Of a stretch of 64,000 bases of DNA, positions 1 to 64,000 are shown one piece after another. The DNA comes from Cristatella mucedo (Eukaryota; Bryozoa; Phylactolaemata; Cristatellidae), in contig WPIO01000096.1 in the NCBI GenBank assembly GCA_009760855.2, positions 298,501-362,500 of the forward strand, written 5' to 3'. A program made the position numbers and the translations under genes. The notes below the pieces were generated by a model. The model saw only the letters and a list, made by a program, of their open reading frames with translations, was not told where the DNA came from and searched no databases. The stretch's first letter is position 1; each line of letters starts with the position of its first letter.

Positions 1-1740
1 AGCACTTTGTCCTCATTCGCACTGCTACTGCCTATTCCTCTTCAGGGTCCGACCCCTCAGAAATCACGGCGTCATAGTTGCAACATGCGACTAGCCTAGT
101 CTAAAAAGCTGCTAGTAATGGTTCTGACATGTCCTTTCTGAATTAGGACAACGTCTTTATTATCCGAACTACCGAGCAGTCGAGTTCAAGCTGATTTTCT
201 TGGCTCAGTCGACTTATGCGATTGAGGTCTTTTAAATAGTCTCAAAAATCGTATCTCCAAGTTTGGTGAACAATTGCCTCGTTATTCTCAGGTGAGGAAA
301 GTCAGAGTTCACGCTTAGTGCAAGTCAAAATTCATGGGCTGCCTATTGCTTTCAGTTGACCTGAGGATGTAAAAAGCTTGCTTTTCAATAACTTTACTTT
401 ATTCTAATTTATAATTGTAATAACAGTCCAAGATATCGCGAAATAGCAATGGCTTTTGGCTCGTCCAACTAGTATTGAAAACCGGCTCTTCGAGTTCCAC
501 CGCACCTCCGTTATCACTTCCCGTTACTGCTATCACGTGCGCTGATGACGTTGGAAGCCTTCGAATAGCAAGTGACCGTTGTAAAGGCTGCAGTAACGAG
601 AAATCTTTTTGGTCAATGATGCATTGATCTGAATAGTGCATCGATGAAGTTTGACTGAGTGCTGTACTGGTGATGGTTCGATCTTCGTTCCCCATCATGC
701 AGATAAGTACTAAACGATGCTTGGACGGAAGCCGCACCGGAAGCCCAAAATCTGTTTTACGGCTTCGCTCTGTTTCGCAACTGCTACTGGCATCACTCTG
801 GTAGCAACTTTGGCTGATGCGAGCATTGCCCAGATTTTACTCGGCCCTGTGAACACAGCTTAATGATACTGATGAAGTTGTTTCATACCAGCGCGTCCAC
901 TGCTTGGATTTGTTAATGGATGATGCGTCTGCCTTTGCTTGGCAAGAAAACCTCGTGCATGTAAATCTGCTTTCTTCATTTGCGTTTACGGTCAATGATG
1001 GTTAAGCTAGATCACAATTTGAAATTTCCCTTTGCCCTAAGAATTTTATTTTACTAATAATGTACACCTACAGTACATAAAAACAGGTATTTGATTGCAC
1101 GAACTTCGCTTCTTCTATGGTCAGGAAAATAATTTCTAGTTCATCGATTTTGATGCAAGGCACAGGGCGGAGTTTGATAAGATTCTCAGGTATAGCACAA
1201 GTTGTGCGTACCCAAATTGTGAGTTACAGGCAAAGTGGAAATTCCAGATGTATACTAATATATATATTGCTGTGCATAAATAAATAAATATATATATATA
1301 TACTTCTTTATTGATAGAAATTTAAAATCATATAACGCCTGAATAAAACTTTCGGGTTATGTACAGACAGAGTAAGAGAATTATGACTTAACATGCTTGA
1401 CTGATTTGGAATATGGAGGTTTCTTGGACATAGCTGATGCATTTTGCAACGTGTGAGACCAATGTAGCTAAGAAATAGGAAAATCCTTTTTGTGAAAACT
1501 TCCTTTAAAATGTGAGAGGTCTGTCAATCGTTGGACAGCCCTGTGATGCAAATCGTCAGGCATGAGATGTTTCTCGGCAGACCGCTCTGTTGCTACCCCT
1601 AGTGCTCGAGTGATGAAGCTACTGCGAGCAGCGAAAGTAGTGCTTGAGCATTGAAGCTAGCGAATGAGCAGCAGCGTTGGAGCGTAAGCAGAGTGAGCTA
1701 GCTCGCAAGGAGAATGTCCGCTAGTGAGTCCAGCTCTTAC
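1..1740 (-). other. Gene A intron 5 (partial), duplicated sequence
   Basis: Left of exon 5 the sequence aligns, with gaps, to 31200-33844 in intron 5 of gene B (for example 485-600 against 32465-32580, and 800-940 against 32854-32995). No exon compatible with the phase-2 donor of exon 5 was found. An open frame at 399-737 is interrupted in the gene B counterpart, so I treat it as intronic. A short AT repeat lies at 1255-1305. Confidence 0.6.
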
Positions 1741-4700
1741 CTGGGAGAGTTGCAGTTGAGGTAAGCTCCACGTGAGCAGGCCAACAATGACCCTTGAAAG
1801 ACTCGGCGGACACAAGTTTGGCTGTTGCCCCAGCCTCCAATAGGAAACTCATAGGATGTCCTACATCACAAAGTAAATAAGTCAAAGAGCTTTTCAATTA
1901 CGTGTTGACAGCTCTTGTCATAATTGCTCCGATGAAATACGGCGTCCTTAGATTGTATGCTTGTAACTTGATTACCATTAATAGCTGTTGTTGTTAAATA
2001 AAGTGTCTCTCACTGAGGATAGTACAAGGTGAGTAGCTTAAGTTCATATTCAGCAGTTGAAAGACATAAAATATCAAGTAAAAGGCAAACTTGTCCCATG
2101 TATTCATCGTTTAAATAGAGTTAATGACTAGAATATACCCGGTTTATCATGATTAATTAGTTCCAGACTCTACCGCAATATGTGACTATTTGCAAACTGG
2201 AATCCTTAATTTATAAATCAGATATTTGCGCATTTTGAGTATAGAAAACCAGTACATGACCTTCTAAATACGTCGTTAGTCACTATTACACTCGCATTAC
2301 CCAATATATTAGGCAGAATTGGAGAAGATAATTCATATTACACATCTCAAATATCAGCTTATTATTGCAGTACATTTAATTACGTAGATAGTTCTTATAC
2401 TAAATCATTAACTTATAAAGATAGTGCAACTTGTTTGATGACGAAGCTAGGAAGAGGGACAGATGTATCGCACACCAATTATAGATCTTAATTCAATTCT
2501 TCCTCAAAGAATACGATCTTTCCTCTTTATGGGTGATTTCAACATTCATTTTGAAAACTTTACCGATGCCGTAAGTGCCGAGTTTCGTGCACTGACCAAC
2601 TGTTTTCTGTTGGCTCATGCGAACGACCCGCTCACTGTATCATATATTCTTCCACGAGTGTATGCTATCATTCCCGTGCATTACAAAATTATGCTCATTT
2701 GATCATATCAGTTAGGTCTAGCATTGAGTGCCTTTCTTTCTATCAAATATTATCTTGAAATCTCAAAACCTTATTACCTTCGATATCACTACTATCCGGG
2801 AAAGATATCTATATCGCCGTCTCCTGCTCAATCTTCATTTGAACATGTCTTAATTGGTAGACTGTTGCAACGCAACAAGCATGAAGAGTTAGCACCTGGT
2901 GACTAAGGGCACTGTGTGCCAGGACCGAAATAATTTCCCCAAACCCTTTCCAAGATGGAACTGGTTTACCACAGAATTACACAAGCTAAGTCTACTAAGC
3001 CCAAACTCGAGAAAACACAAGGAAGATCTCAACTGACTTTGTGTCATCAAGCATGCAAACACTACTACAGACGATACCAATCGATCCGTGCGAATACCGC
3101 CAAAAGAAGCTTCTAAACAAAATGTTGAATCATGGATTTGGGCCCTAAAAATGCTTATAGCTTCCAAAAATTATTTCTTTAACCACTTCCAAGTTAGCTC
3201 CTGAGCTGGTAATTGTCACGGTATAAGTATAAGTGATCGCTTCTAAGTACTAAGATCGCTTCTAAGTACTCCAGATACTAGTGATCGCTTCTAAGTACTT
3301 CAGAGAGGTCTACAATAAAGCCTTAGAATCCACCGCTAAGGTACAAGCGACCTCTCTGAAGTTCTGCCCCCTATAGCAAGACCACGAGACTTCTCTCGAT
3401 CAATTCCCTGCTGAACCTTAGTACCTACATTCAATGAGGCAGCCTCACCATGAAAATATTCAAATAGTCAAAAACTACTACTGTTCTGCTAAACCTTATT
3501 CCTAATGACCAACTTTTACGATGCCTGGATCTTCTGCTGCCATGCATAACTGGCACAGTAAATATTCATTAGTCTCTGGTTAGCGGTTCACGCACCTTTC
3601 TGACAATGCAACATTAATCCAGGAGCATGAAAGCAACTTCCATGTAGACTCCCTTTTACCGTTTCTATCAAATCATTTGAAACAGCTTGCAGCAAAGCAC
3701 CAGACCTCTTATTTAGAAAGTTCAAACGTAGCAAGTAGTTTCAAGTCTGGTTTAGAGATTTCACATCATTACACATAGAGTCGCCATATTTTTGGATGCA
3801 TAATGACTTTTTTAGGAATGCAGCCTTGGATATAGTGTCTCCGCTTGTTTTTATCGATCTTTAGCAGGGCATGCAACTATTGATAAGTAAGAGCTTCTCC
3901 AGGATCCCTCATCTCGTCTGGGCGTCACTGCTACTGCATTGAAATAGTTTACATCATATTTCAGTGGGTGACTCCAGGGTATTGGTGTGAATGGTAAATT
4001 AGTCTTAGGAAAATGGGTCTTAGATAAAGCAATGAGGTCCAGGGTAATAGCAATAATAATTAAATTAATAATAATAATACTTTGATATAGCACCCTCGGA
4101 GAGCTCAGTCTCTTTCTAGGCACTTTACATCTGTAGCAAAAAAGTATGATCAAATGCTTCGTGGTAGCACGCTCAATTAACAAAAACAATGCAATGGTCA
4201 ATGGTGATATGCCCCTGTCAGCATGCAAATGTGGTTAGTGACAGCATGCACAGTGCCAGCATGCATAAGGAAATAAAGGACGATTAACAGTGACCCACTA
4301 AATGCTGTGCTAAATAGGTGCGTTCTTAGTCTCTTTTAAATGTGGTAGGGTCGGAAAGTGTTGCGACACAAGTGGGAAGTGACTTCCAGGCTTTCGGAAT
4401 GTACGAACTACAGGCACGGTCTCCGAAGGAATTAAGGTTCGTACGAGGTATAGGTAAAGAGGTAGATTCCGAAAACCAGGTGGCACGATGCTTAGCATGG
4501 TGTGGGGTGTAGATCTGATATATTGGCTGGAGCCGAAGAATAAAGTGACCCAAGAGTGAGCAACAAAACCTTGAAGTCGGTGCGTTGTTTGACTGGGAGC
4601 CAGTGCAGGTCGGCCAGAAGAGTTGTGATGTGGCAACTGCGATGCTCACAGTGGACAAGCCTAGCTACCAAGTTGTCCACCAGCTGTAAACGCCTGATTG

Positions 4701-7700
4701 CACAATCCGTTAGTCCAGCGAGCAGTGAGTTACAGAAGTTAAGATAGGATGTCAGAAACGCATGAACCGATTTAGATGTGGAGCCCCTTTCAAAAAGCCC
4801 GAATTTAAGCAATATTATGCAGCTAAAAGTATGCAGACCTGATTGTGGAGCTTCTGTGGTCGTCTGATGAAAGGTTACTTTGGAACATGACACGAAGAGT
4901 TCGTGCAGATCAAGCAGGAAATGCGCTCACGGAGCCATGTTCGAGCAATAGCTTTTCCAATTTCTTGAGTCACGATTGGTTTTCTCAAGGCCAAGAAGTT
5001 TGTTTTATCATCATTTAATTTGAGAAATTAAGCTGCAATGCACATGCGTGCGTCATCAATACATGCAGCAGCTGAGTTGAGTGAATTTGACTGGATTAAT
5101 TATAATTATTTAATTAACTACTTAATTAATTGTATAACAAATTGAGTTAATTTGCTGGATGACCGGGAGGCGCCGAAGCAAAGGTAAAACTGAGTTTCAT
5201 TTGCATAGAAGTGAAAGGGTGGATTGTGCCTAAAACTCACAACGGCAGCAGTCAGATTATAAACCGTGAAAAGAAAGGGGGCACATCACAGAGCCCTGAT
5301 TTATTCCGTATTTCAGAGGTTCGTCGAATAATCTTTCCTCATTCCCATTATTACTCTGAAATCTCCCACTGAGATAGTACGTGGAGCATTGCAATGCAAC
5401 GCCACTACAGCGGATTATGAATATGGCTGCAAGGCTGGTCTTCAAGTCCCAGCGGTTTGAGCACGTGTCACCTTTGCTGAAAGAGCTAGGATGGTTGCCG
5501 GTTGAGCAAAGGATACAGAGCAAAGTTCTTACGCTGACCCACAAGGCCCGCCACGGCTTGGCTCCTTCGTACCTAGCTGAACTGCTGCATCAGTTTCAGC
5601 CTGTTCGCACCCTCAGGTCCTGTGTGGACAATAAATTAGCTGTCCCATTCCTCCGCTTAAAGACAGTTGGTGACAGAAGCTTTAGCTCTGCAGGTTCTAG
5701 ACTATGGAACTCGCTTCCACAATTCTTACGCAACGACATCTACTCTCCGACTGCCGACTATGGCACATCTTTTTCAGTGGTCCTTAACTGCTACTTCTAT
5801 GCTACTCACTACCTCAACTGCTCTCCTAACTCTGCTATGCTTCCCGCTTTCTCTTTGCTGCGTGAGACGAAGTCTGTTGGGTACCGAATGCGTACCGAAA
5901 GCCTCTTAGGCTGTGAGTGCGCTATACAAAACTCTCCTGCGTAACACCCACATGGTCTTTATGACTTTGTGGAGTTACTGACGGAGATACACACTAGTGA
6001 TGCATAGGTAAGATGGGAGGCGCTCAAGAAAGTCTTGGTGGTCGATAGCATCAAATACTGCCTAAAGATTAAGCAAAAAAAACTGAGATACTCTACCTTA
6101 GTCTGCATTCCTAATCAGGTCGCTTTACACCACAGGACTCTGTTCGTGGTCCAATTTTTTTTACTAAGTATATTTGAACTTTTGCCGGAATGATTGATAA
6201 AAATACTTGGGGCTTTCATTTTATTGCATACGACGCTCATTAGTACTTTTTCAGTGACTACTCCTAGCACTCCAGCAGGTCATACTCTCTTAAATCCCCT
6301 TCTGCATATGTTGTCGACATCTTCACATGGACGGCTGTACACTTTAATCGTTTTAATCAAGATAAAATAAACTTAGTGATTACTAGAAAAAAATTGCGAA
6401 CCATAAAATAAAATGTCAAACGCTTAAAATAAGCTCTTGCCGCATATCTCCTGCTAAATCTGCCAGGAATCCAATTGTCCTGTTCTTAGTAGTCTATCCT
6501 GCTCTTCCAGCTTGGCCTTTGCTTCACAGTCACCTTCAACTTTAAATTTACATCTCATCCACTTTAGAGAACTTTCGTGCGTCCTGCATAGAATATTTCT
6601 GAACGTACAACGTCACTTTCCAATTGGAGATTAAGGGTGGTAAGAGTATTCCAGATCTCGGCCTCCCTAGGGAATTCTTTAAGATCGAAGATCGCAACCT
6701 CAAAATTTCATCATCAGTATTACACTAGCAACGTATGGTCGTTATCAGGGGGCACTTAATCCGAAACAACAGACTATAGTATCAACAAATTGTCATCACT
6801 GTCAAGTGGTATTACTTCTAGCCACACGGTACTACCAAAGAAGATGGTGCAGGCAACCTGGTTCCCATGCCTGAAACGGTGCCTATATGTTCACAAGAAA
6901 TTGCTTCATTGACTGCTACCGGCCTGTGAAATGTACTATTTGGAATTGATGCAAAATTCGGCAGCTCGGTAAAGCCTGTTTTCAGCCTTCCTATTGTCAT
7001 CAGGATTGCTGTCACATCATGCAATTTCCGTCCGTGTTTTACTGGCCCCCAATCGAATATCGAATGCATCTCGTGATTTCCCGCCTTATTGTGTTCCTCT
7101 GCTCCCGCCTAAGCATCAGATCTACACCCCAGACTATGCTAAGCGTTGCGCCACCTGCTTTTTTCGGAATCTGATCGCTCACCGAAATAGTTCGTATGCG
7201 CCTAAACCCTGGAACTTACTTCGACTGGAGTCGCGACATGCCCTAACCTGACCACATTTTACAAGAAGCGAACAAGCATCTGATTATTAAACTACTTATT
7301 GGATTTATTTGGTTCGTTATTTATGGGCTAATGCGTGCGGAAATTTTGCATGCTGTCACTACTCATATGTGCATGCTGATCCTGCTCGTGTCACATCTAG
7401 CCTTGTTATGCTTGTTGCCGATGAACGTGCTACCACTAACCATTCGACCGTGCTTCCTTAGCAGCAAATAAAAAGTGCCTAGTAAGAAATCAAGTTCTCT
7501 GAGAAGGCTATAACAAATGTACTAATATAATTATTATCTCAGTCTGGCCCACTGATCACTTTACTTGGCTGCACCAGCTTCCCGATCATATGTCGGTGCT
7601 ACTTCAGAAAGCTCTCAGAGAAACTGCATGTCGCAATCTATTCATATCGCCATGCCATACACTAAATAAAAAACTTTGACAACCGAGCCTTCAATCCGTA

Positions 7701-10700
7701 TGCATTGAAATTTTACCGCTCGTTTGAGACTTTTACCTCGTCTAAATTAACTTCACACATTTTTAAATCATGACAACGACACATCTTTTCGGCCAAGTTT
7801 TTCCTGCTTACCAAGAAGCTTGTATTGTTTGGTTCATGTACGCTTTTCAGTACGCACCCTAGCCTGATTCGGTGCTGTAATAACCAATACCACAGAGTGT
7901 TTTCTTGTGTGCTATTGCATTATTTCCTAATAATAGTATCAGTACAACTAATTTCCTAATCCCACTTAAAAGTGTGCTTGAAATACGCCAGCCAGCAGCT
8001 TCCAATAAGATATTCTAACTTGTCAATACATGTTTCACTTATACAATCGGATTCTTTGCTGGGCGCGCAATACAGGGATTCCTTGATAACCGTATGAAGT
8101 TAACACGAATGGCTTAATAATAATTGGGTATCTGAGTAATACTATCTGTTCGACGCCGAATAAAACCTATCTTACTTTGATTAAGATTCCTGTAGTCAAG
8201 CGCCAAGATTTGGCTAAGTTTCATCTGCCTTGAGGAGAATGAATTTTAAGATAGATTATATACACAATTATTTGGAACGTTGAGCCAATACTAGGGAGCT
8301 TGCAGCTTTCTTCTGAATGCTAGAGCTTGTACTTACGAATTAATTCCCGACGTGGCTGGCTGCAGAGAAATGTGGGCGTCATGGCAGGACTGCACTGAAA
8401 ATGTCACCCAAGACACGTTGCTGACGTCGTAAGGTAGAAGTGAGTAGGAATATGCAGCTTGTGTGGCCATGCTAACTGTCAAAGTTAAAAAGAATCACTA
8501 TGCGTTCACCTGTTTCCACGACCTAAACTGTCATGGCGGACATGGCATGACGGACTTGGTGCGGTGGCCTGATGGGTGATGAGCGCTCGCTCTCTCTCGG
8601 TGCCTGCAGGACTCACTGAATTACGTTGATAATGCAATGGCATTCACGAGCGCACGAATTCGCTGTTGTTTATCGTTGCTTTTGTTTATCATGGATAGCG
8701 CAAGATTAAAAAGAATGCTAACCGATTAAACAGCTTGTTTTGTAGGGCGACAGAAGAGCCTTGACGGCTATCACCACCACTTGCAGCGGCGATCAAGGAT
8801 CGCCCACAGCAGGACGATGTACATGAGCGATAAAGCTGTACAATGCTTCACAACCAAATATCAAGGTTTCCTTGAAAATTTTCAGATACCTAATAGATTG
8901 GTATGAATATTTTAATTACAAGTCTGAAAGTGCTCAGACATACAGAAGAATTATTTTCATGCCAGCTCAGAAAACTACTGTATTTCATTGCTTGCTTGCT
9001 TGATATTAATATTTGGCTCGCCAGAAAAGCCAGGTTTTGACGCGCCGTGACGATTCATGCATGCAATTGACGCTGAAGTAAGTACTAAGTTACTATAAGT
9101 AAAGCTTAAGCCATCCATAATCAGAAATTCTGAAGCAAATCATGACGATATTATTGGTTTGAGAAAAAGTTCTCTGAGGTAGACGAGAAATATGCAGTGA
9201 CTCAAAATGGGCAAATTGTTCAGAAGTCGGTTCTACATCAAACTGTATTACGTGGTAAGGTCAAGGCAAGATAGCTACAACAGCAGCGTAGGGTCACATC
9301 TGGTGTTTTCAGCGTCTGTCGGGTTGGGTCTGATAAGAAGGCTGTTCCTGAGTGACATTGAAATCTGCATGATAATAGAATGAATAGCCCTTGAGAGAGA
9401 ACTGTAATCGAATAAACTGGCAGGTTTTAATTTGCCAGGTAAGGAGTAATTTTGAATTCTCACTTTGTAATATCTGACGTTTGTTGGATTGAAACAGGGG
9501 CCTCTTAATTAATAGCAACCTCAAAAGGTGGTCGAAGTAATTTCTTGAAGCTGTGAAAAAACGCCTTAAGGAAGTACTTTAGAAAGTCAAGACCACAATT
9601 TAGCCTCTGATTTTACATGCACTAAGATTATTCAGCATTTGATAACAAGCTATTAGCATAGCATAACACACTAACATAGTTAGTTTATCAAGCATGATAT
9701 TACTCACCATTAAATTGCGTTTCCCTTTGCAGCTAATGTAAAGCGCCTAGAAAGAGATTGAGTTCCTCTGAGGGCACTTTATCAAGTGCATTATTATTAT
9801 TATTGTTATTATTAGCGTGCCGTGTACTCTTCCAATACTTTAAAATATAATAGTATTGTGTAGCAGGTACCATCACCTTGGTCATTAAAGGCAATCGCCT
9901 CAATCTCTAGGCCTAGGCAAGTACCTTGACCTTTCTTACCTCCCTAAATCAAGCACTAACTTCATTCATTCCGATATTCGATCCTGGATGTCGGAAAACT
10001 TCCTGAAATTAAATGACGATAAAACCGAACTGCTTCTCATAGGATACCCTAAGCGTGTGGCTGTATTAAAAGGCTTTGCCGTTCTAATAGGTGATGCTAT
10101 TGTGCGACCTTCACCACGTGCTCGTAATCTAGGTGTCATATTCGACAGCTGCCTCAATTTCAAAAGCTTCATTCAGAAGACTGCCTCTACAGCTAGCCAT
10201 CACATCCTATCCCTATCCAAGATTAGAAGCTGTCTCCCACAGTGGCTTGTAAAAAATTTAACTAGCTCTTTAGTTCTGTCTCGGCTTGATTATTGTAATT
10301 CCCTTTTGGCTGGGCTACCAAAGAAAGCTATTATGCCACTACAGCGGATTATGAATATGGCTGCAAGGCTGGTCTTCAAGTCCCAGCGGTTTGAGCACGT
10401 ATCACCTTTGCTGAAAGAGCTAGGATGGTTGCCGGTTGAGCAAAGGATACAGAGCAAAGTTCTTACGCTGACCCACAAGGCCCGCCACGGCTTGGCTCCT
10501 TCGTACCTAGCTGAACTGCTGCATCAGTTTCAGCCTGTTCGCACCCTCAGGTCCTGTGTGGACAATGAATTAGCTGTCCCATTCCTCCGCTTAAAGACAG
10601 TTGGTGACAGAAGCTTTAGCTCTGCAGGTCCTAGACTATGGAACTCGCTTCCACAATGCTTACGCAACGACATCTACTCTCCGACTGCCGACTATGGCAC

Positions 10701-13700
10701 ATCTTTTTCAGTGGTCCTTAACTGCTACTTCTATGCTACTCACTACCTCAACTGCTCTCCTAACTCTGCTATGCTTCCCGCTTTCTCTTTGCTGCGTGAG
10801 ACGAAGTCTGTTGGGTACCGAATGCGTACCGAAAGCCTCTTAGGCTGTGAGTGCACTATACAAAACTCTCTTGCGTAACACCCACCTGGTCTTTATGACT
10901 TTGTGGAGTTACCGACGGAGATACATTACATTACATAGACGAGCATCAGAACGACGGGAATGGAGGGGCCAATCAAACAAGGTCGGTTGCTAGCGAAGCA
11001 AACAGTTTTAGCGGAGATGCGAAGTGAAATTTGGAGAGGGCTTGTTCCGATATAATAGGTTGAACTTAATTTTATCTTTAAATTTTTCTGAAATTCAGTT
11101 CTGTGACTTTCACAAATGCCTTCGATCATAACATGACTTAAGCATCCGTGTAGCCACAACTGTGCACGGCCAACGAATATACCTACTTCCCTAAACTCAC
11201 CTGTAGTGAACTTGTAATACGTTTGCATAAAGGCATCGGCAAACGGCTTAGTTGCTATTATCGATGGATTAGGTACGACGCACTGATAGGTAGCGACGCT
11301 GAAATAAAATACGGTGCAATTTGGTAGGAGCTCGTCGCACAACGTTTGACATTGGGTTGGATTCCTTAGTGAGTTGAAAGGGTATAACGTGGCTAGCGCC
11401 AGGCCACTGAGGGTCACTGCTGCTCCTCGAGAAACTCTGTATTCTGTGCTGAGAGGTGACTGCGAGCCAGCATTCCCTAAAAGAAATGCTGAAAAATGTA
11501 GCTCCCCAACCCTTAACCCAGCAGGACATATTTTGCCAGAGTCACTGTGGCAAGTGAGTATCATTATTGACTTAGGAATGCACTTATTGATACCACATCG
11601 TACATCGTCGAAAGTAGATCCGACTTATTTTCTGCAATTTGGCGAGGTAATAAAATGAATGCATTTGCATAGCGCCCTCAAATTCATATTGTTCCTATGA
11701 GCATACAACATCTATAATTACGGTGAAACGGCTCATTATGTACTATGAAAACCATAGCTTCCACACTCGAAGCACGCAAAAGGGTAATTCAAGTGAAAAA
11801 GGAACGGATATAACTCTCATTGACATGTAACGTACCTCCGTCTGTAAGTCCACAAAGCCACAGAGACTGTGTGGGTTTTACGCAAAAGAGTTTTGTCTAG
11901 CACTTTCACAGCCTAAGCGACTTTCGTTACGCATTCGCTAGCCATCGGACTTCATTTCACGCAACAAGAGAAAGTCGGAGGCACAGCAGAGTCAGGATAG
12001 AAATTGAGGTATTGAGTATTTCATGTCAATGCAGTCGTGTCATTATAGTTTTCGGCAACCATCGAGCTCCAGGATTTAAGCATATACGAACTAAGTAAGG
12101 TTCTCCTAGTGCTTAATCTGGTCGAGTATATTATGCACGAAAAATTGTTACGTTCGACGACTAATTCGATGAAACATTTGATTCGGCACCGAATGGTATT
12201 TTAGCAGCAATGCCAATCTGGACGACTTACTTCCGGAAAGAATCACCCAAGTTCCAGAGCTCCAGGGGCGCCGTGAGCGTTGCGTTATAGAACCCAGCTG
12301 AAAAATTAGCTTAAATTCCCCCCCCCTAGTCGTACGGTTGCATCCGTAAGTGGCGAATTGAAATTGAAACGACGCAAGCATGTAGCCAGATCGGCATCAA
12401 AGAGTCAGCGGCTGTTTGATTGGAATCTATTTGGCCGTTATCGCCCCACCTGAATCTACGAAAACAAAACTGGTACTGAAGACGAACCGAAAAAGGAAGC
12501 CCTGTGGCATACATGAACCTTGAACCAATGACACGGGTCAAAGGTGGCAAGAATCCCTGACGATATTATGAGATCCCTAGATGGGGGTCACCTCTGTGCA
12601 TGGATGGGTTACGTACAGCTGCCAAATCCCGGCTGGCTTTGCTAAGGATACCTTAGCCAAGTTGATGACGCTTCGTCTGGCCTTCTCGAATTGTCCAACT
12701 CAGTTCTTTACACCTGGGAAATGAGACACTTAAAGTTGGTGCAAATATTTGCAGCTAGACTTTTATGTTGAGATTTTAGCAAAAATCAATTAAATAAGGT
12801 CATCTAACTTTTTAACAATGATCAGGCGTCACCAGGGCGACGATGGTGGTGGTTCATTCAAATTAAGGTGGCTCATTTGCTGGAACTGGTGGATGTTTGC
12901 TTTGTCCGTATGGGCATGTCTCCGAGCTACACTAACTGACCGGCCTACGTCAGTTTGTACCTTCGGTGGTGAAGAAGCTGCCCCATAGTGCTGAAGTAGG
13001 CTGTGGGAAACGAATCCTGAGTAGGAGCAAGCTATTGATTGCAACCTCAGAACTAGGTGGTCCTGAGTCGGCAAGTCGACCTTGTGACCTTCGTTTCACT
13101 CTGCCTCTCATTCTGAGCTGCGGAAAAGTTCACATGATTAGCCTTCAAATCTTTTCTCGTCAATGGGTCTCACTCGTTCGCTTGCTACATTTTGGCTGGA
13201 ACCGAGTCGATTCTACGATTCTGCACCTAGCTGAAGTCGGCCTTCATGAAACCGTGCATTCAAACCATGAGTAAGCATTGCGAGTGCTTTTAGAGCGCTC
13301 TATTCCAGCCTGAAGAAAGTGTTGTATGTGACCCTATAGCATGCAGGTAACCGAACATTTTGTGTTCTGTTCAAATAAGAATAGCCCTTACGTTCAAGAG
13401 AACACCGTCGGGCCCTGAGCAAGATTTCAAACTGACAGCCATAGCAGATTAGTAGCAGACTGCTACGTGCTGCTGCCGCCCTAAAGTTGACTTCGCCTTC
13501 ACCTGGTATCGCAAAATTTCCGTTTCAACAGCTCCGTAGTTATCACTTTTGGACCTTTACAGCTCAAGAGGATGACCTTTAGTCCGCAAAGCAGTTGACA
13601 GAGCTTTTTGAGACCCAAAGACACCGTCACAAGAGGTCTACGCTGTTGCATCAGCCGATAGCAAATGTCCTATGCGAACCTGCAAAGGTGAAGCAACCAA

Positions 13701-16700
13701 TTTTTAGTGAGCTCGTGACACTTTTTGGGGTCCTGGCGGGAGGGCAGCCAACTCACCACAATTTCTGTTCGCAACCACCTGGAATAAATTTTTATCACGA
13801 CACACCTTTCGAAGGTAAAACCTTTTAAGGCTGCTGTTCATTGGCGGTGGTCTGCTCGTGATCTGTGTCCCGAGCTCGTGGGTTCGAATCTCCGCTCCGG
13901 ACGATCCTGTATTGCCGCTGCAATAACTTTGGATAGCCGTAAAGGCTCTAATGTCACTATACAAAGGAGGCTGCTGAATCAACTAGTATCTTGCCAGTGC
14001 ACGTTCAATTCAATGTTCACTTGCCACCTGGAGTTTCTATAAGCTATGTATCTCCGCTTTGGTGAGAGGACTGACAGCAGTATCAAGTCCTGGCAATACC
14101 TATTAGAAGACTACCTGCTAAGTCTCGAATAAATGCATCCGCCTTGAGAGGCTGCTGCAGCCTATTTCAATAGTAAGCCCACGATGTCTCTGCTCTGCTA
14201 GCTCCATTAGGCACGACCTTGGAATGTGACCTTGGTTTGATGGGCTGGCTCCAATATTGAAGCTTATTCCGGTGGCTTTTATTTCTAAAGTTCTTGTGCA
14301 TATAAAATAAATCAGGTGGCAAATTATAACAACAAAGTGGAATGGTTAGTGGTTTCAAATATTAACGTCGTTCACAGATTATGACCCTTTCCTGAAAATA
14401 TTAACAAACTAAAAATCTCGATTCTGAATAAAGAGGTCTGAAAAATGCTATACGGAAATACGATTCTTGCAGAAGCGTAGCCCTAAACTTACATTTTACC
14501 ATGGCTTCCCATCTATCCGATTGGATCCAGTCGTCGCCGAACGTGTCAAAGATCAAACAGGAGCCGTCAATTTTTCCAAAGAAAGCCACTCTGCAGGAGT
14601 CATGGACGGTGCATAGCACCGTGCAGAAGCCCTTAATAATAATCATAATGATACATTTGACATAGCATCCTCAGAGAACTCAATCTCTTTCTAGGCACTT
14701 TCAATTTGCTGCAAATGAAGCACGATGGAATGGTTTGTGGTAGCACGTTCAATGAACAACAAGAACAATATCGTTATGGTATCGTTAGGGTTGACATGCA
14801 CAGGATCAGCATGCAAGCGTGGCTAGTGGCAGCATGCACAGTGTCAGCATGCATAAGTGCACAAAAGACGAATCACAACGACCCACTAAATACTGTGATA
14901 AATAAGTGCGTTTTTAGTTTCTTAGGAAATGTGGTTAAGTCGGGGTATTTCGCGAAGCGAGTCGGGTGTGAGTTTCAGGCTTTGTAAGCATGCAAACTAA
15001 AAGTCTTCCGAGGATTTTAGGTTTCTACGAGCTATAGGTAAGCAATTAGATGCTGAAAACAAGGGAAGTGCGATGCTCAGCCTGGCGAGGGACTAGATCT
15101 GATACGTACGCTGGAGCCAGAAAATGAAGGGACCTAAAAAGTGAGTGACGAAACCTTGAAGTCGATGCGTTGCTTGACTGGAAGCCAGAGCAGGTCAGTG
15201 AGAAGTCGTGTGGTGCGGCCACTGCCGCGAGGCTCGTGACAGACGGGCCAAGCTGCAGAGTTTTGCACTAACTGTAAACGCCGGATTGCACAGTCCGGTA
15301 GACCAGCAAGCAGTAAGTTATAGAAGTCAAGACGAGTTGTCACAAACGCATGGACCAATTTAGATACAGTATCCCTGTCTAAACGAGCCCGAATTTTAGC
15401 AATGTTGTGTAGCTGAGACTAGGCAGATTTGAAAGCGGAATTGATGTGGTTGACTAATCAAAGATAACTTTGGAACGTGACACCTAGATTTCGTGCAGAT
15501 TTAACGGGAGATATACGTGCAGCCACACTGTTATGGAGGTAGATATTAGGCGAGCTAATAATTTATAGGCTTTAGTGCCCTTAAAATGAAGCCTCATTGA
15601 GTTCGGTCCCTTACACCTGCTAGCTAGCCCTGCTAGTGAACACAAGAGCAGCTGAAGTAACCTATGTAATATTTGAAAGAATCGTCAGCGTTGAGAGCGT
15701 CTCATGAAAACCGTATAAGGCACCTTACGTGGCACGCCAATAATTAAAAGGCTTCGCTATTGATAATTAAATCAAGGCAACGCAAGATTTTCTTTTACAA
15801 ATGAAGCTCTTTGGTTTTTCTTTTTTGAAAAGCTGTCTCTTTCATAGCATAATTTTTATGGGAAAATGTTGTAAATTATTAAGTTTTCTACGGAAATTTG
15901 ATTCTGGTGCTCTATTTTAGATTCCTCTCACAATTAAATTTAACGATATTAAATTAGTCTGTATTAATACACTATTATGTAGTTCTTTTTAGGGACTGTC
16001 TAACAAAATGGTTTGTACCCGGTGGGCTTATCACCAAGCAAGTCACTGTCTTCAGGGAGATTTTCCCAACAGATAAAGCAATTGCTAAGCATCCGTAATG
16101 CACCGATAAAGATATTTTGCTCGGAATAATCACTAAGAAGCCACTTGAATATAAGAAATGTGAAAAAGCAGCTGTCTCTAGGCAGCTACGTAATCAAATC
16201 TGCAGCTTACGAGTGGCCTCTAATTGAAAGTAAGCTCGGGATTTCTACTTGAGACATTTTGAAATTAGTAGTCAGTTAAGCTCACTAGCGTTACGCGAAA
16301 TAATGTGGGTTTATCGTTTTCAGAGAAGTATGTCTCCACAGCAACAGCAGCAGTAGCGGTTGGCCTTGGATCATTCTGGCAGATATCAGACGGCTAGACC
16401 TTGGTATTTTGTACCACAGTGAGCGCGGGTCTATTCAGCTTGATATCTTGCATCTGCTGATTCCATCTGATTCGTCATGTCACGTCTCTCCCTCGCTGCT
16501 CCACAAAAAGCCATGATGACAATGCGTGCGCCGCACTCGAGAATCTTCTGCTGCTGCTGCCCACTCCTAGAAACTCCTAGAAACTTCCTACACGGAGTTC
16601 GATGGTTGTGCGAAAAGCCACCTGCAGATTTCCTCTGCGCGACATGGAGTTAGCGAGAAGAATAGCGGTCAGGAGGGCAGTCGAATAAGTGGGTAGCATT

Positions 16701-19539
16701 GCTGACAGTTGCCGACATTGCTGACGTTGCTGACATGTCAATCCCGCATGTCAACCAGTTTCAAATAATTAAGCGATGACAAAATCAAACATCCACCCGT
16801 GGGCCACCGGAAGTGTGCAGCTGGGCTAGGAGCCTTTACTCTTGCAATCGTGAATTCTTAGGTGCAACCTCAGTCACGTGCTCAAAATTTAGGCGTCCTC
16901 TTTGATAGCTGGTTAAATTTCAAAAGCGCCATTATTTACTGAGCTGTAATAGCCTATGGGATAAGGGGCTCGCTCTTCACGACCGAAGTCGTGGGTTTAG
17001 ATCTTGCAGTCGGCAATCCTTTTTTGCCAACAGCAAGTGGTGGTGAACACCGCCACGGCTCCTTTGCTGCTATGCAAATGAGGCTGTAAAGTTATGCAGT
17101 TGTTTTTTTGAAGACCGCTTGCACCGCTAGCCGCCACGTTAAATTCATGTTCACGATTAGGGACTGTCTACTCTGATGTCTTGCGTAAAACCATACTACC
17201 TGTATGTTTCAGTCCAGCAGCTGATGATAAGTGTGGCTGCTAGGTTATTCAAAAATCCTTGAACTTCAGCCACGCTACTCCTTTGCAGTAGGAACGGCTA
17301 CGGCTCCAGGTGTAACACAGATTTGGAGTGAAGTGTTTGAGCCGACCCACGAGGCACGCCACACGCTTGGCTCTTTCCTTCCTAGCTGAACCGTTGCACC
17401 CTGTTCGTAGTCTCAGGTCCTCTATATATTGTAACCAAAATGTTCCATTTGCACGCTTAAAGATGGCTGGCCACGGACGTTTTTGCTCAGCAGGCCTTGA
17501 ACTGTAGAACTCACTCTCGCAATTCTTAAGTTGCGATTAATACTCTCGTGCTGCCGATTGAGACGCACACTTTCTAGGCGATACGGTGTTTTTTTTAAAC
17601 AATTAAGGCAATTGTATTGCAACTTAATGGAAAATAGTTTCCCTCGCGGCAATTCATGCGTACTGCTAATGCAAGTATGAAAAAAAGCAGGATATTCGGT
17701 TTGTGGTACTATGTACAACATGAAGACGATGAGCATGCTTAGGAAACTTTACGCGAACCAGGTAGCATGCTGAAAAACAAATGGATCTTGAGCTTCTTTC
17801 TAAATATTGTTATGTCAAGGATGTCGGGATGTCCGTCGGCAAGGACTCGCACGCTTTGAGAGCATATGATCGCAGGTCAAAAAGGTGACGGTCGAAATTC
17901 AGCAGCTAGCTAAGGATGTGGGTGAAGGTCTAACACTTCATATATTAGGGAGCTTTTGAAATTTCGCCTCCAACAGATTCGGTCGTCGAAAGACTTTTCT
18001 GTTCCCTCGCCATTGTTTTTTCGCTAGAGCATTTGCTGGAGATGCGGTTTTTAGCTAGGACCGAATTCATGCATTACTCTTTCCGCCGTAGTTATTAACC
18101 CTTATAATGCCTAATACGTCAGAATATAAGAGCTACTATAAAAATCTGCAGCCAGCTACATCGTTATCTCTGTCACTGCACTTATACAATTATAATTATT
18201 ACATATTATTATATATTAATATTATTACAAATATTATTACAATTTGCAACGTTTAAAAAAAAGTAACGGTGCTGTTCAGAGGCTGAGCACATAGAGTTGT
18301 GTTTCCTTATCCATAAGCACTTTCAAGCTGATACTATTATCTGTTGAAAGAGGCTTTTCTAGTTATTGATTCTTACCTATTATATTGCCAATGCAAAACA
18401 GATATTTGTTCAGGAGTCTTGGTCAACTGCAAATATTCTAGCTAATCGATGTGGAAGGCAAATCTCACAAGCTGACCGAACAATCAAGGACATGAAGTAA
18501 ATGTAGGGCTGGGCCTTCAAAATCATGCGAAGCAAGTAATGTAGATTCTTAAGTCAACTTATCGAACAAATATTGGTCATTGCAGTGAATAAAATTAGGT
18601 GCGTGTATGTTGAAATGACCACAACATACTGAATATATTTAGTACTGTGATGCGAAAGACTATGTAACCTACAGGTACTATTTCAAAGTTCTGAAAGCAA
18701 ATTCTATGCTGGCTGACGTCTCCAGTCAACGTGGCTGTAGTTTCCAGATCGGTTCTAACGGAGTGTAGCGAAAGGTGTCGCAATTTTATTAAAAAACTGC
18801 CCTTTAGTCTCACTTTCGTGATGCCGAACCTATAAATAGAATTGAAGAGCTACTGCATATTTTATTTACTGGATATTTAAAATAACTTGGCTTGTTTGAA
18901 AGTACGAGCGTCAAAAACGTATTATCTGGAGCGCATCCCTTGAACTGCTACTAGCGTCAAGATAGGAAATTTAAAGAAAATCCATTTCATGTCATTGAAG
19001 CCTCCCAGATTTCCCCGGAGTGCGCAATGGCGTTCTTGCATGCAAAAGTTTGTCATATCTTTTCTGCTTGAGAAGCATGCCTTTACGGATGTAGAACTAC
19101 AATGACCATACAGTGGGAAACGAAAGACTTGGCAGCTCAATTGTCCTCATGGCATTAGATTGCAAAACAACTATTTATGCATTTCATTCTCTCTGTGTAA
19201 CTCACGGATTTTTGAGCAGCTAGAAAGTTACCACCTGACAGAGTGAATGAATCGAAGAGTGAATGAGATTATGAAGTCTTACTATTATTAAAAATTCAAT
19301 TTTTCCAGCTCTCTGTACACCGAGCCGTCTCCTTCACCCAAAACCGTAGTACAAGCGACAAGCAGTACCTCTTGAAGATTAGCGTTACGTACCTCGTCTT
19401 TGGCGAAATGCTCGGCTAAAGGTGCGGCAGCTGCCAACGGATAGTAGTTCCCTGCGATGGCATACTGATAGTCTTGACCTAGTGCTCCATGCAAAGTGAA
19501 CGCCCATATCACAGCTGATACAGTGACTAAACTGTCCAT
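1..19539 (-). CDS. Gene A: secreted PAN-PAN-FAMeT protein, 3' end outside window
   Basis: Spliced gene read right to left. Coding exons: 19539-19393, 14631-14493, 11476-11201, 8457-8337 and 1860-1741; all have GT donors and AG acceptors, and the phases run 0, 1, 1, 2, 2 without conflict. These give 267 codons plus two bases. The product starts with a hydrophobic signal peptide (likely cut before QDYQY), then two cysteine modules of PAN/apple type, then the first two thirds of a farnesoic-acid-O-methyltransferase-like (Methyltransf_FA) domain. The last exon, by analogy with gene B, should lie left of position 1. Exons 2-5 have the same lengths as in gene B, and many differences between the copies are silent (clearest in exon 4), so the gene looks functional rather than decayed. 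PAN modules bind proteins or sugars; despite its name, the FAMeT domain is not a proven enzyme. A ligand-binding extracellular role is inference. Confidence 0.8.
1741..1860 (-). CDS. Gene A exon 5, middle of FAMeT domain
   Basis: 120 nt. Acceptor GATGTAG and donor GTAAGAG. Completes the split Ser codon of exon 4, then reads TSYEFPIGGWGNSQTCVRR, the YEI-hIGGW-N-S-h-RR core of Methyltransf_FA domains. Same length as gene B exon 5. Confidence 0.85.
3218..3362. repeat. Short tandem repeat and 14-bp hairpin inside LINE
   Basis: Three imperfect copies of GATCGCTTCTAAGTACT (3225-3300) are followed by a perfect inverted repeat, ACTTCAGAGAGGTC at 3297-3310 against its complement at 3349-3362. Confidence 0.7.
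4045..6100 (-). mobile_element. LINE family 1, minus-strand copy nested in 2465-7540
   Basis: Read on the minus strand it runs from LDLSAAFDTIDH-like sequence (about 6000-6090), through LSGRF and a QGSV box (5270-5400), the LNDDKT motif (5000-5050), and the LDYCNSLLAGL-type and LHWLPVKQR motifs (4560-4750), to a 3' end at about 4045-4110 with the (TTA)n tail. Frames are broken. It is itself split by the family 2 LINE at 5403-5990. Confidence 0.75.
5403..5990 (+). mobile_element. LINE family 2, 5'-truncated young copy
   Basis: Nearly identical (about 8 differences in 540 bp by eye) to the 3' part of the copy at 9930-10935. It encodes the C-terminal part of the reverse-transcriptase protein in an open frame (5381-5944), with the motif ELGWLPVEQRIQSKVLTLTH. 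The 3' end matches the other family 2 ends but has little of the ATTAC tail. It is inserted in the RT region of the LINE at 4045-6100. Confidence 0.8.
7541..8336 (-). other. Gene A intron 4, remaining part
   Basis: No gene. The sequence aligns in patches to 38560-39970 of gene B intron 4, for example 7590-7700 against 38620-38710. Confidence 0.55.
8337..8457 (-). CDS. Gene A exon 4, start of FAMeT domain
   Basis: 121 nt, acceptor CCACACAAG and donor GTAAGTA. The 5' two bases complete an Ala codon with exon 3. It reads AYSYSLLPYDVSNVSW followed by VTFSVQSCHDAHISLQ, the first strands of a Methyltransf_FA domain (F-V-aC-DAHI-L pattern). Length and almost all residues match gene B exon 4, with several silent changes. 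Confidence 0.85.
8530..8575. repeat. Unexpanded relative of the 14-bp minisatellite
   Basis: Two to three degenerate copies of the GGCGGACATGGC unit, at the place equivalent to the expanded array at 40189-40385 in gene B. Confidence 0.6.
8718..8813 (-). mobile_element. SINE family 1 fragment
   Basis: 3' half only: the ATTAAACAGCTT end, the GACAGAAGAGCC stretch and the TATCACCACCACTTGCAG segment are shared with the other family 1 SINEs. The tRNA-like head is missing. Confidence 0.7.
8820..9660 (-). other. Gene A intron 3, unassigned
   Basis: About 840 bp without recognisable coding or repeat content. A short minus frame (9275-9524) has no counterpart that I could find in gene B and no clear exon borders. 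Confidence 0.4.
9660..9820 (+). mobile_element. LINE family 1, 3' end fragment
   Basis: Typical 3' terminus: GCCTAGAAAGAGATTGAGTT, then a GAGGGCACTTTATCAAGTGC-type segment and a (TTA)n tail. Confidence 0.75.
9930..10935 (+). mobile_element. LINE family 2, longest coding copy
   Basis: 296-codon open frame at 9988-10878 for the C-terminal part of a non-LTR reverse-transcriptase protein: MSENFLKLNDDKTELLLIG, then SRLDYCNSLLAGLP and ELGWLPVEQRIQSK. The palm domain and endonuclease are absent, so it is 5'-truncated and not autonomous. The 3' end carries the tail TACATTACATTACAT that defines family 2. It lies in gene A intron 3. Confidence 0.85.
11201..11476 (-). CDS. Gene A exon 3, second PAN/apple-like module
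   Basis: 276 nt, acceptor TTCTTTTAG and donor GTGAGT. Starts by completing a Trp codon, then NAGSQSPLSTEY. Contains the C-x3-C-x6-C-x11-C spacing (QCQTLC, NCTVFYF, YQCVV) of PAN/apple modules and ends at AFMQTYYKFTT. The frame remains open past the donor, but the GTGAGT site, the phase, and loss of similarity to gene B mark the exon end. Confidence 0.85.
11835..11960 (-). mobile_element. LINE family 2, 3' end fragment
   Basis: Reverse complement of the family 2 terminus: CTCCGTCTGTAAGTCCACAAAGCCA, then the GCGTAAAAC and CACTCACAGCCTAAG regions. No coding capacity. Confidence 0.65.
11961..13829 (-). other. Gene A intron 2, duplicated non-coding DNA
   Basis: Segments near 12840-12960 and 13470-13720 resemble 47640-47760 and 47975-48170 in gene B intron 2, but differences are not concentrated at third codon positions and gene A has stops. 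I see no exon here. Short minus frames at 12148-12550 and 12829-13074 are not supported. Confidence 0.5.
13830..13988 (+). mobile_element. SINE family 1
   Basis: tRNA-like head with pol III B box GTGGGTTCGAATCTCC, then the body GCCGTAAAGGCTC and the 3' part CACTATACAAAGGAGGCTG. Confidence 0.75.
14493..14631 (-). CDS. Gene A exon 2, first PAN/apple-like module
   Basis: 139 nt, donor GTAAGT. Reads GFCTVLCTVHDSCRVAFFGK, then CLIFDTFGDDW and DRWEAMVK; cysteines follow C-x3-C-x5-C-x11-C. Joined to exon 1 it gives an alignment with the second module. The acceptor TTATTATTAAG is formed by the tail of an adjoining LINE. Confidence 0.85.
14634..15640 (-). mobile_element. LINE family 1 abutting gene A exon 2
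   Basis: Minus orientation, the same as gene A. Motifs FVTTRLDFYNLLLAGLP and LLWLPVKQRIDFKV at 15134-15358; 3' end GCCTAGAAAGAGATTGAGTT-like at 14680-14700, then an ATT-rich tail ending at the exon 2 acceptor. Absent from the equivalent place in gene B (48979-49140), so it was inserted after the duplication. Confidence 0.8.
15641..16849 (-). other. Gene A intron 1, part
   Basis: 15665-15760 resembles 49140-49210 of gene B intron 1, resuming homology beyond the LINE. Otherwise I see no genes; 16500-16560 is CTG-rich. Confidence 0.5.
16850..17640 (+). mobile_element. LINE family 2, degenerate copy with nested SINE
   Basis: Matches the family 2 coding region (CGTGCTCAAAATTTAGGCGT, CTTGGCTCTTTCCTTCCTAGC, CTGTTCGTAGTCTCAGGTCC) with many frameshifts. 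Split by the SINE at 16940-17095. Confidence 0.65.
16940..17095 (+). mobile_element. SINE family 1 nested in LINE family 2
   Basis: tRNA-like head (GGATAAGGGGCTCGCTCTTC, then GTCGTGGGTTTAGATC), body CAAGTGGTGGTGAACACCGC and end GCTATGCAAATGAGGCTGT. Confidence 0.7.
17641..19392 (-). other. Gene A intron 1, remaining part
   Basis: No supported exon. AT-rich stretch at 18185-18250. Minus frames at 18595-18813 and 18922-19140 have some cysteines, but no match in gene B and poor splice borders; exon 1 joins exon 2 in phase without them. Confidence 0.5.
19393..19539 (-). CDS. Gene A exon 1, signal peptide and start of first module
   Basis: 147 nt from ATG at 19539 to a GTACGT donor, ending in phase 0. 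Encodes a hydrophobic leader MDSLVTVSAVIWAFTLHGAL, then QDYQYAIAGNYYPL. Parallel to gene B exon 1 (GNYYP and EHFA are shared). Confidence 0.8.
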
Positions 19540-20160
19540 GCCACGGAGAGCAACCTAATGCCCCAGTTGCTGCTAAGGCAGAGAGACTAGTGACTCAAGC
19601 TGCGTGCGCTCTCTACTCAGAAAAAAATAACTCATTCGCTTCTCCGTTATGTACAAAGGCCCTGCTCGGCACACCGAGGGCCGCTGGCAGAAATAATAGA
19701 TTCCACCGGTCTGCATTGTTTCTGCAGATCGATAGAATTTGCACAGCAGATGCATATTTTCAGTCGACGATAGCACTGCTGGCTTGGACTAGCAAGTTGA
19801 GGAGGGTGCTCGGACTTTGATAAATGCAATAGGAAGTCGGGTTCCGAACCATTGATGCAGAATCGCACGAGGATATGGAGAGATCCCGCCAGGCAGACGC
19901 CAGGCAGAGAAGGCAGAACGCTCGCTTAACTCGAGCAGTGATGAAAGACCCTGAGTGGGTCGAGATGAATCGTACACGGGTCCTAGCTTACCCGCAGCGA
20001 GCTCGTGGCTCTGTCCCTGCTCCCTGCTCCCCCTTTCCCAGTCCTTCTTCCTTCAGGCGTTCGCCGCTAGCCACTCGGGGCTAGCGGCGTGCTCTCTTGT
20101 CTCGAATGGACTGGCTGCCAGTCATTGGTGCCGCTCGTAGACCAACGACGTAGCTGAGTT
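19540..20160 (-). promoter_or_regulatory. Gene A 5' flank, homologous to gene B 5' flank
   Basis: Aligns in patches with 53108-53660: the TCTCTCTG region next to the ATG, CAGATCGATAGA, ACGCCAGGCAGAGAAG and TCCTAGCTTACCC. No TATA box is evident; the transcription start is unknown. Confidence 0.45.
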
Positions 20161-20224
20161 TTAACGGAGAGATTTTCAATGTCCGCTTCCTTTCAAGCAT
20201 ACGAATCCAAATTAGGACAGAATT

Positions 20225-20372
20225 GTAATTCTTGTGTATAGCGCCCCAAGAGAAATTAATCTCTATTCAGGCGCTTCACATATGCATCGGGGCCCGAGCC
20301 CACAACCTCAGCCTGACCTTGGTCGGGGCGAGGGCCGTAACTGTTAGATCGAGCCAGCTCAGCACCGACGCT
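20225..20372 (-). mobile_element. SINE family 2
   Basis: On the minus strand: tRNA-like head with CTCGCCCCGACCAAGG and a GGTTGTGGGCTCGGGCC B-box region, then a tail GAATAGAGATTAATTTCTCT, GGGGCGCTATAC. The tail resembles the 3' end of LINE family 1. Confidence 0.75.
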
Positions 20373-20727
20373 TCATCCTAAGGTGAAGGCACTTAGTTCT
20401 CTGTCAACGGCTTAATGCATATTGCCTGAAAGAGTATCTAGCATTATTTTTCCTTGACTCCGGTCACAGCAAACCTAAATCAGCAATCAATTCCGAAGAA
20501 TTGGGTACGTGCACGATGTCGAATGGGCTAGCAAACGAGGCGCGCTGTTTAGCCCAGCAATGCTAGTGCAAGCGTAAAGGCTCTCGTGGCTTGGCCAGTT
20601 TAGACAAGACACCTCTCTAGTAGCGTGAAAATAGTCATGCATGTAACACATGGAAAGCACACCGGAATTGAACAGCCTAGACTAGTTAACTTTGAATTAG
20701 CGACGCATTACAGGAAAAGATGCGATG
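20373..20727. other. Intergenic, no feature seen
   Basis: No open frame, RNA gene or recognised repeat. Confidence 0.5.
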
Positions 20728-21295
20728 AATACGATATTAAAAATAATGATATGTACACATAATGATGTAGCGCCCTGTGAGAATTCAGTCTCTTCCTGGG
20801 CTTTTTACATTCACTGCCAAGGAATTGCGATCGATCAGTCGGTGGTAGCATGTTCAGTGACAACAAGCATAGGCACATAAAGGACAAATCGCATGGACTC
20901 ACTAAATGTTGTCATAAATAGGTGCGTTTTTATGTTCTTTTTAAATGTGGTCAAGTCGGGGGATGTCGTGAGCAAGTCGCAGCTTTGTGAGCATACGTAC
21001 TAAATGCAAGGTCTCAAAATATTTGAGGTTTGTACGAGGTATAGGTAAACAGTTTCCGAAAAGCTGGTGTGACGATCACTGTCCTGATGGGGGAGTAGAT
21101 CTAATAGGTAGGCTGGAGCTAAAGGATGAAGTGGCCTAAAAGTGAACGACAAAACCTTGAAGTCAATCCGTTGCTTGACTTGTAGCTATTGCAGGTCGGC
21201 AAGAAGTGGTGTGATGTGGCAACTGCGACGCTCACGGCAGACAAGTCCAGCTGCAGAGTTTTGCACCAGCTGTAAGCACCTGATTGCAAGGCAAG
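20728..21295 (-). mobile_element. LINE family 1, 3' fragment
   Basis: 3' end at 20740-20810 (TAGCGCCCTGTGAGAATTCA, then GTCTCTTCCTGGGC), then the C-terminal coding region with stops (FRFPHKPL and LHWLP-type remnants) to about 21295. Confidence 0.7.
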
Positions 21296-21384
21296 GCTTT
21301 GGTTAAGGTCAGCTGTAAATATTTCTGCACTTTGCATATAGTCGGGTACCGACGAGAGTGGTTTGTGTGGGAATCGGAAAATAA

Positions 21385-21535
21385 CATACAAATGTAATAC
21401 ATTTGCATAACCCCCTAAAAAATCTCAAATCTCTATTCAGGAGCTTCACTTATGCCGTCGCGGGCTCAAGCTCATTACGTCGGCCAGGCCGCGGTCGAGG
21501 AGAGCGCCTTAACCGCTGGGCCAATAAAATACCGC
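21385..21535 (-). mobile_element. SINE family 2
   Basis: TTTGCATAACCCCCTAAAAA, then ATCTCTATTCAGGAGCTTCA, the GGGCTCAAGCTCATTACGTC B-box region and GCGCCTTAACCGCTGG A-box region, all on the reverse strand. Confidence 0.7.
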
Positions 21536-21920
21536 GGGTACGAGAGTACTAATCCAATCCTGACAGAAAAACAGCAGAGATTTCCTATCCGGATACTATT
21601 TTTCTTCGTGTGGAATGGGCCGCGCGAGGCAGAGTTTTGAGTAGCGATATTCCATGCCGATGAGAATGGCACACAACTGGACCACTCAGCCTTGTTTGGC
21701 CTAAAGGCTGCAGCTACCAAGCAACCCCTTTGCAACGTTTCTGGCCTTGCATACTTTGTCTGATGATGCATTCAACATCCTATTTCAAAATTTAGGAGAG
21801 TTAATAGCTACACTAGAATATGTCTAGTAGGCTGCTTAACATAGCCAGTCTAATAGCCGGCCAGGTATTGTTTACAAATACATTTCGCGACGATCTTCTT
21901 AAATAATTTGCACCACAAAT
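21536..21920. other. Intergenic, no feature seen
   Basis: Short overlapping frames at 21452-21771 overlap the SINE and lack any family signature. Confidence 0.5.
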
Positions 21921-21924
21921 AGTC

Positions 21925-22165
21925 AAAAAAGGTGGGGAGTATATCTCATTAGTAGGCTGAAGCCAAAGAATGAAGGGATCTGTAAATGACTAACGGAACT
22001 TTGAAGTCGATGCGTTGCTTGACTGCGGCCCAGTGCAGGTTGGTGAGAAGTGGTGTGGTGTAGCGATTGCAACGCTCATGACAGACACGCCTAGCTTCAG
22101 AGATTTGCACCAGCTGTAAGGGCCTGATTGCACAGTCCGGTAAATCAGCAGACCATGAGAATTAA
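21925..22165 (-). mobile_element. LINE family 1, internal fragment
   Basis: Matches the C-terminal coding region of other family 1 copies (GAAGTCGATGCGTTGCTTGA, GCACCAGCTGTAAGGGCCTG). No 3' tail. Confidence 0.65.
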
Positions 22166-22869
22166 GGCCATGCCATGCGAATTAATGGATTCAAGGATAT
22201 GTCATGCGGTTCTGCAGCTAAAAATGAGTTCAATAATAACGTGGCCCAAGAGCTAAAAGTTCAATTGCTGAAAGATTTGAATTCAGCACCATGCTAGACG
22301 GTTTATAGTCAACAAGAAGCAAAACGGCGACTCACTTTTTGCGTAGCCATTGGGTAGGACTACCCCTTTTTCCTTTGGGCATTGCTCAACGGTGCCCGTT
22401 TGAGTGGGTGCAATTCAATATGTCGTGGGCTCTACTAACCAGCAGCCGTGAGTATTTTTCTCTTGCTTTTTTTCATGCTTTCCCTATCGCGATTACTGTG
22501 TGCCTTGGCATTCTTGTCTAGGTAATAATAATATAGTAACAATATTAATACTAAAACTAATAATAGTAATACGCTACCGCAGAGCTCTCAAAGAAATTGA
22601 TAACTTTCTAAGGCCCTTTACCTGAGCTGTCTCTGGAGCCTGTAACTTGCTTCAATCATCAGCTCTCGATAACTGCTTCTCTTTGGGCTAGCAGTGACTT
22701 AATTGAAAAGTTATGATTGACGCAATTGAAAATATATTAGATTTTTTGAGGCGCTGAAAAATTAATAATTTATATTTTCATAATTAATATAACTTCGAGA
22801 GTAAGAAAGTCGAAGCGGTAGTTGGTAGTATACTGTTGGGATAAAAAGTAAGCTACAATGAGAATTTTG
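22166..22869. other. Intergenic, AT-rich in part
   Basis: TAA-rich stretch at 22520-22570. No gene seen. Confidence 0.5.
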
Positions 22870-24715
22870 AAGCAATTTTCATGTTCTATCAGGAGTGCAC
22901 AAACTGATATAAGCCCCGTCCCTTTACTCCATGCAGCATCTTAGTGTGTGCATTCTCGGAGCCCGCTAGTGATCTAACCAGAAGTTCATATTTCCAATCG
23001 AGGAAGATAAAGATTCCGCTGACTTTATTCCCACTCTCCTGCTTCTATGGAGCACATATCTGCTGCTGCCATGCATAACTAACGTCATAAAAATGTTATT
23101 AGTCTCAGGTCATGTCCCCAGACCTGTAAGTTCCGCTCAGTCTCTCTTCTACGGCACTATGGAAGACACTGAAAAGAGACATGACAAATCAGATGAACTG
23201 ATAAATGATAGACTTACTTAGGATAGTATGTTTATGTTTCGGTAGAGTTTCTCTGCTTTTTTTGTTCAATTTCATGGTAGCTATTGAATCTATCCATTGT
23301 TCTTGAACGTCTCAAAACTCGCCTTGGCATCCATGACACTGTACTGCATACGTTTAGGCCGTGCCTGAGTGGGAGAGTCAAGAATGTTGATGTCAACGGA
23401 CAAAACCATCAGAGAAACCTCTGAAGTATGTGTTGCCTCAGCTCTCTGTGCTTGGTCTCATCTTTTTCACAGCGGCTTACACTCTCCACCATGCCCATGT
23501 GATTTTCAGGCATAACCTAATAATAATAATAATGCACTTGGTAAAGCGTCCTCAGAGAACTCAATCTCTCTTTAGGTTCTTTACATTCGCTGCAAGGGGA
23601 AATGCAATTGAATGGTGAGTAATATCAAGCTAGGATTCCACTTCTATTCAGATGACACTCAGTTGAATCTTTACTTGGATCCCTAACAGCACTCCAGCAA
23701 GTCGAACTCTCAATCCTTTGCTGCATGAATCGGTGACATCCACACATGGATGCCAGCAAACTTTCCTGAAGTAAATTATGATCAAGCCAACCTACTAGTT
23801 TTGGGAAAATCGAGTATGATTTTGACATTTAAATGATTTAACGCACACAATCGGCTCTGCAAGCATATTTCCTGTTGAATTTGCAATAAATATAGGTGCC
23901 GTGTTTCAAAGTGACCTTTCACTAGACAACCACATCAGCTCCACAGTCTACTCTGCCTAGTTTTAGCTAAAAAATATTTCTAAAATTCGGGCTTCTATAG
24001 ACAGGGATAAAGCATCATAGTTGGTGCATACATTTGTGACATCCCGTCTCGACTTTTGTTTGCTGGTCTACCGGTCTGAGAAATTTGGAGCTAACAGCGA
24101 GCATAAAGTCTGCAGCTATTCTTGTCTGTCGCGATCGATACAGTGGCCAAATAAAACCACTTCTAGCTAACCTGCACTGGCTCCAGCTCAAGAAATGTAT
24201 TAATTTCAAGGTTCCTGTCGCTCACTTCTCGGTTCCCTTAGTCTTTAGCTCCGCCCTACCTATCAGATCTTTCCCCCACAAGGCTACGCATGTCACCACC
24301 AGCTTTTCGAAATCTAATTTTTTAGCAATACCTCGCACAAACTTAAATCCTTTTGAGAACATGTGTTCAGTGTACACGCTCCCAAAGCTAGGAACTTACT
24401 TTTGACATGCATCACAGCCACCTGAATTTACATATAAAAAGAAACTAAACAGGCTCTATTAATTAAAATCATTTAGTGAGTCTACGTGATTCGTTTTTTG
24501 TGTGGTTATGCATACTGGCGCTGTGCAAACTGCTACTAACCATATTTGCATTCTCAGCCTGTGCCTATCACCACAAAAAACGTTATAGTTTTTGTAATTG
24601 CGCATGCTACTAATAACTATTCGATCGGGCTTTCTTTACAACGATTGTAAAGTTCCTTGACAGAAATTGAGTTCTCCTTTGGGTGATAGAAAAAATGTAT
24701 CCTTATCATTATTAT
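22870..24715 (+). mobile_element. LINE family 1, degenerate long copy
   Basis: Plus-strand remnants of reverse transcriptase: LKTRLGIHDTVLHTF and LSGRVKNVDVNGQ (23310-23400), LKYVLPQLSVLG (23420-23460), GFHFYSDDTQL (23640-23670, a YADD-box variant), then LHWL-type sequence at 24170 and a 3' end at 24640-24715 with a (ATT)n tail. Heavily broken; interrupted at 23518-23610. Confidence 0.75.
23518..23610 (-). mobile_element. LINE family 1 3' end nested in another LINE
   Basis: Begins with (TAA)n, then CACTTGGTAAAGCGTCCTCA and GAGAACTCAATCTCTCTTTA: a very short, minus-oriented, 5'-truncated insertion between the QGSV-like and YADD-like boxes of the host LINE. Confidence 0.7.
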
Positions 24716-25339
24716 TATTTCAGATGTGGCTCAACTTGGAACCTAGGCCGTTGCCGTTGACGATACGTGCTGATGACCGAGCAGTCTTTCAGGCAGTTTA
24801 CTCAATCTAGATGCCCAAATGGAAAGATAATTAGTGCAAACGTCGCCGAGTCACCTCGCGTCTTCGATGAGTCAGCAGCTGCTGCCGCCGGTGTTAGCCA
24901 TGACCCTGCTGGTGCTGCTGAAAGCAGTGACTGCCGCCAGCTGCTTGATGGCGTCAGGTGACAGCAGCCAATTCTAGTGGGCAATGGCAGTGCCGTCCTA
25001 ATCGTTCACCTGTCTTAGGAAGGCTACGTTCTCGGCTTGGCCGAAACGGCTGGTGAGCTGTTGCTCTTGAACATCAACAGCATCAGCATAGGTGACCTCA
25101 GAAAATTTTTGCAGCCATCCAATTGCTGCATTGTTCGTGACTGGTGCAACGTTTTTGTGTCGGCATCAACTCCTGGCTGCCGAGAGCGTGAGCAGGATGA
25201 GCGAGCTGCCCCAGAAGAAGCTATTCGTGCGACACAATCGACGCTTGGGCATGATTGGCAACGCCATTTTACGTTCTGTGGGTGCAGGGCAGTGAGATCT
25301 CTGCAGAGAGCATTTGATCATGATAAAATAAATAAAGCC
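24716..25339. other. Intergenic; small hydrophobic ORF
   Basis: A 36-codon plus frame (24867-24977) encodes a leader-like stretch MTLLVLLKAVTAASC, and a GTGACA follows a possible exon end at 24955. No downstream partner was recognised; a 101-codon frame at 25037-25342 has no family signature. Confidence 0.25.
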
Positions 25340-25555
25340 TAGCTGATTAAACAGCCTCTTTCTGTGTAGCGATAGAAGAGCCTTTACGGCTATCACCACC
25401 GCTTGCAGTGGCGATACAGAATCGCCCACCGCAGGAATCGAACCCACGACCTCGGGACCTAGGTCGTGAAAGCAACCGCCTTACCTACGATCGACAACGC
25501 CTGCTACGTTCTGCGGGTTCATGGCAGTGAGATCTCTGCAGAGAGCATTTGATCT
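25271..25555 (+). repeat. About 47-bp direct repeat flanking a SINE
   Basis: GGCAGTGAGATCTCTGCAGA followed by GAGCATTTGATC occurs at 25288-25320 and again at 25524-25555, with similar upstream bases (ACGTTCTG-GGGT). The SINE at 25340-25502 lies between. Confidence 0.75.
25340..25502 (-). mobile_element. SINE family 1
   Basis: Near-complete: GATTAAACAGCCTCTTTCTG, TATCACCACCGCTTGCAGTG, B-box complement AATCGAACCCACGACCTCGG and A-box region AACCGCCTTACCTACGATC. Confidence 0.8.
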
Positions 25556-26369
25556 TTACCGTACCCGTTTCAGAGCGATTGGCCGAGGTTTACAGCGAGC
25601 GGCCATCTCTCAATCCGTTCTGCCTTACATTATGTTTCTTGGGCGGCCTTCACTAGAGCCGTCCTGCGCTTCATTCTGTTTTAAGGCTCCCACAGTCCAG
25701 CTCCAACGCTACAAGGCACTTAGTATTCACATAGGTTGTTGCTTTTTAGTGTCCTTTACACATACTACCTGGCAGCATATTTCGCTCAGCCCTTGTATAT
25801 TAAAACAAAGATGTGCGTGTTAGAGCTGTCTTTTTGCCTTATTGCTTAGCAAGCAGTGGCTAGCTAGCAGATGGCCCGTCATCTGTCTGCCGACGCTTAC
25901 GTCACTCTTAGCTTTTGCAAATTATCGAGGCTGGTTTGGTTAGCTGAGACGGCTGCAATGCGCTAATGGTCACCACCTGGGCCGGGTTATGACCTTTAGG
26001 TTGGCCGGATGTGCCAGGACGTGAATTCACCGTGGCTTTCGGAAACTGTGTTTTGTCCAGATAGGTCGTGGCGCTGGGCGCTCTCGGTATTGCCCCGTGA
26101 TGCCCGTGGATGGGTGTCGAGCGCTCTCCTGAAATGCAGCCACTCAGGTGAGACAGCAAGGCCCCAAAGCCCGAACAGGGCTGGAGATACGAAAGCTCGT
26201 TGTTATTTCTAACATATTCCGTGTTCGCCCTGTAGCGTGTTGTTAGTTACCCTTTCTGTAAGCTAAGATGTACCACGGTAGGGAATCTTGGTCACTGCAG
26301 TCAATGTCTTACTAATGTTATCTCATTCTTTGCTGGTACGTGGCGCCGTCGGTTGCTGATGATCGGTTG
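25556..26369. other. Intergenic, no feature seen
   Basis: Several short frames, none with a recognisable motif. Confidence 0.5.
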
Positions 26370-26480
26370 TATCCGTGTCTGTAAATCCACAAAGCCATAC
26401 AGACCATGTTGGTGTTAATCAAGAGAGTTTTTTATAAGGCACTCGCGGCCTAAGCGTCTTTCAGTACGCATCCTATGCCG
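26370..26480 (-). mobile_element. LINE family 2, 3' end fragment
   Basis: CCGTGTCTGTAAATCCACAA, then AGCCATACAGACCATG: the reverse complement of the family 2 terminus. Confidence 0.65.
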
Positions 26481-26599
26481 CTCGTCTTTAAGATTACTTC
26501 GGTCTGATAACGTCCTCTCCCAACGAGAGGACTGGCCATGTACCACTGATAGTCTAACGCACCTTGGGCCCCAGTAGCTCTGGTTAGTTACTCTGTTGT

Positions 26600-26725
26600 T
26601 GTTTTCTCATGCGTCATTCATTAGGCATCCTACCACTGATCATTCGACCGTGCTACGTTTGCAGCAAATGTAAATTGCCTAGAAAGAGATCGTGTTCTCT
26701 CAGGGTGCTATATCAAAAGTGTTAC
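26600..26725 (+). mobile_element. LINE family 1, 3' end fragment
   Basis: TTGCCTAGAAAGAGATCGTG, then TTCTCTCAGGGTGCTATATC. Confidence 0.7.
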
Positions 26726-27720
26726 TTCTATGATTGTTAGTCATAGTTTATAAAGAGGTTGGATCAAATGGCCGCTTGACATGCCCTAGCTCTGCTGTGT
26801 GGCCAGCATGCGACTTGGTCGAAAAAGCTAGGCATGTTGGTAACATGCTTCAGCCCCCGGATCTCGACTACGTATGTAACTCGTAACTTTGGCTTATTTT
26901 GCGTTGAGTTTCCTTTCGCGACTCTATCACCTCAAATCGTGTTGTGTGTCCCACATTTCTTATTTTTCACTTGCTTTCTCACACTCTCATGGCAAGACGA
27001 TTTTCCTGAACGATAGTCAGCTGCGGCTGCAACGTAGAGCCGTTTTGACTGCTCTGCAAGAAAGTAGAGCAAAATGATTCCGGCTCTCAGCCTCAACAGT
27101 GAGCCGCTTGGCAGGGACAAGTCAAAACGGCTATACATTGCAAGTCAAAGGTCAGTTAGGTCAACATTTTGCTTCGTCTCGAGGGATCAGCACCAAACTG
27201 CGTTTGCTCATTTACTGCCTCAATTCGGTTGCACTTGCTCCTCACTCTGTCGCCGGCCTTTCACGAGTTAAAGAGCACTACAAATTGGTTGCTGGGCAGC
27301 TTTGTGAAGTAACAGATGTATGCACGTACAAGACCCCCATGCATGGGAGTGTGTATGTGCATATATCTGTTAATTGTTACTTGTTGGTTGTTACTTTACT
27401 ATACACGTGGTCGACAATGGATGTGCCTCTCACGTGACTCCTTGCATCATTGGCTGATCCGTATTTCCTGCTCAATTGTTGAGATGTGTGCGGACGCCCT
27501 CCTTACTCTCTGATCCCCGCTCAGTCGGGGCTGCCGACTCGATCCAAGCAAATAAATAAGTAAGTCAATAACTAAGCGAAGTTAATCTTGACCGGTAAAT
27601 AAGGTGCTTGCCTTGACGAGCATAGTCATGGTCATTGTAATTGATGGCCGATGTGATGAGCTCGAGGCGAGTGGCACGCGTGAAGCGTCCGGACAGAGAT
27701 TATGTACTCTTAGGGTTCTC
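26726..27720. other. Intergenic; 12-bp inverted repeat
   Basis: AGCCGTTTTGAC near 27040 and GTCAAAACGGCT near 27121 are exact complements. No gene recognised; small overlapping frames are unsupported. Confidence 0.45.
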
Positions 27721-27727
27721 GATACAA

Positions 27728-27767
27728 ATACACACATGCACACACACATACACCACACACACGCACA

Positions 27768-27819
<52 letters not shown>

Positions 27820-27884
27820 ACACGTCTTTGCTCACACCTGTGCATGCACAGGCACACGCTCGCAGGCACCCACAAACGCACGCA

Positions 27885-27926
<42 letters not shown>

Positions 27927-27935
27927 TATATCTGT
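27728..27935. repeat. Microsatellite (CA)n then (TA)n
   Basis: (CA)n with interruptions at 27728-27835 and (TA)n at 27887-27930. It creates spurious frames on both strands. Confidence 0.95.
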
Positions 27936-28479
27936 GTGTGTGTTTGCTTATTTATTCATTTGCTTATATTTACAATAAATGCATAAGTTTAGTCGTTCAT
28001 ACTCTGTCGCTGATAGTGTGGACACTAGTCTCATTTCTCAGAGGCGGAATGAACTCGTTCACATTTCACATTACGGTCGTTTCTACAGAGCCTTCGATTG
28101 GTGCTTTGTATCGCCACTGCTATTGCAAGCTTTTTCTTTAGCTACTCTGTATGAACTTCGACCTTCTGCACTGCACTGTATTATACGCTACGTTTCTCCA
28201 GCTTTGCCTGGAGCTTATACTGGACTGTAGCGATGGGAACGAGAACTCAGCGAGCGAATACGAAAGCTATTGCCTGGCAGCGTCGAAGCTTGGCATTGCC
28301 CAGTGACATTGCCCTTGACATTTCCCAGTTAGCTGATACAAGCGAAACCTTCTCGTTGATGCTTTTGTTACTGTGGGCAGTAAGAAATAAGTTAAGCAGC
28401 TGTTAGCTAATCCCATTGTCTCGTTTTTATAGTGCCAGAAAATCATTAAAGGCTATTGCCAGCTTGCAGTAGGAAATGC
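27936..28479. other. Intergenic, no feature seen
   Basis: No supported gene or repeat. Confidence 0.5.
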
Positions 28480-28560
28480 AGGATCGATTCACACGTTGTG
28501 CCTAAACAGAGATTCAGTGCTCTCAGGGCGCAATACAAACATATTATTATTATTGCTTTG
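28480..28560 (+). mobile_element. LINE family 1, 3' tip
   Basis: GCCTAAACAGAGATTCAGTG, CTCTCAGGGCGCAATAC and a (ATT)n tail. Confidence 0.55.
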
Positions 28561-29600
28561 TCCCAGCCTATGCTTCGACGTACGGCTGCATTTTTTGCTT
28601 TTTTTTAATCCAGACACTCCGGGATCGTCGTGACATTATTCGGTAAGTGAAATTCAGGATTCGGCTGCTTGCTTATGAATTAAAGGCATTAACTTCAAAG
28701 TATTTGAGCTTGGTTCAAAGGAGGAAGATCTTGGCAACCTAAGTCAGAACAGTGGTGGGTGGTACGTAGCCTGGCATGATTAGGAAGAAGTAGTTCTTTT
28801 ATGGAGAGGCTCAACGGATACCACGAAGGTTCTGACAGCATCACACCCTCCTCAAGCCGACTCAGCAGAGTAACAAGCTACGGCCCTGCTAACAGTCTGC
28901 TGCCCAATAGAAGCTTCCAATCGAAGACCATGGTAACGAAATCTTGTCGGCGGGCTACTCTGTTAATGTGGGCGTGAGCGGTGTTGACTATGTTGCAAGT
29001 CGGTTATCGTTCATTCAGTTGTACAATTACTCGCCTTCGAATACGGCAGATCACTTGGATGCAATTAACTTTGGATATCAGGTGACGTACGCTCTACAAA
29101 TTAAGTCATTCGACTAATAGGGCAAAAGGCAGCTCCAAAAAGCCACTCCACTCAGGCTCGAGAGCGCGAAACTTGGGGCGCTCACCACCACGGCCTCCCT
29201 GGTCGCCGGCGCCTGACTTCCAAATGGAAGGCTTTGCGTCGTCTGCCTGGTGCGACCCTTGAGCGAAATCCGCTTTCAGGGCTATTTTATGCAGCAGATG
29301 AGTTGTTAGGCTCTCCTTAGCCGGATCTGATTTCCATGGCCACCGTTCCATAATGCCAATGCAGAGGCTTAAAATGCCCGCTAAAGAAAAGCTGCTCTTG
29401 AAAGTCATCATTTGAAGCACGTCTTCCTCGCCAAATATGAAAGCTTTCACACAAAGTGCGCTTTCTTCTGTCGATTCCTCTGATTTCTAATGCTATGCAA
29501 ACGGAGGTAAGGTAATGAATTCGCTGTGGTTGTCTCGCTGCATGTTCTTGCAGCGCTTGGGGCATTGTAAGATTGTGGAGATATTCATTTTGTAAACCAA
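28561..29600. other. Intergenic downstream of gene B
   Basis: A 114-codon minus frame (29106-29450) overlaps a 101-codon one (29317-29622). Neither shows a family motif; I do not call a gene. Confidence 0.4.
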
Positions 29601-30205
29601 ATGCAATCAATAGATAGGGCAATCAGTCTCATTCTCGCCAACCTGCACTGGCTACCAGTAAAGCCACGGATTGACTTCAAGGTTTTATCGCTCACATTTA
29701 GGTCACTTCATTCTTTGGCTCCAGCCTATCTCTCAGATCTACTCCCCCACCAGGCCAAGCTTCGTACCACCCGCTTTGCGGAATCGAACAGTCTACCAAT
29801 ACCTCGTACAAACCTAAAATCATTTGGAGACCGTGCATTCAGCTCGTATGCTTCCAAAGCCTGGAACTCCCTCCTGACTTGCGTCAGAATATCCCCAGAC
29901 TTGACAACATTAAAAAAGAACTTAAAGATGCACCTATCTAGGACAGCATTTAGTTGGTCCCTGTGATTCGTCCTTGAAGTGCTTATGCGTGCTGACACTG
30001 TAAATTCTGCCACTAACCACATTTGCATGCTGACCCTGTGCATGTAACCCCTAACCATGTCATTCATGTTTTTTTTGTTTATCAAGCATGATATTACTCA
30101 TCATTCAATTGCATTTCCCTTTGCAGCAAATGATAAGCGTCTAGAAAGAGATTGAGTTCTCTAAGGCCGCTTTATCAAGTGCATTAATATTATTATTATT
30201 CCGTT
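29600..30205 (+). mobile_element. LINE family 1, 5'-truncated copy
   Basis: Open frame 29601-29966 carries ILANLHWLPVKPRIDFKV, LAPAYLSDLL and RAFSSYASKAWNSLLTC, the C-terminal part of the reverse-transcriptase protein. 3' end at 30120-30205 with the (ATT)n tail. Confidence 0.85.
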
Positions 30206-30712
30206 TTCCCTAACCTACTAAAGTTAAATTAGTATTCCAAAATGTTTCAAGTTTCAAAAAAGCACACAATTGCAAAGTTTCAGATCAGACCGTCTTTGGG
30301 CGAATGAAAGCCGATTGAACAGTAAGTCAAGTTACAATTGATACGTATTTGATGAAATCAGTAAACAGATTGTCAAAGGCGAAACAATCACTAGTTTTTA
30401 GTTATACTTGGAATAAAAAAACGCGTGGTAGAGCTCAAATCACACGGAATCTATTATTGCATAATTCCTGTGTGAAAATGTTTCATATACTCCACGCACT
30501 GCTTCAGCCGATCGATTAAAGCAGTCGCCATTTTTTGGCTAAGCCATGCCTTGGTGTTCGTGTGGTGGCATTGCCCTAAGCGTCTTGGCTCGCCAGAGAA
30601 GGCTTCAATGCTGCAGCATCCGTTGGAAGTCAAAGCGAAAGTGACACAACGTTTATGGTCCATTGCCAGAGAGCCACCCCGGAACGGGTCTACAATCACG
30701 CCCTTACAAGCT
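30206..30712 (-). other. Region 3' of gene B, probable 3' UTR and flank
   Basis: Follows the TAG stop of gene B. I see no clear AATAAA on the minus strand close by. A minus frame at 30454-30726 overlaps the end of gene B exon 6 in another frame and is not coding by any evidence here. Confidence 0.45.
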
Positions 30713-30911
30713 CTAGACCGAGCCACTGCCGCCCAAACCGTAGGTGGGAAGTTGAAGCGTCCAATGGCCGGCGCTGCCGCTCCAACCGGATAAAGCTATC
30801 GCTTTGACGGGGTACGGCGCAGGGTCGGCGTAGCTGAATGCGGTCGATTGGCCCACGATGTTTCCTCGTCCAAACCTGAGAATGCCGCTGGTCCACGAAA
30901 TCCACAGCTGG
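30713..30911 (-). CDS. Gene B exon 6, end of FAMeT domain and stop
   Basis: Acceptor CCTTTACTTTACAG; the first base completes a Gly codon with exon 5. Reads QLWISWTSGILRFGRG, then the YADPAPYPVKAIALSGW stretch, matching the FWISW-G-I-vGrG and DP-P--V-aIals-W end of Methyltransf_FA domains; stops at TAG 30715-30713 after LGGSGSV. The equivalent exon of gene A is outside the window. Confidence 0.85.
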
Positions 30912-33312
30912 CTGTAAAGTAAAGGTCAAGGCTGATCAAAGAGCCTCATTTATACATGACGTGGCCACTGAGCATCGATATTTACCACCAATTTTAGCGC
31001 TGGGCAATGCAGAGTCGCCCTCTGCCGTACTCGAACCAGCGATCTGGGTCTCAAAGAGCGAGAAACTCCCCCTGAATTAATGAGGAAAAATTTGGAACTT
31101 ACCAGTTTCGAGGCAAACTAATTAGCACGCTGCATAGCGTCCTTAGTCTAATGTTTTCTGGCGGACAATGTGCGGACAATTGGAGCCCAAACTTATTTTT
31201 ACGTACAATTTCCACATTCCCGAGACTTACTTCTCTTCAGGCTCCAACTCCTAGGAATAATAGCTTCGTAGTTAGGATGCACAGATTGTGCCTGGAGCGA
31301 TTTGCTGACAGATCGACGAGCAGCCAGCTGCAAATGAATGCTAACCAAAGGAAACCATAAACAGCTGATTGCCGCTGAATGCTAAATGCTAACATTTTAA
31401 ATTTTAAATATTAAATTTTAAATAAATTTATAAATTATTATTAAATTATTATTATTTTATAATAATAATAAATAATAATTAAAAATAATAAAGAATAAAG
31501 AATAATAGTAATATTAATAGTAATAGTAATTAAATAATTTAATTATTAAATTAATAAAATAAATTTAAATTAAATGCCAACTAAAGGAAACCATAAACAG
31601 CTGATTGCCACTGGAAGTTGGAGCAGCCTTTCGCAAGAACTCGTGTGTAGGCGACATGCCTGAACGACTTGTCTGGTAAACACGCTATTCAGCACATGCT
31701 CTTATCTCCGCACTTCAATGTTCGGAAGTAAAGTAAGCCTGCTATTGAGCATAGTTTGCTAGTTAGACATACAATAAAAGTAGTGCAAATGCGCACATTC
31801 TACGCCTACTAAATCCCGTAACGAAAGATGCACTTCGCCTGGTTCTGTAAAGTCTAAAATGGTTAATGAGCTTTACCAAACAAATATTTTCTATTTCGCA
31901 TATTCCGTATCCCAGTAGATATAGTTAAGGGACAGCGTCAAATGAAATTTAGGGTTTAGCACTTCAAAATGTTCGAAAGAGATCTTTCAAACTGTGAAAA
32001 GTTTTGCAGGTGCTGAGAAGACATCGGCATTCGTGAGGGCGGGCGAATTTACTTGTTCATTTTAGAGCAGTAGGCACTAAGAGAATTGTGACTGGAAAGA
32101 GTCCTTCTAGAAGAAGTGATGTGTCCTTTCTGATTATACCAATGGCATTACAAATGGAACAGCTCGTCTGAGCCCTAAAAGTTTATCACGGCTTAATCAT
32201 GTTAATTTACTGAGAGAATTATTTCAATAAATCCGAAAATCGTCTCTTTAAGTTGGTGAATGATCGCATTGTTATTCACAAGTGCAGATAGTCATAGATC
32301 AAGCTTATTGGGAGGTCGAAAGTCACTGGCTGCTTATTGGTTGCCGTTCACCTCGGGGTGTAAACAGCTTTATTTTAATTAACTTTTATCAATTCTTATT
32401 TATATTTGCAATACAGATTTATGTTATTATTAAATAAGTGTTTCCTCTAGGCTCCGAAAGCTAGGATCTTAAATTGGCTCTTCAAGTTCTATAACACCTC
32501 CGTTATCTCTTCAATGTAACGCAACCAGATCTGCATATGACGTTGCAAGCATACGCATAGCAAGTAACCGCTCTTGAGGTTGCAGTGATGAGAGGTCCGA
32601 TTGGTCTATGATACTTTAACCTGAATAGCTTTAGAGTATATCAGGTCGACAATACAGTGACCTGAATAGTGTATCAACAACGTTTAGCAGATTGCTTGCT
32701 ATGCTGGAGAGTGTTCTATCGTCACATGTTCCAAAACTTTCAGGCAGCTAAATGCTGAATGAATGATGCGAATAGCCAAGCAGCGCCGGAAGCCAGAAAG
32801 CTGCTTTGTCGGGCCGCCATGTTTTTCGAGCTGCTTTCAAGCTGCTAATTTACCCTGATAGCAGCTCTCGCAAGGGCGAACATTTCGCGGATTTCCCTCG
32901 GGGCGGTAAACACAGCTTGACGAAGCTCCTGGATTCCTTTATCCAGCTGCTGCCATAGCCGAAATTTGTAAATTGATGACGCATCTGCCAGTGCTTAGAA
33001 ATAAAATCTCGCGGAGCAGGTGTATAATTTCTTTTTTCTTTAACGGCCAAAGACGGCAAAGCTAGATCACAGTTTGCAATATTTTCGACCTTTGGTACAA
33101 AGTGCATTTTTCGAGTAACTTGCAGGACTTCAAATAAGTATAAAACGAGTTTTTTTTAAATCTTTGCTTCTGATGACAGGACAGTAATTTGAAATTGGTC
33201 AATTTTGATTCAACGCACGGTGTTGACGTTGAATCAGGTTTGCAGATATAGCACGACCTGTGATGTACTTCAATTAGTGAGGCCCGGGCTAATCAAACAC
33301 TGAAGAGCGATG

Positions 33313-33395
<83 letters not shown>

Positions 33396-36300
33396 ACACA
33401 CATATACACACATATATATATATATATATATACGCATTCATTTATTTATATAGAAGTGCGACAATATAGTCTGTTTGAGTGAAAATTGAAGGTTATTTTT
33501 AGACGGGAAGATATTTATAAACTAAAATGTTAAATGTGTATGGAATTAAGAGGTTTATTAGACCTACGAGATGCATTCTGCTACGTGTGTGAGTTATTTA
33601 TTTAAGAAATAGGGAAGCCGCTCTCCACAAATTATTTTAGTAAAATGTTTGAGAGGTCTATCAATCATTGGACATTTTGCTATCCTTAGTGCATTCAGCA
33701 GTGAAGCTAGAGCTTGATTAGCGAAGCTAGTGCATGAGCAGTTAAGCTAGTGCCTATGTACTGTAGTTGATGCAGTAAAGCTGGCGCATAAGTAGAGAAA
33801 GCCGGTGTGCAAGGAGATCATCCAATAGTGAGTCAAGCTCTTACCCGGGCGAGTTGCAGTTAAGGTAAGCTCCACTTGAACAGGCCAGCACTGACCCTTG
33901 GAAGACTCGGCGGACACAAGTTTGGCTGTTGCTCCAGCCTCCAATAGCAAACTCGTACGATATCCTAGATCACAAAATAAATAAACCAAAAGCTTTTCGA
34001 TTCCATGTAAAGTACTTTCACAATAAATGCTTCACTTTGCCACGGTGTCCATAGATTTTGTGCTTATAATTTGAGTAACATTAAAACATGTTTTAGTATA
34101 TAAATTGTTTCGCACATAGACTAGTAAAAACTATGTAGTTTAAGTTCACATTCGGCCTTTGGAAGAGATAAAATTCCTAGCGAGAGGCAAACTTTTACAT
34201 CGTATTTATCACGCAAATATATTACAGTTTTCCATTTTTTGTCGTGGTTAATGAGCTCGAGACACTGCCGCTATGCGTGAATTTCCGCAAGCTAGGATTC
34301 CTAATTTATAAATTGAACGTTTTCGCAGTTAGAGTGCGGAAAACCTGTATATAACCGTCTAAACATGTTTTCAATTTTGTTAAAGCCAACTAAACATAAA
34401 ATAAAACCTCTTCATTAATCAACATTACACTCGCATTAATAAATTATTAGACAGAATAAGAAAGAAGAAGGTAAATTAGATGTAACAAAATTCAAATTAA
34501 TATTATCGTACATTAGTTACGCACACAGCTCTTAAAAACAACAACTAAGCTATGAAAATAGAGCAATTAGTTCAATGACGAAGCTATTAAGATTAAAAGA
34601 TGTACTTCAAAACAAAGAAGATCGTAGTCACTGGTCCTGTGAAGGCACGACTTTGGTTGGAAAGACTTCAGGTGGTGCAGTATCTTCAGCAGGTGCTCCG
34701 TCGCCTTCTGTGTTCCTCGCTTACAGCAATTTTAATTTTTATTAGATAATAATACTAGCTGGTTAAACAGCCTCTTTTGTATAGCAACAGACGAGCCTGA
34801 ATGGCTATCACCACCACTTGCGGCTGCGAAAAATACCCACCGCAGGATTTGAACCTACGACCTCGGGAAAGAGGTCATGAAAGACAACCACCTTACTTAT
34901 TGTGCCATAACAGCTCACCAATTGTTGTACTGGTCTGTATTATAAACTGAGACAACTGATCTAGCGATTTATTACTTTCGCTATTTCAATTATCCTTTTC
35001 ATTTATCTCGATGAACTTTAAAATCATGACACTCATATACTATATAATATAAATATATTTAAAAAAACTGCCACTGAGTGAAGGCGCTAAAGGAAAGGCT
35101 CGAAGTGGCGAGGGACGACTGTTCACGATTCTGAGAATGACGATGTTATCTCATAGACCGGTTTGCGAAAGGAAGGCTATGTGATTGATCAGTGTGTAAA
35201 TTCTAAGAGGTCGGAGGTTAATTGAATTGTACTGTCAGAGGGGCAAGACGGTTTGAACGAGCTGCCATAATCTGGCTAAGCAGTCGAATGAATTGATTCC
35301 TCAACATGTTTACTTGTAAGAGACTTCGCACTTCAACTCAGTCACTTCATTCTCTTTTGTTCTCATATTAGTATCCAGATCGAAGTCTGAAGGTTACAAG
35401 ACAGTGAGTGGTCTTTAATTTCTTACGGAAGAAGTAGCTGAATGCTTACAATTTGCATCACTTTTTACTGTGCAAATTGTCTTGCTCATGCATCATTAGC
35501 CAACTGACAGTAGGGAAATAGTCGCTACATCTTCAAGTTCCATGTCAACACAGCCAGGGTACATGATTTCTCAAGGCACGACGATTTTATTGTAGATAAA
35601 GTTTTCTAGTTTGTTTAGGAGTGTCGTCAGAAAATCCAGTTGCAAACCTTGTAACCCGGCAAGTATTTATTGTGGCCGTCAGATTTAGAGGAAAATCTTT
35701 GCCTTGGAAAGGTAATGATTTGCTAAGCTGTTTGATTAAATATTCGGGTAATTACCGAATAAGTGAGAATGCACACGTCGGGCTTCATAAAATATGTCAG
35801 GTTTCATAAAGTTTGGGTAACGCTAGGATTGAGTTAAAAACTAAAGGCCTGCGACGTAGTTATCTTCACATGTCAGTGCCAGTGATGTATATCACTGATG
35901 ATTCGCACCCGCGTTTGAATGTTTCTGCAACAATCAGATGGTAAAGTACTAAGACATAAATGAAAACCACTCCCTACCTTACCTGCTGAGTAAGCTTTGA
36001 AATATTAAAGAACAGCTCAGAGATTATTTTATTATCACCTCTAGAAACCAAGTCATGTTACTAGTGGGTAGGTAAGCTCTCCTGCTGCCGACTACGGCTC
36101 ATTCTTTTCAGTGGTCCTGAGCTGCTACTTGCATGCCACTCACTATCTCAACTGCTCTCCGGACTCTGCTGTGCTTCCCACTTTCTCGTTGTTGCGTTAG
36201 AAAGAGTCTGTTGGCTACCGAATGTGTAACAAAAGCCGCTTTGTCTGTGAGTTCACAAAACTCTCATGCATAAAAACCACATAGTCTTTATGGCTGTGTG

Positions 36301-39300
36301 GAGTTACAGACGGAGATGCATTACATTACATTACATAGACAGTGTACCTGATGCCTGAAGTGCCGAGTTTTGCCCACTGACTTGCTCATTTTTGCTGTTC
36401 ATATGCCTGAACGCACTCACAACAATGGTCAATCGCTTGATCAAATATTCCTCCCATAGTGTATGTTATTAATTCCCATGCAAAACCAAATTCCATTGAT
36501 TTAATCACATGCAGATCTCACTGACACTACCAGTGTGTGCCGTCTCCTCATAAAAATCCAAAGAGATTAAGTTCTCTGAGGGCGCTTTATCAAGTTCATT
36601 ATTATTATTATTATATTATTTAAACCTTGAAACCTTAGAGCCTTCAATATTGATACTATTATCGCGAACAAATCTTCATCGCCGTCTACTGCTAAACTCC
36701 CGCTCCGACCTGTTTTTGTTTTTAAAATGCTGATACACAAAACGAGCTGACGGGCATAAAGAGTTTGCTCCTCTGACTAAGGGGACAGTGAGCCCTCGCC
36801 CAGACGGCCCTGGTTTACCACAAATCCTTGCTCAGATGACCCTGGTTTACCGCAAACATTACACTCGCCAGGTCTACCGATCCCAAGATTGAGAAGGCAT
36901 GCAAAAGAACATGACCTACTGTCCGTCATCGGGCATACGAAGAGCACTGCAGACCATATCGATCGGTACCGGTGAAGTATGCCAAGTAAAACTGTGCTAC
37001 AATAATTTTGAATCGAAAATATGGAGCCAAAGAATGCAGATGTCTACAGTCAACTGTATCCTTAACCGCTCCCAGGTTAGCTCCTCCTGATCTGGTTGTT
37101 ATTGTGGCTATTTAGCTAATCGCTTCTCTAGCTTCTAGCCAGCACGGTAGAAAAATTACATAGAGTCCACCGCTCTAAGGTAGCAGCACATTCTCTGGAC
37201 TCCTGTCCCTAAAAAGCAATCGCGCGTGACTCTCCTCTCTCAACTACCTGCAGAACAGAATCTCTGTAACTACTTTAAAGCGGGCAGCCTCACCCTGAAA
37301 TTTCTCACCCAGTCAAAAAACTCGACTAGTCCGCTATACTTCATTCCTACTTTCCTGCTCCCAAGATGCCTAATATCTGCTGCAGTCTTGCATAACTGAC
37401 ATGCAAATATGTCCTTAGCCTCGGGTTATGTCCCTTAACCTATCAAAAAAACTACCAGTATGCTAATAATTAAAAAAATACACTAAACCAAGAAATGTAA
37501 GCAGCTTCCATGAAGTCTCCATTATTTCGTCCCTATCCAAAACACTTGAACAGTGTGTGGTTGAGTTTCCAAACAATCATTTTGGAACTTAGAACCTAGC
37601 AAGTATGTCCCAGTCTGGTTTTACACAAAATCACTTCACAAAATCCTCATTGCTTCGGGCTTATCAGGAATGCAGACTTGGGTTAAGTCACTGTGCTTGT
37701 TCTGCTTGATCTTTTGGCAGAATTGATCCTATTGATCATTAAGTTGTTTGAGCGCCTGTGATCTCGCCTTGGCATTACTCGCACTGCACTGCAATAGCTC
37801 AGGTCCTCTCTCATTTGAACACTCAAAAGTATTGATGCAAATGGACGCAGATCCTCCGAGGAACTTCAGGAGTATGGTGTACCTCAGGGCTCTGTTTTTG
37901 GTCCACTTCTTTTCACATTTTATATTCTACCTCTTGCCGGTCTTATCGCAAAACATAGTCTAGACTTTCCCTTTATTGAATACGACACTCAGTAGTACCT
38001 TTGCAGCTATTACTCCCAGCCAACGTAAATCCGCCTGTACTTTACTGGCCCCCAATCAAATATTGAATCAATTTCAAGATTTCTGTGTCCCTTCATTCAT
38101 TGGCCCCAGCCTACCTATCGCATCTACACCCCACACCAGGCTTAGCATCGTACCGCCTCCTTTTCGCAATCAAAGCTTTTACCTGTATCTCGAACGGACC
38201 TCAAATCTTTGAGAGACCGTGCCTTTAGTTTGTATGCTCCAAAAGCCTGGAACTCACTTCGACTGGCATATTGTCATGCCCAGACTTGACTACATTTCAA
38301 AAGAAACTAAAAACGCATCACGAACTCTAATGGGTCCCTGTGATACACCCTTTGTGGGCTAATGCATGCTGACACTCTGCTCAATGCTACTAGCCATAGT
38401 TGCATGCTGATCCTGTGCATGTCACATTTAACCGCGTTATGCTTGTTGTCATTGGGCATGCTACCACTAACCATTCGATCAAACTCCTTTGCAGCAAATA
38501 TCAAGTACCGGTCAAGAGATTTGGTTCTCTGAGGGCGTAATAGAAAATGTACGATTATTATATTATTATTGTATTTGTCTGGCCTACCGTTTAAATTACT
38601 TGGCTGAGAAAGCTTGCCAATTATACCTCCATAATACTCCAGTGAGCTTTCAAAGAAACTGCATCTCAGAATCTAGTCATTTCGCCGTGCATTACACTAA
38701 GTGGACATTTTTTATAAATGAGCTGTTCGTATACGCTAAGATTGTATCGCCCGTTTTCGGCATTCACCGCCTCCGAAATTAACTTTACAGATTTGTAAAT
38801 ATATGCCGACGACACATCTTTCGGTTCAGTTCTACCTGCATATTAAGGAGCCTGTATTTTTTAGTTCATATATGCTTTTCCGTACGCACCAAAGCCTGAT
38901 TGGATGTTGTAATACCCGGTACCTCAGAGTGTTTTCTTATGTGCTATTGCATATCTGTCTGACTATAACATTGATATATAATTATATAATTAATTTGCAT
39001 AGCCCCCCAAGAGAAATTGATCTCGATTCAGGCGCTTCGCATATGCCTCGGGGCTCGAGTCCGCGACCTCAGCCACGCCTTGGTCGGGGCGAGCACCTTA
39101 TCCGCTGGAACAAACAAGCTCGACATCTTAGTGACCAACATTTTCTCCTTGATTAATACTGCAATTTTTAAGGCACCTAAATAATGCTTTAGTTATCTTT
39201 GGTCTCTCTAAAAATACCTACTATGCGAATCATTATAGTTAATTTTCCTAATTTAGTCCCCCTGAAGAGTAGTGCTTGAAGTACGATACTCAAAATCTCC

Positions 39301-42300
39301 CCAGTGGATATCATAACTTGTCAAAGGCAAGTGCACGATTTACTGGGAATGTCACTTACGTTTCATGGCGACTGCAGTCAGACGCTAATCCATTGACATG
39401 AAGTTAGCTGTTTTTAATCAAGAAGCGCAACGGAAGAAGTCAGGCGACGGTAAAGAAATGGAATGTTTATTAGCACGTACGGAAAAACGCTGCACCTCAC
39501 GTATTCATTAGAAATGTCAATTTGCAATAGTGGGGTTGAATTTTCCATCTTTGAATGCAAAATAAACTTTCAGATCGAAGAACCATTGACTACTTTAGAG
39601 AGGCCTAAAAATTGTTCTCAATGTCTTACCCGAAAGCAATGAGATCGACCGCTCTAGCAGTATTAGCAGTAGGCAATGCATGTACTAGGTCAGTAGCCAG
39701 TGCTGAAGGCGTGTATTAATAGCCGCATGAAGCGAATACGATTGACTTAATGGTGAATAGGCAGCTTTTTAATGCCACCTGCTCGACGCTAAATACTACT
39801 CTAGTCGCGAGGTCTTACTATGAATAGAAAACTTCTGCCTAATTGTGCTGAATTTCATCAGCTGCCAAACAAAGTATTTTTAGGCAGAATTATATAAAAA
39901 TGATTTTGTGACTGTGAGCAAATAATATTGAACTTCCAGCTTTCAAATGAATGCTAGAGCTCGTACTTACGAATTAATTCCTGACGTGGCTGGCTGCAGA
40001 GAAATGTGGGCGTCGTGGCAGGACTGTACAGAAAATGTCACCCAAGACACGTTGCTGACATCGTAAGGTAGGCGTACGTAGGCATATGCAGCTTGTGTGG
40101 TCATGGAAGCTATCAAAATTTATAAGACTCGCTGGCTACGCGTTCCCCGGTTTACACGTCCTAAACTGTCATGACGCCCTGGCGTAGCGACATGGCCTGG
40201 CGGACATGTCCAGGCGGACATGGCCTGGCGGACATAGCCTGGCGGACATGGCACGGCGGACATGGCCTGGCGGACATGGCCTGGCGGACATGGCCTGGCG
40301 GACATGGCCTGGCGGACATGGCCTGGCGGACATGGCCTGGCGGACATGGCCTGGCGGACATGGCCTGGCGGACATGGCCTGGTGGACTGGACGAGATGAG
40401 AGGGCCTCGGTGCTCGCACGCGGTGCTTTCATGAATCTCTATAGTTTATATTCATAATGCGCTGGCTAAGGAGAGCACAAACTGGCTGTTATTTGAAGAA
40501 ATTAATAAAGTGCCTAGAAAGAGTTTCAATGCAAATTTATTATTATTAGTGTACTTTGATTATAAATATAGTAATTACCATTATTATTTGAAGGTGAAAT
40601 GTTTCTCGTCAAAATTGTAGCTAGAGTAAATAAAGATAAGTGATGTATGAATGCACGTGACAAAAACATATCCGTTAGAAAGCCTATTAAATGTCTCTAA
40701 ATAATCGGGCTGGTGGATTTGTCAAATCTGATTTGATCCCAGTTAATACATTGCATCTATCAGCTATGAAGCCAAAGCGGATTAGGAGAAAGACTAAAGA
40801 TTTCCAGAAGGGCAATTAGAGCTACAAAATAGCTTCTAGGTTTGATTAATATTGCCTTCAAAAATAGACACTGAAATGTAACACACTGCCACCTACAATG
40901 AAGTTCTCAATTCATTTATTTTGACCCTGAGCGCTCAAAATTTTTTAACCAGTGCCGAATTTCTAGTTTTTCTCACGGAGGAGCTAGAAACACTTTGGCG
41001 TGAGGCATGACAGCGGACCACAATACCAATCTGCAACAAAACAGCTAGCAGACTACAGGCTTCGGTATCAACCCGAGGCAACTGAAAGGCTGCCAACCTT
41101 CGGAAGCACCCATTTCGGTCCAAATGTGATACTTATTCCCCAGTTGTGTACTGCCCAATCGCAAGCGTAGATATTGTGCTAAGTTTTAGCATACGCCTTG
41201 TTCCACTTTGGATACCTATTCCTCCCACAAAACTATTTCTTTATTTTTTTTAAAGTTTTTGCCGTTCAGTCTGAGCTGAATTTACGCTCTAAGTCATGTG
41301 CGAAAAAAAACTTTTTAGGAAAAAAATTGCTGCAGCTCAATATCCACTGTGACCTTTGAATTAGCACACACCTGAGCTGAGACATGGGGGAATTTAAACT
41401 AAGAATTTTAAGATAACTGAACTCTATAAGCATTTTCTTTATTCCAACTTGAGTGAATTTTCCCCAAAGGGATTTTCAGATCCTGAGCCATAAAAATCAG
41501 GCTTTCTTGCTTTTAAGCAGCGTCAGTTCGCTGTAAGGTTAGGATAAGGTCATCACTGTCCATACCAGAGCCAAAACACTCGTTTTCCGCCTAATGACGT
41601 TTATTTTCACTACACGGATTATCCTTACCGACATCAGTTGCATATATCGCATCAGTAGCTGCATTCCTATTTTCCTGTGCCCAAAGGTCAACTAGGACTA
41701 TTGACCTGGATTTAGCACGCACGTGGTCACAAGGAAGTAAAATAATCACATTCGGTGCACTTTAAGAGCTAGACATATAATTCCATGTATTCCATGTTCC
41801 AAAAGTCTTAAGAATTTAAATCTTGTTTACTTCAAAGTTTGTCTGCAGCTAGAACTGCAAGATGTCATTTTGGAGGTAGCTGTTAAGCAAACTCATTTCA
41901 TGAAGTACCCCGCCGTTCTTGGACATCCCTTAGTACTACACTAGAGATGCATAAAAAGACCCGTAAGTACACAGGCGATATTGAGTTGAACACTTAAATA
42001 GCCGAGTATCGGCTCGTCTTTGCTATGCATTCAATTCCGATTTAATACCACATACGCTGAGAGGTCATTCACATTACGCTCAATGTGTTAATATTTTATT
42101 GAATGAATAGTCACTGCAAATTATTGAGCAGTCAATATAATGAAAAGAGCTAGGTTTTACACCACTTTTGTTGCTAAAATGAAATATTTTGAAGCAGTCT
42201 TTTAAAGTTTAAAATGCCTGCCAACTGAAAGCCTAGCTTGTTACATTTTGTATTTATATTAAAAGTAATTTGGGTGTGGTGTTTCGCAGTTGAATGGCAT

Positions 42301-45300
42301 TATATGTATTAAAATAGACGCACATTATCGGCAATGGCGACTCTCGGAGTCTATGAATAAATAATGCCCTGGTACTAAATTAGGATCGAAACCTTACTTT
42401 CCATCGAGTGAATTAGCCTTTAAATGTGTTTTTCCATGCAATATTGCATGGTATATTACTACTCTGTGGATGTAATTTATTTTGAGCTTACTTAAAGTTC
42501 CTAGGACGAGATTAACACAATAAAAATATAAAAATAGCTACCATTAATAAGCAGCACACTGCTCTTTTATATTCTTCTGTGTACGGATGTTAAAGGCGGT
42601 TTGCACATTGTTTATGCCTTGAAAGCTTAGAAATGGCTAAAACTCTACGAAAGCTTCATAATCGCGTGCGGCATAGCGTTGGTTTTAATTTCACCTATTT
42701 TCAAAACGTATTGCAGATGCAGCTAAGTTAAAAAAATTGCATTAAAATTCAATAACTGCATAAAATGTATTTCTCATATGGAATCACCCTAGTTAACGAT
42801 GCTGTGGTCAACCATTATCTAATCGTCTTAAAAGATTGACACCGTTCAGTACTTGAGATGTTTACCATTGATGGCTCATCGCTTGACAACGTCTGAAGTT
42901 ATGATATTAATATATTTAGTTGCATCTCAATTATTGCCACCTGTTTTAAAAATAATTTCTATCGATTTAATAGTTTTATAAATATTGGAGTCTCCAGCCT
43001 ATCTATTTATTTTACAATACATAGCCACTGGGGATACATGAGCCCAACGGCAGTTACCCGGGTTGCCATGGTAACCCGGGTGAGCGAGGACTGCGATAGC
43101 TACCTTAATAGTGGTCCAAATTATATGCAAATAAGCTAAAATGTCGGGCTCGTCGAGTTCTATTCGTCAGCAGAAAGACAGTGATTTCGGAAAAAAATTC
43201 TATTGAGCAAATGGGCAGCTGCTGACCAGAACCAGGGCAAGGAACCATGGCTCGATCACGAATGCTGAGCCTATTTTTCGAGAAACAGCTCAAGATTGAT
43301 GGCTGATGTGGTACAATCGCTGGCGCCTTCTTCAGGTGTCCCACAGAGCGTATCTGCACGCCCAAAGCAGCCGGTAAATGAAGATGGCTGTCCCAAAATT
43401 TGACGTGACGTCAAATTAACCATCAATGCAATCGCTTCGCCTCTGCAATTACCTCTAATACCTTAAGACTGGCGACATGTCACCTGCTATGCGTTTTCAG
43501 GACCTCGATTTAGCCATCGGCCTGGTAGTAGGTTGCCGCACCTTCTCCGTAGAGAGATTGGGACTTTGCAAGACAGAAGCAAATGCAAAGGCAAGGAAAG
43601 CATTCGAGATTCTGATAAAAATCTTCACTGTGACGCTAAGAAACTGAAAACATACTACCACTATCGAAAAGACTGAATTGAATCGATAAGAGATCTTGGT
43701 CTTACTGAGTTCAAAGCCGAGCTTTTGAAGTCTGGGCTGAGGCGGAGGCACTTATTGGATGAAAGTGTTCAAGTCACAGACTCGGACGGTTCCTCGTGCA
43801 AGCTTTCTACAGCTTCAACTCCTCATCAAGATAATATCTGCTTTGTTCCAATATGACTAGTCTGTTGGTAGAGCAGTAATCTCGAGTGCCAAGAATACAT
43901 GGTTTTCCATTCATTGATATGGCATCCAGAAGCTTTTAAGCTTCGGTGGTCCATCGCGTAAGCAAATACCCACTCGTACATTCCTTTAGCTTACTCGCTG
44001 CACATAAAAGCAAATTAAATTAACAATAAGATTTTATTTGACGCTTAGAAACAGGATGCTTTCATAACAGAGATCCTCAGACACTTCAAAAAGGTGAAAC
44101 ATCAGTTTTCCTGATCTGACTAAATTATGATTTCGTCATTGTTTCCTTGGCAGCTAGCATCGCCTTTGGAATACCGCAGACGAGCACACGAGCAGCCACA
44201 GGCTGGACCAAGGGGATCGCTGAGGAGAGCGAAGATATAAATAATCAGGTGATTGAATAGCATATAGAAGAGTCCACCTATCACCAATACTTGCAATTAC
44301 CAGTAAAGGATTGCCCTCTGCAGTATTCGAACCCATGACCTCGGTCGTGATGACTGATCACTTTACCTCCTGGGCTATCATGACCGTCCAAGCGACGAGT
44401 TGGAGCCATTTGCCGACCTCCTAAATTTCTAAATACTACCGCAAAACTAAACGTTGGGTCTTGCGAACTATTTCAAAAGCTCCAGACGCACCAACCTTAA
44501 TTTTAAGATACTCCTTATTTAGGTTGACACTTGTCAGCCCTTGCAATATTAAGTTAGCCTTATCTCCTGTAAGTATTTTGAATTTAGAGGCTATCTTACA
44601 GCAGACTTTGGCTGTCGTGGTTGCGAAATAACACATCAAGTGCGATGCGGGGTCAAGTATTCATCAAGTGCCATCATCAGCGGAAGAAGAAAGGACATAA
44701 TGACCTTAGGAAATAGCAGAGGCCAGCGGTTGACTGGATTTGAAATGAATGAAATTGGTACGGAAATAGAGGGACTCGAAACGAAATTTTTTTTACCCAT
44801 ACTTTGACGGCTCAGCAGATGGTAGGAAAAGGCGTGCACGCAATTATCGCAGGCACACCTAGACATCTCACCACGGTTTGACCTAATCTACTTTAAAATG
44901 TGCTAGAGACACATAAGCATACGGGTTAGAGGTTACAGGACACATATTACAGGTCCTTGCACCTCAGGAGGAGAGCTATAGGTACCGAATCGAGAGAACT
45001 TTCGCTGATAAAGGCAACCATAAACCTGAAAGAGACAAAAATGAAGGCGAAGATAGGAGGAGCATCGGGATTCTAGGCCGCAATCTAGCTAGGGACAGAG
45101 AGTTGATGGAGTCCAGATGGAGTCCCAAATCTTTTCAATATTTCCCACCGAGAATATGAATAAGGCCCTGTCAAGTCACGTCGGAGTAACTGAGAAGTTT
45201 GCGAGCTTGTTGGGGCTAGGAATACGATCGCTAATGCAAGCACCTGTGCTTTTTCGGTTATTGACTCGTGACTCGGCCATTTCTACATCGAATTTAGTGC

Positions 45301-48300
45301 TTGGCTCATAGTAGAGATGCCGTACGGCAGGATAGGCTGCTCGTCGTCTTTCCTAGTCAATGTACTCGAAGAATTAAAGGAAACCGCGGGGCTTACCGTG
45401 ACAAACGAGGTAAGCGATGCCGACAAGATTTATTTGGTTTTGATCACCACATCGAAAAGCCCTATAACCATAATATTCGGAAGACTCAATTTACAGGTTA
45501 GTTCGTAAAATTTAGTACAGTATAGCTGTGAATTCTTAAACAATCACTTTTAATATTTGCTGATAATCTTTGCATAGCTTTAGATTACATACTTGCTTTT
45601 ATTTATTCATTCGCTGATTTTACCTGACTACATGCCAACCCTAATAGTTAAAATCTACCATGGCCTCATTAGCAGTAAGTAGAATTTTGAAACTATGACC
45701 ATCTTGGTCACAAAATAAAATATTCTGGAAATAATTGCATTTGTATACTATTGAGGCAATTGTAAAGTAATTAGGACTATAACTCGTTTAGATCAAGACC
45801 ATAACTAGCATCTTCTATTACAAAGCCATATGGCTTGTTGTGAAGCCCAACAGTGGGTGACAGAACTGGGCGAAACAGATAAGCTTTTACCTGAAGTATA
45901 GAAATGAACTGGACAAGACTCTACAGTTGACCTTATGGGGCGTGTATTACCTTAATGAAACCTACGGAGGGTTAGGTAGCATATAAGCAACACGCTAGCA
46001 CGTGAAGAGAGCACGTAGTAGCGATGCTGTCGCGAGTTGAAGCCCTGAAATAGGCATTTTTGATATAAATGAAGGTGGTGTAAAAACTGTAGGTAACTAA
46101 TACGCTGTAGAACATAGAACTGCCTAATCAGTTTTAATCTATTCATATTACAACATTTTAAGTAATTCACAATGACAGAAAAATACGGTGCGAGTGAGAA
46201 CGATGACATTCTGTACTTGGTAGTCTAGATGACCTTACCCGCGACGGTTCTAAGTGGGAGTTAGTAAGTGCTAAGGGATTTTACCGCACAACGGTCTCTC
46301 TAGATAGCTGCAAGCTGTTCAGCAGTGCGTCATGCGATTCATAATATAGCAATACGTTAAATTGCCATCGATGCACCAAAAAAATGACTCGTTGGTTAGA
46401 CTAGCAAATCAAGGAGCGTCCTATCGGCATGATCAGTTGCTAGCAAAGCTTACAGTTCTAATGGAGGTGTGGCGTAAAATTTTTCGACTGCTTGTTTTGA
46501 TGTAAGAGGTAGAATTTAACGGATCTTCAAGTGTCTCTGAAGTCATGTCGAGCGACTTTCACAAATTCTCTTGATCGAATAATGATTCGGGCATCAGTTT
46601 AGCCACAGTTCGGCACTGCCAATGAATATACCTACTTCACTGCACTCACCTGTAGTGAACTTGTAGTAAGTTTGCATAAATGCATCGGCGAAGAACCCAG
46701 TGACCATTACAGATGCCTTAAGTAAGATGCACTGATAGGAGGCGACGCTGAAGTAAAATACGGTGCAACTTGATAAAGCCTGTTCGCAAAGCGTCTGACA
46801 TTGGCTTGCATTCTTAAGTGCGTTGGACGTGAACAGCGTGGCTAGTGCCTTGCCGCTGGCTGTAACTGCTGTTCCTTGAGCGACTCCATACTTCGTGCTG
46901 AGAGATGACTGCGAGCCTGCATCCCCTAAGAGAAAGATTGTAATCTGCTGCCTTTTAGACATTTTAACCTTACGCGACATATTTCGCGACAACTGCAGTG
47001 GCACGAAAGTACCACGATACCTTACTTAATGTATTTATATATTTAGGAAAACATCATACAGTGTTTGAAAGTGGATTCGACCCTTTTATTGCAATTTAGA
47101 TTGTCAATAATATGAATGTGTTTTTCTAACGCCTCAAGAGTACGAAATCTCTTTATATGCGTACCGCCTACACTGTAATAGTTGAACTTCAGCAGATTGC
47201 ATTCTATGAAATATGCAACTTTCACACACTGAGCACGTAATGGTGGCTCCTAATTAAAGCATTTAGTGGGTTTTTGTCATCCGTCCTTCGTGTGCATATG
47301 CCTGCTCGTACCAGTCGATCGTTCGATGCTGCGCCGATGGTGCTGCCGGCTTTCAGAAATCATTGTACACAAGCTTTTATTAGAAAGAATTGTATACGAG
47401 CCTTTATAGAGAGTGTGGTTTTAATCCATCAGCAAGTGTTGAGTGGGACCCTTCCGAAAGCGGGTATTGAGCTAGCAGCTTTGGTGCTGTTTAAATGGTG
47501 ATAGAAACACCGCGCAGTGACATTCGTCCGATAAGTTGGCTTATCAGCTTTTAACGAGAGCCCGTTTTACTTGCTTCGCAAGAGCGTAAAGTCCAAGTCC
47601 CTATACCGTTTTGCATCTTTGACTTCTGTAAGAAAGCTACACGTGCTCTCCACGTCAATCAGGTGCGACATTTGCTGAAACAAAAGATCAAGAGACCAAA
47701 CGACCAATACGTCTAAGCAAACATCGGTGGCTGCAGTGGCAATACAATATTGTATTGCATATATATATATATATATATATATATAATGTATATAATATAA
47801 AATATATATAAAATATTGATGTACGTCAATAGCTAACATATGCCCTCTTTCATCAGAGACCCGTGTCTGCTTGCAAGTGCCTAGGGATAAACACGACCAC
47901 GCAGTGACAATCGCTACCTTAGAAGAATAGCAAATGGTAACTGACTTAGATAAAACAGAATCGTAACAAGCTGCTCTGAACGGATGCAGCATAGATTTTG
48001 CCTTCGCCTCGCATGGAAATATTGTCTTTTCAACAGATGCATAGTCATCACTTCTGGACGTTTGCAGCCCGAAGGGACGAGCTTGATGCACAAAACGCGG
48101 CATAGAGTTTGTTGACACTCATAGCCTGAGTCACAGGAAGTTCAGGCTTTGCTTTAGCGACATCAAATATTTCATGCGAATCTAAAGTAGCGAAGCTCGA
48201 AATTTTGTGAGCTTATGATACCTATTGCATGCCGTTGGGATTTAATCACTAACCCAGCGTCCAGTAATGTCTGATCCCGATCGCTGGAATTCATTTTTAT

Positions 48301-51300
48301 CACGCTACATCTGCTTTCTTTATAAATCCTGTGAAGGTAACTGATGTTTGCCACAAGTTCACCATATTGACAGGAATATTTAGCTTCATTGTCCTCGTGT
48401 CATTGTTAACTTCTATCGTTTCTATATTTGCCACCGTCCTCGGATGATTGACAAATGGAACATGTGCTGAAAATGCTTTCTGACAGACGAATACCTGCCG
48501 TCATTAAGACAATGTCATAGCCACTTCAGGATGATTGCAGCCTTTTGCTACAGCAAGCCCGAGCTGTCTGCTAAATTTCCTTTTAGGGATGACCTTGACC
48601 TTAGACAGTGAATGGTGGACCGGCGGGCTAAACGCTCTAAACTCAATTGCCGTGCTTTTTTATTTCTGAAATTTCACTAGATTTTGAGGCCAGGGCTGTT
48701 TTAAATTCTTACATTGGATAGGGATCAAAACATTTCATGAAAACGGTCGTCGGCCAGCGATTGAGAGTCAGCGGAACACATTCCAACAACTGCTGCATGC
48801 AGAAATAAGATTCTTGCTGAGGCGTGATAATGCACTTACATTTTACCATGGCCTCCCATCTGTCTGACGGAATCCAATCGTCGCCAAATGTGTCGAAGAT
48901 CAAGCAGACGCCGTCATGTTTTCCAAATAGTGCCACTCGGCAGGAGGCATTCACGGTACATACCGCCGCGCAGTACCCCTTCAATTGTAAAGCCACTTCT
49001 TGTTTAATTGTAAAGCCACTGGTGTTAGAATCGGGGTGCTAAAGTTATTTCAGGTCAAAAGCAGCTTCACTTTTTTATGCACCTCCAACCCTAAGCATAC
49101 CCTGTTACTGAAAACTGGATCTGCAATGGTGTCCGAAGCAATTCGTCAAAGAATCGTCACCGTTGAGATCGTCTCATGGTAAATAGCTGAGCCCGATCTT
49201 GACGCCTCACGAGACTTATTTTAATAGGTGACTTACATAGGCCTTTATTTTATTAGAATGATAGTCCCTATCGTTACTTTGTTCTTTTTGAGGAAGGATT
49301 TTAAATTACTCAGTTTCCCTTTAAAATCGCTTTTGCTTTGAATTGATCAATATTGATTCCATTCACAATTCATTTTACTATTACTGAAAGTTTGAGTTTT
49401 TTATAGGTAATCTCTAATGAAAATTCTTTCAGGCGTGTGGCTCGTGTGGCCAAGCAAGGTATGGACTTGAATGAGGCAATGCATTTGGCAATTCGAAAGT
49501 GAACGCTGTGAACGCCTCGCTCATCAAACTCGTCTTGATCGGAGGAATTGCCATGATGGCAAGTGACTGTGTGCTCAGATGAGGTCTCTGGGCAGCTATG
49601 GAATCACGACTGGATCAGGTCTGTAGTTAATGAGTGGCTAATGAAATCGAAAGACGAATCAAGAGAGATGTTAATTCGACTAAACAGAAGGCTGCCCGTT
49701 TATTTCCTGATGAGTCGTGATAGCACCCCTGGGTAAGGTGGTTGCTTTTCACGACCTCGGTCCCGAGGTCGTGGGTTCGAATCCTGTGGTTGGTGATTCT
49801 TAATCGCCGCTGCAAGTGGTGGTGCTAGCCATAAATATAATTCATTTTAATAGCACCCCAAGAGAACTTAATCTCTATTCAGGTGCTTCACATATGCCTC
49901 CGGGCTCGAGCCCACGACCTCAGCCAGACCGTGGTCGGGGGCGAGCACCTTAATCGCTGGATCAAACCAGCTCGGCATAAAGGCTCTTCTGTCGCTATAC
50001 AAAAGAGGCTGTTAGATCAGCTAGTATTGATGGATTTATTTCCTATCGGGGAGCATTGCTTCTTTCGTAGTCACCCGCATGACCACAGGCTCACAAATTA
50101 GGGATTCTTTCAAATTAGAGATTTCATTGGAGATTTAGCCTATTAGCATTGATAAGAAAATGTAAATGTATCGTTTTCCTAGATGTAAGATGGCGTTCTA
50201 CACGGCAGCAGAGGGTGGGATGGACGTATAAGAACTTTGGGAGCTACCCGACGTCACACTTGGAGAATTCTGGGTGCTACGAGAAGGCTGCACACTTTAG
50301 AATCATGCAGCCTTGAGTGCGCATCTATTCAGCTTGCTTGACTGCTACTTGCATGCTATACCACCACAAGCATTGCTCCGGCGTCCGAGTTCATGAGAGC
50401 TTTACTCCAAGATGGTTTGCCACTAAATATTTAAGCGCAGTATCGGAGCCTAAACTATTTTGAACTTAGCTCCGCAGGTGCAAGCTCTTACTTTAAACAC
50501 AAGGCTAAGTAATGTATTCACATAGTACGAAGTCAGTGCTCATTGACTTCAATAAATGTATTCGTGACTCTATAAATATTATTGTCTCGAGCCAGGACGC
50601 CCAACTACCTGCATTGAGAATCTATTAGTGTCATCCACCCTTGATTTCATCGCTATAGTTGGATGGCTTATTTAAATAGATTATGGAAACAAGTGAGAAT
50701 AACGTTCAAAAACATATGCTCGATGTCAAGCGACGAGAGCTATTTTATGGAGCTTTGCTTCGAATTCACAGACCAATGAACATGTTCGTCAATTATGCAC
50801 TGCAGAGAACTCCTATTGGACGAGACTCGCCTCGATTCACTAAATTTTCAGGCACGTTAGCAGCAAACTGTTCTCCTTCAAAAAATGCACCCTAACCAGT
50901 GACTAGCAACTATATCGCTCACGTTTCGCAGATTTATCTTTCACATATATCAGCGCTTTTCTACTTAATGCAAGCCATCCAGCAAGCGTCTTTTGTATTA
51001 CATAAGACGGCATCTAAATTCCTTCTTGCACAGGGAACGACTGCAAGGACATGGTGAGAGCGATGACCTCGTCGGAGAAACGAGCAATTAAGATAGCACG
51101 TCATCAAATCAGTTGTGCAGCCCCGCTAAGATCTCTCCTAGCTTGATGACCTTTACCTTCTAGGCTCGCTCCTTGGCATTCAAGGTTCAGGCCTCCTCTT
51201 TTAAGGCCGACTCCTCGTTAACAAAAGCCTCGCTATGCCCAGCGCACTACGACCTCAAGGACGCAGGCGGTAGAAAGAGAAGAAGGACAACGAGTTCAGT

Positions 51301-53107
51301 ATGCAGGTACACACTTGAAAGGGTACTCGGGGACTGTCCATTCTCAGAGAATGAATAGTCAGTAAGCGATTCGTTCGATTCAGAGCAAAAAATCAGCAAA
51401 CGGAAATCAATGGGTACTACTCTGCAAGTGGAGAGTAGCGGCGCGAAAGCTGACTAGCCATTGAAATTACCTCCGCTGACATAATCGATTGCTGAATGAC
51501 TTTCTTATACCGCACTTTTCTCTACCCACTAGCTGTGGCCCTAGCCAGAGCGGCCGTTCAGCTGCGTCCACATTGATGCGTACAAAGTGTTGGCCACAGT
51601 TATTACCTCTTATGATTTCTAATTTGGCAGCATTCAAGCGACCAAACGTCGTCACTTTTGGTCACTACGTAGGCAATCAGTGGCAATGCTCCCGGAGTAA
51701 GGGCGTGGCACTGGAACAGAGTGCATGTGGATTTCATTTGTTTATCCTTAGGCATTTGCAAGCAGACACGGGTCTCTGATGAAAGAGGGCGTATGTTAGC
51801 TATTGACGTACACCAATATTATATATATATTATATATTATATATATATGTATATATATATATATATATAAGCAATACAATATTGTATTGCCACTGCAGCC
51901 ACCGATGTTTGCTTAGACGTATTGGTCGTTTGGTCTCTTGATCTTTTGTTTCAGCAAATGTCGCACCTGATCGACGTGGAGAGCACGTGTAGCTTTCTTA
52001 CAGCAGTCAAAGATGCGAAACGGTATAAGGACTTGGACTTTACGCTCTTGCGAAGCAAGTAAAACGGGCTCTCGTTAAAAGCTGATAAGCCAACTTATCG
52101 GACGAATGTCACTCATTTCAGAAATAACTGTCTGCGCATATACGATGTTATGGCCGCATGAGATCAAAGTACTGGCAGTACTTTTAAGCACGGGACCATT
52201 TGACGTACACCTGCTACAGTTGCAAGGCTCTTAAAGCAGAGGCTACGATGGTTGGCTGACATTATTAATAGAGCATTCGGTTTTAACAGAGTGTTAAGAC
52301 CATAGTCCTCTCTACGAAGAAAAAATATCACGGCTTCATATAAAATTGATATTGACCAGAAATCTCGCTTTTTTGATACTCACTCTACAAAAACGGTTCA
52401 AGATTAATTGCAGACCTTTTTCATTTGATATATTAGCTATTGGGCAGATTTGAAATTGGGAAGCTTAAGTGAATGTCAGTACGTGGGTGATAATTTGGCG
52501 ACGCACTCCACGAAATAGCAGGAGCTCTCGAGATCTGCCAATGGCTTCTCAATGTAGATAACTCAAAGGAAGTCATGCCCGCCATGACTTCCTACGTTTC
52601 CGTCTGGTTACTTGATGGCTGGCTCGCACGCACCAGTCGATTCCATTGTATTTGCTTCTTAAGCTTAGCGGTAAAGACACACAGTAAACCTAAAGGTATT
52701 GAATTGTCAGCTCATATAACCCGGTGCATTTCAAGTTCTAGCTATAACCGATGAATTGTGAAGAAGCTATAAAATTCACCCGAAAAAATGCGAATTGAAG
52801 CGTCTACGAAAGTTTAAGGGCTTATTTATGGCTCATAATTCAGTTTTGGCTACGTCAATGTATGGGGGTTGGTCAGTGTGACTCTCGGCACAGCGTCCCT
52901 AGTCCCTCACAGAAAAGTAGCACGAACGACAAGCAGCACCTCAAGAGGATGCATGTAACTAACCTTGACATTTGCGAAATGCTCAGTTAAAGGTGTCGCA
53001 GTGCCCGAAGGATAGTAGTTCCCAACGATGGGGTACTGAAACTCCTGGGCTCCTATTCCACGCCAAGTGAGACAGCATGTCACAGCTGCTGCAATTAAGA
53101 TGTCCAT
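30713..53107 (-). CDS. Gene B: secreted PAN-PAN-FAMeT protein, complete, 332 aa
   Basis: Six coding exons on the minus strand: 53107-52964, 48978-48840, 46925-46650, 40091-39971, 33964-33845 and 30911-30713. They total 999 nt with stop; every junction has GT-AG borders and matching phase (0, 1, 1, 2, 2). Residues 1-20 form a signal peptide. PAN/apple-like module 1 covers about 25-95 (Cys 51, 55, 61, 73) and module 2 about 100-186 (Cys 137, 141, 148, 160). The Methyltransf_FA (FAMeT-like) domain covers about 188-320: FSVQSCHDAHISL (206-218), YEFAIGGW (230-237), LWISWTSGILRFGRG (269-283). No transmembrane segment follows, so secretion is likely. The FAMeT name comes from a crustacean protein; methyltransferase activity is not established for the domain. 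Function is inferred only as extracellular ligand recognition. Gene A is its tandem paralogue. Confidence 0.87.
30930..31040 (-). mobile_element. SINE family 1, 19 bp upstream of gene B exon 6
   Basis: Degenerate family 1 SINE in the orientation of the gene: B-box complement TACTCGAACCAGCGATCTGG and end CTGATCAAAGAGCCTC. It ends just before the polypyrimidine tract of exon 6. Confidence 0.6.
31345..31610. repeat. AT-rich block between 27-bp direct repeats
   Basis: AAAGGAAACCATAAACAGCT, continuing GATTGCC, occurs at about 31346-31372 and again at about 31583-31609. Between them is almost pure A/T made of TAA and TTAAA units. It lies in gene B intron 5. Confidence 0.85.
31611..33844 (-). other. 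Gene B intron 5, homologous to gene A intron 5
   Basis: Aligns with the left end of the window. It includes a 46-codon minus frame at 32993-32854 that is broken by a frameshift and stop in gene A (937-800) and does not fit the splice phases, so I leave it intronic. Confidence 0.6.
33318..33435. repeat. Microsatellite (AC)n then (TA)n
   Basis: Long CA tract ending in TA repeats; at the equivalent place gene A has only a short TA tract (1255-1305). Confidence 0.95.
33845..33964 (-). CDS. Gene B exon 5, middle of FAMeT domain
   Basis: 120 nt, acceptor GTGATCTAG and donor GTAAGAG. Reads ISYEFAIGGWSNSQTCVRR and ends LNCNSP plus two bases of Gly, continuing directly into exon 6. Confidence 0.87.
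33965..34754 (-). other. Gene B intron 4, part homologous to gene A
   Basis: Aligns with 1861-2460 of gene A intron 4. No exon seen. Confidence 0.55.
34755..34925 (-). mobile_element. SINE family 1
   Basis: CTGGTTAAACAGCCTCTTTT, GTATAGCAACAGACGAGCC, CACCACTTGCGGCTGCG, then the head complement TTTGAACCTACGACCTCGGG and CAACCACCTTACTTATTGTG. Confidence 0.8.
34926..36069 (-). other. Gene B intron 4, unassigned
   Basis: About 1.1 kb without recognisable coding or repeat content; no counterpart seen in gene A. Confidence 0.45.
36070..36335 (+). mobile_element. LINE family 2, 3' fragment
   Basis: Starts at CTCCTGCTGCCGACTACGGC and ends with the terminus TGTGGAGTTACAGACGGAGA and the ATTAC tail (about three units). 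Confidence 0.8.
36350..38575 (+). mobile_element. LINE family 1, degenerate copy orthologous to 2465-7540
   Basis: Carries the same endonuclease and RT remnants as the gene A intron 4 copy: GAAGTGCCGAGTTTTGCCCA near 36358, ATCGGTACCGGTGAAG near 36962, a VLLDLLAELDPIDH-like stretch near 37700, QGSVFGPLLFTFYI near 37886, and a C-terminal part near 38040-38280. 3' end at 38500-38575. A short family 1 3' end with (ATT)n lies inside at 36555-36625. Non-coding now. Confidence 0.7.
38576..38974 (-). other. Gene B intron 4, homologous to 7541-7960
   Basis: Shared non-coding sequence; no gene. Confidence 0.5.
38975..39125 (-). mobile_element. SINE family 2, private to gene B
   Basis: TTTGCATAGCCCCCCAAGAG, AAATTGATCTCGATTCAGGC, GGGCTCGAGTCCGCGACCTC, CGAGCACCTTATCCGCTGG. 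Absent at the matching place in gene A (near 7950). Confidence 0.75.
39126..39970 (-). other. Gene B intron 4, part next to exon 4
   Basis: Patches align to 7970-8336. No gene seen. Confidence 0.5.
39971..40091 (-). CDS. Gene B exon 4, start of FAMeT domain
   Basis: 121 nt, acceptor CCACACAAG and donor GTAAGTA. Reads AYAYVRLPYDVSNVSW, then VTFSVQSCHDAHISLQ. Relative to gene A several differences are silent (GAC/GAT, CAT/CAC, TCG/TCA), as expected under protein-level constraint. Confidence 0.87.
40189..40385. repeat. 14-bp minisatellite, about 14 copies
   Basis: Unit CATGGCCTGGCGGA. Because 14 is not a multiple of 3, all frames cycle through the same 14-residue pattern and give spurious ORFs on both strands. 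Lies about 100 bp upstream of exon 4 in gene B intron 3. Confidence 0.95.
40386..43055 (-). other. Gene B intron 3, unassigned
   Basis: About 2.7 kb of AT-rich sequence without a recognisable gene or repeat, apart from a short LINE-like tip (GTGCCTAGAAAGAGTTTCAA, TTATTATTA) at 40500-40545. Gene A intron 3 has no counterpart. Confidence 0.45.
43056..43081. promoter_or_regulatory. 26-bp palindrome with RFX X-box consensus
   Basis: ACCCGGGTTGCC-AT-GGTAACCCGGGT is palindromic with one mismatched pair. Its core GTTGCCATGGTAAC (43062-43075) is a symmetrical X-box as bound by RFX factors. Inside gene B intron 3; function unproven. Confidence 0.4.
43140..43870 (+). pseudogene. Broken plus-strand coding remnant, repeat-derived
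   Basis: Plus-strand translation in one frame gives KCKGKESIRDSDKNLHCDA, then YYHYRKD, a TGA, then IRDLGLTEFKAELLKSGL, RRRHLLDESVQVTDSDGSS (about 43575-43855). The phrase resembles a protein family I remember as dispersed in many invertebrate genomes, probably mobile-element encoded; I cannot name it. Upstream, other coding-looking pieces (43141 onward) have frameshifts. No introns or intact frame. Confidence 0.35.
44237..44400 (-). mobile_element. SINE family 1
   Basis: GGTGATTGAATAGCATATAG, CCTATCACCAATACTTGCAA, TATTCGAACCCATGACCTCG and CACTTTACCTCCTGGGCTAT. Confidence 0.75.
44401..46649 (-). other. Gene B intron 3, 5' part
   Basis: Several short frames (44436-44639 minus; 45117-45311 and 45317-45508 plus) with no motif that I recognise. 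46390-46649 aligns with 10935-11200 next to gene A exon 3. Confidence 0.4.
46650..46925 (-). CDS. Gene B exon 3, second PAN/apple-like module
   Basis: 276 nt, acceptor TTTCTCTTAG and donor GTGAGT; same length and phases as gene A exon 3. Cys 137, 141, 148 and 160 sit in QCQTLC, SCTVFYF and YQCIL; ends AFMQTYYKFTT. Confidence 0.87.
46926..47515 (-). other. Gene B intron 2, part
   Basis: No gene seen; short frames without motif. Confidence 0.45.
47516..47892. repeat. Inverted repeat, left arm (377 bp)
   Basis: Nearly identical to the reverse complement of 51740-52113, from AGTGACATTCGTCCGATAAG to GCAAGTGCCTAGGGATAAAC. Contains a perfect 20-bp palindrome GCAATACAATATTGTATTGC (47739-47758) and a TA tract. 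In gene B intron 2. Confidence 0.92.
47893..48839 (-). other. Gene B intron 2, remaining part
   Basis: 47975-48170 resembles 13470-13720 of gene A intron 2. A 183-codon minus frame crossing into the inverted repeat (47567-48118) is not in phase with the gene and is interrupted in gene A. Confidence 0.45.
48840..48978 (-). CDS. Gene B exon 2, first PAN/apple-like module
   Basis: 139 nt, acceptor CAATTGAAG, donor GTAAGTG. Reads GYCAAVCTVNASCRVALFGK, then CLIFDTFGDDW and DRWEAMVK plus one base of Trp 95. Lies between the arms of the inverted repeat 47516-47892 / 51740-52113. Confidence 0.87.
48979..49714 (-). other. Gene B intron 1, part
   Basis: A 20-bp near-direct duplication (TTTAATTGTAAAGCCACT-like) lies at 48980-49022 next to exon 2. 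49140-49210 aligns with gene A 15665-15760. No gene. Confidence 0.5.
49715..50030 (+). mobile_element. SINE family 1 split by SINE family 2
   Basis: Head at 49728-49800 (GGTAAGGTGGTTGCTTTTCA, GTCGTGGGTTCGAATCCTG), body to about 49838, then resumes at 49976 with AAAGGCTCTTCTGTCGCTAT and ends near 50030 (AGGCTGTTAGATCAGCTAGT). The gap is exactly filled by the family 2 SINE. Confidence 0.85.
49838..49976 (-). mobile_element. SINE family 2 inserted in SINE family 1
   Basis: TAGCACCCCAAGAGAACTTA, ATCTCTATTCAGGTGCTTCA, GGGCTCGAGCCCACGACCTC, GCACCTTAATCGCTGGATC. Family 2 is therefore the younger at this place. Confidence 0.85.
50031..51739 (-). other. Gene B intron 1, unassigned
   Basis: About 1.7 kb with only short frames; no motif or repeat family recognised. 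Confidence 0.45.
51740..52113. repeat. Inverted repeat, right arm (374 bp)
   Basis: Reverse complement of 47516-47892 with a few mismatches and a TA tract of different length (51819-51872). In gene B intron 1. Gene A intron 1 shows no copy. Confidence 0.92.
52114..52963 (-). other. Gene B intron 1, next to exon 1
   Basis: Contains a perfect 10-bp hairpin GGAAGTCATG-CCCGC-CATGACTTCC near 52571-52595. No gene. Confidence 0.5.
52964..53107 (-). CDS. Gene B exon 1, signal peptide and start of first module
   Basis: 144 nt from ATG 53107 to donor GTTAGT, phase 0. Leader MDILIAAAVTCCLTWRGIGA, probable cleavage before QEFQY, then GNYYPSG and TEHFANVK. Confidence 0.82.
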
Positions 53108-53680
53108 GCGGTTCGGCGCGATCTTACTCCATGGCTGCGACTAAGACAGAGTCCAGAGAGAGAGAGAGAGAGACTAATGGCAAATCTTGTTCGTGCTCCC
53201 CTCAGAAGAAATCATTTGCATCTCCACTTTCGGAGTGAGCCTTTCACTGAAATAATATGTCCCGCTAGCCTTCATTGTTTTAACAGATCGATAGACTTCT
53301 ATCAAAGGCTGAGAATGATGTAAGGTTCACAGCCGCCGTATGGTCTCAGCCAATGATAGGAGTGCTAGTCTTGAGAGAGCCATACGGAGCGTGTGAGTAC
53401 TTTAATCAATACAACTCTCAGCCAGGTTCAGATTCATGCATGCACCAATTATATGAGAATGGTAGGCGGGATCCGATCAGACTAACGCCAGGCAGAGAAG
53501 ACAGAGTCCCTGCTTAACGCCTTTTGATAACAAGTTGGTCGATATGTGCCCCGCGATTGAGACAGCTTTGGGGTGTCACCTAGCTTACCCATAGCCAGCT
53601 TGGTTGTGTCCTAGATTGACGTTTGCCCAAAACAGTCCTACTTCCATTGGTGGTGTGCCGCTAGCCCTGAACGGCTATCA
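53108..53680 (-). promoter_or_regulatory. Gene B 5' flank with tiny upstream ORF
   Basis: Homologous to 19540-20150. Has (GA)n at 53156-53172 and, 25 bp before the start codon, an upstream ATG-GAG-TAA minimal ORF on the minus strand if transcribed. No TATA box seen. Confidence 0.4.
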
Positions 53681-53749
53681 CGGCAATACAGATAATAAAA
53701 ACAATGATATTAATAAATATATATATATATATATATTTATATATTTATA

Positions 53750-53788
<39 letters not shown>

Positions 53789-54640
53789 CACTCTCAGAGA
53801 ACTTAATCTCATTCTTGGCACTTTGAAATTGCTGCTAAGGAACACGATCGAATGGTTAGTGGTAGCATGCTTAATGCAAGTGCAGATCTAGAGGCGACAT
53901 ACACCGGGTGAGCTTGCAAATATGGTTGGTGGCAGCGTGCACAATGTCAGCACGCACAAGCACACAAAGGATGAATGATGTTGACCCACTAAATGATGTC
54001 ATTTTAGTTACTTTTTAAATGTCCTTTAATTAGATGTCGCGACGCCAGTTGGAAGTGAGTTCCAAGCTTCGAGAGCATACGAACTAAAGGTACAGTCTCC
54101 AAAGTATTTCAGGTACCTAAGAGGTGTAGCTAAACGATTTAATTCAGAAAAGTATGTGGTATGAAACTTAACTTAGTTGAGCAGAAGATCTGTCAGGTAG
54201 GCTAGAGTCGTAGAATCACGACAGCTTATAGTAAGTAACAGAGCCTTGAAGTCGATATGCTGCTTGACTGGGATATAGGGCAGGTCGGCCAGAAATGGTT
54301 TGATCTGGAAACTGCAGCGCTCACAACAGGCAAGCTTTGCTGCAGAGTTTTGCACCAGCTGTAAGCGCCTGATTGCACAGGCCGGTAGACCAGCAAGCAG
54401 TGAGTTACAGAAGTCAAGATGGGATGTCAAAAATGCATGGACCAACTTACATGTGGTATTCCTTTCTAAGTAAGCCTGAATTTTAGGTTTAAGTTGTGTA
54501 TCTGAAAGTAGGCAGACTTGATTGCCGAGCTCACATGGTCGTCTAAAGAAAGCCACTCTGTAACAGGACACCTAGATTTTGAGCAGTTTACCAGGAGATA
54601 TGCTAGCAGAGCCTATTTTGAGAGTTCAATTCTCATACGG
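53681..54640 (-). mobile_element. LINE family 1 with expanded (TA)n tail
   Basis: 3' end at 53788-53825 (CACTCTCAGAGAACTTAATC); the tail has become a TA array (53716-53788). The minus frame 54173-54571 retains FLTSHLDFCNSLLAGLP and ADLPYIPVKQHIDFKALLL. Confidence 0.8.
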
Positions 54641-55504
54641 CAATGACAGCTAACCTGCTGTCAACTGTCTCTGTGGCTTAATGCAGCTTGCCCTGCAAGA
54701 GCATTAAGCTTTATTACCTTAACTATGCCGAATCAGCACTCAATGCCAAATGGCCAGCTACACGCACGACATAGCATATACAAACTCAGACAACTTTACG
54801 TTTATTCCAATAATGCTAATTGAAACATAAAGATACTCATGGGAACTTGCTAGTAAGACAACTCACTAACAACTCCGACTAGGCACAGGTATGTAGAGAA
54901 AGCAAGCCGGAACACAACACGGACAAGGGCACTCGAGGCAAATAAAGCCTCGCTGGTATCGTGATAGGTCGTCAGCTGAGGTTCAAAGTGTGCTAGGTAA
55001 TTTCGTGAAGTTCTGTAGCCGGAAGTTCCTGTAGCCGGAAGTTGCGGACTTTCGATGCTCGTGAGCTGAACGCTCAGTTGCTACGCGGCATCTCGGTGCT
55101 ACTTGCAACTCAGCTCGACGATTAGATGTTGAGTAGCGGTTGTAGCTGGTGGACATGCGCAACAGCGAAACGTGCAATCGTGACCACGTGCAAAGGCGAC
55201 TTACTTCCGTTCAGTAGCCTCCAGTGGAACAGTTGTTTCCTCCTTGTCCTTTGCTTAACTTTGCATGATTGAGTGAGCTCTTCTGATCACGCGAATTCTG
55301 CTAACCGCCAATCGCGAGTCTTTTGCGTACTTTTTCAAGCTTCCCTTAGCATGATTATTGTGTGCCTTTGTATTCATCTCAAATAATGATGTTATTATTA
55401 CTGCTATTACAATTAAATTTTTACATCGCCAGATTAATTCAAAGGTAAATTTACATAGCTGCAGATGCAACAACAGGAATATAGTAATTTAAATTAATAC
55501 AGGG
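54641..55504. other. Intergenic, no gene seen
   Basis: A small tandem duplication CTGTAGCCGGAAGTT lies at 55013-55044. Frames at 54983-55177 and 55255-55473 have no motif. Confidence 0.5.
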
Positions 55505-55672
55505 AAGTGATAGCCTAGTAGCTAAGGTGTTTGCTCTTCACGACCGAGGTCATGAGTTCGAGTCGTGCAGTTGGCAATTATTTATTCCCAACTGCAAGCG
55601 ATGGTGATAGGCATTGAGACTCTACTGCCGATTAACTCACTAGGCTGTTAAATCAGCTAATGTTTAATCAAG
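55505..55672 (+). mobile_element. SINE family 1
   Basis: AGCTAAGGTGTTTGCTCTTC, GGTCATGAGTTCGAGTCGTG, TGCAAGCGATGGTGATAGGC, AGGCTGTTAAATCAGCTAAT. Confidence 0.8.
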
Positions 55673-57560
55673 CTATCTGGTAGATGTCTAATCTAAATCT
55701 ACTTCTGTTTATCTTTAATAATGTATTAGCAGGAGCAAATATTAATTTTTTTTGAAGAACAATTATTTCCTGCTTTTAGAAATCCCACGAATGAATTTGA
55801 ATCATGAAAGTCGCGTGGGATTCTCTTTTTGATAAGAGAGCCCCGTCCAAGTCTACACGGTAAGCCTCCTGTAAGCCTAATAGTAATAGGAAGCGTTTCA
55901 TATTTCTGCCTATTTTTTCATTTAGTCATACAAGAAAATGGATAGTTTTTCAAAAAAAATTCTCTGCTTTGATTGGACCAGGTACGCACATTCTCCAAAT
56001 GCTCCTAGGCGATGCGTTACTCTCGCAGTCAATCAAGGCGAAGACAGGCGCAGCGGAGGGGGCGATTAACGGGCTTCGCGCTGACGTAAGAGCCGCTTTC
56101 ACGAAGCGCAATAACTGCGAGAGACTGGCGATGTAGAGAGTGAGCGTCGCGCCAACAGCTTCTTCGACTAGTCCGCGACTTCCGTGTAACGCCACTGCAC
56201 GCACCCAGACGCTGAAGCTGAACCCTCAATTGTTGCTCGACTCCGGCAAAACGTGACATCAAATGTGACTTCCGTGGGCAAGTCCGCGTTACGGTGTCTG
56301 GTGCGACGAGAAGTGGCGCAGGAACCGGACTCGGGTGAACAACCGGAAGCCGCTGAACAACCGGAAGCAGCTGAAGAGCCGGAAGCGGTCGGGCGACAGC
56401 CAAGGGGTCGTAGTAAGCATTTGAAGCCGCTGCGGTGCCGCTGCTACCATTTTAACAGCCGCTTAAGTTTGCAGTCATATGAATTCCTAAATTCAGTAAT
56501 TACTGCATAGGAAACTTAGCCAAGTGTCTCCGATTTAACTACCCAATCCATCCTTCGACGTTCGTCATCGTTGCACTATTATAGCTCGACAGTAAATACA
56601 TGAAGAAGAATTAAATGGAAATGTCACATCAGGAGCGAACTAAGGACTAACTATCAAAGGTTGCTGACTAAGGGGTAGACAACTCCGGTCTACATAACAT
56701 ATGACATAAATATATATGTATATTGTGTATCATGTTCACGTTCACTACTGAAACTAGTTTGTAGCATGAAGTACAGCTATTTTGAATGCGCTTACATCTC
56801 GTACGTATACCCAGTAAATGTCGTTTTGCTAGCCGGTGCTTTCCGACAGGAAGAGGGCTTGCTTTGACCACCTTCAATTGAATATTTGATTAAAGTCGCC
56901 TCGATGATGAAACTATTACAAATAAATATATTGAAATACATTTTTCGTTGTTCCGTCCAAGCAGAGTTTACCAAACTTATGAAACTGTAATAAGGTATTT
57001 ATTTACCTTAACTAAGCAGGGTCGACCACTTGGACAGTAGGCACGCGTGGTCGATTCAAAATAGATGCTACTGCTGCTTTTTTGCCGCCCAAGTTTGGCA
57101 TAGGAGCAAGGCGTGCACTTAAATATACCAAACGCAATAGAGATTACGTTTTCTAAGGGTGGTATGCAAGTAAGAATAAATTGCCGCAATCATATCAGAA
57201 TACGAGAGTTTGTGTAGGAATTGACGCTTCATGAGTGAGCGTCTTAATTTGTCAATACTCTAGAGCGAGTGGCTGCATGGATGTCTGCACTATACATAAG
57301 CGTCCAGGCGTTTCAACGCTCATTGCAATCCGGTTTGGCAGCCGCTCTAGTCATTGCACACGTTTTATCGCGGACTGAAGTATGCGGGCTCGACTCGACG
57401 CTGGTGCGTTTCAGACATGCGCACGCTCGCTCGCGCGGCCCCACGTGCGACACGTCAACTCGCTCGCGCCGCTCGCCATTGCACGCATCACGGAACGCTG
57501 GCCGACGAGCAGCACTACCAATGCCCTTCCGCTGCGAACGGTGCGCAGCTGAAGCGCACC
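55673..57560. other. Intergenic spacer with a G+C-rich patch
   Basis: 55980-56450 is visibly richer in G+C and CpG than its surroundings. It has an 85-codon plus frame (56253-56510) containing three imperfect 18-bp repeats (EQPEAAEQPEAAEEPEA, 56335-56390). Could be a first exon or promoter island of an unseen gene; no splice partner identified. Confidence 0.3.
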
Positions 57561-57564
57561 GCTC

Positions 57565-58472
57565 TCCTTGCTTCTCTCTCACCCGATCACGCTCTCCTCG
57601 CTCCTCTCTCACCCGCTCACGCTCTCCTCGCTCCTCGCTCAACCGCTCACGCTCTTCTCGCTCCTCTCTCACCCGCTCATGCTCTTCTCGCTCCTCTCTC
57701 ACCCGCTCATGCTCTCCTCGCTCCTCTCTCACCCGCTCACGCTCTCCTCGCTCCTCTCTTACCCACTCATGCTCTCCTCGCTCCTCTCTCACCCACTCAC
57801 GCTCTTCTCGCTCCTCTCTTACCCGCTCACGCTCTCCTCGCTCCTCGCTCACCCGCTCACGCTCTTCTCGCTCCTTTCTCACCCGCTCACGCTCTTCTCG
57901 CTCCTCTCTCACCCGCTCACGCTCTCCTCGCTCCTCTCTCACCCACTCACGCTCTTCTCGCTCCTCTCTTACCCGCTCATGCTCTTCTCGCTCCTCTCTC
58001 ACCCGCTCATGCTCTTCTCGCTCCTCTCTCACCCGCTCATGCTCTCCTCGCTCCTCTCTCACCCGCTCACGCTCTCCTCGCTCCTCGCTCACCCGCTCAC
58101 GCTCTTCTCGCTCCTCTCTCACCCGCTCATGCTCTCCTCGCTCCTCGCTCACCCGCTCACGCTCTTCTCGCTCCTCTCTCACCCGCTCACGCTCTTCTCG
58201 CTCCTCTCTTACCCGCTCATGCTCTCCTCGCTCCTCTCACCCTCTCTCGCTCACTCTTACCCACTCTCGCTCTCCTCGCTCCTCTCTCACCCACTCACGC
58301 TCTTCTCGCTCCTCTCTTACCCGCTCATGCTCTTCTCGCTCCTCTCTCACCCGCTCACGCTCTTCTCGCTCCTCTCTTACCCGCTCATGCTCTCCTCGCT
58401 CCTCTCTCACCCGCTCACGCTCTCCTCGCTCCTCGCTCACCCGCTCACGCTCTTCTCGCTCCTCTCACCCGC
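57565..58472. repeat. 30-bp pyrimidine-rich minisatellite, about 30 copies
   Basis: Unit CTCCTCTCTCACCCGCTCAC-GCTCTCCTCG with a few alternating variants (CAC/CAT, TCT/TCC, TCT/TCG). As 30 is a multiple of 3 and the unit has no stop, long frames of Ser-Arg, Leu-Ala-Pro or Leu-Ser-His repeats appear on both strands; I do not regard them as genes. Confidence 0.95.
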
Positions 58473-58599
58473 TGCAGAGTCCCCGCGACTCCATCGCCAA
58501 AAAGATCACCAATAACGCGTCCTAACCGCATGCCGCGTCGAGTGTCGCAGCACGCTCGTGCAGCGAGCAGGGGCAGAACCATCAGTCAAACTCTCTCTG

Positions 58600-58800
<201 letters not shown>

Positions 58801-59275
58801 CTCTTTCTCGCTCTTCGTTGCTTTATTGACAGTTCATCGTGTAGGGACGTGAAAAACAAGGCGTAATTAGACTATACAATATCCTAGAATGACGTCCATG
58901 GCATTAGTAAAGGCAGCGTAACGTATATGAAGATCTCTTCACATTGTAGGAAAATGACATACAACGGGTTCACAGCATATGTGACAGGCCTCGTCCAGTC
59001 AGAATCGTTGCTGCCCAGTCTTCTGTGGAATCTGATGTTGCCGGGAGGCGTCCCAGTGACGTAAGCACAATCGGATCGCTTTGTCATGCCTTCTAAATGG
59101 CCCCCGGACGACAACTTCACAGTCCTAAGAAAAATGAAGCACCACCACCGCCGTCAACTCAAGTGAACAAAAGTCTCCAATTCTAACGAACGCCGCTGCT
59201 GCTGCTTGCTGCTACCGCGATTACTTCCAGCCGCAGCCTCCGCCGCCACCGGCGCTGCTTCTGGCCACGTCTGTC
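58801..59275 (+). promoter_or_regulatory. 5' flank of TSSK-like gene
   Basis: Between the pyrimidine tracts and the start codon. The last 100 bp are rich in GCC/GCT. No TATA box; transcription start unknown. Confidence 0.4.
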
Positions 59276-59755
59276 ATGGACCACAGTTCTTTTCAATCGG
59301 CGACTGAAGCCGTGGAGATTGCTCCCGCCGCTGCACCCGCAGCCAATTCGGTACTCGGAGACAAGCCGGCGGCCGCAGAGCGCAACGCTCAGCCACTTGC
59401 GTCTAACGACGGCGGCGGCGGCAACACCGCCGCCGCCGCCGCCGCCGTCGTCGTCGTCGCCGCCAGTCAGGAGAAGCCGCCCGAGAAGTTGAAGCTGCTC
59501 GTCACCACGGAAGAGCTCGAGCTGAAGAAGCGAGGCTACCTGCTCGGCGCCACGCTCGGCGAAGGCTCCTACGCCAAGGTCAAGTCGGCCTTCAACGAGA
59601 AAACGCAGAAGCGAGTGGCCGTCAAGATCATCAACAGGAAAAAGGCGCCACTGGACTTTCAGCAGAAATTCCTGCCGAGAGAGATAGCGATACTGGAGCT
59701 GATTCGCCATCCGAATATCGTCAACATGCTGGAGATTTTCAACATGAAGGGCAAG
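59276..59755 (+). CDS. TSSK exon 1
   Basis: Start ATG at 59276; donor AAG|GTGAGT. Contains GCC/GTC runs (59425-59466) coding Ala6 and Val4. Ends with [14 protein letters not shown], phase 0. Confidence 0.88.
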
Positions 59756-59888
59756 GTGAGTAGCCGGCTTTGCTTTTTGGCTCTGCCATTCCCGCCGGCG
59801 GCGTCGCTCTCGAGTTCAAGAAGACGCCAAGCTGTTGCGCAACTGCTCGCGCGTTCGAGACACGCGCGGGGTTCCACGGCCAGTATGG

Positions 59889-59919
<31 letters not shown>

Positions 59920-59922
59920 GGC

Positions 59923-59969
<47 letters not shown>

Positions 59970-62920
59970 TCGTTCGTGTGTCGTTCCGTCATTCTGAAGA
60001 ATGACGCAATGCGAAGCGTCGATCGCTCGCTCGCTCGCAGCATCGTTAGCAGGTACTGCACTGCTGCCGCATCATGTAAAAGACGCCTCTCCGCAGTGAA
60101 TGGCTACTTCGCTGCTGGTAGAAGGAGCCCGTGGGCGGTCATCGTCTGCATCTCTCTCCGAGAGCCTCAGGCACATAAGAAAATAGATGAAAAAAGTGGA
60201 GAAGCTGCTGCAGCAGTCGGGGCCTCGTCGCTTACTTGCCACTCGCGGGGACGGTGCGAGCGAAGCGCTTTGCTTAGCATCGCAGACGCAGCCGACGTCC
60301 GACGCTCGTCCGACGCTCTGCGGCTGCTTGTTATACTTGCTTCAAAAAATAAATGTAAATGCGGACTCTTAATTTCAAGTGAATTAATCCAATTAAAAAA
60401 TCACTATTAGATACGTCTCTGAAATAGCCAACTAATAAGTGCAACGTTTAAGTGTTTTGGGGACAGTTGCTTAGAAGATCAGATTAAAAAACTGTTGCAC
60501 AACAAACTTTGATATGCACCCACACACCCATACAAATATATGCTTATGTATATATAAAAATTATACAAGTAACTAATTTGTAAAGGTAGAGATATAGTTA
60601 AGCATGGCAGTATCTGATAATGAGATGCAAAGTTCTCGTTTAGTAGTCAACAAAATAGGCTAGTTTAGCTCAAGCAAGCATAACTGCCCACGTGCGTCAC
60701 GGTATTGATTCAGCCGGGAGAGTTATCAGAAGCAAATGGGTGTTTTTTTTAAGGACCTTTCTGCTGTCGATTGTATGCTCTTGATTTTGCAGAGTTGTGA
60801 GCTTCGTTTTTTAGCTTTAATGGAGGCGCCGCCATAGTCGCTCTCGCGGGATTTCCTCGTTTAAGGTATACATCGTCATGGAGATGGCTGGCCATGGAGA
60901 CCTTCTAGAGTACATCAAGCTACGTGGCCGAATAGCAGAGCCTCAGAGTGCATTCATGTTTCAGCAGATCGTCAACGGCATTGAGTACCTGCACAAGCAG
61001 CATGTCACGCACCGGTCAGTTTCGCAAGCAGCCAATCATACCTCGGTTAGAATCGCATGCAGCATACGTGTCACGCACCAGTTAGTCACACCAGCTTCTT
61101 GGTCGCCGTCACATTGAAACACTTCCGGGCCAGACACAGGATCGCCTCAGTTTCGCTGAGTGGAATGCCTCCAGACGCTCAATTTTTGGAAAGTGGGATA
61201 CGCAGAAATTTTGTAGAAGAATAAACTTAAGTTGTGAGGCGACTGAATTTCAAAGCTCGAACTAGTCGCAGAGTTCGCCGCGGATGGCTGCTGCTCCTGT
61301 CCCTGTATTGGTTTCCGGCAAAAAAACCATCAAAAACGGCCAACTAGTAAGCGCAGTACTAGTAAGCGCAGCACTAGTAAGCAGTACTAGTAAGCAGTAC
61401 TAGTAAGCGCAGTACTAGTAAGCACAGTACTGATCCTCTTGTACAGGCTCTAGTTTGATTCTGGTCGCTTCCTCCCTAGAGCGCATTTACCGCCGTTGCT
61501 GCAAAGTGAGAGCTCGAATTCACCGTTCAAGGCCGCCGGATCAGCTTGGCGATCGAGCGTGGAGCCCAGTGCGTAAGGCCGAAGCCTGCGCTCGCGTCGT
61601 CGCCAGATTCTTCCTTGCCGCCTCGCACAAGTTGCTTGAGCACGACGGGCGTCTGCAAAGAATCGGGCAGAGCACGCCGAACGATAAGCTCTATTCCAAT
61701 TTAATCAGTTGATCCACATAGTTAAATTTCTACTCCAATCTAAGCGTGGAACTTGAGATCTGTAGAGAGCTGCTTGTGCCTACAGCCGGACATTTTCGTT
61801 CATTTTTCTGTTGGCGATCCCACGCAGGGCCTGCTAAACTCCATTCCGTTCGCGTTCGTGGGGAAGCAACTAGACTAATCGGCCGATAGCTCGATAGCAA
61901 ATAGATCACTTCCGTCAGAGGCGAAGCCAGGGGGTGTGGCAGGGAGGGCAACTGCCACCCCCCTTGGCCTGGTAGGTGGGAGCCGAGTCTGACACCCGGC
62001 CGGGCGGCCAGCAGCTGCTGCTGGCTCCTTGCTGCATGGGCAGGCTGCACTGTCCAATTCGATGCGATTGCGGCCAATTTTCGCTTGCCGCAGACCCTGA
62101 GGAGGACGCCCCCCCCCAGGCCGCCGTTACGGGCTGAGCTCTGCCCCCCCATACCAACCCCCGCCCCGAAACCTCCCCGGCGCTCCTATCTTGGCTTCGC
62201 CTCCGGTATTAGTAAATAAAATCGTCGCTTTCAATAGCGGCCGCGGCGTCTCGTTGTTTCTCGCTCGGTGAGCGTGCGGCGTCTGAAGAAGTTCAGCAGC
62301 CGAGCTGATTGCTGACCGCCGTCGCGCAGTTGTTGTCGCTCACCTGTTGTCGGTCACCTGTTCGCAGAGCACCTTCGTTTCTAGTCGTCTTATCTAATGT
62401 ACCTCGCTCTAGTTGATTCGCTGCTTGAGCCGTCGACTAGCGACGCGAGACTCGGAACGTTCGTGCCAAGGCCGCCACTGCGTATCAAGGCCGCCACTGC
62501 GTATTACGCCGCCACCGCGTATCACGCCGCCACTGCATCGCACGCACCTGCATGTCAAACGCTGCATAGTGACGATGTCAGTGTGTGCACTAGCAACGCG
62601 TCGTTTACTGCGATATGCACTCTGTGCAGTGACTAGAAGGAGATTTTTTGTTTTTTTCTCAGGGTGCTGCGCCATTTTCAAAATATAATGAAGACGCCGC
62701 TTTGCGTTGCAGCGATATGAAATGCGAGAACATCCTCCTGGACGCTAACAACTCGGTAAAGATTAGCGATTTCGGATTTGCAAAGCGATTTACCGACGGC
62801 GAAAAGTGTCACACGTTCTGCGGAAGCGCAGCCTACGCTGCGCCTGAGATTCTCCAAGGCATTCCGTACGAGCCGATGGGCTACGACGTCTGGAGCGTTG
62901 GGGTCATTCTTTACATAATG
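59276..62920 (+). CDS. TSSK-family serine/threonine kinase, 3' end not in window
   Basis: Exons 59276-59755, 60866-61014 and 62713-62920 join in phase (0, 2, 0) with GT-AG borders to 279 codons. Residues 1-80 are an Ala/Val-rich low-complexity extension. The kinase domain starts near 86 ([20 protein letters not shown], as in TSSK1/2): glycine loop 95-100, VAVK lysine 117, alpha-C Glu 136, hinge near IVMEM (163-167), HRD 209-211 with Lys 213 and Asn 216, DFG 229-231, activation-loop Thr 244 in [17 protein letters not shown] 253-255, then [13 protein letters not shown]. All catalytic residues are present. TSSKs act in spermatids of animals; that role here is inference from family. The mammalian TSSK1/2 genes have no introns; this one has at least three. 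Helices after subdomain IX must lie past 62920; I found no next exon by 64000. Confidence 0.9.
59756..60865 (+). other. TSSK intron 1
   Basis: Begins with a (CGG)n array, then unique sequence. Frames at 59770-60410 come from the trinucleotide repeat. Confidence 0.8.
59887..59968 (+). repeat. (CGG)n trinucleotide repeat, about 27 units
   Basis: Almost pure GGC/CGG with two GGT variants, 130 bp inside intron 1. Confidence 0.95.
60866..61014 (+). CDS. TSSK exon 2
   Basis: 149 nt, acceptor TCGTTTAAG, donor CG|GTCAGT. Encodes [18 protein letters not shown] to QHVTH and two bases of the HRD arginine. Confidence 0.88.
61346..61433. repeat. Tandem repeat of about 13-15 bp
   Basis: Six imperfect copies of ACTAGTAAGC(GC)AGT. 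Confidence 0.9.
62470..62545. repeat. Tandem repeat of about 18 bp
   Basis: Four units of (A)NGCCGCCACTGCGTATC with point changes. Confidence 0.85.
62713..62920 (+). CDS. TSSK exon 3
   Basis: 208 nt, acceptor GCGTTGCAG, donor ATG|GTGAGC. Encodes [39 protein letters not shown] and VGVILYIM; ends in phase 0. Confidence 0.9.
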
Positions 62921-64000
62921 GTGAGCCTGCTGTGCCTCTTGGTTCACTACTGTCGCTACTTATTATCTAAACCAGTTCGTGTGCCATGGCAAGACTACTG
63001 CTGCATGCCATGGCAATCGCTTGATCGGCACGTTCTCTTACCCGATCATTCGTAATCTAAAGTGACTACTCTTACCACACTGTAAAATAGCTATATGAAG
63101 CGTGACTGCACTCTCTTACACGATTAGAGGATCTGTCGGGGTAAAGGTCGGCACGATAGTCGGCGGGAAGGTTGCTTTCTCCGCTTGGATTAGTCTGACG
63201 TGGTGGCTAGGAAATGTTGATCAGTTACCTTTTGCTTTGTCGCCTGCTGAGTATGTCCAACATGAATTCTCAGTATATTAGATTTGGAAAATAATTAGCT
63301 GCCCTTCAATTTTCATCTGCGGAAATTTCATTAGACAATTTTCCTGTTTACTGCTACTAAATGCCGTTGTGTCACTACACAAAACGAACAGAAGTGTAAA
63401 TCAGGCCTTGATAATTGTTTGTACATTTGTATGACGCCATCTTTAGAACTTGGCTTGAAAGACGAAGAAGAGTATAGCTTTGAGTAAGCCTTGAGTGCCT
63501 CGCAATAGTCTGATTTAATTAAAAAATATGCTCAAATTGGATTAAAGACCCTTCGTACTCCCTCGCTGTTTACGAAATTTAAGATCACGAAACTTAGGTC
63601 GCAGCGGCATAACCCGCCCCGTTCTGAAGGAAAAACAACTGCTGTGCAGTCTACATTTATCTCCAGGATATTTGCGTTTTCTTTTTAAATTGGGAAATAT
63701 TTCTGATAGTGGCCTTAATTTTGTGTAAGCTGACATTTCAAATTTGTAGGATGCCTCCTCTTTGCACTTATCATGTGCTAATTTTGCTCGCTGGGACTGG
63801 GGAGTTTATTAGCCACACTCCTCCGCTGCTGCTGCTACTGCTTCTGCTGCTGCTGCTTCTGACTTTTCCGGTAGCCTTCCTAATGATACAGCCCAGGCTC
63901 TAAAAGCACAAATAAAAGTGGTAACCGCTAGCAGGCGTCGCCACTAAGCGCTGCATACGTCATCACAACTTTTTTCCTGTGCTTGCGATGTTTGAATGCA
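62921..64000 (+). other. TSSK intron 3 (partial)
   Basis: No sequence matching the expected CGSMPFDD-type continuation. A CTG-rich run lies at 63825-63860. The intron probably runs past the window end. Confidence 0.6.

Follow-up and report, generated by a model that had tools for sequence, protein, structure and literature searches.

Two six-exon genes and their splice boundaries

We analysed a window of 64,000 nt (C683:298501-362500), taken from a genome of 572 Mb in 688 contigs. Two minus-strand genes, A and B, lie at the positions proposed by the initial annotation, which had placed them about 33 kb apart; their first exons are separated by 33,568 bases. Exon 6 of gene A, which that annotation had expected left of the window, was found there (Table 1). 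The table also lists repeats and a neighbouring kinase gene.

Table 1. Exons of genes A and B and other features of the window (positions in the window, with C683:298500 = 0; the slash marks the start of an exon)
Feature	Position	Strand	Length (nt)	Content and boundaries
Gene B exon 1	53107-52964	-	144	Predicted signal peptide and N-terminus; ATG at 53107; ends in phase 0; donor GTTAGT
Gene B exon 2	48978-48840	-	139	Core of putative PAN 1, C-x3-C-x5-C-x11-C; acceptor TTGAAG/GG; donor GTAAGT
Gene B exon 3	46925-46650	-	276	PAN 2 as one symmetrical exon, phase 1-1
Gene B exon 4	40109-39971	-	139 (probable; initially 121, from 40091)	First part of FAMeT
Gene B exon 5	33964-33845	-	120	Middle of FAMeT (IGGWSNSQTCVRR)
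Gene B exon 6	30911-30713	-	199 with stop	End of FAMeT (LWISWTSGILRFGRG) and C-terminus; stop ends at 30713
Gene A exon 1	19539-19393	-	147	Predicted signal peptide and N-terminus
Gene A exon 2	14631-14493	-	139	Core of putative PAN 1; dispersed repeat against 5' end
Gene A exon 3	11476-11201	-	276	PAN 2
Gene A exon 4	8475-8337	-	139 (probable; initially 121, from 8457)	First part of FAMeT
Gene A exon 5	1860-1741	-	120	Middle of FAMeT
Gene A exon 6	-285 to -483 (C683:298215-298017)	-	199	Just left of the window
Dispersed repeat fragment	14634-15133			Lies against gene A exon 2 on its 5' side; related sequences at 38087-38568 and 30004-30200
14-base minisatellite	40189-40387			14.2 copies, 94% matches (TRF); gene B intron 3, with its end some 80 bases upstream of exon 4 (40109)
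30-base repeat	57560-58473			30.9 copies
CT run	58591-58814			Follows the 30-base repeat
Protein kinase gene exons	59200-63000	+		Pkinase 204.6 bits, fragment joined by eye; alanine-rich low-complexity N-terminus

In genes A and B, AG is present at all ten acceptors and GT at all ten donors, and the intron phases (0, 1, 1, 2, 2) agree between the two. Their DNA matches are far beyond chance in the regions of exon 5 (E 2e-100), exon 3 (2e-92) and exon 4 (5e-82), and extend to the N-terminal exons, namely exon 2 (1e-38) and exon 1 (6e-24). Exons 2 to 5 had been given as 139, 276, 121 and 120 nt with agreeing phases. The equality of A and B, the phases and the lengths of 139, 276 and 120 nt stand; exon 4 is probably 139 nt long.

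We also considered a 199-nt exon 2 in B (start 49038), which scored 23.6 bits against the PAN profile vs 19.4 bits for the shorter form; scrambling the 20 extra residues (n=3) gave 18.3, 20.9 and 21.1 bits. The acceptors of the other copies, described below, overruled this candidate. TTGAAG/GG is common to B, C3, C5 and C6, four of the five copies having exon 2, and A reads TTAAG/GG. In C5, an in-frame stop precedes the exon, and this acceptor is the sole AG after it. On account of the common acceptor and the lone AG of C5, we retained the 139-nt exon 2 of the initial annotation, now borne out by C3, C5 and C6. The acceptor context of the other copies is absent at exon 2 of gene A, because the dispersed repeat supplies the acceptor tract there.

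At exon 4, every one of the six copies has an AG at the 139-nt position, preceded by TTTGA or, in C5, by TTTTTAAC; a T-rich stretch lies before this acceptor, weakest in B. A diverged relative on contig C652 has CATTTTTCTTTTACAG at the equivalent place, and its exon is likewise 139 nt. Judging by these sequences, exon 4 is likelier to start at the 139-nt than at the 121-nt position. Since an in-frame AG is also found at the 121-nt position in 6/6 copies, an alternative acceptor may be used there. The B product has 332 residues with exon lengths of 144, 139, 276, 121, 120 and 199 nt, and 338 with a 139-nt exon 4.

A six-copy array and its relatives

Genes A and B form the right end of an array of six head-to-tail copies (B, A, C3, C4, C5 and C6) on the minus strand, spanning 177 kb (C683:174479-351607). 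The tandem duplication first proposed from the pair was thereby confirmed for a larger family: four more copies (C3 to C6) lie left of the window, where further members had been anticipated, and the C652 relative adds to the six. The first exons of neighbouring copies are spaced 28-44 kb apart, with C4 sitting between C3 and C5. No N run falls inside the array, the sole one in C683:158501-442500 being 362501-365000. Searching the genome with the B product returned at least 42 matches at E <= 0.01, the query being a 358-residue version that included 20 residues of the later rejected exon 2 start; 35 of 42 lay on the minus strand of C683:174482-351607, within the array. Within the window, Rfam and tRNA scans gave 0 matches.

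Five of the six copies (B, A, C3, C5 and C6) have an unbroken reading frame across their six exons, and AG and GT are present at each internal splice boundary. Their exons measure 144 or 147, 139, 276 or 279, 139, 120, and 199 or 190 nt, and their products 335-340 residues. In C4, neither exon 1 nor exon 2 was found at E <= 0.5, exon 3 has 278 nt with a broken frame and CT replacing the GT donor, and exon 6 contains an in-frame stop. Therefore, we classified C4 as a pseudogene.

Unequal crossing-over probably enlarged the array, and the copies would have diverged afterwards. In the codon tree, C5 and C6 group together (support 98) and then with A (100), and B and C3 fall on the other side. Single-exon trees (exons 3-6) are mutually discordant, which may reflect low signal or exchange between copies.

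Outside the array, the C652 relative gave three matches (39, 40 and 47% identity), equivalent to PAN 1, PAN 2 and the first FAMeT exon; the next 4.6 kb downstream yielded none of the later FAMeT exons. As this relative has equivalents of both PAN modules and the first FAMeT exon, the architecture appears to be older than the array. We also observed a single-exon FAMeT frame on C332 (58.2 bits), which returned only itself when used as a query, and, on C419, a match resembling exon 6 (34% over 50 residues).

Domain architecture of the predicted products

The initial annotation had read the genes as signal peptide-PAN-PAN-FAMeT and named a profile search as the check. Pfam supported both domains in B and in the four other intact products. 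Against Methyltransf_FA (PF12248), the five scored 71.3, 68.3, 69.8, 63.7 and 51.1 bits, all over the curated cut-off of 24.2; against PAN_1 (PF00024), they scored 39.9, 22.2, 32.4, 23.6 and 33.6 bits, all over the cut-off of 21.4. The FAMeT profile was covered from position 3 to 137 of 140 in B, and in the remaining products coverage starts at 16-20 and ends at 136. Each product has one FAMeT stretch, and DUF3421 was matched in none of the five.

Two PAN stretches were found in three of the five products (B, C3 and C6) and one in A and C5. The strongest stretch is PAN 1 in C3 and C6, and PAN 2 is the clear module in B. Exon 3 alone, encoding PAN 2, scored 26.6 bits in B, over the cut-off of 21.4, and 14.9 bits in A, under it; the PAN 1 fragment alone (exons 1-2) scored 19.4 bits in B and 13.1 bits in A, both under it. 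We assigned PAN 1 putatively in these two genes, from cysteine spacing and homology among the copies. The phase 1-1 class to which the PAN 2 exon belongs is typical of shuffled extracellular modules. Taken together, profiles and homology predict a product consisting of a signal peptide, PAN 1 (exons 1-2), PAN 2 (one exon), FAMeT (exons 4-6) and a short tail.

In the alignment of the five products, 158 of 340 columns are identical. The mature proteins have 12 cysteines, four per domain, of which 11 are invariant and the twelfth is present in 4/5. All four core cysteines of PAN 2 occur in every product and those of PAN 1 in four, C5 being without one; the four of FAMeT are invariant.

Secretion was judged from hydropathy. 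Every intact product has a hydrophobic N-terminus, with a 12-residue maximum of 2.0-2.9 at residue 3 or 4 (B, mean 2.48 at residue 3). Beyond residue 20, the 19-residue maximum is 1.2-1.65, and there is no evident membrane anchor. The predicted products are about 34-35 kDa after signal removal, with 2-5 N-glycosylation sequons each. Structure prediction of PAN 2 (exon 3, two window sequences) was poor, with a mean pLDDT of 46.2, and a Protein Data Bank sequence search gave 0 matches for the 332-residue B model and 0 for a five-sequence profile; the fold assignment therefore rests on the profiles. No member of the five matched NCBIfam.

The name of the Pfam family and scores of 51-71 bits bring up the reading that the products are true farnesoic acid methyltransferases of the sesquiterpenoid hormone pathway, and the available parts of several papers treat insect and crustacean FAMeT as a hormone-pathway protein (e.g. 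PMC10380277, PMC3016881). However, according to the available text of a 2023 phylogenetic study (PMC10015273), FAMeT methylation has never been reliably shown in vitro, fly mutants keep their hormone levels, and FAMeT is possibly no enzyme. As described there, the crustacean and insect proteins share FAMeT (PF12248) with the array products and have the architecture 2x pfam12248 or pfam12248-DUF3421, PAN not being among the combinations given (PMC10015273). The array products differ in their predicted signal peptide, four invariant FAMeT cysteines, single FAMeT and lack of the DUF3421 partner known from the insect proteins, and they carry PAN modules. Moreover, Pfam searches of the five products at E <= 1 matched no AdoMet-dependent methyltransferase family; the only other methyltransferase name was MtrD, which exon 3 by itself matched below threshold (15.6 bits vs cut-off 25). 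A hormone-pathway enzyme thus seems extremely improbable.

Selection, comparison with known proteins and possible roles

Pairwise dN/dS over whole products was 0.30-0.46 in 10 pairs, with dS of 0.41-0.58. By part, it was 0.10-0.25 in PAN 1 exon 2, 0.28-0.55 in PAN 2 and 0.19-0.63 in FAMeT, where the top values all involve C6. Pooled pN/pS did not exceed 1 in any of 64 overlapping windows of 21 codons, although five sequences are too few to rule out single positively selected sites. The extremes were 0.13 (codons 76-96) and 0.87 (codons 186-206, at the PAN2-FAMeT junction), and other looser windows were 96-116 (0.73), 161-181 (0.69) and 241-261 in FAMeT (0.67). By these comparisons, purifying selection acts on the copies on average, and some stretches are looser. 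Diversifying selection was considered, and neither the pairwise nor the windowed counts show it.

These counts bear on the suggestion in the initial annotation that the genes are possibly immune or gamete related; purifying selection prevails on average, and in the array genes and their predicted products we found nothing pointing to either. In an immune recognition family, PAN and FAMeT would bind microbial surfaces and the copies would diversify to track pathogens. Tandem expansion with a pseudogene and disulphide-rich, probably secreted products would suit such a family, and the thioester protein CPAMD8 contains FAMeT, going by the available text of PMC9363628. However, constraint on average and pooled pN/pS of at most 0.87 lend no support to an arms race, within the limit that five sequences set for single sites. 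We consider this explanation unlikely.

A role as gamete or reproductive-tract recognition proteins could draw on the tandem duplication and on the adjacent protein kinase gene (59-63 kb), which may resemble testis-type kinases, but neither is specific. Rapid adaptive change is not seen on average, and in animal genomes the function of a neighbour tells little. We therefore regard a gamete role as very unlikely.

FAMeT is known from several other extracellular proteins. The sea star footprint proteins Sfp1, 3, 4a, 5, 7 and 8 are secreted proteins with FAMeT, as predicted for the array products, and those of the AC1 gland cells are called cysteine-rich; their FAMeT partners are EGF, hyalin, WAP, antistasin and others, unlike the array products, no PAN/apple domain being named in the available text (PMC9382459). 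The abalone shell matrix protein UP5 combines a signal peptide with methyltransf_FA, as the array products are predicted to do, but has no listed PAN, and the available main text lacks 'PAN domain' and 'apple' (PMC6003135). Mussel shell-repair genes include FAMeT, according to the accessible part of PMC8194122. CPAMD8 proteins are extracellular, as predicted for the array products, and share the Methyltransf_FA domain with them, but are of alpha-macroglobulin type with a Kazal domain, and 'pan' occurs in the available text only in 'pan-protease inhibitor' (PMC9363628). The text of a limpet adhesion paper (PMC7333891) contains no 'farnesoic', 'FAMeT' or 'apple'.

Because footprint, shell matrix and CPAMD8 proteins carry FAMeT, a matrix or adhesive role is at least as likely as an immune or gamete one. 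By analogy with FAMeT proteins whose partner domains are different, we would rank a role in matrix, mucus or adhesive above the other two, with the counterpoint that CPAMD8 belongs to an immune-type superfamily in the available text of PMC9363628. We thus favour, with moderate confidence, a lineage-expanded, secreted, disulphide-rich binding or matrix family, in which FAMeT serves as a structural or ligand-binding module and not as a methyltransferase. The array proteins would leave the cell, as their hydropathy suggests. Their PAN modules may bind proteins or glycans, and FAMeT, with its four more invariant cysteines, would be a structural or ligand-binding domain and no methyltransferase. 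PAN and FAMeT would then act together in extracellular matrix, mucus, adhesive or mineral matrix.

A variant of this secreted matrix family, in which gene A, and perhaps also C5, would be undergoing decay, has three points in its favour: a repeat replaced the acceptor context at exon 2 of gene A, C5 lost one PAN 1 cysteine, and C4 is already a pseudogene. However, A and C5 are open in all six exons with intact AG/GT boundaries, and the A vs B dN/dS is 0.34, a pairwise value that cannot tell which branch is constrained. Ongoing decay of these copies is somewhat unlikely in our view.

The initial annotation had called the domain combination unusual. Among the full-text literature matches listed, no paper describes PAN with FAMeT, and 'farnesoic acid' never occurs together with 'PAN domain' or 'apple domain'; this bears on the literature, which is what the search covered, as distinct from protein-database architectures. 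Plasma kallikrein and factor XI carry PAN/apple domains with kringle or protease partners, and to our knowledge neither these two nor HGF has a FAMeT. HGF also combines PAN with kringle or protease partners, unlike the array products; its C70, C74, C84 and C96 share C-x3-C and C-x11-C with the array PANs, whereas the middle spacing is 5 and 6 in the array products vs 9 in HGF, as far as the available text of PMC9249922 goes.

Beyond the favoured binding or matrix function, we tentatively propose that PAN-PAN-FAMeT is an undescribed extracellular family, in which FAMeT would be a disulphide-braced module for recognition or matrix building. This family may have arisen by exon shuffling of a 1-1 PAN exon and a FAMeT unit, predating the array and later expanding in the lineage. 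FAMeT domains occur in adhesive, shell matrix and thioester proteins, although their name still refers to an enzyme activity that is in doubt. With compact products of about 34 kDa that join FAMeT to just two small partner modules, and with five natural variants, the present family would lend itself to a search for the FAMeT ligand.

Further observations were made elsewhere in the genome. A second PAN exon cluster, at G000:C310:2730531-3496505 (L004-L008), accounts for 9 of 16 genome-wide PAN_1 matches (E <= 0.001). No FAMeT match was found on C310 at E <= 0.01; L004 and L005, the two exons compared, share 27% identity and the same YYK ending with the array PAN 2. In mitochondrial COX1, AGA/AGG read as Ser, ATA as Met and AAA as Lys at presumably conserved positions, a code that speaks against a vertebrate, tunicate, echinoderm or flatworm source. 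Apart from the main mitochondrial contig (C688), COX1-like matches occur at G000:C166:4375626-4376390 (L036) and on C83, C549 and C299, and are perhaps nuclear copies of mitochondrial DNA.
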